Origin: Bolinopsis microptera
Lineage: Eukaryota > Ctenophora > Tentaculata > Lobata > Bolinopsidae
Length of the DNA stretch: 64,000 nucleotides
Direction of reading: 5' to 3'
Assembly: GCF_026151205.1 (NCBI RefSeq)
Contig: NC_087083.1
Location: forward strand, 4,628,460-4,692,459
The translations under genes and the position numbers were made by a program. The notes under the pieces were generated by a model. That model searched no databases. It worked only from the letters and a program-made list of their open reading frames with translations, and was not told the origin of the DNA. This document shows positions 1 through 64,000 of this stretch, piece by piece. Position 1 is the stretch's first letter. The number at the start of each line of letters is the position of its first letter.

Positions 1-2085
1 TGAGTAAATTTTTCATATGAAATATGAATACCCCTTTAAACCCAAAAATTTCCTGAACCAGATCTACTCGCTAGTCCCCGTTTAGACATGTTTGTCTGCC
101 AATCGTGGGACCTGAGTCCCTTCATTGCCCCTGCATTGAAATCACACAATAACACACAAACTAGAATCACGGCAAATCGACATTCATCGCTTTTTCCCTC
201 GGGGTACTAAAAGGACCCGGTTTTTTAAATGGGCATGTACATTTCCCCCTGAAAACAGCATCATTTCAATACATGCTCTTTTTTTGTGATTTTTGACTCA
301 TTATGGGACTTTAACCATCTAAATTCCTAAATATTAGTTTTGCTGATATAATTGTATTGATAGAGTTCCCCTTGTTACAAACATTCCGTGATAATTTAAA
401 ATCAAAATTCATCATTTTAAAATACTTAGTCAAATTAACAATTTAAACCCCGTATTGAAATTTCACGTAACTCCACATTTAAACCGGGGATTTCCCTTTG
501 CACTTTTAACACCCCCAAAGGCCCCATCTCAAAAAGGGTTCAATTTAAACACCCTTTAGAAGCGGGCACACTCAAAATGTAAATTCCCCTCATTAGAGGG
601 GGCAAGAAAAAGAATATTTTGTGATTTCTGGGCCTTTTGGGTTTTAATTTTAAAATTTAAAAAATTAACAGATATTTAAAAAGGGAAGGGAAAGACTTAT
701 TATGTGACATTTGAAAACTTTTTGGGCCCCATTAAAAAATTTTTTTAACTTTCCCAACATACATCCTTTAGATACAAGTATTTTAAAAAAGCTTCAAAAC
801 AATTTTGGCAGTGAAAAAAACAATCTCTAAAATGGGCCACCGGTTTTTTTTGAAAAGTGGGGCCAAGTCAGTACAGGGTAAATAAAAGGCTGTAAAAAAC
901 ATGTTTCCCCAAAAATTTTATCAAATTTTTCCCCCCATCCCAACTAAATATTTTCATTTTTGTTTATTTTCCCTAATTAGGGGAAAGGTAATGGGTTTAA
1001 TTTGAGTTTTGGGGGGGTTTTAGGGAAAATTTTTTATAATCCTTTTAGAAAACCGTTTTTAAAGGGGTTTCCCCGAAAAAAAATAAAAAGCCCAAAGCTT
1101 TGGTGCCCATGTTTCCCAAAAAACTGGATTTCCCCAGGAGGATTTAAATTTTGCCAAAAATTTGGGAAAATTTTGGAACAAATTTGGAACACGGGGTTTT
1201 AACAAAACAATATTCTCAAACTTTTGGTTTTAGTGGGCCTAGGACTAATATAAACCCCTTTTTCCCACCCATTTTTAAAACCCTTCTGAGGGGAATTTGA
1301 GAAGAAGTTCTTTTTCGTTCATTTCCCGGGCATTCCAAAAGGGTAGTTTTTAAACGGGCTTTTTATGGTTCCTAGGCCTTTTTGCCTTTCGGCATAACCA
1401 TCTTAGAAATCCAAAATGAGGCCCTTCCCCGCACCAAATACGGCCAATACTGTTTATGTGCCCCTGTTCCAAATTTATGAATTCCCTCACCTTTCCCTCT
1501 TCTGGGTGGCGGGTGGCGGGGAATTCGATTTTCGTTTAAAAAAGAACCACATCAAATTTTCCAAAAATTTTAGATATTTTTTGCGGGGGCGGCGCGGGGC
1601 ACTGCCCTGTTTTTAAATTTTTAAAATTTTCCCCAGGGTAGCAGGTGTCAGAAATTTTCTGGGTTTTAATTGTGGGGGAATTTCCCCCTCATTTTTTATT
1701 ATTAATAATTTTTGGTTGACTTTTTTATTTTCCCCCGGAAAAATTTCTCACGGCGAAAAACGAACTCTAAGAATTTGGGGAATAACGGGAGTAGAAAAGG
1801 GAGCTAACTTTCCCCGTACTCAACGACATGGAAAAAAAATAGACAAAAAATACTCGCTTTACCCCCTAACAAAGTACTTGTGCTCGGGAAGGGAGAATTT
1901 GGCAAACGTTTGGGGCGAGAGATTTTCCCAAAGGGGAAAAGGTACAGTTTAAAAATGTATTAAAAAAACCTCTCAAAAACAACCCTTCCCGCTTTGGGGC
2001 CCGGCCATTTTCCCTTCAAACCTGCAAATTTACCCCCGCAGAGGTCACAAGAAACAAACGGAGGGACCCAAAAGACGAGAAAAAC

Positions 2086-2117
<32 letters not shown>

Positions 2118-4700
2118 GGGTTCCGGGGCAAGGACTTTCATCACTAGCACCCACCTTTTTGAAAAAATTTTTGATAGGGTTTAAAAGTAGGCATCTTCCC
2201 CGCAATCTGCGGGCCCAAACCCCCTTTGCAAACGAAAAACGGATATACCCTCTCTATTTTCAAGCTTTCAACCGGGACCCGAACGGACAACCTGTTTCTT
2301 AGACACAACTTCCCCCCTTAAAAACAGTGTCTTCTTTGGGATAACTGGGGATCGGGGAAGGGGGCGACACTGTGTAGACTTTAACCCTGAGGCCCTTTAT
2401 CAAAACTTCAGTCACAAACCTGACACCTTTCCCGGGGGGTTTCAATACGGGTTTTTTTGTCAGGGGTTCCAAACAGTTTCTTCTGGACCCCCATCTCATT
2501 TTGACAATCACCCGAGGGTAACCCGCCAGAGCCGGCTTTTCAATTTAGACGAGTTAGGGGTTTTTGGCACCTTTTGGGGGTTAAGTGAAATCATTTAAAA
2601 ATCAAACCCGCTTCCTCCAATCTTTCCCCTTCCCTTTTTCCTAGAAAAACAGACCTGGGGAAACCCTTCTAGGGGGCCGGACGTCACGGCGGATGTACGG
2701 AAAATACGGACAAGGGGGTGTACCTATACTTTTTTAAAAAAATTTCACATTTCGTCTGGGTTTTTTTATTTCCCCTTGCAAAACTAGTCGGGAGGTTCCC
2801 CAATTTTAGAACTAAAAAAATTTTAATAATTCAAAAGGTTGAAATTTTAACGGCTAAAACGGTTAATAAAAAATAAAGCGTTATCATTATTATGGGCCCC
2901 TAATCCTCAGGGTAAACCCCACTTGCGGGGCGAAAAAACAAAGCAGCAAGAATCGAAGAACAGAACCCCGACCCACAAATCTTTTTGGGGAAAAAGAGCA
3001 GGGTCTTGGGTCTAGGACAAAAAAACTTTTTTCTTTTTAATTTTCTAAAACTGTTTTCTTTTGATTTTTACAAACCAACCTTTTTATTAATAAACCCAAA
3101 TTTATTTCCTTTATAAAGTTTGATTTTAAAAACAAAAAAATTTAAAATTCTGAAATTTGGGGGGGGTTTTAAAAAGTGTTCCTTTAACTGGGTTTCCCTT
3201 TAACTTTCATCGAAACTTTTTCAAAATATTCTTCAGTGCCATCAACAAAAAAGTTTTTTTATTTTTACTGAACTGTGCCATAAATTTATAAATTTCCCCC
3301 TGTATTTTAAGGGGAAAAATTTTTTTAAAACTTTCCCCAAATTTAATTAATTAAGTTTTAAAATTAACGTATTTTAGAAATTTTTAAAACTAGTTTTTTT
3401 TCAGTATTTTTAAAATTTTTTCCCCTTTTATAGTTTTAACCCCATCCCTGTTTTTAGGGGTTATTTTAGATCCCTTTTCTTAGGGTAAACAAAAATAATA
3501 TATTATATAGGGGTTTAAAAAAAATATGAAGTTTTGATAATTAAAATTTAAATTAAAAAAAATTAATTGGGGTTTTACTGTTTTCCCCGTCCCTCCCAAA
3601 ATTCAGATCAAAGGGGGTGACCGGGACATGAAATTTTGGCCTGACCGGGACCGGGGGGCCGGGATACAAAATGGGGCTTGAAACCGGGGCCGGGGCCGGG
3701 TGAGTTAAAACAAATTTTCCGTGACCGGGAAAGGGAAACCCAAAAAATTTCTGGGGGTTTCTATCCTTTTACCGGGGGGGCCGGGACCCGGGACCGGGAC
3801 CAACAAAAACAAAAATTTTTTGGGGTGACCGGGGGTTTTTTACCGGATAGAAAACCGGGGGCCAAAAACTGGTATTCCAATTGAACAGCGAACTTTCATT
3901 ACATTATAAATTTAACAAAATTTTTAAATAAATAATAAAATAGGGAAAATTAAATTTTGAAAAAACTAAAAAAACCCCCTCAAAATGGGGGGATTGGGGG
4001 GCCCAATTACTACACCCAAAAATGTTTTAAATTTCTGATTTTCTCCCAAATTCACCCTCATTCCTCAAATAACCCCCTGTTTTTCCCCCCTTAAGGGCCA
4101 AATTAAATACAAAATGAAGGTACTAAATAATTTAAAAAGGATAGGTTTTTTAAAAATTTTTGCTGTTAACCGGGGTAACAATGAGTGTACGGCTAAAAAG
4201 AGCGTTCTTTCCCCGGGGTGTTGCCCCAATATCCCAATTTGTGGGGTGTCCGACACTTTAAAAATTTATAAGGAGCGCTTTGGGGTGAATTCCAACGTAA
4301 AATTTCTCACAAACCCCAAGGGAAAGGGAGGTTTAAAATGCAATTTTTGGGCCAAAGGGTTTTGGGGGCCTTTACTGTCACCAAAATGTAAATAGATCGA
4401 AACCCAGAAATTAGATTTTTACTGTCAGTTTGTGATACTGTACATATATTATTGAAGTAAAACTAAAAAATTTTTTTTTTAATTGAATTTCCCATTGGAA
4501 TTTTTTTTTGTATCAAAAAAGAAAATTTTTTTCCCAATTTTTTTTTTTTTTTTTTTAAAGGGGTTTTTTTTTCTTTTTTTTTTGGGCTTAAAACCCCAAT
4601 GAATGGAATTTTCGCCCGAGCCCCAAAAGCAGATAATTTTGGCCACTGTTCATAAACATATTCATAAGAATAACTGCGGTTTAACTGTACACTGTAGAAC
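1..4700. other. Low-quality-like sequence, no supported gene
   Basis: The stretch is made largely of short homopolymer blocks (AAAA, TTTT, GGGG, CCCC) joined end to end, a texture that stops near 4.7 kb. It resembles base calls from decayed trace ends. No open frame shows a recognisable domain, and short frames here are probably artefacts. A natural low-complexity origin is possible but less likely. Confidence 0.6.
2086..2114. repeat. Poly-G tract
   Basis: There are 29 consecutive G residues inside the low-quality-like block. The length is probably unreliable. Confidence 0.7.
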
Positions 4701-7076
4701 AAGCTGTAGCTAGACTGGTTTTCTTTTCTCAGGCAAGCATTTTAACCCTGTGTCTTAAAAGGTGACTCTGAATCAGTGTCCGAAAATGCATCGATTCAAG
4801 TTGGTTTCAACTGCCGGGGGCTTTATATTACATTTACTGAGCGGCAATCAGCCTGTAATTCTGACAAATCTCTATTCGGTTTATGAAAATTACAGTCCTG
4901 TTTATGAACATTATAGCCTTGACATACGTTGCATTTACTATACTGTGAATACAATCAATAATACTGATAGTTTGTCTATGTGACAATTGTGTAGATAAAT
5001 TTACAACACGCCGAGTTCACATAACAAATAAGCAAGCATTTTCGATCATCAACGCTATGCGCGCTCAATTCACAATGACCACACGCTTAGTAACCATAAC
5101 AACGCGCAGTAAGCGCTCGATTCAATTCCAGTATATTGCGACGAGTGTTTACATCACTAAATTAGCTGTAACTTTGTGTGATTAGCTGCGATCTTGCTAA
5201 TTTTAAGGCGCTGTGGCTAAAATCATCCACCGAACCAACAGGCAAAATTTCAGAAATATCGCACCCAGCGCCCATTTCGACCTCACGAGTAATCAGCTCA
5301 CGAGTAATCAGCTCCCGGCGCGAAAACAAAGCGCGAGCGCCAGAAAAATAAGACATTTTTCGCGCGAACTTGTAAATTTACTTACGCCGCGCAGAGATGT
5401 GCCTTCATGGTGTATCCATATATATATCTCTGATATTTGGGATACGTAACATGTATCAAGTAATAGTATAAGTAAGCTAGAGCTTTAACTTGACGGATAT
5501 CAAATTTCTTCGAAGTACTAATAGTAGCGCGCGCCGCTTTCTTCTCGTAATGCTATGGCCCGAGGCAATTGTGATTTGTGCTACGAGTACGAAGTAGCAC
5601 ATTTATTTTACTTCATTTCTCTCCCGGATTTGTGAGGCTGATAAGAGAGGCACCATTAATTCATGATTCCGATCTATCTGTGATATTTTCAGCGGACAAT
5701 CAATTTTGTAAATCGAAGTAATAAAAAACTTGCATTCGCGGTTCATTTCAAGATCTCAAAGTATTATAAAATAAATCCATCACATAATAACGTTTTCAAA
5801 CCTCACCTTTTTTTGATCTAGAAGTACATCCGAACGCGAAGAACGAATTCGTGAAACTAAAACGATAGGACTCGGCTCTAACACACATTGCATTTTGAAA
5901 TTACCGATAAAATATGACATTATCGCTTAACTATCTCGGTAAAGGAATTACCAAGTTTCAAAATATGCCACAGCTACAGGGAGACTAATGACTAAATGAG
6001 TAAAGTGCAAAGCAGCAGTTTCTTTGCACTTTAGTCTCCCTGTGATGCGTTAAACTTAAAGCCCTTTCAAATTTATTCCAACGTTAACAATTATACCATC
6101 TTAAACCAGCTCTAGCGCACATTTCATTTTGAAATTACCGATCAAATATGACATAGCCTAACTTAAATTGCGTTAAATACCCTTTAAAATCTAATCAATC
6201 GTTTAGTTTTACAATTAAACCATCTTTAGTTTTACCACGCTGCACGCAAGACTAAAGATTCCTCTGAACTCTCCTCGCACTTCTGACACAAAAAACTGAT
6301 CAATTTATGATGACGAATAATTATTGATAACTAATCAATCATTTTAACTAATCAATCATTTTCGTCAATTTAAAACATATAGAAACAAAAGAAAAATAAT
6401 GAAATAAAAGATTAAAGATGTGACATATATTCTGATGAGCTCTCTTCATCACCTTTTTAATTTTAATGGAAATGTACATGACTTACACCATCGGTAACAA
6501 TAGAAAATGATTAGCATTAATTAATTACTATTGTTACTATTTTTAATCAATTTTCAAATTAGAATCATTTATTAAGCATTGAAAATTAATTATTGTGAAA
6601 TTAAGCATTCGGTTACCAATAGTGTTTACGAACTTGAATTAATTCACAATTCAAAAAAGAAGTTGCCACAAATTGCAAAATAGTGTTACAGTAAACAAAC
6701 CTGTAATTGGGTTACATTAATCTAACCATGAAAATAAATCAGCAAAAACATGAGGAAAATTAATCAATTACCTATAGAACTAATTGATCAGTTAATCAAC
6801 TAATTAATTAATTAAATTAAGGGGAGGGGCGATTTAAATATGTACATATTTTTAGGAAAAAAGGTTGCGTATCAAATATTTCGAACAGCTTTTCATTCTT
6901 TCAATTACCAAAATAACGAAGAGTTCGCACAGTAAAAGGGTAGAAACAGCTCACTAAGGCTCAGTTCCTTATTTTATGGTATCAAATTTTATCGCCACGC
7001 CACGTTCTGAGGTATCATCTGTAAACGAATAATCCCTTAGATCTTTATAAATTGTGACGCAGTGCCTGGTTATAGT
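4701..7076. other. No gene seen; short repeats
   Basis: AT-rich sequence without a recognisable coding region. It contains an imperfect direct repeat of about 50 bp (near 5873-5925 and 6106-6158) sharing a GAAATTACCGAT core. Confidence 0.4.
5976..6043. repeat. Small inverted repeat (hairpin)
   Basis: ACAGGGAGACTAA is matched by its reverse complement at the other end, with an inner AAAGTGCAAAG / CTTTGCACTTT pair. It could be a remnant of a tiny foldback element; no target-site duplication was established. Confidence 0.5.
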
Positions 7077-7077
7077 T

Positions 7078-7398
7078 ACTAGCAGGAACCCGTCTAACCC
7101 TAAAATGGTGTCAAGACTCAAGAGACTAAAACAATTATTACCTATTTAATTCGCGTTTTTGACACCACTTGGGGTACCAAATTTTGGGCTCTAAAACTCC
7201 TATTTCTTGGCCAATTTTTTATTTTTTCATGCTGATTTGAAGGCCATTAAAGCATTTGACCCAGTCAAAAAAGTTTCAGTTGTATATCTTTGACGGTTTT
7301 TGCAGAAATTCGCGTTAAAGTTGATGCCGTGGTGTCAGTAAAATGGCACGGATAAATAAATATATATATATCGTCTCGCTTTATATATAGTAAGATAC
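7078..7398 (+). repeat. Dispersed repeat, copy 1
   Basis: It starts at ACTAGCAGGAACCCGTC and runs to CGTCTCGCTTTATATATAG. Related copies lie near 8419-8646 and 28203-28453, and a short inverted piece lies near 8102-8155. The family is unidentified, and no terminal repeats or coding capacity were seen. Confidence 0.6.
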
Positions 7399-8418
7399 TG
7401 TTATAGCTAGCTGTGAATGAAAAATATTCGAGTTCATTTTTTTCGAATGAAGGTTCATTTTTGAATTTATTTGATAGTTTGGATAGTCGGATCGAGCTAA
7501 ATTTTATTGAATTGTGTTTGGCCATTCGAATTACGTTTGTCCTGAAAAAATTAGAACTGTACCTTCTCAGATGACCGAGATATGAAGCATAACGAGTTTA
7601 TTCATTACGTGTGATCAGGTGATTGGTTAACCTAATCACGTGATTAGGTGACCCAGTTAACCACCCCGTTAAACGTTATGGGAATTATGAGAATTGTTAA
7701 GAGTGCCCAATTAAGGTGTCGTGTCACGGTGTCACATGATCACCCAGTCAATTTTGTTAACGAGATACAGAAAATGCTTGATAACTTCGTTATTTCTAAT
7801 CCGTTTTGCCTCATGTTTCAGATCATAATATGCAACATTTAATAATCTACCGTCTCTGAAAAAAAATTAGGCGTTCAGCATGTTCAGAGAAAACAATATT
7901 TAATTATAGGTGTTTTAATATTGAATGAGCGTGGTCTAAAATATTCGAATTTTCAAATTTTGACGACGGAATCCTCGAACCAGTAAAGCAGTAAGTACAG
8001 TATACCATCTGCAAAGGAACAGCTCTCAAATATAAAACACGGCGGAGCTATTAAGGCCAACGTATGTCCACTGACTTTTGGCCCAACCTGTATAATTAAT
8101 GAAGAATAAAGCGAGACGATGTAATATATCTGTTGCCATTTTATTGACACCACGAGATCAAATTTAATAAGACTTTCTGCGGAATAAATAAGATCACAGA
8201 TAGTATAATATTATTTCACAACTTAACCACTTATGGTTAAATCTGTAAAGATTGCACAATTTGTCGAGACACGTTGTTATGGTACTACTCAACTCGTGCT
8301 GACTTATGTAAGTGGTATTATATTTCGTAGGTTAATGACAGACTCCTACGAAGTATATCAGTAAACGAATATTCCCTAGGCCTAAGTTGATGTTACTAGT
8401 ATAGTAATAAATAAAATT

Positions 8419-8646
8419 AACTAGTAGGAACCCGTCAATACTCAAGAGACTAAATAAATTATTACCTATTTAATTCGCGTTTTTGACACCTCTTGGGGGT
8501 CCAAATTTTGGGCACTAAAATTTTTATTTCTTGGCCAATTTTTTAGTTTTTCATGCTGATTTTTGCGGAAAATCGTGTTAAAGTTGATGCCGTGGTATCA
8601 GTAAAATGTTACGGATATATATCGTCTCGCTTTATATATAGTAGGA
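8419..8646 (+). repeat. Dispersed repeat, copy 2
   Basis: This is a shorter, diverged copy of the 7078-7398 repeat that shares both its start motif and its CGTCTCGCTTTATATA end. An internal section present in copies 1 and 3 is missing. Confidence 0.6.
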
Positions 8647-9023
8647 TGACCATTAATGACAATGTCAGTATTGGCAAAATAAAAAATACTGAAACTAATT
8701 ATAATGGTCGTTGCATCCCCCCTCCCCCGACGAAGCTGAATGCGTTATATAACTAATATTCAGCCTTTGATGCTTGCCTATTGTGACGCAGTGCAATGTC
8801 CATGGCTAGATATGATTGAATTTTGCACCCACTTTAAAATAGTTGTAGCACAATGCGATATATTATCATTTCACTTAATGGGACTTTTATTAGACTGTGG
8901 GTAACATTTAAATTTAGTGCTTATCACACCGTACCATTCTCTCCATAAGGAACATCGAAAACTCAGCAAAAAAGGGTATTAATTGCTAATTGACAATCGC
9001 CCCCTCCCCCCTCAATGAGCAGG

Positions 9024-9998
9024 TCACACAACCTCCCAGCCCTCTTCAGCAGGACTAGACCCCACCTGATTAACATGCCCTTTATCTGGAACAGTCCTGA
9101 CTCTCCTCCTATACAGGAGATTAGACCTTCCGCTTTGACACCAGACTCCCCCACCCTTCAAGGTAGTGATAAGAGACACAGAGCCGTCTGGTGGTGGACC
9201 TGGTACCTTTCTCCAGTAGTTACCCGCGGGGAGGGTGGGGCAAGCCCCGTAACGGTATACAAGGTGCTGGGAAGTGGATAAAGCCACCACGCCCTCGTGA
9301 GCCGCGCGCACGTGCAAACACTGCAGTCCAGGCACTTGTTCCCAGTCTGATCCTACTGGTAGTGAATATGAAACACCAGTTCTGACATACACACTGTTCC
9401 TCCCATCCACACCCCAGACTAGGGAACCTGCTGAGGAGACTTCTCGAAACTTTAAAGAGTTTGATTCTACTCTCACCCAAGCTTGTACGATGTCTTTTCC
9501 GGCGTAACAACCAGTTCTAAACCAGGGCGTGCCGGTTGTGTCAACCGCCCAAACCCCTCTATCTGAACAACTGAGTTTATGAAGGAGCACCCCCATTAGT
9601 TGGGTCATGTTTAGAGTTTGCCAGTGTGTTCCAAGCACGTCATCTCGAGCTAGTCCCTCTCTAACGTGGATCTGACCGCTCTGATCTACAGCCCATAACA
9701 CGTTAGTGGTAGCGGCTATATGTACTACCCTACCCTGGGAACAGGGTGGTTCCAGTGGACGAGGTGGTGAAGACCTAGTGAAACACACTATATCCCCCGC
9801 CATAGTCAGCCCCCAAACAGGACCGGAAATGTCCGGATACGCTCCTTCCCCCGCTAGTGTTTGCCACTGTTCCCGTCTCCCGCTGATCAATGTCCGGGAT
9901 ATGTTGGCCCAGTTGTGGCCGGTTATGATGCCGTAGCGTCGGTGTAGTGTGTTGTAGTTGCTGAGGAGCCAGACACCACCTTCTGCTGAGGTGCACAC
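9024..9998 (-). CDS. TECPR2: TECPR2 last exon: tectonin repeats and terminal LIR-type motif
   Basis: About 324 codons contain at least five tectonin-type repeats (pattern VWAVD..G.I..R.G, then P.G..W..V). It ends EEGWEVV followed by TGA, matching the W-x-x-hydrophobic LC3-interacting motif with acidic residues before it that closes vertebrate TECPR2. The acceptor drawn here is CTTCTCCCAG. An alternative about 20 bases upstream would add a few residues that also suit a tectonin repeat, and neither joins the previous exon cleanly in phase. Confidence 0.88.
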   Translation of the reverse strand: MCTSAEGGVWLLSNYNTLHRRYGIITGHNWANISRTLISGRREQWQTLAGEGAYPDISGPVWGLTMAGDIVCFTRSSPPRPLEPPCSQGRVVHIAATTNVLWAVDQSGQIHVREGLARDDVLGTHWQTLNMTQLMGVLLHKLSCSDRGVWAVDTTGTPWFRTGCYAGKDIVQAWVRVESNSLKFREVSSAGSLVWGVDGRNSVYVRTGVSYSLPVGSDWEQVPGLQCLHVRAAHEGVVALSTSQHLVYRYGACPTLPAGNYWRKVPGPPPDGSVSLITTLKGGGVWCQSGRSNLLYRRRVRTVPDKGHVNQVGSSPAEEGWEVV

Positions 9999-12900
9999 CT
10001 GGGAGAAGTGGGTTAGGTCTGGTGTTTACTGGAGCCTATAGCTGAGGAGTACTGATAATTAGTTTAATTATTATCAATTAGATAATTAGTTTGGTGGCGA
10101 GGGGCCGTGGTATTTTCAAAATCTCTCTCTCTGGGGTTTCTTGGATGAAATTTTAATATGGAGTCAAAGTTTAAGGGTCCTTAGGCGCCTGGAAAAAATA
10201 TGCTCTAATTTTTCCATCATGGATCCAGATTTAATAGTCTTTGTATGGTTGCTGGGACTATGGACAACACATTTCTGCTGAGAACAGCTTTAGCTTGCCG
10301 CAAATTTTTCCCAGACATTATTCATATAATAACCTAACTCCTTAACTACAACTACCAGCTATCCCATTTATACGATATCCTTCTAACGGTTCATTTGATG
10401 ACCACTTAGTGATTAAATCTTAAAGCCGTTGAATTGATGATCAAACGGTTTGGAGCACCACTCAATTTTATTTGACGATCTAGTTTTGGCAAGCTGGATG
10501 GCTGGGTCATTGAACGAACCCTCCATATTCGGGAATATTTTTTATCTAACCAGCAAATGCTCATTATAAGTGCTGATATCTCATAATATGAAGAGTTGGG
10601 AAACCTGTTTGACATCAAGAGTTCGTCTCCTCATTGAAAAGAGTCCGACTGTATGTGTGACAAAGTTACTTCCCAGCTGTTCGCTTACACTGAAATTATT
10701 ATTATTATTGACAGGATCATACAGTACAAATAGAATCCGTGGTAAAAACATCTTAACAAGTTTACACCGTAATCTGTACAAAAACTACAAAATATTTATC
10801 CAACTGCAACATTGTCTACAGTGAGCTATATCCTTTATTTCATTTGAAATGGTTAACATACTGTCAGAGTACTGTTACTCTTTTTTATCATTTTGGAAGA
10901 TTGGAAGATTGAACAATTCTATGTGTAAAACTCCGATTTACCGCGCCCCGATTTACCGCAAACCCCGATTTACCGCAAACCCAGATTTACCGCGGCTATT
11001 TCCTCCCCACAAATACTATTAGAGTTTAACATGCATAATGTAAACAAACAAAACCCCGATTTACCGCGGTTGTTTCCTTTCCCCTAAACTCTGCGGTTAG
11101 TCTGGGTTTTACTGTAATAGAATTCGAGTATTACGGTGGCCGCCGTGGCCGGTGGGGTCATTTAACATTTTGAATAATTGGATTTTTTCCCCAGATAATT
11201 TTTTCTTGGGGTAATTTTGGACGATGGTTTGGAAAAAAAGTGGGGTCATTTTGGACACGACTTAAAGCTGTTTGCCAAGTTTCATAGTACGTAGGTATTG
11301 TTATAATGTGTTTTCCAGAGATCTTAGTCGGGAAGAAAATACTGAAGTCGGGAAGAAAACGAGATTTGTGACCTTTGAATAAACGAGATTTTGATGGGGT
11401 AATTTGAACATATAAATACCAATTTAAATAAAGCGGTCGAAGAACAGTTCAAAACGATTTTTAAATGGGATAAAGCGTTGCTGGTAAACATCTCCTTAAA
11501 TATGACGGTGGCCAGCAGTCCTTTTTTCATATAATCATAATCTAAATACTATAATATTCGGAATTGTCGGACCACTTTAATTGGGAAAGTCGGAGAGTTC
11601 AGAGTAGAGTTTAAGGAGAGTAGAGGATTATGTCATACAATATACTAATGCTTAAAAATACAAAGTTACAACGAATTCTTCATGTTATAAATCCTGGGTT
11701 TGGACAGGATATGACCTGTTTAAAATATTTCCATCACGTTACATTACATAATTCTCAATAAATGTAATAGATTTGTTATAGTGTTGTAATTAGTTTTTAT
11801 GACATCATGTTTTTGTTTCATGGAGCAGTTACAGCTTCCGAAAATATTCTCATCATCCTACCATATGAAGACGTGAATATTTTCGGAAGCCGTATTTAAA
11901 TTGCTCCACGAAAGAAAAACCCCCTCATTTCACATCAGAATTAATTTGAAATGAAACATAGTTGTGGTTGTCAATTAAACTTTATCTACGTAATTTAAAA
12001 TTATGATTATCTACGTAATTTAAAATTATGATTACCGGGCCATTTAAAGCCAGATCAGACTATTTCAAATTATAACATACCATTCAGTATAGTCTGAGAC
12101 GAAACGGAATCTCGTTAGCTTTTCGTGTTAAAAGCGATTTCTCAACGGTTATCACCTCTCTAGATGATTCTCAAAACATTTGGACTTTATTGCATTTTTG
12201 CAATAAAGGCCACACCCTTTTTCAGGGTTTTGCGGTCACTCGAATTTTTGTATTTCAGTCCAGGAAGGTCTTAAAGACTATTCCGATACACCAAAATGTG
12301 TCTAATAGCCACATTTATATAGGGGGGGGGGGGGTGTCACGTCCGTCTATGTCCGTCTATGTCCTGTCCTTTTTGGATTCTATGAGACAACGGACGTGTT
12401 TTTTGGGACATAGGCGGACACGGACGGACATTGGCGGACTCGGACGGACATTGGCGGACTTGGACGGACATTTGCGGACCCGGACGGACATTGGCGGACT
12501 CGGACGGACATTGGTGGACATAAGCAGACATTGGTGGACAAACATTTTGAGAATTTTTCGCAACTTCTATGTATTATAATTTTGAGGAGGAGGAGAACTG
12601 AAGAGTACTGACTACTGAAGAGTACTGAGGAGGATGGCTGAGGAGGATGGCTGAGGAGGATGGCTGTGGGATGACTGAGGAGGATGACTGAGGAGGATGA
12701 CTGAGGAGGATGACTGAGAGGGAGGAGGATCAGGAAGACCCAGGAGGAGGAGGAGGGGGACCCAGGAAGAGGAGCTAGGAGGAGGAGGAGGAGAACTGAG
12801 GAGGAGGACTGGGGAGGAGGAGGACTGTTGAAAACTGATGAGGAGGACTGAGGACGAGGAGGAGGAGTAGGAGGAGGACTGAGGAGGGGAGGAGGAAGAG

Positions 12901-15900
12901 GACTGGGGAGGATCAGAAAGACCCAGGAGGAGGACCCAGGAGGAGGACCCAGGAGGAGGATGAGGAGGAGGATGAGGAGGACTGAGGAGGATGAGGAGGA
13001 CTGAGGAGGATGACTCAGGAGGAGGACTGAGAAGTAGGAGGACTGAAGAGTACTGAGGAGGATGGCTGAGGAGGATGGCTAAGCAGGATGGCTGAGGAGG
13101 ATGGCTGAGGAGGATGACTGAGGAGGATGACTGATGAGGATGACTGAGAGGGAGGAGGAGGATCAGGAAGACCCAGGAGGAGGAGAAGGAGGACCCAGGA
13201 GGAGGACCTAGGAGGAGGAGGAGGAGAACTGAGGAGAACTAAGGAGGAGGACGAGGAGGATGGCTGAGGAGGATGACTGAGAGGAAGAGGAGGAGGAGGA
13301 GGAGGACTCAGGAGGAGGAGGAGGACTGAATAGGAGGAGGAGGAGGGGGACTGGGGGAGGACTGAGGAGGAGGAGGAGGAGGACTGAGGAGGATGACTCA
13401 GGAGGAGGAGGACTCAGGGGGAGGACTGAGAAGGAGGAGGACTGAAGAGTACTGAAGAGTACTGAGGAGGATGGCTGAGGAGGATGGCTGAGGAGGATGG
13501 CTGAGGAGGATGGCTGAGGAGGATGACTGAGGAGGATGACTGAGGAGGATGACTGAGGAGGATGACTGAGAGGGAGGAGGAGGATCAGGAAGACCCAGGA
13601 GGAGGAGAAGGAGGACCCAGGAGGAGGACCTAGGAGGAGGATGAGGAGAACTGAGGAGAACTGAGGAGGAGGAAGAGGAGGACTGAATAGGAGGAGGAGA
13701 AGGAGGGGGACTGGGAGAGCCGACTGAGGAGGAGGAGGACTGATGAGAAGGATGAGGAGGAGGACTGAGGAGGAGGACTGAGGACTGAGGAGGAAGAGGA
13801 GGAGGATGAAGAGGAGGAGGAGGACCCAGGAGGAGGAGGATTGAGGAGGAGGACTGAGGAGGATGGCTGAGGAGGATGACTGAGAGGAAGAGGAGGAGGA
13901 GGAGGAGGACTCAGGAGGAGGAGGAGGACTGAATAGGAGGAGGAGGAGGGGGACTGGGGGAGGACTGAGGAGGAGGAGGAGGACCGAGGAGGATGACTCA
14001 GGAGGAGGAGGACTCAGGGGGAGGACTGAGAAGGAGGAGGACTGAAGAGTACTGAAGAGTACTGAGGAGGATGGCTGAGGAGGATGGCTGAGGAGGATGG
14101 CTGAGGAGGATGGCTGAGGAGGATGACTGAGGAGGATGACTGAGGAGGATGACTGAGAAGGAGGAGGAGGATCAGGAAGACCCAGGAGGAGGAGGAGAAG
14201 GAGGACCCAGGAGGAGGACCTAGGAGGAGGAGGAGAACTGAAGAGGAGGAGGAGGAGGACTGAATAGGAGGAGAAGGAGGGGGACTGGGAGAGCCGACTG
14301 AGGAGGAGGAGGACTGATGAGAAGGATGAGGAGGGGGACTGAGGAGGAGGACTGAGGACTGAGGAGGAAGAGGAGGAGGATGAAGATGAGGAGGAGAACC
14401 CAGGAGGAGGAGGACTGAGGAGGAGGACTGAGGAGGATGGCTGAGGAGGATGACTGAGAGGAAGAGGAGGAGGAGGAGGAGGACTCAGGAGGAGGAGGAG
14501 GAGGACTGAGGAGGACTGAGAAGGAGGAGGACTGAGGAGGAGGAGGAGGAGGAGGAGGAGGACTGAATAGGAGGAGGAGGAGGGGGACTGGGGGAGGACT
14601 GAGGAGGAGGATGGAGGACTGAGGATGGAGGACTGAGGAGAAGGATGAGGAGAAGGATGAGGAGGAGGACTGAGGAGGACTGAGGACTGAGGAGGAAGAG
14701 GAGGAGGATGAAGAGGAGGAGGAGGACCCAGGAGGAGGACTCAGGAGGAGGACTCAGGAAGAGGAGGAGGACTGGGGAGGAGGAGGACTGGGGAGGACTG
14801 ATGAGGAGGACTGAGGACGAGGAGGAGGAGTAGGAGGACTGAGGAGGGGAGGAGGAAGAGGACTGAGGAAGATAAGGAAGACCCAGGAGGAGGAGGAGGA
14901 AGAATAGGAGGAGGAAGCATCTAAATGTTATATCCATTTTTGTCCGTTTTTTTCCATTTTTGTCCGTTTTTGTCCGCTCTATTTTTTGTCCGTTTTGAAA
15001 ATATAGGGTACCGAACGGACAAAAAACATGATCCCCCCTATAACAGCAAAAATTGAACATTTTATTTAGCAATTTAGGTGTCCATTAATGTCCGCTAATG
15101 TCCGTATATGTCCGTCTATGTCCGCCAATGTCCGCCTATGTCCGTCTATGTCCGCCTATGTCCGCCTGTGTCCGCTTATGTCCGCCTATGTCCGCCTATG
15201 TCCTGTCCTTTTTGGATTCTATGAGACAAGCGGACATAGACGGACGTGACACCCCCCCTATATACAACTTATGAAGCAACATATACCTTAAAATACTTCG
15301 TTTCGGAAATATGGCCGAAAAAACGGTTTTTGGCTTGACGCAGTTCAAATTTCCGTATTTTTGGCATTTCCGCCTAGGAAGGTCGTAGAGACTATTCTGA
15401 TACACTAAAATGTACATAATGGCCACATTTATATACAACTTATGAAGCAACATGAAAGGCTTATTTTCGGAAATGTGGCTGAAAAACGGATTTTTGCTGA
15501 GCAATAATATTCACAAATGGGCTATTGGACTGTTAACTAGAACGGTCTTAAAGACTCATGAGCAACATAGCCATTAAGAGAGATGCCCAATAAAGTAGAT
15601 CATTCTCTAATTTTTGTAGGTGTTTCTGAACAGAAAGTGACTCATCTTACATCTTGTGACAAATGCTATGTTGCTCATGAGTCTTTAAGACCGTTCTAGT
15701 TAACAGTCCAATAGCCCATTTGTGAATATTATCGCTCAGCAAAAATCCGTTTTTAGCCACATTTTCAAAGTCGGGAAGAAAACGAGATTTGTGACCTTTG
15801 AATAAACGAGATTTTGATGGGGTAATTTGAACATATAAATACCAATTTAAATAAAGCGGTCGAAGAACAGTTCAAAACGATTTTTAAATGGGATAAAGCG

Positions 15901-18900
15901 TTGCTGGTAAACATCTCCTTAAATATGACGGTGGCCAGCAGTCCTTTTTTCATATAATCTAAATACTATAATATTCGGAATTGTCGGACCACTTTAATTG
16001 GGAAAGTCGGAGAGTTCAGAGTAGAGTTTAAGGAGAGTAGAGGATTATGTCATACAATATACTAATGCTTAAAAATACAAAGTTACAACGAATTCTTCAT
16101 GTTATACATCCTGGGTCTCACGATGTGACTCCCCGAGGATCGAAGACGTGGAAATGAAAGATGACATTGCATCAGTGCGTAATGCTCAAAAATGTGTGGA
16201 GAACTCTCTAAAGCATGTTGTGGATTCCATCGTATCTGTCAAGGCGAATGTAGCAACTCTCCAGGAAGCGACCAAACAACAAACTCAAAAAGAAATCTCG
16301 CCTCACCCAACCAGCAACACCGATGTTTTGGATGCGATAAGTGATTTGAAAAGTGCAGTGAGTGATTGCAACAACAGAATCGACAATCTGAGCAAGACAA
16401 ATGTTTTTACACAAACGATAAAGGAGTGCAATGGTAAAATTGATGACCTTGTGGAGAACATAAACGGCACAAAAGATGACCTTCAGTCAATGAGGAAGAT
16501 TCTGAACGACCTTAGTCAAAATGGAGTAGATATCATGAAGAAATCGGTGGAAGACATGGGGAGCTACTACAATAGTGTCTTCTGCGATGAAACAAGGGAG
16601 CACATTAAAGACATCCACGCGTATGTAACACACCAAATGTGCGAGGTCGCAATTCAAACTGACCCTTTGATAAAAGAAATAGCAGCGTTAGGAGACCAAC
16701 CGAACCTAGCCTCGCCTTCGCCCAAATTTGGTTTCCCCGATCCAATAAAGCCCTCCCTGAAAGTCTTGGTCGAAAGTGGGCAACCCATCAACGTTTGGCT
16801 TGTTACCGATTCAATTATGAGACACATTGATGAGTCATGCTTGGAATTTAGGAAATATAGGTTGAATTTCAAAAGAATTGACTTTACATGTAGTGAATCA
16901 CTGACCGGTGAATACATGATGGGGAGCAAAATACCAACAGAGAAGCCTCAACTAATATATGTACATCTCGGCATCAATGATATACACAAAGGAGAGGACA
17001 TTACCAAAATCATCGACAACTTCAAGATCTTTAATGAAATGCTAGAACTAGTATCTCCCACCACCAGACTGGTCATCTCTTGCCCCCTACTGAACGGAAA
17101 CACCTACCAGAACCGACACGTCTTTTCCTTGAGGAGATCCCTGTCCTTATTGGTCAATCAGCAGCAAGACGAGGACCCTAAAACAAAAAGGATTTTCCTT
17201 CAGAGAAATGATAAGTTCTTCATTAACACTCAGTCCACTTCTAAGCAGAACTTGATGTACTTCCGCGATAATCTCCATCTATCAGAAAGAGGAATGCATG
17301 CAATCACCAACACCATGAGAGACACCCTCGACAAGATCTTCAGGGAGTTTGAGCTTCCAGTCTAAATTTTAGTCTTCAAATCATGACCACCAACCCAACC
17401 TCTTGAAAAAATACTATGAATTTACAATCCAAAATTATAAGCTGGAACATCCAATCAACAAATACAACTTTTGGCTCTAAGTTTGATGACCCTCAATTTT
17501 GTGCCGTCTTTGACAAGTTTCCTATTGTCTGCCTTCAAGAAATAAGACAACCTGTCAAACACTCGGGTTACAGGTCCTTCAATAAAACCCGCCGGGACAA
17601 AAAACATGGTGGCGTATGCATAATGGTCCAAAACGAAATATCCAAAGGCGTTAAACTTGAAAAATCCACAATTGAAGATGTTGTTGCCTGTAAACTTGAC
17701 AAAAATTACTTTGGCGTAGATAATGATATATTCATTGTTAACTCATACATTAAGCCAGCTAACACTTCCTCTAAAAACTCAAATATTTCGGGCTTTGACA
17801 CCATCCGTGAACTGGACCAATTTCTCAATGTTCTTTTAAGTAAAGGTGATGTCATTACTTGTGGTGACTTCAACTCGCGTATCGGCCATGACATTGACTT
17901 TATCAAAGAGGACAAATGTGGCTACGAGAGCTTCATTCCCCTGCCAGAAGACTACACCCCACAAGAACTTCCAACCAGGAACTCAAAGGACAAAAAGTCG
18001 AACAATTACAAAAGACCCTTTCTAGAAATGCTTGTCAATAATGAACTCCATATTCTCAATGGGAGAACTTTAGGAGACTCATATGGTGACTTCACTTGTA
18101 TTCAGACCAGCGGTGCCAGCGTTGTTGACTACTTTATTATATCACCAAACTGCAGTAAGTATCTAAGTCATATGACAATCCAGCCGTTCACTTGCTTTTC
18201 TGATCATAAACCACTACTCCTGGCACTCAACTTCTCTCCTTCCAACACTCTTGTAAACACAAAGGCACTCCATGAAACTTACGCTCGAGCCCCACTTCGT
18301 TACAAAATAACTCCTGATAGCCTTTCAAGCTTACGGGATACAATGGTGGACCCACTTGTGGAAGAATGTTCCAAAAGCCTCTTAGAAACAGATTATCCCG
18401 AAGATCTCCTAGGTACATACAAATTAAACGAAGATATCACAGTACACTTGAACAAAATAGCAGACAAATGTCTCCAAAAGACCAAACATCCCAAAATAAC
18501 CAAAAAGGGATCAATAAATAAACAACCCTGGTTCACACAAGCCACCAGAGAAGCTAAAATATCTTGTACTCGTGCAGCTCAAATTGTTTCTGATTTCCCC
18601 AATAGCGATTATCTTCGAAAAAATTTTTACCAAGTAAAAAATACGTACAAAAGTTTAATTGACCGTACAAAAAACAAATATCTTGACAAATTGAATACAG
18701 ATATTGAATCTGGTAAAATTCTTAACTGGAAACAATTCAAAAAACTGAAAAAATTTAAAGGAAGAGTTGACAAATTTGATTGCCATGACATGGACAACTT
18801 TCAAAAATTCTTTGGTAAACTTTATGCCAATGCACATAGCACCATAACTGTAGAGAATAAGGAAGAAATGCTTCAAAATGCAGAGGCTATTAACAATAAT

Positions 18901-21900
18901 TTCCAACCATCCCCTGCACAATCAATACTCAATGGCCAGATCTCTGTGGACGAAATATCTACTGCGATCTCTTCACTCAAAAACGGCAAAAGTTCCTCGG
19001 AGGATATGATATGTAATGAAATACTGAAGACCTTGTCCACAACAAACACACAACTCCTTTGCAAAGTCTTTAACCGCTGTTTGGACACTGGAACTTACCC
19101 ATGGAACAACAGCATTATTACACCCCTACACAAAAAAGGCGACAAAGATAATCCAGACAATTACAGAGCAGTTGCTGTGAGTAGTACAATCGGAAAACTA
19201 TTTTCGACCATCATGTTAAACAGGATAATCAAGTTCAAAAATGAGTACAACCCGGACCCCATAAATCAACTTGGCTTCGCTAAAGGAGCTCAAACATATG
19301 ACCACATACTCACACTCAACACCATTACGTCTAAATACAAAAAGCTCAAGGTTCCCGTCTATGCTGTTTTTGTGGACTTCCGGAAGGCCTTCGACTCTGT
19401 TTGCCGTGAAGCTCTTTTCTTAAAATTAGCTAAACTAGGTATCACTGGCAAAACATTTAATGTTCTTAAACATATGTATAAAAATTCCACTGGCCAGATA
19501 AAACTATCTGGATTTGTCAGCGAAAAATTTGATATCAATAAAGGAACTGAACAGGGTCATCCACTTTCCCCTGATCTATTTAAGATATACATCAGAGATC
19601 TTTCCCCTCGACTAGAATATGATAACTGTCCGAAACTAATGAACCAACTTATCAGTCACTTACTATGGGCAGATGATCTGATACTCTTGGCACTGGACCC
19701 CAAAACCCTCCAAAAGCAACTCGATGCTTTGAACAATTTCTGCTTGGAATGGGGCGTCGAAATTAATGCAGATAAAACTAAACTCATGAAATTTAATGCC
19801 CGTTTTGATACTTATCAGCCGGTTCCCCTCAAAATTGGTGATCACTTGTTAGAAGAAGTCGAGTCATACTGCTATCTAGGAATCGAAATACACAAATCCG
19901 GCACATTCACAAATGCCCGAACTGAGCTCAAAAAGAAAGCCATGCGTGCACTTCATGCCATGAAAAGCTCAGTAAACAAATCCAAATTATCATTCCGCTC
20001 TATAACAACACTCTTTGATGGTCTTATTAAACCTATCGTTCTTTACGGAGCGCCTATTTACACACCTAACATGGCTATCATAAAACACATAACAAAACAA
20101 GTCGATCTCAATATGGATGCCGACACAAAAACAAAATTTCAAACTAGTATCCTCAAGAAAATTAGCCTTCTGAACAGCGAAAAAGTTCACCTTCACTTTC
20201 TTAAATGGTCACTGGGGGTAAATCGTAAAGCCAGCAACGCAGGCGTCTGGGGTGAGTCAGGCCGCTACCCATTAATCTATGAATGTATTAACCTCACTCT
20301 CAAATATAGCCAACGTTTGAAAAATCTCAAAGATAACTCCCTTGTCTCCTTAGCTTTCAAAGAACAGATGAACATGAAATTGGACTGGTACAGGGGTTTG
20401 GAGCCTCTCCTCGCGCTAGACCCATGTTTCTCTACCGATCATGTCACAGCCTACCGCACACTCAAAAACAATCACTCCAAGTTACTTTTCGAAAGAAACC
20501 CGAGTATCGCAAAACCACCAAAAGAGGACTTTCTTATTCACAACGGTTTCAAGAAACGAATTCCTCCTCAATCAACACAACCCATCGGGAGTAAAATATT
20601 CACACCACACGTCATTACTAAAACTTTGAAATGTAACTTTAGAGAATATTGGGGGTCTTGTATCAACACTTCTCGGAAATTAGAATTCTATCGTGACCTA
20701 AAATCCAAATTTAACAAAGAGTATTACCTAGATAGTGTCATTAAATATGCAGACCGTGCTAATATCACAAGACTGCGGATCAGTGCACATCGACTCGAAA
20801 TTGAACTTGGCCGATATAATCAAACTCCACGTGACGAGCGAATATGCTCCTGGTGCAATATAGTCTTAGGTTCTGGTATTATTGAGAATGAAGACCACTT
20901 CCTTAACCATTGTGATCTTAACGCTGCATCGAGGCGAAAAGTCCTAGACAAGATCCAGTCACTCATATCAAATCCAATCAAACCGTCTGCGACATCTTAT
21001 TCTGTTCACAATGTCATCCCTGGAGCAAACGTCCTCAAATTCATCAGCAACAACAGTGAAATCATTGAACTTATCACGAACGAAAGTCAAGTCCACCTCA
21101 CGAGAGTCGTTGCTAGGTTTGCCACTACGTGTTTTAACAACCGCAAGAAATTTGTTGACTCTCTGGCCAGTACATGAACAGTGAACACTGAAAATCACTG
21201 TACCCGCTTTTGTTTCTTTTCGCGCAACGACGAGTGCAAACTGCAAAGTGACCTGGCTCAAGCATTACAGCATTACCAAGGCGACTGAAAACAAAATATT
21301 TTATGTCAAATCTTTATTTTTCACTTTAGTTAAGTTATATTAATATAATAAATTCAAATCTTATGATATTGTTATTATCTTAACAGTTACTATTGTAGCT
21401 CAAGATTTTAAATTTGTATTCCTTGTATTCCTTGTATTCCTTGTATTCCTTGTATTCCTTGGATATGACCTGTTTAAAATATTTCCATCACGTTACATTA
21501 CATAATTCTCAATAAATGTAATAGATTTGTTATAGTGTTGTAATTAGTTTTTATGACATCATGTTTTTGTTTCATGGAGCAGTTACAGCTTCCGAAAATA
21601 TTCTCATCATCCTACCATATGAAGACGTGAATATTTTCGGAAGCCGTATTTAAATTGCTCCACGAAAGAAAAACCCCCTCATTTCACATCAGAATTAATT
21701 TGAAATGAAACATAGTTGTGGTTGTCAATTAAACTTTATCTACGTAATTTAAAATTATGATTATCTACGTAATTTAAAATTATGATTACCGGGCCATTTA
21801 AAGCCAGATCAGACTATTTCAAATTATAACATACCATTCAGTATAGTCTGAGACGAAACGGAATCTCGTTAGCTTTTCGTGTTAAAAGCGATTTCTCAAC

Positions 21901-24900
21901 GGTTATCACCTCTCTAGATGATTCTCAAAACATTTGGACTTTATTGCATTTTTGCAATAAAGGCCACACCCTTTTTCAGGGTTTTGCGGTCACTCGAATT
22001 TTTGTATTTCAGTCCAGGAAGGTCTTAAAGACTATTCCGATACACCAAAATGTGTCTAATAGCCACATTTATATACAACTTATGAAGCAACATATACCTT
22101 AAAATACTTCGTTTCGGAAATATGGCCGAAAAACGGTTTTTGGCTTGACGCAGTTCAAATTTCCGTATTTTTGGCATTTCCGCCTAGGAAGGTCGTAGAG
22201 ACTATTCTGATACACTAAAATGTACATAATGGCCACATTTATATACAACTTATGAAGCAACATAAAAGGCTTATTTTCGGAAATGTGGCTGAAAAACGGA
22301 TTTTTGCTGAGCAATAATATTCACAAATGGGCTATTGGACTGTTAACTAGAACGGTCTTAAAGACTCATGAGCAACATAGCATTTGTCACAAGATGTAAG
22401 ATGAGTCACTTTCTGTTCAGAAACACCTACAAAAATTAGAGAATGATCTACATCTCTCTTAATGGCTATGTTGCTCATGAGTCTTTAAGACCGTTCTAGT
22501 TAACAGTCCAATAGCCCATTTGTGAATATTATCGCTCAGCAAAAATCCGTTTTTAGCCACATTTCCAAAAAATAAGCCTTTTATGTTGCTTCATAAGTTG
22601 TATATAAATGTGGCCATTATGTACATTTTAGTGTATCAGAATAGTCTCTACGACCTTCCTAGGCGGAAATGCCAAAAATACGGAAATTTGAACTGCGTCA
22701 AGCCAAAAACCGTTTTTCGGCCATATTTCCGAAACGAAGCATTTTAAGGTATATGTTGCTTCATAAGTTGTATATAAATGTGGCTATTAGACACATTTTG
22801 GTGTATCGGAATAGTCTTTAAGACCTTCCTGGACTGAAATACAAAAATTCGAGTGACCGCGAAACCCTGAAAAAGGGTGTGGCCGAAAACGCCCTTATTG
22901 CATTTATTTCAAAAATGCAATAAAGTCCAAATGTTTTGAGAATCATCTAGAGAGGTGATAACCGTCGAGAAATCGCTTTTAACACGAAAAGCTAACGAGA
23001 TAGCCTTTTAGAACGGTTGGGATCCGACTAGTAGGACTAGGAACCCTATCCAGGAATAATCTCGTTATAACGTTTAGAATTTTATTCTTGACGAAGCAAA
23101 AAAAGCCGCAAACTATTTGGTTTGGTACATCGTTGGTTCGACATTTCGTTTATTGCAGTAAGCTTAAAATGTTGACTTTAAATGTCTCGGTCTCGTGTCT
23201 TTACGACCTTAATAACGTAAACCGTGACCTTTGAGGCGCGGTCGCGAACCTGGGTGATGCAAATTAACGAGGAGAAGAAATCAAGAATGCTGTGGTATAA
23301 AAATCAAAATACCACATACCTGACTTGCCACCAGAGGTTACTACCACGAGGTTTAGAGGGAACCACTCCGCACTGAAAGTGGACTATTCCAGCACTGTCC
23401 ACTACCCAACCCACCTGGATAATATTTTTATTGAATAATTACTCGAAAATCGAAATTATATAAGATTATAAAAATATCATTATGTGACAAAGTTATGATT
23501 TAAGCACAGATTGCTCAAATCCAACGATAAGTAGTGACCTCCTGCACTTAGAACCACCTCAACCCTCTGTTGATTAATTTATCATAATATGATTATTGTT
23601 GAGCAGCAGCTACTGCATGATCGCTATATTGATATTGTTTTATTTTGCCGTAGAAATAAATTGTAGTTTTGTTATAAATAATTGTTTTTCTATTAAGGGT
23701 ATTATGCAATGCGCAGCTTAATGCATTAAAAATTATTTTAACCAACAAGTTGAGCACAGCTTGATACAGATTTATTAAGCAATAAGGCCAATTTGCACGT
23801 GACACGCGTAGTGTACTGATGTGTATAAGACATGAGTAAAATTCAATTTTTGCTTACAATTTCTAAAAACAACGAAAATGCCAAACGCGACTCATTATAT
23901 TACATAAAGTGTGCTGTATAGAAATTTTACAGTTTTTACTGAATTTCTGTCCAGCGACCAATTCGTGGGTTAGCTGTGGATAGCATATGACACGATCCAA
24001 AGTCAGACTCCCGAAATTATGAAAAATGGAAAATCACCAATATGCACAATTATCGGTTTAAAATATTAACTTTCTTAGACTGAAATTGCTCAGGAGTCGC
24101 ACAAGTTGTTCTAGCATCCTAAATTTTCAAAAATATAGTTCACATTATGATCATTCAACCAATCTATGGTCATTAAAACTGTTATGTGTTTTTCATTTAA
24201 CAAATTGGCAAGAATTGATCACCCCTTAATATCAAGGGAACTGAAAAATACAATTTTCCTGCATATGATATTATTAACTGTAAATTCCAGCACTCCCTAT
24301 CTAATATCCATCAAGTTTTACAACAAACATGTCATTAAAAAAGTCCACATAAAATTCCTCACCTCCCAGCTCCTCCCCACGTGGCACCTCTTAACGTTGT
24401 TAACACTGAGCACGTGCCAGGAATTGCCCAGGGGCTGAGCAGGAGTGATGCCGTGTCTTATCACCAGTTTACCCGAGTCCAGCACACCCCAGACCACACT
24501 GCTGTTTACGGAGAGGGAGGTGATGTTGAGGTTCTGAGTGGATACTGGAACCCACTTCTCACCCTGGGAGGAGACCAAGTTATGGTTTCTTTTGTAGGTT
24601 TATAAACAAGACGCGTTGGAGTTGGACTCGTCGACGGTCTTGAAAGCTAACATTTGGAACAAATATTTTACGAGTATCACCCGTTAATGGTTTCCTGGGT
24701 TTTATTGATACACTGGGTTGTATGATTAGTAGAGGGTAGTAAATATTAATAGAGGTTATATATTAGTGTTGGTTGAATAAAGTCGGTCGTTTTCTCCTTG
24801 TATTGAGAGTTTCAATATAATTCGATACCTAATTATCCTTCGTATTCATTGAAATTGAAGGGTGCCGCGTTTCCGCAGCACCCGCTACCACAAATTATAT

Positions 24901-27900
24901 GCCCAGAGTAGGACGATTTGTCCTAACTGCAGATTTCATCTAACCGTTGTGCAATGGAAAGACTCCGCCCGGAGGAAAACCCTAAAAGATCGGTTTTAAC
25001 CTCGACATCAGGTAAGTATGCTTGTAAATGTTCAAAATGAGGATATATTTTCAATACAAAATGTTTCCTTGTGTTTGAAATATGATATTTAAATGGTCAT
25101 ATTTTATCTTAGTTTGATGACCTACAACCTCCACCCACAAAATAAGAGCTGATTTAAAATATCACTAGAAGACGCGTCAAACCAAATTTAATGTTTTTGA
25201 CATAAACATCATCAAATTATTCACAAATTGAGGAAATTTATATTTGATCTTGAAAATCTTGGACCTGGTTTTTATGTAAAATATATGTTCATTCCAATGA
25301 GACAAATCTGTGGATCCTCTAAAGACACTTTCTGGGGAAAGTATTACAATGTAATAGGTATCAATAGGTAAAATCGTATCATTCCCATATATACAATATT
25401 GTACATACTTACATATTATTATTACCCACATACAATATATACATACTTACATATTACACATTATACAATATACATACTTACATGATACATGGGACTTATT
25501 AAAATGAAACATGTTCTGTATCCAAACAAGTCACCCCAATAAAACGAACCTGAGGATCCTCAAAAGACACCCCCGACCGGTAAAAGAGACGTTGTTTCCC
25601 CTTAGCCACCAGCAACCAAACACTTGTCTCATCCACAGCTACAGTCAGCGCTTCTAACATCATTTCGCTCCAATCGGTTCCTTGGGGCTGGCCGTATTCT
25701 ATTCCAAACCTGAGGAGATGATGTTACATTGTCATGACAGTATTGTTACATGTTACATGTGACATGTGACATGTTGTATCTCTGTTATCAGACCAGTAGG
25801 AGAGATGATCTGTACCCAATTCAAGGAATGTTTTTATACACAGAGTGATTGGTTTTCTTTAGACATAAGTAAATATATGTCGTATTTCATGACATATGTT
25901 GTCTCGTCAATTACAATCAATAGATTTCAATCCAATAAATGAGCTGCTCCCTCATCTTATATCTGCTAACCTAACAACAGCCCGCTTGTTAGTAGTAACA
26001 CCCCAGTCCCCACACTCACCTAACAACAGCCCACTTGTTAGTAGTAACACCCCACACTCACCTAACAACAGCCCGCTTGTTAGCAGTAACACCCCACACT
26101 CACCTAACAAGATCCCGCTTGTTAGTAGTAACACCCCACACTCACCTAACAACAGCCCGCTTGTTAGTAGTAACACCCCACACTCACCTAACAACTTAAC
26201 AAGATCCCGCTTGTTAGTAGTAACACCCCACACTCACCTAACAACAGCCCGCTTGTTAGTAGTAACACCCCACACTCACCTAACAACAGCCCGCTTGTTA
26301 GTAGTAACACCCCACACCACATTCCCCGAATCCGACACACTCAGCGACACTAGTTTGGCTCCAGAGACGCGGTCCCAGGAGAGGGGGTTGCCCCTAGTGT
26401 TGGGGGAGTAGTACACGTTCCCCCAGTTATCGGTACACCATACTGACACGTTGGAAACTGCCAGGCAGGATATAGTCACGTACATACGCGACATGGTCGG
26501 ACCTGTGGGGTTTTATCATGTAATTAATCAAATAATTGATTAGATTAGATTATCAATTTATTGAATTATATTAATAAACTCTTATTTTCATTATAATATA
26601 TGCCATTTAAATGACTAATTTTGGCCTCATTGCCTTTTTCATCGTTTTTAATGTTTTTTATCCTACCTCTAAGTTGAAGCCAACTATCATCAGTTAAAAA
26701 CACACTATCCTACCTCTGAGTTCAAGCCAACTATCATCAGTTAAAAACACACTATCCTACCTCTTAGTTCAAGCCAACTATCATCAGTTAAAAACACACT
26801 ATCCTACCCCTTAGTTCAAGCCAACTATCATCAGTTAAAAACACACTATCCTACCTCTGAGTTCAAGCCAACTATCATCAGTTAAAAACACACTATCCTA
26901 CCCCTTAGTTCAAGCCAACTATCATCAGTTAAAAACACACTATCCTACCTCTTAGTTCAAGCCAACTATCATCAGTTAAAAACACACTATCCTACCTCTT
27001 AGTTCAAGCCAACTATCATCAGTTAAAAACACACTATCCTACCTCTTAGTTCAAGCCAACTATCATCAGTTAAAAACACACTATCCTACCTCTTAGTTCA
27101 AGCCAACTATCATGATCAGTTAAAAACACACTATCCTACCTCTTAGTTCAAGCCAACTATCATGATCAGTTAAAAACACACTATCCTACCTCTTAGTTCA
27201 AGCCAACTATCATGATCAGTTAAAAACACACTATCCTACCTCTTAGTTCAAGCCAACTATCATCAGTTAAAAACACACTATCCTACCCCTTAGTTCAAGC
27301 CAACTATCATCAGTTAAAAACACACTATCCTACCTCTTAGTTCAAGCCAACTATCATCAGTTAAAAACACACTATCCTACCTCTTAGTTCAAGCCAACTA
27401 TCATCAGTTAAAAACACACTATCCTACCTCTTAGTTCAAGCCAACTATCATCAGTTAAAAACACACTATCCTACCTCTTAGTTCAAGCCAACTATCATCA
27501 GTTAAAAACACACTATCCTACCTCTTAGTTCAAGCCAACTATCATCAGTTAAAAACACACTATCCTACCTCTTAGTTCAAGCCAACTATCATCAGTTAAA
27601 TACACACTATCCTACCTCTTAGTTCAAGCCAACTATCATCAGTTAAAAACACACTATCCTACCCCTTAGTTCAAGCCAACTATCATCAGTTAAAAACACA
27701 CTATCCTACCTCTAGGTTCAAGCCAACTATCATCAGTTAAAAACACACTATCCTACCTCTGAGTTCAAGCCAACTATCATCAGTTAAAAACACACTATCC
27801 TACCCCTTAGTTCAAGCCAACTATCATCAGTTAAAAACACACTATCCTACCTCTGAGTTCAAGCCAACTATCATCAGTTAAAAACACACTATCCTACCTC

Positions 27901-30900
27901 TGAGTTCAAGCCAACTATCATCAGTTAAAAACACACTATCCTACCTCTGAGTTCAAGCCAACTATCATCAGTTAAAAACACACTATCCTCTCTACCACCA
28001 CTCTTCTCCCCCAGTAAGAGGGGTGAGGGTACAGTGAGTTGGTGCGGGGGTGGGGAGGCGGCAGCCTCGGTTGTCAGGGGGTCTTCACCGAACTCTACTG
28101 AGGGTCTTCTTTCTAGATCGTCTGAGAAGGAAGGGGTTATTGTGAATTGTAGATATATTTAAATATTAGTTAAGTTATATGGTTATTAGTTAAGTTACAT
28201 ATACTAGCAGGAACCCGTCTAAGTGTAACCCTAAAGTGGCGTCAAGACTCAAGAGACTTATCTCTTATTCTTATTCCTTGGCCTATTTTTTTATTTTTTC
28301 ATGCTGATTTAAAGACCATTAAAGCATTTGAACCAGTCAAAAAGTTTAAGTTGTATATCTTTTACGGTTTTTGCGGAAAGTCGTGTTAAAGTTGATGCCG
28401 TGGTTTCAGTAAAATGGTACGGATATATCGTCTCGCTTTATATAGTAAGATATTGAATTATAGATATAGTTGAACATATCTTTAAAGTAGGCCTAAATTA
28501 CTTGATGTTGTACATAAAGGCATTTATAAAATGCCGATCTTTAAATCGTTGCCTAACACATCCTCTGTTGAATCGTTTAGCTATCTATATTAATATGAAA
28601 ATAAATGCGGCATTTAGGAAATGCCGAAATCATAGACATTTATTAGGACGCAATGAAACTATCGGACGATGTATGGGGACTTGCCACCCCCTGGCAACAT
28701 TAAAATATATCGACTCTGTTATATAGTTTAGTCTAGACTCTATGACACCATAACTACTTAAAACTTACATAAATCAGCAGTTGACTCTGAAGCTGAACGG
28801 GTCGAGTAGATATCGCTGGTATCTCCGTCGTAACTCTGTTGGTGCTTCCTTCTGTGGTCCAATTATAATTACATAATTAATTATAATTAGATAATTAATT
28901 AGATTGTTTTTAAAAATACTGTTAAGTTTGAATGGTAACAACTAACAAGGTTAAACTTACATTTCTGATCAAGACAGCTGAAGAATAAGAATATCATAAA
29001 AAAGGAAAGTTAAAACCAGCAACCTATCTGAGGAGGAGATCTTATGATCGACACCCTTATGCTGGGTATCAAATCTCTGCTGACTATGTTCAGATGTGGA
29101 GATATTATCCGAGATATTGGAAGATAGATCCCCGTCTAGGATTGTTGAGGAGGAGGTACGAACTGAGGATTTGTCATCTTGATCGTTGGTATCCCCGATC
29201 TGTGGAGAACAGTTAATTTGATTAATTAATTAATTTTTATGATCTTGCACTAAAATTTAATACTCAGAATTCGTAATATAGAAACAACTACAATTGCTAA
29301 TGAAGGTTCAAGAATTTAAACATGATTCAGGAAATGAAACGTGAAGGGTATGATACTGTTATCAGCTCAGTTTGTACTACACACCTCTTCATCACTATCA
29401 ACATCTTCTTCCCCGTCAGAGTAGGGGTCATCAAACTCGTACACAGGCAGTCCCAGATCGTCTAGTCTCAGTATACCCTCCTCTAGGTTAGCAAGTCCAA
29501 TTAGTATCGAGCTCACGTCCAGGCCTGGGGTGACATTTCTTTAAATTCTTCAAATTCTTTAAATTCTTTAAATTCTTCAAATTCTTTAAATTCTTTAAAT
29601 TCTTTAAATTCTTTAAATTCTTTAAATTCTTTAAATTCTTTAAATTCTTTAAATTCTTTGAAATCTTTAAATTATGCATAAGTAGTCCTTAAAAATTGGG
29701 TCCAAATTTGGTGACCGAAAAAACGATTGTTATCCGTATTCGAATTCTGATCCGAATTTAACATGGCATCGAAGAATTGATCATCAACTCTAGAAAGATA
29801 CAAAGCTTGCAATAGATTCTTGTGATAGAGTTATAACAGTAATTTAAATCACATTTAGCCATTCCTAATTGCCCATTAACCCCATTTATTGAGGGATGCG
29901 ATCAATAAATGCGGTCACGTTTCTTTTGTGGGTGGCGGCTAAATTTCCCGATCCGCAGCACTTTATCTAATTTATCCAATTCATTTTCATTTCTCAGTCT
30001 CTCTATGCAAGTTCTAATAACTTTGCAAATATTACCACTATTCTGACCGTCAATAAGCCATAGACTGGGAAACAATATGTTACTGACTGTAAATATGAAG
30101 GATCTCCAAAATACAGTGGAACTTTACACAAATCTAGAATAGTTACCTACGAAGAACATCCCAAAGATCTGATAAGTGAACACGAAAGTACGGTGGAACT
30201 GCTAATTACTGTTAAACAGAGCGACGAATAATGTAAAACATAAACTACATTGCAATTAAAACTAAAACTTTCACAAATTTCTCTGCATTAAGGCGGTTTG
30301 GGTTTAGGTAAAACTACTGTTACTTTCCATCACGTACGAACCGCTGTACGTGTCCAGATTAGATCAAGTTCTTGCGACAAGATTTAATTATATTATATAT
30401 AAAATATAATCATGAATAATATGTTATCGACTCAGACTCTCAGTCGTAATGCACAGAAAAGCTGAGAGGGAAAAATTCTCAGAATTCACGCACATAGAAT
30501 TCCGACTCATGCCGGCTCCGATTTATGAAAAGATACACATTGAATTTCGAAGTGGCGAACGGAATTCCGACACGGAGGCAGATATATATGATAAATTAGA
30601 GTACGTGATTTTAGTTTTTTTAAATTAGGGCCATTATTTGAACAGGACAAGCTCCGGCTTTCACTGCATAAAGATGCAACCCCCATTATACCGTGGACTT
30701 CTGGGAAAGGAAAATCTGCGGAACATCGAGTTTCGCGGTGAATCGGGGATTTGACTGTTATACGATCCAATCAATTGGTCTAGAAGATATTAAAAAATTA
30801 AATTTACTCAGCAGTGCAAAAATTTACTCATCACTATATTTATTTCATCATTCATTGCGGTCCTTTTAATAGACCAAAAAACAGTGAAGACTTGCAAGAA

Positions 30901-33900
30901 GATTGAACATATTCTATCAAATGATGACACTAAATTTAACAAGCAAATATAAAAGATCAGTCGAACTGCTCATAAATTTTTAACTAAACTAAATAAAGCA
31001 TAAATTTAACATAATTCTGAATAGGGTAATATTTAAAGCTTACAGTTACACAAGTTTCCCCACATCACGTACAAATAGTTGAGAACTGTACGTGTTTGTT
31101 CTTTTCGAGTTGTTACTACCAAACAAAATTATACATAAAATTGAATTAACACAGACATAAACTACTGAGACGGGGTATTATTTCCAGCAATCTCAGAGGA
31201 ATATTTAAATGACGTAAATGGGCCTAATAAATTCCAGAATTTGCTGTTTGGTGTTGACAACATCAGCCGAGATGCAGTACGTCAGTTAGCACTAAACCAA
31301 GTGGAATGGAGAAACCTGTTTATAACGCCGTATAAGAGATGTGTGTGAAGAAGGCCACTGACCACTCCAACGACTAGGAGGAGACTTCTTTATGTAGCAT
31401 GTATGGTATGTCCTGAAGTGCTTCACTGGGACCCTTGGTCTATGGAACTGATACTGTTGCTCTCCTCTTCAGGACCAAACCAATGGTGAACTTCCGGAAG
31501 TGATCGTTGGTGATGAAGTATATAAAAGGATTGGACCAAAAAGAAAGAAACACGACGAAAGTCACGTAGCGTAGCTTGTAGTCATTTTCGTCCCATGTAT
31601 CCGCGCTAAGCAGCATGGAGTATACACAGTATGGTAACACTGAAGTAAGGAAGGACACAGTTACCAGAACGACTACCACGATATTTTTCTTATTGACGGA
31701 GTTGGTTGTTTTCTTTACAGCGTAAATCACTAGAAAAGTGTTCATAACAATCAAAGTCAGGCAAGGTAATCCGTTTAGGAGTATATTAGTAACGTATTCA
31801 AAAATAGAATGCCATCTTCTGGTAAATGATATAGAGCGTTCCGCACAAGATGATATGACATCCACAAATTTTACGACCAAAGTACGCTCAATAAACGCTC
31901 CGTGGAGAAGTTTAAGTGGAATTATCATCGCTAAAATGATGACCATCACCGTTATAGACCATCTCTGTTTCTTGGAACAGTCTAGAAATCGTAGAGGAAA
32001 CAAACATCTCATCATTCTATTCAGGGCCAGTGCAACAATCAGGAATATATTGGCTACAACCCCCGCAAATCTGTAGATAACGTGGACCATACAGAATGTG
32101 TCACCTAAGACCCATTTCTCCGCGTGAATAGATGAGATGATTGGAATCAGGATAAGGATAGTGTTAGCGAGATCTGTAACAGCCAAGTTCTGTATGATCC
32201 AAACAGAGAGTTTGTCCAGTTTGATAGCTTTGTGGTGGATTGTTGAGTGGATAACGAAGGTGTTTCCGAGAACTCCCAGGATGAAAGATGTGTGGCACCA
32301 GACTAATGATGGAATGTAGGGGAGTGTCATCGTGGAGATTCCTATCGGAAATATATTAAACCATTGAATTTTGTATTGAGGTATCGGGGGTATTTAAGGG
32401 GTATTTAAGGGGTATTTCGGGGGTGTTTCGTTTAATGAAAGGAATTATACATTTTTACGTTGATGAATAGTACGTTGAGAGTTGAGAATATTGTGCATTT
32501 TTAACAATAACAAGAAATACTCATTCCGCTAAAATAACGCCATGATAATGTTAATTCTCATCATACGTTTCATAATCAATATTCAATATACGTATGATAA
32601 TTAAAGTATCCAACTAAGTTTTGTTTCAATAGGTTAGGTAGGTAAAACAACAACTAACTATCACTATTTCTACAAAAGCATCTACATTCTACGGGTGCTG
32701 ACTGCTATGGGGCGAGGGCTGGGGTTTAATGACCAATGACATTCCATCATAATGGTCTTTTTCAAGGAGAATTTGGGAAAATTATCTGCCTAAAACGGTT
32801 ATAAAACACCTATTATCAGTCTTCTAAATAAATGAGTGGTATTTAACTTGGTGCCAGCTGATAAAAAACAGTGTATTTTTCTTTAAAAATATAAGTTTTT
32901 TAAGCGATTTAACAAATCTTGTGGATATTTTGCGGATATTTTGCTATTAGTATTATTCGGAAGTCTCAAATATATTTTGCGGATCGAATTCTCTGAAACC
33001 ATTTTTGATCAGCCCTAAAGAATTATCATTGGAAGAAACAGACATTTTAATTTTATCATGTTTATATAGTATATACTTTGAGAGTCCTTGAAGCGGCCGG
33101 CGACCACATTTTTACGCGAATGTAGATTGTAGACCAAAAATCTGTATTATTCTCAGATAAAAGCGTAATAATAGCGCGTAAAAACTAAAAATGGTCCCGT
33201 CGACAAACCTTTTGGCGTTATTAAATATAAAAAGTTAAAGTTAAATAGTCAGACAGTCTCTGAAACACCAAACAATTGCCCTTAGTATTACGTAATCAGC
33301 CGAGGGGGGGGGGGGGGGGGGGGGTGGAGTTGGGTCTTGATTACGGTTAATTACTATAAGCTGTATTCTTATAAGCTGTATTCTTATAAGCTTATAATTA
33401 TATAAGCTGTATTATTATAAGCTGTTTTCTTATAAGCTTATAATTATATAAGCTGTATTATTATAAGCTGTATTATTATATTAGCTGTATTATTATATTA
33501 GCTGTATTATTATATTAGCTGTATTGTTATTGGCTTATAATTAACAACTTATCACAAACAATATCATCAAAACAGCAGTGGACGGATAAATATACCCACC
33601 GATCTCCTGTGGCTGCGCGTCACTCTCCTCAGTCACGTGACAAGACATCTCAGTAACTTCTACACTCTCGGCATTCTCATTAAGTTGTAAAACAGGGGAC
33701 ACATCATACTGTTGTGGAATGTTGGTAGGTAGGAACGTTGGTTCTTGGCCCTCCTCCACGATTGTTACTCCTGCTACGGAATCCAGGGTGTCGTTTGAAG
33801 AGGTCTTCTCCTTCCGTGATCCTGAGTGAAGCGTTTTAGTTTGTGGGATAGTTTGTAAATTTTAATATCTGATAAATGCAGGAAACAGATCACAAATTTA

Positions 33901-36900
33901 AACGCATATCCCCAAAACTCGGGACGAATATCCCCAAAAAGCCCAAAAAAGCCCATCTCCCAACTTACGGTGCTTCTTCCTCTTGATCCGTATTGCTATC
34001 TTATCCTCATCCTCATCACAGTTGGTAGAACTACTGTGTATGGAAATAGTATCTTGGGAAGACAGTGATATCTTGTCCGGCTGAATAAGTGTTAGTTTAA
34101 CACATTTAACAAGAGCTTATCTGTGTTAATTAATTTAAATTTCTCATAAGAAACATATGCTAGGATATCATTAGTAGCAGTTAAAGCTTTGTTGATGATG
34201 ATCTGTAACTCGACGGGGGTGTGGCTGAAAATAAGGTTGTACGAATCACCATAATCCATATCTTAACACTTAAAACAGGCTATCAATGAATTATTTGTAG
34301 GCTATAACATTTGATCATTATAAATAAAAAGGAGTGATTCAAGTCCCGCTTATAGTTGATTGTCACGGGAACTGACTGCTAATTATTTCGCCTCCCCCCC
34401 CCCCCCCCCCCTCTGCCTGTAACTGACCTCATATAACGGTAAGGTAGAGTCAGATGTGATGAGTTGTTTGTGTTTGCTGGGACTGGGGGTGAGACCTAGC
34501 GAGGTTATCATCTTCTTACCAATATTAGTCTTTAGCTCTTCCATTACACTCCTCTCCGGACTGAAATGTTAATGGTTAAAAGTTCTAGATGGCTCTAGAA
34601 AGTAGTCTTTAATAGTCTACAATATTAGTCTTTAGCTCTTCCATTACACTCCTCTCCGGACTGAAATGTTAATGGTTAAAAGTTCTAGAAGGCTCTAGAA
34701 AGTAGTCTTTAATAGTCTACAATATTAGTCTTTAGCTCTTCCATTACACTCCTCTCCGGACTGAAATGTTAATGGTTAAAAGTTCTAGAAGGCTCTAGAA
34801 AGTAGTCTTTAATAGTCTACAATATTAGTCTTTAGCTCTTCCATTACACTCCTCTCCGGACTGAAATGCTAATGGTTAAAAGTTCTAGAGAGTAGTCTTT
34901 AATAGTCTTTAATAGTCTACAATATTAGTCTTCAGCTCTTCCATTACACTCCTCTCCGGACTGAAATGTTAATGGTTAAAAGTTCTAGAAGGCTCTAGAA
35001 AGTAGTCTTTAATAGTCTACAATATTAGTCTTTAGCTCTTCCATTACACTCCTCTCTGGACTGAAATGTTAATGGTTAAAAGTTGGCTTGATGACGTCAC
35101 AAGGCGGCTTGATGACATCACAAGGTGGCTTGATGACATCACAAGGTGGCTTGATGACATCACAAGGTGGCTTGATGACATCACAAGGTGGCTTGATGAC
35201 GTCACAAGGGGGTTTGATGACGTCACAAGGTGGCTTGATGACGTCAAAACGGACTGAGATGTTAATGGTTAAAAGTTCTGGAAGGCTCTAGAAAGTACTG
35301 AAATGTTTTAGAAAGTTCTGGTAACGTTAAGTTAATAACATGAAAGTTGCTTGTTTATTTTTATTTTTTATTCATCCAGAATAACAATCGCAAGAGTGGG
35401 CAGGGGACCGGGAAATGTTTCGTTTTTATCTTGAAGCATAATTCATCTAACCAGCTTTACTTCGACTATATCATATTTAACGCTACAATTCGTATAACTT
35501 ACTTGTAAGTGTAGTAAACTTGAATCATCGACATGATCACGTGATCAGATCGACTAAAAAAATCGCGTGCCGCTCAGAAACTAAGTCGAATACCTCAAAG
35601 GAGGAACCTTATGACAGCAGAACTAAGTTTCATAATACGAGATGTAATATCCGACATATACAGTAATCAACAAACTACACAAAGGACAGAGGGCGGGAGA
35701 TGTGTATCTTAATGAAGTGTCGTAACACACGTGAGCTTCAACCACCAAGCGCTGCCAGCACGTGCGATACAAATATCAGCACGTGCAATACAAATAACTG
35801 ACGTAGTCCTGTATTACACAAGAAAGCAGCAAGATTACGTTTTGTGTGACAGGGAGTAGTACTACAGGTTATAATAAGGTTGCACAGAGTTGAGTCAGTT
35901 TGAGTAGGATAGATTTCAAATAGTGGATATATTACAGTTGCACTGTGTATTTAGAGTAGATATAGTGCACTGTTGTTTGAGTAATGATGCAAGGGTGGGT
36001 CTGTGTTGTGTTTGTGATGCAGGGTTTTGATTGGGGACCAGCTTTGCTTACTGGCCAATGTTTACTTCAAATATATATTATTATAGATACAAAATTAATG
36101 TAAAAAAGTAGCACAAAATACTTGATAACTCCTAATCTCTATATGGCTGATAAATGATAAATGTGATTATTAATCAGGAAATATGTTAAAAGATAAAATA
36201 TAAGTTATTATGAAGACTGTCACTGAGATGAATGCCAACTGAATGCTAAATAGGCTCTCGAGATCTGTTTAGCTAATATCTTTAAATAATCATTTGAAAC
36301 TGACCTTGTTGAAGTAACACTGTCAGTCACTGACATTTCCAAATCTACAGAAGACTCCATGTTGTCAGATCCACCAGAGGTCACTATGATACTTGGTTCC
36401 TGAGTAGTCGGCGTGACGTCACTCGATTCACACGTGACATCGTGAGAGTTTGTAACACGGTCTTGTGGGGTGATGGTGTTGTCACAAGAGGTAAGAGTAT
36501 CATCATTTGGAATCAGAGTGTGGTCACAAAAATAAGACGGATCTGTGTGCTCTTCTTTGTGATCTGTGTGCTCTTCTGTGTGCTCTGTGTGCTCTTCTGT
36601 GTGATCTGTGTGCTCTGTGTGCTCTTCTGTTGATCTACCGGACAGATCAAAATTTAAATTGTTCTCATCTTCGTTGTTAGTTTTTTCTATTGTCACCTTT
36701 ACTTCTGTTAGATCACACGGTGGCTTGATGACGTCACAAGAGGGTTTGATGACGTCACACGGTGGCTTGATGACGTCACAAGGTGGCTTGATGACATCAC
36801 AAGGTGGCTTTATGACGTCACACGGTGGCTTGATGACATCACTTGAAAGTTCAAGGGAGTCAATAAAAGGATATTTAGCGTCATCTGATAGTTTAGTGAC

Positions 36901-39900
36901 TTCGCATGATACAGAATGGCCAACACTCGACACGATATCAAGGTCGGGAACTTTCTGAAGGGGGATAATTTCAGAGTTCTCATCCCGTTCACAGATAGAT
37001 TTTACAAAATTGGTGATTTCTTCGAGTTTTTCTTTTGGAACCGGCTGGTACTTTGGGATTTGCGTTATGATTTCATTTGGTTTATGAGGATCTATTTCTT
37101 GAGTTTTATCGGCGGCTAACTGACCGTTCTCTGATTTTATATTCCCGTTTTCTGATATGATTGTAACGCTCTGAGTCTGTTCATTATGGGCTATATTACC
37201 CCCAGCTCTATCATTCTCAACATTTTCTGATATTGAACCAAATTCACTATTCGTTGAGGTAATATTTTGTGTAACAATATATCTTTTAATGATATTGTCT
37301 TTATAAAGGAGCACGAGAGCCCTGTGACTTGTGTACCAGTCCAAAACAGATTCTTTCAGCCACCCTGAAATAAGTTTCGTTATTTGAGGTACCTGGTGAA
37401 ATGTGAGCCCAGAACTAAAAGAGAAGAAAATTAGTAATACTCCTACAGGGGATTGCTTAAGTAAACTGTAATCTGTACAACATAGAAATGCTATGTCTGT
37501 GTATAAAGAAATAGCCAAAATAGCTGCCAAGATTGGACAAATTCGTTACGTCTGCTGCACTCGTGGAATCATGGATGTCACTATAATAATAAGGCGCCTA
37601 TGTAAACATTTTTGTATGGGCCATGGGGATGAACAAATTGTTTTTTGAAATCTTCATACCCTACCCTTAATGTCCAGGTGAAAAAAAATTTGTTGCCTGA
37701 GTTACAAAAACCAGCGGTAAATTTCTAAAATGAACTTGACGGTTGCTTGGCGGAAGCGGAAGTAGGTCCCATATTTTATACCCAAATTCACCGCTTTAGA
37801 ATACATTTTTCGCGAAATATACCCTCGTGCGCGCACAGAATCCATCCAAAATTCATCGCGCGTTCCATTATAACGCGTCCCACGTGACATTATTTTACCT
37901 AAATTTGACACCAGGCAATTCTTGACTACACAGGGCTGCATTAACCACTGTATCATTGTGTAGAGAGATTAATCATTGACACACACAAATCTTACCCACT
38001 ACAGTTAGATCGACTGTCTCCACGAAGACAAACAGGTGCTTGAGTTGGATTATTACCAGCTTTTCATCTATTCGTTCCACGCGGTTTATGATTCCGGATT
38101 TTGGGAGAAGGGAAGCGAGTTTGGTATCCTGAAATAGAATGGAGAAAAGGGTGTTTAGTGATTTTCTCGACGAAAATATTTTAGCATTAAACATAGATAT
38201 TTATGAGAATATTGATAGGCAGCTAAATAAAATCTGTTTAAAGATTTTAGTACTAATTGCAATATGATGAGACTCTGTAAAGTTACTAAATATTAATGAC
38301 AGTGTACGCCACTAAGCCAGTAACTATTACATTGAGTACAAGTGATCGTTTCTTTGTCATGATCTTATAGTTGGACGTCATATACTTTCAACACTACTAT
38401 ATAACAAATAATTCGAGGAAACGATGTAACAGAGTCGATATATTTTAATTTTTCATGGGGTGCCAAGTCCCCATACATCGTGGTCCGATAGTTTCATTGC
38501 GTCTTAATATAATACTTATAGCTATGCGAATTTGTACAGGCTGTTGTTTCGGCAAACAACTTGATCAGTGATCGACTGGCCGAGGGTACGATTTTATCTT
38601 GAAAATTAGGATCAACCGACGACTTAAATAGTTAAATAGATATAATAATTAAATACCTCCTTGAAATCATCGCCTTTTTACAGAAGGACAGATAAAACAC
38701 ACACTGTGACAGGAGTTAAACTAATTACTAATCGTGTTTACACACTAACCTGGGCTGAATCTTCACAGCAGCATTCCAGAGGGCACTCGTTTAATATTTT
38801 GCGCAGTTGGATAGTTTTAAGAACGTCTCCGCCGGTGTTTGCGTACCATAGGCGCAGTCCTGGGCGCGCAACGAGGACTGTGTAGATGTCTAGTACACAG
38901 GCGCCAAACTCTCCACTGAGGAGTTAATTGAAGGTTAATTGAAGGTTAATTGATGGTTAATTGATGGTTAATTGATGGTTAGTCGATTTTTCAAAGCTTT
39001 CTCCGAGAATCTAACTTCCAGTTCCTTAAATATGTCTTATGCCACCCACAGATAATCAATTTCGGAACTGGAAATTTCATATTATATATTTACTAAATAA
39101 TTAGTAATTAATTAGTAATTAATTAACTAAAATTCTAAATTACTTTTTCCGATCTTTAGATCCGACGGATGTTACAGAACAGGTTTCGTTCTCCATCTTT
39201 AATAGACTTGTCTTGATTACTGTTGTTAGCAATATGAGTCTGAAAATATAAGTGAAATTAACATAAGGGATTAACTTCTAATCGAGCTTTTTGTTAAGAA
39301 TTAAAACAATTTAATTTAATTTCAGGTGGAATAAAAATGATGGGTGTTATCATTTTGAAGTTGCAAGCTGTTTCTTTTACCTTATTTCTATATTTAGAAT
39401 ATTTTATCAGTTTTCTAACAGGGTTAATAGTAACATTAGAAACAATAAAGTACTGAAGTATAGGCTCTTTTAAATATTTGAAATATTTTCGTACTCTGCA
39501 GATATAAAGAATAGACTGAGAATCTTGTTTGGCTCGCAGTGAATAACTCTGCTAGAACTGAAAATACCCTGAAAAAGTGAGATTTGTTTGCTTGTTTTAT
39601 TGATAACTTATCAGCTTCCAGAATCAATCAATGAAGACCCAAAATCTTGTCACTTCTCAAAACATAACTTTTCACGTGTCAAAACATCAGTATTCAGATC
39701 TATAACATACCCTGGCCCAGTCGACTTCTGATATGGTTATCTTTCCATCCTTATCTACACTTGCAACTTTATTATCGTGGTAACTTGCAAATTTCACATT
39801 CGTATCATGTACTTTGCTGATCATCTGAACGCATATTATGTCAAATATTTCAAATATGTGATAAGAGACAAGAGTGTAGTGATTTATGATTGCATTTATC

Positions 39901-42900
39901 ACGATTATCTACCAGCAATAATTTAAACATTATTATATCATGTAATATATATAATGCATAAGATAACTCTTTTATTTATCATTCTGAGACACTCTCTTTA
40001 TTTAATAGCAGGCTTAAACTACTTTGTTTGGTCGACATCGACTTATTCAGTTCCACTAACTGCTACAGTTCTGAGTTTCCAACTCTTTCTGGCAATCCTT
40101 CCAGACGAAAATATAGAATTCTCGATAAAACGTCTATAACGGTAATATCATAGATTATAACATAATTCCTTTACATGAAAAATGTACATTACAGGCGAAG
40201 AATAGGATGATAAGGCTGCAGTGTCAAATTTCAATTTACCAATTCTATCATATACTTTACACACAAGTTATATTAGAAAACTAATCAGAGCAGGAGGAGT
40301 TATCAAGGCAGACAATTAATATATTGGGTAAGGTTGCGACAGAATTAACTTAGATACTATACTAATTAATTGGAATGTGGATTGTGGAATGTGATTGAAG
40401 AAATATGCCACACTCATTTCTCAGGGCAGTGATGTCATCATTAAATTGAACGACTGAAACCTTAATTGGACAACATCATAAGTAATCAGTTTGTACTATG
40501 TACTTTGTACTTTGTACTATATACTTTGTACTATGTACTATATACTTTGTACTATGTACTATATACTTTGTACTATGTACTTTGTACTTAGTACTATATA
40601 CTTTGTACAATGTACTTAGTACAATGTACATTGCCCAAGATACTGTATATAAAATGATCATATTTCCACTCGCCTGTTTAAGTTCCGTATCAGACCCTGA
40701 TTGTATCTCCTTGATACCAACATAGCCAGACTCTGTTCCCCAAACTAGCACTCTCTCCTTCAGTTCTAAACATTCTATCTTGCTGTATCCCTGAGGTAAA
40801 ATATCTTAACTAGCACTCTCTCCTTCAGTTCTAAACATTCTATCTTGCTGTATCCCTGAGGTAAAATATCTTAACTAGCACTCTCTCCTTCAGTTCTAAA
40901 CATTCTATCTTGCTGTATCCCTGAGGTAAAATATCTTAACTAGCACTCTCTCCTTCAGTTCTAAACATTCTATCTTGCTGTATCCCTGAGGTAAAATATC
41001 TTAACTAGCACTCTCTCTCCTTCAGTTCTAAACATTCTATCTTGCTGTATCCCTGAGGTAAAATATCTTAACTAGCACTCTCTCCTTCAGTTCTAAACAT
41101 TCTATCTTGCTGTATCCCTGAGGTAAAATATCTTAACTAGCACTCTCTCTCCTTCAGTTCTAAACATTCTATCTTGCTGTATCCCTGAGGTAAAATATCT
41201 TAACTAGCACTCTCTCCTTCAGTTCTAAACATTCTATCTTGCTGTATCCCTGAGGTAAAATATCTTAACTAGCACTCTCTCCTTCAGTTCTAAACATTCT
41301 ATCTTGCTGTATCCCTGAGGTAAAATATCTTAACTAGCACTCTCTCTCCTTCAGTTCTAAACATTCTATCTTGCTGTATCCCTGAGGTAAAATATCTTAA
41401 CTAGCACTCTCTCCTTCAGTTCTAAACATTCTATCTTGCTGTATCCCTGAGGTAAAATATCTTAACTAGCACTCTCTCTCCTTCAGTTCTAAACATTCTA
41501 TCTTGCTGTATCCCTGAGGTAAAATATCTTAACTAGCACTCTCTCCTTCAGTTCTAAACATTCTATCTTGCTGTATCCCTGAGGTAAAATATCTTAACTA
41601 GCACTCTCTCCTTCAGTTCTAAACATTCTATCTTGCTGTATCCCTGAGGTAAAATATCTTAACTAGCACTCTCTCCTTCAGTTCTAAACATTCTATCTTG
41701 CTGTATCCCTGAGGTAAAATATCTTAACTAGCACTCTCTCCTTCAGTTCTAAACATTCTATCTTGCTGTATCCCTGAGGTAAAATATCTTAACTAGCACT
41801 CTCTCCTTCAGTTCTAAACATTCTATCTTGCTGTATCCCTGAGGTAAAATATCTTAACTAGCACTCTCTCCTTCAGTTCTAAACATTCTATCTTGCTGTA
41901 TCCCTGAGGTAAAATATCTTAACTAGCACTCTCTCCTTCAGTTCTAAACATTCTATCTTGCTGTATCCCTGAGGTAAAATATCTTAACTAGCACTCTCTC
42001 TCCTTCAGTTCTAAACATTCTATCTTGCTGTATCCCTGAGGTAAAATATCTTAACTAGCACTCTCTCCTTCAGTTCTAAACATTCTATCTTGCTGTATCC
42101 CTGAGGTAAAATATCTTAAGGCCAGAGGGGGGGGTAAGGGGTCAAAAAATTCTACCAAAATATTATTTTCTAAATCGATTTAATTTTGAATGACAAAAAC
42201 ATTGCCGATATTCACATATTTTTAGCTGATTAACTTTATTTTATAATTGAGGTTAACCGATTTTCACAAAATTGACTATACAACATTGAGGTTAATAAAA
42301 TTGAGGTTAATATTTTATTACACGCCATAATTTTTTGTTATTTCGGTCAGCAAATGTAAACTCTAAATTTTAGGTTCATAATTATCAGAAAAAGTAATAT
42401 CCCAACGTGATTAAATGAGGTTAACCTCGTCTTTTAGATATAGCGAGAATAGATCAAATGATAGAGTTACTATTTTCATCGTAAGTTTACGGTATACACA
42501 TTTCTAAATAGATGACGTGTCGATTGACTTTCTTTTATCTTGGGAAAATTAAAAAAATGAGGTTAACCATCACAATTTGGTACCGTAGGGAATATACATA
42601 CGATTCTTACTTATGTAATGTACCACAATATCGAAGTGAGGTATCTATTGGTATCACAATGCCTACAACTATAATCACGTGACAAAGGTGATTTGAACTG
42701 ACCATATTTTAGTAGAAGATTTTACCCGTAAATGGCTAAAAAATGAGGTTAACCTCTCATTTTTTAAATATCTGACCAGTCAATTACATGTTAACCTCAA
42801 AAACTTAATCGTTATACTGTGCAAATGTTTTACTACATATATAATAACATATTGATAAACCAATCCCACTATTATATGGTCTAAAGCGAGGTTAACAACC

Positions 42901-44594
42901 AAATTTTAAGCAGTTAGTGTTTACAGGAAGTCTTGGTTAACCTCATTTTTAACAATACAAGGACATTAACTACTGAAAGTGGCTAAAATCATTTAGGGGA
43001 CGGCCAGGTCTGATCAAGCAAACGTTATTAAGTGTATAAAAAGTCCTAACTAACGAACTGTGATACATTCCAGTGAATATTCAAAATTTTGAAAACACTA
43101 AATTGCATCTATCTCAAAACACATTTTTTGACCTTTCGATTCCTTAGTTGAGAAAACTGGCCACTCCCTGATCTTGAGATTTGGTACAGTGGTTCCTTGG
43201 ACAACTATCTAGATATCTGGTGCAGCGATTTTTTTTATTTGACTCAGTTCTCGAATTATGAGGTTAACCAATTAAATTTTTCGAATTTTTGACCTGGTTA
43301 ACCTCATAATTTGAGAACAGAGTCAAATAAAAAAAATCGCTGCACCAGATGTGAGGATAATTGTCCAAGGAACCACTGTACCAAACCTCAAGATCAGGGA
43401 TTGGCCGGTTTTCTCAACTAAGGAATCGAAAGGTCAAAAAAGTTACAGCCGTTTAAAGTTCCAGTTTAACATGTAATTACAGGTAAACCTCAAAATTGAG
43501 CGCGCGATATCTCAGAAGCGCAAGGTCAGATTTTGATCCGGTTTTTTTCTTTTTGTTCGTCTTCAGTAGCTATTATCAAATATGCAAAAACTACAAAAGT
43601 GCCATTTACCCCCCCCTCTGGCCTTAACTAGCACTCTCTCTCTCCTTCAGTTCTAAACATTCTATCTTGCTGTATCCCTGAGGTAAAATATCTTAACTAG
43701 CACTCTCTCCTTCAGTTCTAAACATTCTATCTTGCTGTATCCCTGAGGTAAAATATCTTAACTAGCACTCTCTCCTTCAGTTCTAAACATTCTATCTTGC
43801 TGTATCCCTGAGGTAAAATATCTTAACTAGCACTCTCTCCTTCAGTTCTAAACATTCTATCTTGCTGTATCCCTGAGGTAAAATATCTTAACTAGCACTC
43901 TCTCCTTCAGTTCTAAACATTCTATCTTGCTGTATCCCTGAGGTAAAATATCTTAACTAGCACTCTCTCCTTCAGTTCTAAACATTCTATCTTGCTGTAT
44001 CCCTGAGGTAAAATATCTTAACTAGCACTCTCTCTCCTTCAGTTCTAAACATTCTATCTTGCTGTATCCCTGAGGTAAAATATCTTAACTAGCACTCTCT
44101 CTCCTTCAGTTCTAAACATTCTATCTTGCTGTATCCCTGAGGTAAAATATCTTAACTAGCACTCTCTCCTTCAGTTCTAAACATTCTATCTTGCTGTATC
44201 CCTGAGGTAAAATATCTTAACTAGCACTCTCTCTCCTTCAGTTCTAAACATTCTATCTTGCTGTATCCCTGAGGTAAAATATCTTAACTAGCACTCTCTC
44301 CTTCAGTTCTAAACATTCTATCTTGCTGTATCCCTGAGGTAAAATATCTTAACTAGCACTCTCTCCTTCAGTTCTAAACATTCTATCTTGCTGTATCCCA
44401 GGATAAACGTCACGTGATAAGCTGATAATATTATTATAACAGCAAAATGTACTTTTAGTATTCATAGTTCATACCTGTGGAGGAATTCTAAAGCTGACAT
44501 TACTTTTGTCATTGTAACATATCAAAACACCGACTTCAGTTCCTATTACCAGCCAATCTTCATCATAACCGACTAAAGTGTACTGTAGAGGTAC
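9024..44594 (-). CDS. TECPR2: TECPR2 orthologue (tectonin beta-propeller repeat protein), multi-exon gene
   Basis: TECPR2 is a cytosolic scaffold that links the early secretory pathway to autophagy through ATG8/LC3 proteins. Exons read by eye, in transcript order: 44594-44475, 40790-40674, 39824-39711, possibly 39557-39517, 39239-39144, 38915-38750, 38128-37996, 37414-36305, 34560-34428, 34080-33969, 33821-33600, 29524-29385, 29199-29024, 28851-28769, 28121-27945, 26502-26280, 25709-25550, 24563-24363, 23414-23320 and 9998-9024. The order WD40-like repeats, polar basic middle region, tectonin repeats and terminal WEVV matches the family, and RPGLRLW in exon 38915-38750 is a strong family match. 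From exon 37414-36305 to 23414-23320 every phase agrees. Three junctions are off by one base: the optional exon into 39239, 38128 into 37414, and 23414 into the last exon. These may be sequence errors or missed micro-exons. The first coding exon is uncertain; 54929-54862 is a candidate. Confidence 0.85.
10020..11346. other. Intron sequence, no gene seen
   Basis: This is the start of the very long last TECPR2 intron, filled with repeats. About five copies of CCGATTTACCGC lie at 10935-11070, and a diverged dispersed repeat at 10706-10860 is shared with 54999-55150. Confidence 0.5.
10935..11070. repeat. Short tandem/dispersed motif CCGATTTACCGC
   Basis: The motif recurs about five times with spacers of varying length. 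No function is apparent. Confidence 0.6.
11820..11912. repeat. Hairpin within foldback element
   Basis: GCTTCCGAAAATATT and AATATTTTCGGAAGC face each other about 40 bp apart, with GGAGCA / TGCTCC outside them. The same hairpin recurs in copy B near 21574-21666. Confidence 0.65.
12583..14918. repeat. GA-rich satellite with 600-bp higher-order period
   Basis: About 2.3 kb of almost pure purine built from GAGGAGGA, GACTGAGGA and GATGGCTGAGGA words. Longer blocks recur; the stretch at 13441 matches that at 14041, a 600-bp period. The serine/proline-rich frame on the opposite strand is a by-product of the repeat, not a gene. Confidence 0.9.
15082..15201. repeat. 10-bp tandem repeat TGTCCGCCTA
   Basis: About a dozen copies of TGTCCGYNTA adjoin the right end of the G-tipped element. 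Confidence 0.85.
16154..17365 (+). CDS. LINE ORF1: coiled coil plus SGNH-hydrolase (esterase) domain
   Basis: About 404 residues from the first ATG. The frame is open further upstream to the insertion junction, so the true N-terminus may be lost. The N-terminal half is heptad-rich and probably coiled coil. The C-terminal half has SGNH landmarks: TDS near residue 217 (in place of GDS), GIND near 272 and DNLH near 371, supplying the Ser, Asn and Asp-His positions. Esterase domains in CR1-type ORF1 proteins are established; the role in retrotransposition is unclear. Confidence 0.8.
   Translation: MKDDIASVRNAQKCVENSLKHVVDSIVSVKANVATLQEATKQQTQKEISPHPTSNTDVLDAISDLKSAVSDCNNRIDNLSKTNVFTQTIKECNGKIDDLVENINGTKDDLQSMRKILNDLSQNGVDIMKKSVEDMGSYYNSVFCDETREHIKDIHAYVTHQMCEVAIQTDPLIKEIAALGDQPNLASPSPKFGFPDPIKPSLKVLVESGQPINVWLVTDSIMRHIDESCLEFRKYRLNFKRIDFTCSESLTGEYMMGSKIPTEKPQLIYVHLGINDIHKGEDITKIIDNFKIFNEMLELVSPTTRLVISCPLLNGNTYQNRHVFSLRRSLSLLVNQQQDEDPKTKRIFLQRNDKFFINTQSTSKQNLMYFRDNLHLSERGMHAITNTMRDTLDKIFREFELPV
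17416..21177 (+). CDS. LINE ORF2: endonuclease and reverse transcriptase, intact
   Basis: This 1253-residue frame is uninterrupted. The apurinic-type endonuclease fills the first ~270 residues (SWNIQS, QEIRQP, GDFNSR near 150, SDHKPL near 270). The reverse transcriptase follows: GDKDNPDNYRAV near 575, DFRKAFDSV near 655, GTEQGHPLSP near 715 and WADD near 751 as the catalytic YADD-equivalent. A C-terminal CSWC...HFLNHC cluster near 1145-1165 resembles a zinc knuckle. It would nick target DNA and copy LINE RNA there. Confidence 0.93.
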   Translation: MNLQSKIISWNIQSTNTTFGSKFDDPQFCAVFDKFPIVCLQEIRQPVKHSGYRSFNKTRRDKKHGGVCIMVQNEISKGVKLEKSTIEDVVACKLDKNYFGVDNDIFIVNSYIKPANTSSKNSNISGFDTIRELDQFLNVLLSKGDVITCGDFNSRIGHDIDFIKEDKCGYESFIPLPEDYTPQELPTRNSKDKKSNNYKRPFLEMLVNNELHILNGRTLGDSYGDFTCIQTSGASVVDYFIISPNCSKYLSHMTIQPFTCFSDHKPLLLALNFSPSNTLVNTKALHETYARAPLRYKITPDSLSSLRDTMVDPLVEECSKSLLETDYPEDLLGTYKLNEDITVHLNKIADKCLQKTKHPKITKKGSINKQPWFTQATREAKISCTRAAQIVSDFPNSDYLRKNFYQVKNTYKSLIDRTKNKYLDKLNTDIESGKILNWKQFKKLKKFKGRVDKFDCHDMDNFQKFFGKLYANAHSTITVENKEEMLQNAEAINNNFQPSPAQSILNGQISVDEISTAISSLKNGKSSSEDMICNEILKTLSTTNTQLLCKVFNRCLDTGTYPWNNSIITPLHKKGDKDNPDNYRAVAVSSTIGKLFSTIMLNRIIKFKNEYNPDPINQLGFAKGAQTYDHILTLNTITSKYKKLKVPVYAVFVDFRKAFDSVCREALFLKLAKLGITGKTFNVLKHMYKNSTGQIKLSGFVSEKFDINKGTEQGHPLSPDLFKIYIRDLSPRLEYDNCPKLMNQLISHLLWADDLILLALDPKTLQKQLDALNNFCLEWGVEINADKTKLMKFNARFDTYQPVPLKIGDHLLEEVESYCYLGIEIHKSGTFTNARTELKKKAMRALHAMKSSVNKSKLSFRSITTLFDGLIKPIVLYGAPIYTPNMAIIKHITKQVDLNMDADTKTKFQTSILKKISLLNSEKVHLHFLKWSLGVNRKASNAGVWGESGRYPLIYECINLTLKYSQRLKNLKDNSLVSLAFKEQMNMKLDWYRGLEPLLALDPCFSTDHVTAYRTLKNNHSKLLFERNPSIAKPPKEDFLIHNGFKKRIPPQSTQPIGSKIFTPHVITKTLKCNFREYWGSCINTSRKLEFYRDLKSKFNKEYYLDSVIKYADRANITRLRISAHRLEIELGRYNQTPRDERICSWCNIVLGSGIIENEDHFLNHCDLNAASRRKVLDKIQSLISNPIKPSATSYSVHNVIPGANVLKFISNNSEIIELITNESQVHLTRVVARFATTCFNNRKKFVDSLAST
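21414..21460 (+). repeat. LINE 3' tail, (TTGTATTCC)n
   Basis: About five tandem 9-mers end the LINE and adjoin the resumed host repeat. Confidence 0.85.
21863..23001. repeat. 1.1-kb palindrome (foldback arms)
   Basis: The left arm runs from ATCTCGTTAGCTTTTCG to about 22380. The right arm runs from about 22465 to CGAAAAGCTAACGAGAT. They are near-identical inverses with a few indels around a loop of about 84 bp. The loop has the opposite orientation to that in copy A. Confidence 0.9.
23002..23319. other. Intron sequence, nothing recognised
   Basis: No coding region or clear repeat was seen between the foldback element and the next TECPR2 exon. Confidence 0.4.
23320..23414 (-). CDS. TECPR2: TECPR2 exon: tectonin repeat
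   Basis: It encodes a repeat with WVVDSAG, HFQCG and a tryptophan pair, the tectonin pattern. The acceptor is TATTATCCAG and the donor CAG|GTATGT. It begins in phase 0, agreeing with the preceding exon. It leaves two bases, which do not fit the last exon as drawn. Confidence 0.7.
24363..24563 (-). CDS. TECPR2: TECPR2 exon: tectonin repeat
   Basis: 67 codons with WVPVS, VVWGVLDSGKL, RHGITPAQPLGNSW and a closing SWE. The acceptor is TCTCCTCCCAG and the donor GGAG|GTGAGG. Both ends are phase 0. Confidence 0.82.
24608..24676. repeat. Dispersed repeat shared with 45.7 kb
   Basis: A stretch around GAGTTGGACTCGTCGACGG recurs in inverse orientation near 45685-45755. The family is unidentified. Confidence 0.5.
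25550..25709 (-). CDS. TECPR2: TECPR2 exon: tectonin repeat
   Basis: It encodes an EYGQPQGTDW...SVWLLVAKGKQRLFYRSGV pattern typical of tectonin repeats. The acceptor is CATCTCCTCAG and the donor CTCAG|GTTCGT. One base completes the codon split from the previous exon, and the exon ends in phase 0. Confidence 0.8.
25969..26322. repeat. 42-bp tandem array across a TECPR2 splice donor
   Basis: About eight 42-bp units. The unit nearest the exon contains the true exon end and donor; the others repeat that exon end and donor (TTAG|GTGAGT on the minus strand) into the intron. Each unit also carries TACTAAC, the ideal branch-point sequence. Staying in the exon frame past the true donor meets TGA at once. 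Confidence 0.9.
26280..26502 (-). CDS. TECPR2: TECPR2 exon: tectonin repeat ending in the 42-bp array
   Basis: It encodes VSVWCTDNWGNVYY...SWDRVSGAKL...GNVVWGVTTNKRAVV. The acceptor is ACCCCACAG and the donor GTTAG|GTGAGT. It starts with two bases and ends with two, agreeing with both neighbours. Confidence 0.82.
26655..27990. repeat. 47-bp tandem array across a TECPR2 splice donor
   Basis: About 28 very similar 47-bp units, a few with a 3-bp insertion. On the minus strand each holds the exon end encoding SVFLTDDSWLEL and a donor, AGAG|GTAGGA. Only the copy nearest the exon (donor at 27945) is needed. Reading on in frame reaches TAA within one unit. Confidence 0.92.
27945..28121 (-). CDS. 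TECPR2: TECPR2 exon: polar linker before tectonin repeats
   Basis: It encodes a region rich in Pro, Ser, Glu and Leu ending DDSWLELR. The acceptor is CCTTCTCAG and the donor AGAG|GTAGGA. It starts with two bases and ends with one, agreeing with the exons on both sides. Its last 37 or so bases form part of the 47-bp repeat. Confidence 0.75.
28203..28453 (+). repeat. Dispersed repeat, copy 3
   Basis: It starts ACTAGCAGGAACCCGTC and ends CGTCTCGCTTTATATAG, like the copies at 7078 and 8419. Confidence 0.6.
28628..28694. repeat. Dispersed repeat shared in inverse with 38455-38520
   Basis: About 55 bp around GACGCAATGAAACTATCGG recur in inverse orientation near 38455-38515. Confidence 0.65.
28769..28851 (-). 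CDS. TECPR2: TECPR2 exon: acidic/serine linker
   Basis: It encodes RKHQQS, then GDTSDIY and a Ser/Thr-rich end, comparable to the EEDIY-Ser-rich stretch of vertebrate TECPR2. The acceptor is GGACCACAG and the donor TTTAT|GTAAGT. Phases fit both neighbours. Confidence 0.7.
29024..29199 (-). CDS. TECPR2: TECPR2 exon: polar middle region
   Basis: 58 codons rich in Asp, Ser, Thr and Gln. The acceptor is TTCTCCACAG and the donor, GATAG|GTTGCT, is weak. It begins in phase 0 and leaves two bases, matching the next exon. Confidence 0.68.
29385..29524 (-). CDS. TECPR2: TECPR2 exon: middle region with acidic cluster
   Basis: It encodes SSILIGLANLEEGI, then LPVYEFDDPYSDGEEDVDSDEE. The acceptor is TCACCCCAG and the donor GAAGAG|GTGTGT. 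Phases match both sides. A 9-bp tandem repeat begins about 10 bp outside the acceptor. Confidence 0.75.
29535..29672. repeat. 9-bp tandem repeat AAATTCTTT
   Basis: About 15 copies just upstream of a TECPR2 exon in transcript sense. On the minus strand it is AAAGAATTT, so it adds little pyrimidine tract. Confidence 0.9.
29680..31439. other. Intron sequence, no gene seen
   Basis: AT-rich sequence between a TECPR2 exon and the GPCR. No coding region or clear element was found. Confidence 0.4.
31440..32330 (-). CDS. Rhodopsin-type (class A) GPCR, intronless, nested in a TECPR2 intron
   Basis: 296 residues with seven hydrophobic segments. TM1 has GVLGN, TM2 has NLAVTD, the TM3 cysteine lies in GDTFCMV, and TM7 has SNPFIYF, the NPxxY motif. 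The DRY position is replaced by LNR (ALNRMM), and TM6 has SVLPY rather than CWxP. A cysteine in the second extracellular loop (SSCAER) can pair with TM3. The N-terminus is very short, and an in-frame stop lies some 20 codons upstream with no other ATG. The ligand is unknown. It lies between exons 33600 and 29524 on the same strand and may be a retrogene or a lineage-specific expansion. Confidence 0.9.
   Translation of the reverse strand: MTLPYIPSLVWCHTSFILGVLGNTFVIHSTIHHKAIKLDKLSVWIIQNLAVTDLANTILILIPIISSIHAEKWVLGDTFCMVHVIYRFAGVVANIFLIVALALNRMMRCLFPLRFLDCSKKQRWSITVMVIILAMIIPLKLLHGAFIERTLVVKFVDVISSCAERSISFTRRWHSIFEYVTNILLNGLPCLTLIVMNTFLVIYAVKKTTNSVNKKNIVVVVLVTVSFLTSVLPYCVYSMLLSADTWDENDYKLRYVTFVVFLSFWSNPFIYFITNDHFRKFTIGLVLKRRATVSVP
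32340..33300. other. No gene seen
   Basis: AT-rich intron sequence upstream of the GPCR; a promoter for it could lie here, but no specific element was recognised. Three GGGGTATTT-like repeats lie at 32388-32425. Confidence 0.4.
33306..33324. repeat. Poly-G tract
   Basis: A run of about 19 G inside an intron. Confidence 0.7.
33355..33538. repeat. Tandem repeat TATTATAAGCTG
   Basis: About a dozen units of 12-16 bp based on ATAAGCTGTATTATT. It lies about 60 bp from the donor of the exon ending at 33600. Confidence 0.85.
33600..33821 (-). CDS. TECPR2: TECPR2 exon: polar middle region
   Basis: It encodes SRKEKTSSNDTLDS and then a Glu/Val/Gln-rich stretch ending QPQEI. The acceptor is CACTCAG and the donor GATCG|GTGGGT. 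It starts with two bases and ends with one, in phase with both neighbours. Confidence 0.75.
33969..34080 (-). CDS. TECPR2: TECPR2 exon: basic cluster
   Basis: It encodes DKISLSSQDTISIHSSS, an acidic patch, then IAIRIKRKKHR, comparable to the KVKRKKKKK stretch of vertebrate TECPR2. The acceptor is TTATTCAG and the donor CACC|GTAAGT. Phases agree. Confidence 0.8.
34393..34411. repeat. Poly-C tract
   Basis: A run of about 19 C in an intron just beyond the donor of exon 34428. Confidence 0.7.
34428..34560 (-). CDS. TECPR2: TECPR2 exon: middle region, start duplicated in a 100-bp array
   Basis: It encodes SVMEELKTNIGKKMITS then PSPSKHKQLITSDSTLPLYE. The acceptor is CATTTCAG and the donor TATGAG|GTCAGT. 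One leading base completes the codon split from exon 36305, and the exon ends in phase 0. Confidence 0.8.
34526..35084. repeat. 100-bp tandem array across a TECPR2 splice acceptor
   Basis: Five extra copies at an exact 100-bp period (AATATTAGTC at 34621, 34721, 34821, 34921 and 35021). On the minus strand each holds CATTTCAG, the first 36 or so exon bases, then ATATT|GTAGAC. Using an upstream copy as exon reaches an in-frame TAA soon after that point. Confidence 0.93.
35085..35247. repeat. 21-bp minisatellite with TGACGTCA motifs, intronic copy
   Basis: About eight 21-bp units based on GGCTTGATGACRTCACAAG. Several hold the palindrome TGACGTCA, the consensus cAMP-response element. The same unit is found in the coding exon at 36716-36842. 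It sits within the last 100-bp unit, which resumes after it. Confidence 0.92.
35295..36219. other. Intron sequence, no gene seen
   Basis: No coding region was recognised between the 21-bp array and the large middle TECPR2 exon. Confidence 0.4.
36305..37414 (-). CDS. TECPR2: TECPR2 large middle exon: last WD40-like strand and long disordered region
   Basis: 370 codons. The start, with LTFHQVPQITKLISGWLKE and RALVLLYKDNIIKRYI, matches the end of the family's propeller; the rest is polar and low complexity. It holds a run of CDVIKPP heptapeptides (21-bp units) and an EEHTEHTDHT-type repeat (36540-36632). The acceptor has an ideal branch site (TTACTAAT) and pyrimidine tract CTTCTCTTTTAG; the donor is ACAAG|GTCAGT. 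The end fits exon 34560 in phase. The start is one base off against exon 38128. Confidence 0.82.
36540..36632. repeat. Coding repeat TGTGTGCTCTTC
   Basis: A 12-15 bp unit that encodes the His/Glu/Thr-rich EEHTEHTDHT stretch of TECPR2. Confidence 0.85.
36716..36842 (-). repeat. 21-bp coding minisatellite (CDVIKPP)
   Basis: About six units of 21 bp keep the reading frame and encode CDVIKPP. Several carry TGACGTCA. The intronic array at 35085-35247 is built from the same unit. Confidence 0.92.
37996..38128 (-). CDS. TECPR2: TECPR2 exon: WD40-like strand
   Basis: It encodes SGIINRVERIDEKLVIIQLKH and FVFVETVDLTVVG, aligning with the last propeller blades of TECPR2. The acceptor is TTCTATTTCAG and the donor GTGG|GTAAGA. 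It starts in phase 0. Confidence 0.75.
38388..38420. repeat. 33-bp repeat shared with 59858-59890
   Basis: TTTCAACACTACTATATAAC and the 13 bases after it recur with one difference near 59858, so this is part of an unidentified dispersed repeat. Confidence 0.6.
38750..38915 (-). CDS. TECPR2: TECPR2 exon: WD40-like, RPGLRLW motif
   Basis: It encodes GEFGACVLD then VARPGLRLWYANTGGDVLKTI, closely following the FGAC...ASRPGLRLWKADVHGTV segment of vertebrate TECPR2. The acceptor is TCTCCTCAG and the donor CCCAG|GTTAGT. Phases fit exons 39144 and 38128. Confidence 0.88.
38920..38984. repeat. 12-bp tandem repeat GGTTAATTGATG
   Basis: About five units beginning only a few bases outside the acceptor of exon 38915, within its polypyrimidine/branch region. 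Confidence 0.85.
39144..39239 (-). CDS. TECPR2: TECPR2 exon: WD40-like strand
   Basis: It encodes LILLTTVIKTSLLKMENETC and SVGSKDRK, matching the blade just before the RPGLRLW exon. The acceptor is TATATTTTCAG and the donor AAAAA|GTAATT. The two bases left fit the next exon. Confidence 0.78.
39517..39557 (-). CDS. TECPR2: Possible small TECPR2 exon
   Basis: It encodes SSRVIHCEPNK after an acceptor GGTATTTTCAG, filling a gap in the family alignment. No donor gives the right phase, so boundaries are unsure and it may be spurious. Confidence 0.3.
39711..39824 (-). CDS. TECPR2: TECPR2 exon: WD40-like blade
   Basis: 38 codons, including VHDTNVKFASYHDNKVASVDKD and KITISEVDW, the ITALAWSPNG...GDDKGKI blade of the family. 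The acceptor is ATGCGTTCAG and the donor CCAGG|GTATGT. Phase 0 at both ends. Confidence 0.82.
40496..40640. repeat. Tandem repeat TACTTTGTACTATG
   Basis: Units of 7-21 bp made of GTACTATGTACTTT words, lying about 35 bp beyond the donor of exon 40674. Confidence 0.88.
40674..40790 (-). CDS. TECPR2: TECPR2 exon: WD40-like blade, with GC donor
   Basis: 39 codons: KIECLELKERVLVWGTESGY and GIKEIQSGSD, matching the DDLVAVGTASGRVAVF blade. The acceptor is TTTTACCTCAG. The donor is CAG|GCGAGT, a GC-AG intron; this choice gives phase 0 with exon 39824, whereas the nearby GTGGAA does not. Its first 45 or so bases are part of the 65-bp array. Confidence 0.83.
40745..42119. repeat. 65-bp tandem array across a TECPR2 splice acceptor, block 1
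   Basis: About 20 near-identical units of 65-67 bp. On the minus strand each has TTTTACCTCAG followed by the first 45 or so exon bases. The array continues at 43624 after a 1.5-kb insertion. Using an upstream acceptor reaches an in-frame TAG within about one unit. Confidence 0.95.
42120..43623. mobile_element. TTAA-flanked inverted-repeat element (piggyBac-like, non-autonomous)
   Basis: 1504 bp with perfect 18-bp inverted ends, GGCCAGAGGGGGGGGTAA, flanked by TTAA on both sides, as for piggyBac-type insertion. It splits the 65-bp array. No transposase was seen. Inside is an imperfect palindrome at 43127-43440, and the motif GAGGTTAACC or its inverse recurs about a dozen times. Another right end of this family lies at 58430-58459. 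Confidence 0.8.
43624..44400. repeat. 65-bp tandem array, block 2
   Basis: About 12 more units, continuous with block 1 apart from the insertion. The final unit stops just before the acceptor. Confidence 0.95.
44475..44594 (-). CDS. TECPR2: TECPR2 exon: WD40-like, most N-terminal confirmed
   Basis: 40 codons: VPLQYTLVGYDEDWLVIGTE and GVLICYNDKS, matching the DTNGDYIAVGSSIGMLYLY blade. The acceptor is CATTTTCTCAG and the donor CACAG|GTATGA. Phase 0 at both ends, fitting exon 40790. Confidence 0.8.
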
Positions 44595-44599
44595 CTGAG

Positions 44600-46670
44600 A
44601 AAATGGATTTTGTAGAAAGCTGTGTAGTTAACCATCTACTGATTATTTTGTCGAGGTTATATAACAGTGTCATTAGTCAAAATATTACATTGAGTAGTGA
44701 AGAAGTAGATACAGAGTGTTCAGTATCAATTATATCGATTCGTTAATGATGCAATCTATACGATATGTATCTGTAATTATTTAATCTTGTACCGCATAAA
44801 ATGTGACTTTATCTTTTAATTGATTTCTGACTAACTGAACAACCATGTCATACAATTAATCATATTTGTCCAGTACTATGTACATAACTAGAGACAAAAT
44901 ACAAATAAAATGGTTGCACCTGCTTCAAGCCATAGTACTTGGGGAGCCCACTGAGCAGAAGTTTGTTTTCTTTAACATGCATAACATCCTGACATATTAT
45001 GTGGGTTTAGTAAGAATAAGTCTTGCTCCTTTTTGTGGTTAGGTTATTCTATCATCACAACACATGAGATGATATTGAAAGATCACACTGCACAAATAAA
45101 TTGATTGAAAATCAGGATTAAACGATTTGCAGTTGCCTCTGCAGCCATATGATATATTTTTTGATTTTATTTAATTCATAGCAGACAAGTTGCTCTCAAA
45201 TTCCACACAAAATTGTTTACGTTTATTCAAAAAATAAAATTTACTTCAAGAAAAAAGTGCTGTGTTCATTACCCTGTGAATATAACCTGAACATTTCAAT
45301 GGCTGACTTATATCTAAGACTATCAACTTTAGGCCATGTCTGATCCATTTGCAATATATAAGTAAGAAACTTAATCAAACTTTTTATTTTTAGCTATTCA
45401 TTTTATTAGAGGACGCATGCTGAACCAGCATTGCAGAGCAAAAATAGTGTAAAAAGAGTGAAAAATAATCTATGGTTTGAGATACTTCTCTTTGTTCAAA
45501 GAAATTCGAAAAAGACATCATAATATAATATGATCACAGTCATTATTATATGTATATTTATTATTTAAGACAAACGATGGATTTACTGATAAGATAAAAG
45601 CGTATTGCAGGCTTGTGTAATATATCACAGGTTGTTGCTACATCCCTTCCTCTCCTCACTGATCAACAGTAACTTTGTTATTAACAGGTGATATTTGTTC
45701 CAAGACCGTCGAAGAGTCCAACTCAGCGCGCATCTTGGTAGGTAATAAACCTACAACTTCGATAACCTTTTATTATTAATTATACACAGTTGCTTAACTG
45801 AAACAATGAAGGTATGTTCATCGTTAAAGTTTGCAGGAATAAGCCCTACCTATGGTGACAAAACTAAAATAATCATCATGATAACTTGGGAGCAAATATC
45901 AATGGAACAAATTGCAGCCACATCTGCCTACAAAAAAAGGAAGCCCTCATTTGAAATCATGCCAGTATAGACAAATTTTCCTTTTAAAAGCTTTAGTTTG
46001 GTGCATTAACCTCTGGTCAGATCTAGGGAATGTATTAATTATGATTCTTGGTCTTTCAACTTAATTAATTCTCTCCACTAATATTTATAGACATTATTAC
46101 ATATTTTAAATATAAATAGTTAAAATGACAATGATCTTGAATGGCTGTGACTGGCGACATATCTACAAAAAGCACACCTTACATTCCATACAGCACACAA
46201 GCAACATTTACCATCCACAGCTATTCAACTCATGATATTGCATGGGCTAGCTAACAAGCCTTCACCACGGATCTTTGTGTACTATTTGACGCAAAAGGGC
46301 GTAGGTTAGAGTAAGCGAGTGCCTAAGAAGTATATCTATTTCGAGGGAAATAGATTTTTAGTTTAGTCTATGTAATAATAATTGCGAATTCAGAATTAAC
46401 AAAAATTATATTTTTTGATAATTAAATTGCAAAATATAAAAACAACCCTTCAAAAAATCAATATATTCCCTATATCTCAAATTTTGACAAAAATTTGCAC
46501 ATAATTGTTTTTTCTTCCCTATTTTGTTGTTGCAAAAGTTTGGCCCACTCTGATCTGAGGACTTAAAAGTTTTAACGTTGTTTTATATAATTGGAAACAA
46601 ACCATAGTCTTAATCATAGGAAAACAAAATATTTTAAATGTTTGAAAAATTAAATTTATATTTTTCTTAT
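44600..46670. other. No gene seen
   Basis: AT-rich sequence, probably the first long TECPR2 intron. The only repeat noted is the dispersed piece near 45685-45755 shared with 24608. Confidence 0.4.
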
Positions 46671-46672
46671 AG

Positions 46673-46870
46673 GTTTATCCTAGGAATGATTTTTATGTCA
46701 TTGATAATAATAAAGACCCTTTAGATTTTATGTTTATAAATAATTTAATGTATTGTAGAAAGAGTATTTCGACTTTTGACTTTAGTACTTTATTTACGTC
46801 CATTCCACACCACCAACTAAAAGATAATTTAACTAAATTTGTAAATAGAATATTTAAAATCAAAGATTAA
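46673..46870 (+). pseudogene. Penelope-like reverse transcriptase fragment
   Basis: About 65 codons to a TAA, including ISTFDFSTLFTSIPHHQLKD, which resembles the YDFSTLYTxIPH core of Penelope-like element reverse transcriptases. No flanking domains remain. A different RT class is possible. Confidence 0.5.
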
Positions 46871-46871
46871 A

Positions 46872-48420
46872 CTTATATTGTACATTTTGAACATTTAAAA
46901 TATAATTTGAAACATTACAGTAACGTTATTCAAATCTCAAACAGAAACAGTATATTACAAAGTTTTGTGTTTTGATCATATGATCGTGGATGTATAGTGA
47001 TTGATTACATAATTTTGAATTTGGTTGATGGTGATTGTGAGTGAGAAGATGTTTGGAGTGCAAGCCAGTAACTCTGTCAAATGAACAGCCCACTGAAGAG
47101 CGGGTGAGCGCAAGCGCGGGAACAGCAGAGAGGGTGCCACAAAACGGCACACACGGAAAGGACGAAACAAAAAAATACGCCGCGCGCGGTAAGCTTGCCT
47201 ATGTCTGAGAGCCGGTGTTACCTGGCAGGAGGCCTCAAAGGAGGTGCCGTGGTGGAGTGTGAAGGGAAAGTTCGAGAGCACGGCAGCTCAAACTGATGAT
47301 GAAGATTGAAGAAGGAGGTCGAGCTGGAAGCTCAGAAAAAGCTAAACAGGAAGGATCCAGCTGAGGTCTGACTCATGTCAGGAAGTGATGAAAAACTCAC
47401 AGACAGAATCATCGGTGGCTGTCTACCCCGTATGATTTCAGGCATCAGGATACACTGGAGCAGTGCAGAGCTGATTAGTTAAAAAAAAACAAATTTTATT
47501 TTATACCCACAATCAATTCATATTTAGTTCAAATATTTAAAGTCAAAATAACCATTTCACATAAGTGGTTATATTATAATAAAATAATTTGTGATAAATT
47601 AATTTACACTCAAAAATGAACAAAATATACACAATTTTTACCTAGTGCAACACTGGTTCAGCGCGCGGCTGATCGAAAAAGTTTGATTTGATTTACTAAC
47701 TACAGTGTACAGCGTACATGAAAAAATTACTTACTGAATCTTTTAATACTAGACACATTTTAATTCAGATGTTGTTCAATGAGTTAGCCACAAAAATGTT
47801 CAAATTATGTAGGAGGGTAAAGGACACAATTGCTAGTAGTGCTTCTTTGTGCCCGTTGACTACAATGAACATTTTGCGGAGTTTCTCCAGACGGCTTTTA
47901 TCGGAGTGCGTGTTATTTACTTGGTTATGCACAAGCCAGGCCAACATTTTGTTTTTGTGTCAGCCGTGCTACCAGGTTGCAGAGTATTATAAAAACTAAA
48001 CAATTATACACTATACAAATTTGCTAATACAATATCATGCAGAGTCCGATCTAGCTGCAAACGTCAGACACCACAGTTCAGCCGCCAAGTACCGTTTAAG
48101 TGAACACCGAAACACGAGGTTTAGGTGTCATTTTGTAAATCACTTTATGGATGGATAATTCAGTAATTGTTGAAGAAAATTACAGTCACTGCCACCTATA
48201 GCGTTATGTCATGGGTCTGATTAACGGCCAAGAATAAACGTACGTGCGCGCTTAAGAAACCCGCGCAAATGTTGAGGTAGGGAGTAGCTGCGGCGCGCTT
48301 TTAACATATATTACGTATAGCGCCGTACGGAAACGGCAATATTTAAGTAATTAGGCAGAAGGACTTTCGACAAAACTGTACCATATGGAATGGTCGAAAA
48401 TCGAGTGTTTTAGTAAATAA
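46872..48420. other. No gene recognised
   Basis: A more GC-rich patch at 47040-47460 might be the untranslated end of a retroelement, but nothing coding was supported. Confidence 0.35.
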
Positions 48421-48424
48421 CTTA

Positions 48425-49563
48425 GAATATATTTTCGGTTTTCTCAAGATCTGATTGATAGATTTTCTTTAAACTTTCCAGATAGTTAGATGGCTATATG
48501 ACAGATAATGAGTAAGAGTTTGAAAGAATTTCTATATGCCAAAATGGAGATATGACTTCAAACACAAGAAAATATCTCCAAATTGGCGTCTTCTAACGGA
48601 ACACAGGTATATATTAAGAGATCTGAATAATAGAATTTTTTAAAACTTTCCAGATAGTTACATGGCTATAAGACGGATAATCTGAGCAAGTTTGGGCGAA
48701 TTTTTATGTGCCAAACTTGAGATATGACTTCAAACACACGAAAACATCTCAAAGTGGCGGTTTTGGTACAATATTTGACGAAAGTCGATTATCTCGAGAT
48801 CTGAATGATAGAATTTCTTTAAACTTTCCAGATAGTTACAGAGCTATAAGACAGATAATCTGAGCAAGTTTGGGCGAATTTCTATGTGCCAAACTTGAGA
48901 TATGACTTCAAACACAAGTAAATATTTCAAATTGGCGGTTTCTAGCGGAACGCAGGCATATATTTCGAGATCTGAATGATAGAATTTTTTAAAACTTTCC
49001 AGATAGTTACATGGCTATAAGACGGATAATCTGAGCAAGTTTGGGCGAATTTCTATGTGCCAAACTTGAGATATGACTTCAAACACACGAAAACATCTCA
49101 AAGTGGCGGTTTTGGTACAATATTTGACGAAAGTCGATTATCTCGAGATCTGAATGATAGAATTTCTTTAAACTTTCCAGATAGTTACAAGGCTATAAGA
49201 TGAATAATCTGAGCGAGTTTGGGCGAATTTCTATGTGCCAAACTTGAGATATGACTTCAAACACAAGTAAATATTTCAAATTTTGGCGGTTTCTAGCGGA
49301 ACGCAGGCATATATTTCGAGATCTAAATGATAGAATTTTTTAAAACTTTCCAGATAGTTACATGGCTATAAGACGGATAATCTGAGCAAGTTTGGGCGAA
49401 TTTCTATGTGCCAAACTTGAGATATGACTTCAAACACAAATAAATATTTCAAATTGGCGGTTTCTAGCAGAACGCAGGCATATATTTCGAGATCTAAATG
49501 ATAGAATTTTTTAAAACTTTCCAGATAGTTACATGGCTATAAGACGGATAATCTGAGCAAAAG
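48425..49563 (+). repeat. Tandem array of about 180-bp units, direct arm
   Basis: About six units, alternating between two related forms, with anchors CTTTCCAGATAGTTACATGG, GGGCGAATTTCTATGTGCC and GATATGACTTCAAACAC. It abuts its own inverse copy. Confidence 0.9.
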
Positions 49564-50137
49564 AACATAGACATTCGCCCAAACTTGCTCAGATTATCTG
49601 TCTAATAGCCATGTAACTATCTGGAAACTTTTAAAAAATTCTATCATTTAGATCTCGAAATATATGCCTGCGTTCCGCTAGAAACCGCCAATTTGAAATA
49701 TTTACTTGTGTTTGAAGTCATATATACTCAAGTTTGGCACATAGAAATTCGCCCAAACTCGCTCAGATTATCCGTGTTATAGCCCTGTAACTATCTGGAA
49801 AGTTTAAAGAAATTCTATCATTCAGATCTCGAGATAATCGACTTTCGTCAAATATTGTACCAAAACCGCCACTTTGAGATGTTTTCGTGTGTTTGAAGTC
49901 ATATCTCAAGTTTGGCACATAGAAATTCGCCCAAACTCGCTCAGATTATCCGTGTTATAGCCATGTAACTATCTGGAAAGTTTTAAAAAATTCTATCATT
50001 CAGATCTCGAAATATATGCCTGCGTTCCGCTAGAAACCGCCAATTTGAAATATTTACTTGTGTTTGAAGTCATATCTCAAGTTTGGCACATAGAAATTCG
50101 CCCAAACTCGCTCAGATTATCCGTGTTATAGCCATGT
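49564..50137 (-). repeat. Inverse copy of the 180-bp array
   Basis: About three units are the reverse complement of those at 48425-49563, meeting near 49563, so the whole is a large imperfect palindrome. Confidence 0.9.
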
Positions 50138-50139
50138 AT

Positions 50140-50385
50140 AATGGCGCAGGAGGGTCAACCTGAAAAGAACATTGCTTGACCCTCCTGCCCCACCGCATGG
50201 ATCAGGAGGTTCATTTCAGAAACAGTGCTTGACCCTCCTGCCCCACCACATGGATCAGGAGGTTCATTTCAGAAAAAACAGTGCTTGACCCTCCTGCCCC
50301 ACCACATGGATCAGGAGGTTCATTTCAGAAAAAACAGTGCTTGACCCTCCTGCCCCACCACATGGATTACGGGGGTCATTTGAAC
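50140..50385. repeat. About 60-bp tandem repeat, TTGACCCTCCTGCCCCACC
   Basis: Four units containing TTGACCCTCCTGCCCCACC and ATGGATCAGGAGGTTCATTT. It adjoins the inverse 180-bp array. Confidence 0.9.
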
Positions 50386-50591
50386 CCACAAGACCATGTG
50401 CACTTATTTCTACATCGCGCGCGATACGTGTGTGCGTGATTACATGAAATCTTACCGCGCCCTACGCCAAGTAGACGAAAAGCGTGGTCGAAGAGCGAGA
50501 GTCGGTACAATAAATAAAACGAGAGTTGGTACATTTAACTGGCATTTTTTAACCGTGGTACAATCAGAATTGCATACAGCCGACACAGGAT

Positions 50592-50888
50592 GAGGGGGGG
50601 GGGGGGCAATGACTACTGATGGAGACTTTTGAGCACCAATGGGGACGAAAATCATAGGGACTGAAGGTCAAATCGCTGGTGAAATTTTCCATTTGTCCCC
50701 ATAAGTACCCAAAGTTTTGGCGAGTTTTATGTAGTTTTGATATTATCTTTTATTAAATGACTTATAAAGGAGACTTTTGGGTACCAATGGGGGCTAAAAA
50801 TCTTGGAGACTTGAGGTTAAATTGCTGGCGAAATTCTGCACTTGTCCCCAAAGTACCCAAAGTCATTGGCTCCCCCCCCCCTCCCCCG
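50592..50888. mobile_element. Possible small inverted-end element
   Basis: The left end, a G run then GCAATGAC, faces GTCATTGGC then a C run. Inside are two diverged copies of a block starting GGAGACTTTTG. No target duplication was established. Confidence 0.35.
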
Positions 50889-50889
50889 G

Positions 50890-52637
50890 GTGAGGTGACG
50901 GAGAAAAATAAACTGAGCTCAAGGCTACATTTCCAGATATCCCGCCAGGGCACCGTCGCTCATGCTGCAAAGTGTGTTGAGAGATGCCCACGTCATCACA
51001 CGTAAACTGTGTCACGAATACCTGAAATGCAGAACAAACATAACTCTGATCTATATTTTTCATAAAACTTTCAGGATTTGCCAATGAGGGAAAAGACAGC
51101 ACTGTCCGAGAAGCTAGAAATGCATGAATCATAGGTGACATGGATAGGGGTAAGAAGTTTTTTAAAAACATGAAAATTGTGAAAGGAAAAGAAGTAGAAA
51201 TGAGAAAGGGTAGATTTAAAATGTTTGAGAATCGATTTTGTGCTGAAGAACTCCGTCCGCAGGACGGGCTTCCGGCTACTTATGATAATTCGAATAAATT
51301 TGAGATTCAAACAAGCTACGAATACGAATGCTTATAGCAGTGGCAAGCTCGTGGCAAGCTCTTGTTTGCTGCGCATTGGCTGCAATGTATAACCGCAGTA
51401 TGAACTGTCAAAATATTTGAATTTGCTTACCTAGTGGCTTTGTTTGATAAAGCATACATACTTTATATACCGATAAATCAATAACTCCTTTTGATTCTTC
51501 GGTTTGAGAATTGTGCGGTCACACATCTCTGCAATGTCTGAAAAGGTGGCAGGGAAGTATTGAAACTTACTTAACACTATATTTACAGTTAAACCTTGAA
51601 CTACTATAACTAGGGCAGTAGGAAACGCCAAAAAGTAGATCATCTGACTAAAACAACTTAACTTCATCCAAGAGTCTAGTTAGCAGCATTGTAGCGATAA
51701 GATACCACCATAGTTTGAGCTGTCGACACTGAAATAAAACAAACAATTTACTTTTCACTACTGCAGGGGAATGCATGTAACATATAAAGAATAAAGATAT
51801 AATATATTGTATGTTTTTCATCGTGGCCTCAGGGGAGAAGGGCAGCTCGAAAAACCGAAAAAAGTCTAAAAAACCGTGTTGGAGCTGGTGAGTTAAAGCT
51901 ACCGATCTCGATCGTGAGAGTCAGATGATCAGATCGCATGTAACGTGAGTTTCGCCCGCCTGAATAAGGCAACATGAAATCATATTGCTGGTGACAGGTC
52001 TCGACCAAGATGTAAAATAAAGATACCCCAAATTTGTTATTTTTAAGCCGATTCACATCGACCCAAGTCTCTGCTTTGACCCTAAATGCTCAAACTTCGT
52101 TAATAGATTGGAAAATCGTGTTATGCTTGTTACTAATAACTGTTGTTTGTGAGAGGACATCTCGATTTCCCGGATCAGAGGATCACACCAATGAGGGGTT
52201 GATTGTGCATGTGTGAACTTGAATAAGTTTTCAAATTGCCCGATTTTTTTTCAGTAGGTCACATTACTCGTGACGTGCAAATGTATCTTTTGTCTTTTAA
52301 TAGGTCAAGCTCAGAGCTTTAAAGCTTTAAAGACTTCTCCGTGACAAAGACGGCCGACATATATCTTTACTCCAGGAAAAGTCAGAACTCTTTCCACACC
52401 ACATTCTTAAATGTACACGACAGCAGAACGACGATGTAGCCCCACGCCGCAGTAAACTTTAAATTTCTGACCCGGAACGAGCCCAGCAACTGTAGACAGC
52501 TGCGTGAGCTATGTACGGTTAGCAGATTTAAGAGCTTATGCAATAAGCAGTCACCGTTCACTCTCATTTTTGACTCTTCTTCTTTTGAACAACAAATGTC
52601 CATTGAATGATGCCAAGCTAAGCGATTATGATTAGAA
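50890..52637. other. No supported gene
   Basis: Short minus-strand stretches near 50945-51041 and 51475-51541 have plausible splice borders, but neither joins TECPR2 in phase or shows a recognisable domain. Confidence 0.3.
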
Positions 52638-52865
52638 AAGTACCGTGATTTACACTGATGGCTCATACAAGGACTTATTGGACTTCGTGAATTTGGAGGA
52701 CCTGCAGCTGTAATCAGTACTTCACTACCAGATGTGCGAGGCCGAGGTTCCCGTTTGACAACATTACAAGTGGACCACCCAGGCCGGGATGATCACGCGC
52801 TAGTTGACATGAGATCTGATTCTCCCGGGAAAATTGGGCGAGATGACCGGTGTCCTGTCAGAGGT
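52638..52865 (+). pseudogene. Possible decayed RNase H-like retroelement fragment
   Basis: VIYTDGSYKD resembles the YTDGS start of retroelement RNase H domains, and after an apparent frame change FGGPAAVIST follows. The match is short and uncertain. Confidence 0.25.
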
Positions 52866-53205
52866 CACGGATACAAGGATACAAAAATATAAATATTTTA
52901 TTGTACAATTACAATAGTCGTATAAACTTGACAAATTCGCCTACCATCACGTGACCCTCGTCAACGAGCAAGTGAAAAATGTGTTCACAGCATTTATATT
53001 ATACGGTAACTACACCATAGATTGACAAGCTAAGCGTACAGAAAAACGTCCAACTCCGGACTATCATAAAACTCCGGTATAATAGCGTTTTTGACGGAGC
53101 AATTTAATGGCCTGGAGTAGGAAACTTTGTTGACCGGAATAAATTGATCCGAAAGGCGAAAGATACATATGAGAGGCCATCATAAGATGGTACCAAAATA
53201 TCTCT

Positions 53206-54810
53206 GGGCAATTCCACCGTGACGGACACCACGATTATGCCATTTTTAAAAGTTCAAACGAATGTTGTGCTCAGGATGTTGCTTCTTTATCAGCTTAAAC
53301 TATTTATTAGTCCACATTTAACCTTTCTATAGGTTGTGTGAAAATTTCAGACCCCTACCATTATTACTTTCTGAGATAGCACCCCTGTGACGGACACGAC
53401 TTAAATATGACACTTTTTTTGGGTGTCTACTCAGAAGGTACCCGAATCTATCTCAAAACGTTATCTATTATCTCTAATTTGGACATGCAGTGATAGAAAA
53501 AGGTTTAGGGATTTCTGAGATACCATTTTTTTGGAGATTGCTCAGTTTTTGTTTGCGTGGCGCCATTTTCAAATTGTGACGGACGTGACTGTGACGGACA
53601 CACGTTTTTTTTTCAATTTCTCCAAATCTTCTATTTGACACTTTTATCTTGTTCAGTGACCTTGATTCTGTATTTATGCCAATTTTTAGGCCGCTAGTAC
53701 TTCCACGAGGTCTGCAATAGCCAAAATCGTCCATTTTGGGCATACGCTAGGGTATCAATCTAGGGGCAGCAATTATTTCTCTACTTGAACAAATTTATAA
53801 CTCTGGTAAAACATTCATCTCTGTTCAACACATCACACTGTTGAGACCATCTCCCAAAAGTTTCATTACTTTAGTGTTTAAAATGTGGAAGATATTGAAT
53901 TTTTACTTCAAAAATATGCGAAAATAGGGTAAAGTCCATTTTTTGTGCCTTTTACCCCTGAAAAAGGTTAAGGCAAATAAAATGGCAAAACTCAGTAAAT
54001 TCAATTATTGAATTGCATATGATGTTATTTGATAGTCTAGTCAACATAGTCAAACCTTATTTGACTTAAATTTGTCCTGGTTTTAGTCAAAATAATGGAA
54101 ATATGGATAAAAATGGCTAAAAGTGAGCCGTACGCCCATATATGGGCATATACAAAATTATACACAACTCAGTCATTTTCTGTCCAATTTTCGATTTGAC
54201 AACACCGTTTTGTTAAGGACGGTATCAGCTTTAACAAAACTGCATTTAAAGTCTGTTAAAAGATCTTTTGGAGCATTTTCAAAAAAATGTGACGGACGCG
54301 ACAAGTTGGGACCCCCCTTCCAAAATTTTTTTCTTAAAAGATACAAGCCTGATAATTTTTACGGTACTCCCTTACCTTCAGAAGAGATAGGTTACAGTGG
54401 TTTTTTGAATATAAATAGCACTATGTGGCTCTGAAAAAACCTTTTTTGCTTAATTTTGTGACGGACGCGACACCATCTTTGTGGAAATTTTTTAGAAAAA
54501 GTATTTGAGTAACGGTTTTGAAACTTTGCATAGCTCTCATTCTTATGCCTATGCTTAAGTGTATGGAATTTCATAGAGAAATATTGCTGCATACCCAAAC
54601 TATGGCCCTTTGAAAATTTGAATGATTTTTGTCATTTCCGAGTAGTGTTCCTTTGAATGAGAAAAATCAAAAGTAAATGCAATATGAAATAAAAATCTTT
54701 TGTTGACCTGTAAGGTTAAGAGTCTAATGAACATATTTTAACCAAAATTAGGTGCCTATCTTAACATTTTTCATTTTCACCAAGTGGAACCTTACCGTGG
54801 AATTGCCCCT
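53206..54810. mobile_element. 1.6-kb element with GTGACGGAC motifs and inverted ends
   Basis: GGGCAATTCCAC at the left faces GTGGAATTGCCC at the right. CTCT lies just outside both ends. The motif GTGACGGACRYGAC occurs about six times inside (53219, 53387, 53576, 53591, 54289, 54458). No coding region was seen. Confidence 0.5.
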
Positions 54811-54861
54811 CTGTGAAAAGTCCTTTTTACTTTTTTAAGCGTCAAAAGTCGGTGCACTTAC

Positions 54862-54929
54862 TTTATCCATCGAAAAAAGGCATCCCCTGGTGGCTCGTAA
54901 AGTATCGATTTTAGCTGTCTAGTAGCCAT
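54862..54929 (-). CDS. Candidate first coding exon (TECPR2 or a neighbour)
   Basis: ATG opens 22 codons, MATRQLKSILYEPPGDAFFR, followed by a strong donor ATAAA|GTAAGT and preceded by an acceptor-like TTTCTTCTTAG in the presumed 5' leader. It lies in the right place and strand for TECPR2, but it leaves two bases that do not fit exon 44594, so at least one exon would be missing. It may belong to another gene. Confidence 0.35.
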
Positions 54930-54939
54930 CTTCTGTGCT

Positions 54940-55840
54940 CTCTGGCAGTCTAAGAAGAAACATTATATACGACTCTATACAAATAATCTTATTATAAAAC
55001 AGGATCATACATAGTTAATAGAACTCCATTAAGAAAACATCTTAACTACGTAATCTGTGCCTAGTACAACAGTTTCCAACACTTCCTACAGCTAGCAATA
55101 TCCCTTATTTCATTTAAATCACTCAAATTTCTAAGTTCTAAGTTTCTATATTTAAGGTCATCAACAAGCATATTTGATATAAGTTTGTATTAGGTCTACC
55201 AACACGCCCTTTAAATTTACCACTACTATTTAACACAAATTTCTCTTTGTGATGAAAAAGTTTAAAGAAGCTTTACAACTTAACTCAAACTAATGCTTCT
55301 GTCTGTCTGCTGAATTTGAGTTTATTTCTAAATGATTCGCAGCTTTCGGTAGCTCCATGTTCAGCCCACCATGCCTGAAAAAATTTGGTTCACAATAACT
55401 TTGGTTCCCATAAATATTATGGTTACCATAATATAAGTCACAAATTTTGTTAATTTCAAGTCAACAACAATATTAGTCGTATTTTTAAGACCATTTTTCC
55501 ATATCATTTAATTTTTTTAAATTTATTCAGCTAGCTTTTTTGACTCAAATATTTTCGATCTGGGAAATTATTTAAAGACGAGTCAACATTACATACATCA
55601 ATTACATAGCATCACATACATTTACCTATAACACGCAGTAGCGACTTGTATAAATTTAACGATACTTAAATTCGTTAAATCATATATCATGTATATGCTC
55701 TGCTGAAATTTTAGTCTCCTTTAAAATAAGTCCGCCCATGAAATTTAGTTTACAACAATTTTAGGCAATTGTTTGACTTAATTTATGGTATAATAGATTT
55801 TTCGTTCCTGAGGAAAGGGAATTTCGGCGGATATAGTAAC
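54940..55840. other. No gene seen; diverged dispersed repeat
   Basis: 54999-55150 resembles 10706-10860, sharing AGGATCATACA, AAACATCTTAAC and CCTTATTTCATTT. It may be a decayed retroelement. Confidence 0.4.
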
Positions 55841-55849
55841 ACCATAAAA

Positions 55850-57006
55850 CAGAGGCACATATTAGGTGCGATGGGTGCGGGATCGCACAATTTACCGTTT
55901 TCTGCACATTTCCGCATAATTTATTGTTTTCCACACACTTCCGCGCATTTTGTAATTTTCTGCATATTTCCGCATAATCTAGCATTTTCCGCGTAATTTC
56001 GCATAATTTTGAAATTTTCGCGTTAAGATTTTCGAGTGTAAAAACCAAAATATGTTAAAAGTCGGGCCCTTTTAGGACCGTGACTCAGGCCCTTTTAGGA
56101 CCGTGACTCAGGCCCTTTCGGGACCGTGACCCAGGCCCTTTTGGAACTCATACCTAGGCCACGTGACGCAGTTACCACGTGACCCAGGCCCTTTCGGGAC
56201 CCTGACCCAGGCCCTTTCGGGACCCTGACCCAGGCCCTTTCGGGACCGTGACCCAGGCCCTTTTGGAACTCATACCTAGGCCACGTGACCCAGTTACCAC
56301 GTGACCCAGGCCCTTTCGGGACCCTGACCCAGGCCCTTTTGGAACTCATGCCTAGGCCACGTGACCCGGTTACCACGTGACCCAGGCCCTTTCGGTACCA
56401 TGACCCAGGCCCTTTCGGGACCGTGACCCAGGCCCTTTCGGGACCGTGACCCAGGCCGTTATGGAACCCTAGTCGTTACCGTACTTCGATCATACCTGCA
56501 GCCCTTTTTATCGGGTAATGAGCTCTATTCGTTGTAGCGTTGGTTTTATAGTGGGCTTAATGGATCTTGGATCAAATGGTTTACAAGTACTGACGATCGT
56601 GTCACATATTTGCGATCACGCATGGGATCTGATCGACTCTATCAAGACTTCAAGAGGCGTCTTCAAATAACTGTCTCCTGATCTCTACCAGATCAAGTCA
56701 CTGTTCTCAGATAACTAAATCTCAATATAGGTTCAATCATGGTCTTAGTAAAGAACTACACCCTCAGTAACACATAAACAGACCTATTTTTGATAAGAGC
56801 GGCGGTTATACGTTTAGAATTTCCAAAGTCCTTCAGAAAATGCAAAAGAAAACCGCACAATTCTCGCACAAATTTCGAAAAAATCGTCGCACATTTGCCG
56901 CATAATTGGTAAAAATTTACCGCACCTTACCGCACATTTCACCTTTATAGTCGGGTGCGGTACCGCATAATTTCGATTTTTTTACCGCACCTAATATGTG
57001 CCTCTG
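55850..57006. mobile_element. hAT-type non-autonomous element, 1157 bp
   Basis: Perfect 21-bp inverted ends start CAGAGGCACATATTAGG, with an exact 8-bp target duplication CCATAAAA (55842-55849 and 57007-57014), the hallmark of hAT. The interior holds subterminal GCACA/TTTCCGCATAATTT-type repeats and a nested 23-bp minisatellite. No transposase was seen. Confidence 0.9.
56055..56460. repeat. 23-bp minisatellite inside the hAT element
   Basis: Units based on GACCCAGGCCCTTTCGGGAC, with a longer block (TAGGCCACGTGAC...GTTACCACGTGACC) inserted three times. The long frame on the minus strand arises from the repeat. Confidence 0.9.
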
Positions 57007-57009
57007 CCA

Positions 57010-57640
57010 TAAAATATTGGTTTATGTAAATTGAGTTTACGTTGTTTATCAATGATTCGAGGGCACTGCAACGAGAATTAGAACAATTAATCAAAAATTA
57101 CTGCCTAAACATTTAATGAGCAAAACCTAACGAGCTTAACCTCTGTCACTCTTTTTCGGAGATTCAATATCATTTGACACAACTCTATGGATTAACTATA
57201 TGATTTTTTAAAATAGGAAAACTAATCTGGTTGTATCCTAGCAGAACTGATTATTATATACGTTAAGAACAGTGTCAGCTGGAATATTCAAGTAAGGTCA
57301 TTTGTGTGCTTTCTTTTACAACAGAAACAAGGAATTGAGGAGTGTTATAAAGTTGTTGTACTCTATAAGTGTATATTCACCTACAAGCATAACTGCTTGG
57401 CGTGATGAGGTACATCTTTGATTGGTCGAAGGTCTTTCAACAACACAGCATCATCACTTTCATAGTAGTCCCCGGCTTATGACGGGTTCATAGCGGTATT
57501 AAACATGTTTTTCTGGGCCCAAACATTCTACGCTCCTACTATGCTATTACTGGTCTCTTGACTAACTCCCAATCATCTGTCCATATGGTATTGTTTACTA
57601 AACTGACAAGGGTAATCATAACATAACATTGTGCTCACAG
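57010..57640. other. No gene seen
   Basis: Sequence between the hAT element and a LINE fragment without recognisable features. Confidence 0.4.
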
Positions 57641-57654
57641 TGTCACTCCATTCC

Positions 57655-58030
57655 TGAAAAAAGCCCATTTTCTTCCAATAAGACAACAAATAGAGTATAA
57701 GATTGCTCTAACCGTGTTCAAATGTGTCAACAACGTAGCTCCAAATTATATCACCAAATGCATCAACATTAAGAGTCAACCTGTACGTGTACTACGGACT
57801 GAACAAGACTATTTCCTCCTAAATGTTCCTACTGTTTCAAATTATAGTAAAACTGAGAGAAGCTTTAGTTACTGTGGACCCTTTGTTTGAATCAGCTTCC
57901 TTAGCAATTGAGAACATTAACCGATATCGTCTTGTTTAAAAAGAGAATAAATACGCATCTCTTTGAAAAAGCATTCATATAAGTAGCATATAATAACTTT
58001 CTCATAAAACCCAAACTTCATAAAAATAAG
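57655..58030 (+). pseudogene. Decayed LINE fragment, C-terminal reverse transcriptase region
   Basis: It reads LPIRQQIEYKIALTVFKCVN then APNYITKCI, the HWLPVRxRIxYKxxLxxxKCLNxxAPxYL block common to CR1/L2-like RTs. After a stop it continues with remnants of the FKxxLKTHLFxxAF ending. It is broken by stops and shifts. Confidence 0.7.
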
Positions 58031-58429
58031 TTCTAATGTACATATTCATGAGTCGCTTTAGATGGCTTGAACTGAATCTTTACTTAGCTGTCATTAGTTT
58101 AGTGCTCAGTGTCAACAAGAATTGTCATTATATTTTCCCTGTGATAATATTCAATTTCAAGTCAATATATCATAGTTATTGAATGCCTATATATATCCTG
58201 AAGTTAGGACTATGATTTGACCTGCCCATCCCCTAATTTTGGAAGTTTATATGCTCCTATCGTGAAAATGAGGTTAATTGAATGAAGGCTTTCATGTTAT
58301 TCTGTATTATCACGTCATCTTACATCACATTATCAGGTCCAGTTTATCCATAATTAAGACACCAATTGAATAATGAATGTGAATTTGTTTAGGTAGAGAA
58401 TAAAATTTAGGTCGAAAATTTTGATCCTT

Positions 58430-58459
58430 CCCCCCCCCCCCCCCCGCCCCCCTCTGGCC
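58430..58459. mobile_element. Right end of the TTAA-type element family
   Basis: A C run followed by CCCCCCTCTGGCC and then TTAT matches the right end of the element at 42120-43623. GAGGTTAAT near 58270 may belong to the same decayed copy; no left end was found. Confidence 0.5.
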
Positions 58460-58489
58460 TTATTTCATTAAATCCATAACACCTGATCT

Positions 58490-58635
58490 TGAAGTTACTC
58501 ACAAGGCGAGGAACATCCTAGCCTGTCCAGCATCTGGGAGGTCTACACAGGAAACAGTAGCTCATTTAGCTCTAGGTCACCAGGCTGTGACAGTAGTCTT
58601 GATGTCCATTGTCCAACCAGTTCTGCGATTTACAG
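58490..58635 (+). CDS. Possible plus-strand exon, unidentified
   Basis: Two frames are open up to a good donor, TTACAG|GTAACA. One gives a Ser-rich sequence with SSIWEVYTGNSSSFSSRSPG. No partner exon or domain was recognised. Confidence 0.22.
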
Positions 58636-59454
58636 GTAACATCTAGGTAAAGAATAAGATTAAGTTGAATGTGCTTATGATGGGACCCCGGAGGGCAAGA
58701 TCAGGTTATAATAATATAACACCTTGAATTTTTAATGTACTATATACTATAATATCTGAAAGAATCTCTTCGAATATTTTTCTGTGACAAGTGGATCTTG
58801 AATCTTTGAATAGAGTTGGTGGTTACTGTCTGGTGACATTACACACTCACTTAATCTTCCTCTTGGTCCAAGGGATGTTTTAAGAAGGGCATTAATAACT
58901 TCCCTTACTGACATACTTACAACAAAATAGCTGCATTGCTTTGGACTTGTCAGTAGAATGCCTGAAGATCGGTTACCCAACTGTCTACTTGAATGACAAC
59001 CCAAAAATAGGAAGAGATCAAGAGGCAGGTCTATAGGAAGAGCTTAAATGTAGTAGAAATGTTACCTACCCTCCGAAGATGTATAAGTAAAGTAATAAAA
59101 CAGCTCGCGCAGACTAATCTTTTTGGATGGAGATCTCGCTAGAGTAACATGTTACTTGGTTCAATCCAATAACATATAAAATGAAAGAGTTTAAGAGTCC
59201 AAAATAGGAATTTAACAAAAATATATATTAAATTCATTCACTGCAACAATCACTCCATAAAATCATGTAGGAGTATTGATAAGATTGAGTTCCAGATCAC
59301 CTATATATTGCTGTGGATACTAAAATCCTGACACCTCTATAACCCCTAAAAGAAACTATACATGTCATGGGTAATGGATATCATTAGTAGGTAGTTATTG
59401 CAAACAGAGTGCTACCAAGTGCCACGTCTTATGATTTTCTAGAAATCAGAAACA

Positions 59455-59690
59455 AAAAGTAAAACTCTAATCAAAATGCTGAGCAGGATGAAGCAAAGAC
59501 TTGAAGAAGAACTAAGAGACAACCAGAATGGCTTCAGACCTGGCTGCTCTACAACTTCGCACATTCTTGTTCTGTGAAGAATTATATAGGGTCTAAAGGC
59601 CATGAGTGTGAAGGCCACTATGGTGTTTATAGATTTTTAATAAAGCCTTTGACAGTGTACATAAAGGTTTGCTTATTAAGACCAGCCATG
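59455..59690 (+). pseudogene. Decayed LINE reverse transcriptase fragment
   Basis: RMKQRLEEELRDNQNGFRPG then CSTTSHILVL, followed after frame changes by remnants of VFIDFxKAFDSVHKGLL, the conserved RT palm start. Stops and shifts mark it as dead. Confidence 0.7.
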
Positions 59691-60760
59691 ACTTATGTTG
59701 ATAGCCTACGAGCTGACACGGGTCTCAACGACACTGGAGAAATGGGCGGACTTATGGCGGATAGAGTTTTATGGAGACAGCGCATCAATACTCGGACGCT
59801 GAAGCCGCCTTAAGTCAAGTAAGTCAGAGTTATTAAGATACCTAAAGCAAATTTTTAATACTTTCAACACTACTATATAACAAATAATTTGAGGATGTAG
59901 ACCGAGCCTTCGAGCCGCAATCAATGTCTGAGTAAAAGAATGATCACTGGGGGATGATGCGAAGGTGTCCAAAGGGATGTTGCTGCCGGCGATGATGCTC
60001 CAACTGAAGATGAGTAGATTATGAAATTCCACATCACAACACATACCAACATCCTCTCATAAAATGCCCCTCCCTAAAAGCTCCTGACATTGATTGCTGG
60101 CTTCTGGCTGGTCTCTTCCTTAAATTATTTGTTGTGTGTAAAGTGTAAACTTTATTTAACTAAACTACATGTATCTTTGTGTCAGTGGTCTATTGGATAG
60201 TCATTATATAATACAAGTTTCTTACCCAAATTCAAACAGATTTTGATATATATTTACCTTTCATAACTTGTATTATTGTATGACCATAACCAAATTATTT
60301 GATTGTTGTGGCTTATTTTACTCTAAATCCCTTTGTGGCAAGCTCGTCGACTACAATTTATATTTACTCTACCAGCTTTTCACAATGTCTCCTTACCTAG
60401 GAATCCCACAATTCCCTTTACCCAACCCTAGCCCACCCTCTAACCCATAAAGAAATTCCAAACAATACATATGCTTCATCAAACCATTAAATCCAATCAA
60501 CAACATCCACCACTTCACCTACCCAACCATCCACCCTTAAAGCAACTTATTGTTTTATCATGTTTCAATCGAAATCAATTCTTCTTTATGGTATATCTAA
60601 TGAAAAAACTAGTTACTAAATAGTTCTAAGTAATCAATGTTCCCTTTTTCCATTATAAATCAGACGTCCACCCATGATCTACTCATTTCAGGTGCAGCTT
60701 ATTCGCCGGTGGTGGCAGCCCAGAGGGCACTCAGCACATCCCCCTGATCAATCCACAGTC

Positions 60761-61147
60761 ATGAACAGAACTGCAACACCACCACTCGAAACCAGACGCT
60801 CGCCCAGAAACAACTCTCCTGCAGCATCTGCTAAGGCTAAGGCTACCTCACCTCATTCCCCTAAAGTGTCTAATCCTCTTCGCAGGAAGAGCCCCCTCAC
60901 AAGCAAGGCCAATCAGAAGAACCCTGCAGCCAGCATCTCAGGACGACGAAGATCAAACAGCCTGCCAACTAAGTCAGCTGATAAGCAGGTCACTGTTTCC
61001 TCACCGGGACTATCAACATTACAGCCACCTACATCTCTTACCCTAAAAATTAGTCCTAGCCTCATAATAGACCCTGGCAGCCTAAGGGGTAGTCCTCACA
61101 GCCCTATGAGTCCTATGTACAAACCGTTCCCACCCTTCCATACTGAA
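60761..61147 (+). pseudogene. LINE ORF1, 5' part (interrupted by MITE)
   Basis: A Ser/Pro/Lys-rich basic N-terminal region of about 129 residues from the likely ATG at 60761; the frame is open from 60674. It probably binds nucleic acid or is disordered. It then reads into the inserted element and stops at 61297. Taking out the 149-bp insert and one 8-bp duplication would put this part in the same frame as 61305-62981. Confidence 0.7.
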
Positions 61148-61296
61148 CAGGGACAAAAGGATTTCGCGGCGATTTTGGCCAAAAATCGCGATACCGCGAA
61201 ATACATTTCGCGGTATATTAAACTATACATAAAATTTGTCGCGGAGAATGGGAAATTTCGCGGTTTCGTACATGCCGCGAAATCCTTTTGTCCCTG
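61148..61296. mobile_element. 149-bp hAT MITE inside LINE ORF1
   Basis: Perfect 23-bp inverted ends starting CAGGGACAAAAGGATTTCGC, and an exact 8-bp duplication ATACTGAA at 61140-61147 and 61297-61304. The interior has GCGATAAAT/CGCGG-type inverted words. Size, ends and duplication length fit a hAT-derived MITE. Confidence 0.93.
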
Positions 61297-61304
61297 ATAC
61301 TGAA

Positions 61305-62981
61305 GAAGAAGAAAAAGATCAGCCAAGTCCGAAGCAACGTGCCATTAAAGGTAACTGTCCCTGTCGAGCAAGCTCTGAGGGCAAAGAATGGCTTCTCAAA
61401 TGTTGCAGGTGCTCTCAGCATTGGCACGCCTCTTGCAGTAACCTTAAGGGAGCAAACCAGATTGGTCAGATTGATCTTGATGCCATCCTTCAGTACTGGG
61501 AATGTCCATGGTGCTTCACGTCAATCCATTCCAAGCCAAACAGCAGCACCTCAGCTAAATTGGATGAAGCTCTCAAGTCTAGTGTTGACTACAGTAAGAA
61601 CATCCAAGCTGTATCTGATGCCATCTCAAGTGCTGTATCTTACAGCATGCCTACCGTGGAGATTTCATCGTTGGAAGCAAGACTTTCGCAACTGAGTGGA
61701 GAGATCCACTCCTTCCAGAAATCTAGGAATCATTCCACCTCTGCCTATGCTGCAGCAGTTATACAAGAGAGTAAACCATCAGTAGCTCTCCCTAAATGTG
61801 TAAGGGTGCCGTTAAAGGACTACCAAGTAGACATCTTGGATGAAGAACTGCTTGACGAGGTATCCAGATTTCTCACTGAGTGCAAAGAATCTGGTAAGTT
61901 TAACCAGATGAATGGAAGGTCAGTGCTCAAATACGGCGAAAGCTACACTTATTCCGGAGACTCAAATCCCCCGTCCTCACCAGCCATCCCACCAGTATTA
62001 TCAGCAGCCATTGATAGAGTCACTTCTCAGTGTAAACTCACGCACAAGCCTAACTCTGTACTTATAAACTACTTCCCTCCAAGTGGTACAGAGGTAAGTA
62101 TGTTACCCTTCCACTGTGACGACGAGCCAGAGATTCTTGCTGGCTCTGATATAGCAACAATTTCCATAGGAGAAGTTAGAAAAATAAGTTGTATGCCCAT
62201 CCATGAAGGACAATCACCTACAAAAAATACAGAAATGTCCCTAGAATCGAACTCAGTCTACACCATGACACGTTTCTCACAGGCATGGTTCAAACACGGG
62301 ATTAAACCCACCCAACAGACTCCGGTAAACCCGTCTATGGGCCGGTATTCCATTACCCTTAGAGCAATTGACAAAAAATTTAGGAGAAGCACCATCATAC
62401 TTGGAGATTCGAACACCAAAACAATAAAGTTTGGTAGTGGTGCTGGAACAATGGGTCAATCATTCCCGGGTGAAAGAGTTAAGGCAAGCAAAGTTAGTTT
62501 GATTGACCCTTGTCACTGTATCGGATACAGCAACGCTGTTCTTGTTTGTGGTACAAATGACCTCCGAGCAGACAGCCTTAGAGGAGAAAATTCAATCCAT
62601 CAGCTGGTTGACATTCTCCACATGAAAATCCAACAGATAAAAAAGCTCTCCCCTAGGATCAAAGTTTTTGTAGCAGCAGTCCTTCCAACCAGGCTACCTC
62701 AAATGAACGAGAATATCATGACCTTCAATCGGCTTGTTGGAGAAATGTTGAATGCCAACTTTAACCAGAGTGTGTGGCACCTTGGAGTTGGACACTTTTT
62801 AGATAGCAAGGGACTCCTTGCCACCAACCTGACCAGAGGTGGTGATGATATTCACTTAGGAGTTTATGGTATTACCAAATTTGTGAGGTGTGTGAAGCAT
62901 TGGGTGTATGTGAGAGAGAGGCAAGAACGGACAAGACGTGGAAAACACAACCAGTCAGTGGGGTCTAATAACCCCACTTAG
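61305..62981 (+). CDS. LINE ORF1, main part: PHD finger, AlkB-type oxygenase, SGNH esterase
   Basis: 559 codons, open without a stop. Residue numbers count from 61236, where the unbroken frame's first ATG lies inside the MITE. A PHD-like finger (CPC, CCRC, HWHASC, CPWC) spans about 40-95. The AlkB family core follows: LINYFPPSG near 278, H293-C-D295 (the HxD iron ligands), distal H354, and R370-x5-R376, the 2-oxoglutarate-binding pair in GRYSITLRAI. The SGNH esterase follows: GDSN near 390, GTND near 439 and DDIH near 538. PHD and esterase domains are established for CR1-type ORF1; an AlkB domain between them is not something I know of. AlkB enzymes remove alkyl groups from nucleic acids, so repair or demethylation of the element's RNA is an inference. 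Confidence 0.85.
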   Translation, partial: EEEKDQPSPKQRAIKGNCPCRASSEGKEWLLKCCRCSQHWHASCSNLKGANQIGQIDLDAILQYWECPWCFTSIHSKPNSSTSAKLDEALKSSVDYSKNIQAVSDAISSAVSYSMPTVEISSLEARLSQLSGEIHSFQKSRNHSTSAYAAAVIQESKPSVALPKCVRVPLKDYQVDILDEELLDEVSRFLTECKESGKFNQMNGRSVLKYGESYTYSGDSNPPSSPAIPPVLSAAIDRVTSQCKLTHKPNSVLINYFPPSGTEVSMLPFHCDDEPEILAGSDIATISIGEVRKISCMPIHEGQSPTKNTEMSLESNSVYTMTRFSQAWFKHGIKPTQQTPVNPSMGRYSITLRAIDKKFRRSTIILGDSNTKTIKFGSGAGTMGQSFPGERVKASKVSLIDPCHCIGYSNAVLVCGTNDLRADSLRGENSIHQLVDILHMKIQQIKKLSPRIKVFVAAVLPTRLPQMNENIMTFNRLVGEMLNANFNQSVWHLGVGHFLDSKGLLATNLTRGGDDIHLGVYGITKFVRCVKHWVYVRERQERTRRGKHNQSVGSNNPT

Positions 62982-62986
62982 TAAAA

Positions 62987-64000
62987 ATGATTATGAAAAT
63001 TATTAAAGATGTGTGTGAGCCATGCAGTAGATCTATTAATATCGGACAACCTTTACTAGAGTGTGAAAACTGTAATAATGCCATTCATACGAAGTGTTTC
63101 AAATCAGCTAAATATTCATGCAAAAATGGACTATGGATGTGCTGCGAGTGTGCCAGTTCTGCAGAAGAACGGTACTGCCCATTTCCATCTGATGAGGAAT
63201 CTATTGATTCTGATAGATTCTATGATAATAGAAACCAGGAGGATGCCTTAATTGCATCATATGCCCATGTACTTGAAAGTTGCCGTCGCTACTCTAAACT
63301 CGAGTTCTTAAATGCAATCAAGCAGCTCAATTCCTCAAAAAAATCTATGTTATCAACTTTATTCTACAATATAGATGGAAACGCATCTAACTTTGATAGC
63401 TTCCTAATTGAACTCAAAAGTATAGGGCACTCGTTTGATATGATTGGTCTTGCTGAAACCAATACTGATCCTGCACAGCAGGGTCTGTACCAAATTCCAG
63501 CATACACAGGATTCTATCAAGAAACATTGGCAGGTAAGAAAAAAGGCACCGGTGTTGCACTCTATGTATCTGACCATTTAAACACTGTGGTCTTAGAAAA
63601 TGTATCACACTGTACTACAAATATTGAGAGTCTCTTTGTTGAAACCACAGATAACGCAGGCTGCAAAATTGTTCATGGAGTCATCTACCGACCCCCTAAT
63701 GGCTGCTTTGATAGCTTTTGTGAAACCCTTGAATTACTTGCAAAGCAGCTAAATGGGAAAACTGTCAATTTGTTGGGAGACTTTAACTCAAACATACTTA
63801 ATATATCTACCAGTTCCCAGCTCTTTGAGGATACTTTATACAGAAATGGCTTTTACCCGACTATCTCCATTGCAACACATTTTCGTCAAAACTGTAAAAG
63901 TTCCTGCATCGATAACATTTTAACAAATAAAATTGAGAATATAGTCTTATCAGGTGTTATTGAAGAACGGCTTGGTGAGCATGCCCCTATATTTACCTTC
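62987..64000 (+). CDS. LINE ORF2, 5' part: PHD-like finger and endonuclease (runs off the window)
   Basis: 338 codons open to the window edge. The start is the ATG five bases after the ORF1 stop, suggesting coupled translation or reinitiation. The N-terminus is a C4HC3 PHD-like finger: C10, C13, C26, C29, H34, C37, C52, C55. The endonuclease has AETNTD, GTGVALYVSD, LLGDFNSN near 260, SCIDNILTN near 310 and EHAPIF near 333. The reverse transcriptase would lie beyond 64000. Confidence 0.85.
   Translation, partial: MIMKIIKDVCEPCSRSINIGQPLLECENCNNAIHTKCFKSAKYSCKNGLWMCCECASSAEERYCPFPSDEESIDSDRFYDNRNQEDALIASYAHVLESCRRYSKLEFLNAIKQLNSSKKSMLSTLFYNIDGNASNFDSFLIELKSIGHSFDMIGLAETNTDPAQQGLYQIPAYTGFYQETLAGKKKGTGVALYVSDHLNTVVLENVSHCTTNIESLFVETTDNAGCKIVHGVIYRPPNGCFDSFCETLELLAKQLNGKTVNLLGDFNSNILNISTSSQLFEDTLYRNGFYPTISIATHFRQNCKSSCIDNILTNKIENIVLSGVIEERLGEHAPIFTF

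Follow-up and report, generated by a model that had tools for sequence, protein, structure and literature searches.

The RdRp gene of potato is said to have gained introns by tandem duplication or repeat expansion. In amphioxus, tandem repeats across exon–intron boundaries, termed mirages, have been described in the Adh3 and globin genes, where they occur at both boundaries and vary in length; RT-PCR suggests that regular splicing there is undisturbed (PMC3087553). Variable minisatellites at exon–intron boundaries have also been reported from human duplicated genes in segmental duplications, where they can give rise to novel introns backed by transcripts (PMC2812944). In the coding tandem repeats of the human UBC gene, dual-specific AGGT sites are used both as donors and as acceptors (PMC10809524). 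For CNN00420 of Cryptococcus, intron gain has been related to head-to-tail duplication of segments with splice signals (PMC2395259). A partial search of the literature on boundary minisatellites and on intron gain by duplication returned no genome-wide survey for an invertebrate other than amphioxus among its best-ranked titles.

The four tandem arrays described here, which straddle splice junctions of one TECPR2-like gene, are real and striking, and they are of an already known, mirage-like kind. The repeat unit spans the boundary four times in this gene and once each in a voltage-gated Ca-channel gene and a dynein gene; both 5′ and 3′ boundaries are involved, array length differs between gene copies (alleles or paralogues), and the interior is homogenised while the borders diverge. 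The likeness to the amphioxus mirages comprises the duplication of a donor or an acceptor with exon sequence, decoy AG or GT, length variation, the homogenised interior and the diverging borders, whereas up to 32 copies are found here versus 3–6 in BflGb6, four arrays occur in one gene, and an element is inserted in one of them (PMC3087553). The variable boundary minisatellites of the human duplicated genes are alike, but the introns considered here are pre-existing (PMC2812944); AGGT-bounded donor units are shared with UBC, and an intron here could likewise be a multiple of the unit, but the extra units are intronic and their dual use is predicted (PMC10809524); and the head-to-tail duplication of splice signals recalls Cryptococcus, except that existing introns are lengthened instead of gained (PMC2395259).

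Gene Model and Identity

The window is the whole stretch of DNA that was analysed, 64,000 nucleotides long (C12:4628460-4692459), in a genome of 264.65 Mb and 232 contigs. The TECPR2-like gene lies on its minus strand, as do all features below unless stated otherwise, and the model was assembled from splice consensus and reading frame, with the use of splice sites judged from the frame. It comprises 18 exons, namely E2 to E18 and a micro-exon, E7b, and leaves out the first exon(s) and any exon between E18 and the last exon; it yields an open frame of 1178 aa with zero stops, the E4–E5 link being padded with NN. Exon phases are consistent within E2–E4 and within E5–E18, but the E4–E5 link misfits, and an exon is probably missing there. 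The exons that matter here are E2 (44475–44594), E3 in the WD40-like part (40674–40790), whose modelled donor is GC (CAG/GCGAGT, the slash marking the junction), E8 (36305–37414), which carries in-frame 21-bp coding repeats at 36540–36636 and 36713–36842, E9 (34428–34560), E15 (27945–28121) and E16 in the tectonin repeat region (26280–26502). The last exon (9024–10025; ORF bounds, acceptor position approximate) encodes tectonin domains and ends in EEGWEVV and a stop. An intron of 48 nt is predicted between E7 and E7b.

The name TECPR2 was given by the initial annotation and is consistent with the human protein. The C-terminal parts, E16–E18 and the last exon, match Pfam Tectonin and Hyd_WA; the WD40-like part matches only other beta-propeller models, every one below the cut-off. 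A homologue search with the 1178-aa joined-exon protein gave 0 matches at E ≤ 0.001 among the 7980 scored candidates that had the most words in common with it.

Several other features lie within the bounds of this gene. A U1 snRNA gene (Rfam RF00003, 84.8 bits; 24859–25019) sits inside the E17–E18 intron and an intronless ORF of 317 aa for a Rhodopsin-family GPCR (Pfam 7tm_1, 4e-15; 31440–32393) inside the E11–E12 intron, both on the strand of the TECPR2-like gene. Between E18 and the last exon, two long ORFs on the plus strand (430 and 1256 aa; 16073–21177) are LINE-like, the second being reverse-transcriptase-like by eye.

Anatomy of the Junction-Straddling Arrays

The initial annotation had proposed that arrays with 42-, 47-, 100- and 65-bp units each overlap an exon edge, two of them duplicating a donor and two an acceptor, with nearly identical copies; repeat calls by Tandem Repeats Finder, set against the gene model, agree with it on all of these points. 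The 42-bp array (25969–26317) lies across the donor of E16, whose last exon base is 26280, and has 7 copies with TGTTAG/GTGAGT and a diverged outermost copy. The 47-bp array (26659–27989) crosses the donor of E15 (last exon base 27945) and contains 28 copies in 7 sequence variants. The 100-bp array (34520–35084) crosses the acceptor of E9 (first exon base 34560), with 6 acceptors including the true one, and the 65-bp array (40743–44399) crosses that of E3 (first exon base 40790), with 32 intact acceptors including the true one. The latter is one array in two parts, 40743–42119 and 43638–44399, interrupted by a roughly 1.5-kb element (42120–43630, no strand assigned) that has inverted ends GGCCAGAGGGGGGG, is flanked on each side by TTAA and, by this target, would be piggyBac-like.

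Arrays and insertions make up 55% (E16), 89% (E15), 30% (E9) and 98% (E3) of the respective introns. When each array is collapsed to one unit, introns of 280, 179, 1138 and 107 nt remain, and because these collapsed lengths are still 107–1138 nt, the introns predate the arrays and were lengthened by them.

The unit comparison that bears out the near identity of copies was made in the E3 and E15 arrays. In the E3 array, the 32 acceptor-bearing units differ only in (GA)n length, 23 of them having 65 bp, 8 having 67 and 1 having 69; in the E15 array, like copies of the 7 variants occur in runs, and the exon's own variant recurs in adjacent copies. The outermost copy of each of the four arrays differs from the interior, and in that of E3 the AG has been lost. 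Since the interior copies are so alike, most decoy sites equal the true sites in sequence strength. The donor units of E15, E16 and the dynein gene are bounded by AGGT, so GT...AG equals one unit, while the acceptors of E3 (AG/GG), E9 (AG/TC) and the Ca-channel gene (AG/GC) belong to units that are not AGGT-bounded. As regards strand skew as a possible cause, the plus strand is C-rich across the 26–28 kb and 40–42 kb stretches and not across 34–36 kb.

A 21-bp coding repeat of E8 (DVIKPPC, 36713–36842) is matched by an intronic 21-bp array 1.5 kb away (35080–35246), whose surroundings are a continuation of the 100-bp unit. It looks as if a piece of exon E8 was copied to the 100-bp junction array.

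Repeats at 29535, 33355, 38920 and 40496 had been placed within about 60 bp of exons as well, and the measured distances from the edges, 13, 57, 8 and 41 bp, support this. None of the four straddles a junction: they are a 9-bp array of 15 copies near the acceptor of E12 (29537–29673), a 15/46-bp array near the donor of E11 (33348–33543), an 11-bp array near the acceptor of E6 (38923–38981) and a 14/21-bp array near the donor of E3 (40490–40633). The clustering is, however, not complete, for the intronic 21-bp array (35085–35246) is 525 bp from the closest edge and two 21-bp arrays lie within exon E8.

Second Gene Copy and Assembly Quality

The C-terminal half of the TECPR2-like gene, from E8 to the last exon, occurs a second time at C12:4468001-4500884, 167–175 kb away at lower coordinates; a BLAST of the 160 kb beside the window, part of which is noisy, gave no match to E2–E7b. 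Identity is mostly 95–100% in clean parts and 90–91% across the repeat-bearing E8. The second copy may be an allele on an uncollapsed haplotype or a true duplication. Comparison of clean sequence gives the 100-bp array 5.7 copies in the window versus 2.6 in the second copy, and the 9-bp array 15 versus 76. E9 of the second copy has three acceptors, and the frame is open from the last one. A synonymous CCG/CCA variant that the exon copy carries at one locus is present, at the other locus, in the outermost decoy, a placement that suggests exchange between exon and array.

The stretches of the second copy with the 42- and 47-bp arrays are homopolymer-noisy, like unpolished sequence, and their letters were excluded from the comparison. 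Such noise also occurs in window positions 1–5000 and in much of C12 4.575–4.628 Mb, where genes would appear broken, and it is probably due to unpolished long-read sequence. C12:4580259-4623259 is a noisy copy, in pieces and at 70–79% identity, of C12:4500118-4532007, by local duplication or as an unresolved haplotype. These noisy stretches, among them the parts of the second copy that hold the 42- and 47-bp arrays, and the perhaps uncollapsed status of that copy would fit the idea that the assembler collapsed or over-expanded repeats. The window and the adjoining 160 kb are without N, however, and the four window arrays sit in clean sequence with interspersed variants and an element inserted mid-array; the second copy, too, is clean over its 100-bp and 9-bp arrays, although exact copy numbers are uncertain. 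An assembly artefact is accordingly considered most improbable as the origin of the arrays.

Decoy Sites and In-Frame Stops

It had also been claimed that the use of a decoy site, or reading past the true one, meets an in-frame stop within about one unit. Stops are indeed present in all four arrays: 31 of 31 decoy acceptors of E3 reach one at 45–78 nt and 5 of 5 of E9 at 49 nt, and read-through of the true donor meets a stop after 17 nt in E15 and after 1 nt in E16, where a TGA is inherent in the GTGAGT donor in that phase. Chance suffices to account for this, since random intron sequence from the TECPR2-like gene contains a stop within one unit in 58–87% of cases and in all four jointly with a probability of about 0.23; the stops are therefore not evidence of design.

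The same observations bear on whether the arrays act on expression, with the number of acceptors tuning the share of nonsense messages and the donor arrays forming a dual-use AG/GT series removed stepwise. The decoys of E3 do not differ from the true site, every decoy acceptor leads to an early stop, and the donor units are AGGT-bounded like the human UBC repeat, whose AGGT sites work both ways (PMC10809524). Against such a role stand the joint probability of about 0.23 with which stops in all four arise by chance and the wide difference in copy number between the two gene copies, which suggests little constraint; we regard it as improbable.

Recurrence in Other Genes

Junction-straddling arrays recur in two other genes. 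A voltage-gated Ca-channel gene nearby, assigned by Pfam Ion_trans and by L- and T-type channels as its best PDB matches, has a 77-bp unit in three copies with the acceptor CATTTCCAG/GCTACATTTGAGGGCTGGATGGAGGTTATG, and the last copy leads into the exon; both decoy acceptors reach a stop within about one unit by eye. This array was met while browsing and is hence a biased find. The dynein gene of locus L037 (C2:21034563-21037627; AAA_6, PDB matches to dynein chains), which comes from an HMM-chosen sample, carries a donor array of 62–65 bp with 12 identical copies of ATCGAG/GTTAGT. A stop follows 30 nt past the first donor, and with splicing at that donor the protein runs on properly into the following exon (LIIE/VILFSEGF). 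For both genes, we infer the use of the true site from such protein continuity. The last exon seen of the channel gene runs in frame into an array of about 1.1 kb with 27/87/456-bp units (C12:4557090-4558181), and it is possible that the C-terminus of the channel is extended by repeats. Further ORFs of this neighbourhood include some that look sulfatase-like by eye.

Excess over Chance

The null model reduced each array to one unit and gave it a uniformly random position; a single collapsed unit then straddles a junction by chance with a probability of 0.10–0.24 in the four array-bearing introns. For the four long arrays of TECPR2, 0.6–0.7 straddles are expected and 4 of 4 were seen (P about 5e-4, post hoc); for all 11 arrays of the gene, 4 straddles compare with 1.0–1.2 expected (P 0.009–0.018, post hoc). 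These P values are descriptive only, because the gene was picked for looking striking.

An independent sample was drawn from genes with Myosin_head (73 matches in the genome) and dynein AAA_6 (67 matches) domains, using 15 loci that hold 48 and 40 of these, respectively. The loci were picked by exon density, and the dynein loci are compact, so large arrays were disfavoured. The test covered 88 HMM-defined exons, 76,062 bases and 19 arrays (period ≥ 7, score ≥ 80); exon ends were approximated by the limits of the HMM matches, and the exons known were those of the two domains. The script called 2 of the 19 arrays as straddling versus 0.52 expected (P 0.075), and one call was false by eye, which leaves 1 of 19. 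Of the 19 arrays, 8 lay no more than 50 bp from an HMM edge, versus 3.6 expected (P about 0.01). With units of at least 20 bp (9 arrays), there was 1 straddle versus 0.54 (P 0.45), and 3 arrays lay near an edge versus 1.85 (P 0.27). It can be seen from these counts that enrichment of arrays near exon edges in the sample is suggestive, while no general excess of straddling is established, 1 of 19 being observed against about 0.5 expected.

Three candidates for straddling were rejected on inspection. The 8-bp array in L028, the script's false call, ends about 14 bp before the acceptor; the 48-bp repeat of two copies in L027 starts at about the second base of the donor; and the 10-bp array in L035 stops at the acceptor and has no exon sequence. 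At L028:3550-5440, an 8-bp repeat (CAAGTAAC, about 240 copies) occupies almost an entire myosin intron.

The proposal that splice junctions are preferred birthplaces of minisatellites fares unevenly: the TECPR2 arrays speak for it post hoc (P about 5e-4), but straddling in the sample is close to chance. In its wider form, junctions would be mutational hot spots for starting or keeping tandem duplications, and TECPR2 would be the extreme of a genome-wide bias. The 4 of 4 long arrays of TECPR2, the 8 of 19 sample arrays near edges and the two further straddling genes, Ca-channel and dynein, all point in this direction; the sample itself shows no clear excess of straddling, however, and it is small, with approximate HMM exon ends, while TECPR2 was chosen as striking. 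On balance, a hot spot appears unlikely.

Proposed Mechanism

The explanation we consider probable is that these are ordinary minisatellites that lengthen introns and are tolerated as the terminal copy preserves the authentic junction, the clustering in TECPR2 being mostly chance. Near-identical copies, divergent outermost copies, length differences in the second gene copy, two other genes and near-chance straddling in the sample support this explanation; the 4 of 4 straddling in TECPR2 and the 8 of 19 sample arrays near edges run counter to it and hint at a bias that it does not need.

An array would start with a short tandem duplication across an exon–intron junction and slippage in replication, unequal exchange or gene conversion would then expand it. 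A terminal copy would keep the authentic junction, leaving the protein unchanged and the intron longer, provided that the true site is used, and the decoys would be tolerated by selection. The clustering in TECPR2 would then be due to chance and to the shortness of introns in a genome rich in repeats, perhaps together with a mild bias that is regional or favours the vicinity of exons.

The two kinds of array are likely to be tolerated in different ways. In donor arrays, the last two exon bases are AG and the intron starts with GT, and each unit would form a latent GT...AG intron of 42, 47 or 62–65 nt. Splicing of the true donor to the AG of any later unit would restore the same junction and give the same mRNA, and retained units would be removable; tolerance of donor arrays is thus predicted because AG/GT units regenerate an identical junction whichever unit's AG is used. 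Introns near 42–47 nt are plausible because the gene model predicts one of 48 nt, and the 42-nt unit contains TACTAAC, the classical branch-point word, about 19 nt before its AG. AG is the usual end of an exon, and since there are in addition only three donor arrays, the AG/GT units give no statistical evidence for dual use. In acceptor arrays, the last acceptor must beat identical upstream ones, presumably via exon definition from the downstream donor, and a wrong choice would yield a nonsense message.

Significance

A joint reading of these features, which we offer as speculation with a small chance of being right in full, is that junction-straddling minisatellites would be a widespread, splicing-neutral form of intron growth in this lineage. 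The donor arrays would be chains of latent 42–65-nt introns removed stepwise, the acceptor arrays would be poison sites tunable by copy number, and array–exon exchange would drag synonymous variants into coding sequence. The arrays also bear on how introns lengthen without breakage of the gene, and E3, whose 31 decoy acceptors match the real one in sequence, offers a natural experiment on how the spliceosome chooses among equal sites. That such arrays occur in three genes with no relation to one another, in a genome that is smaller than those of amphioxus and probably does not belong to one, suggests that this structure is more general than the few published cases found.
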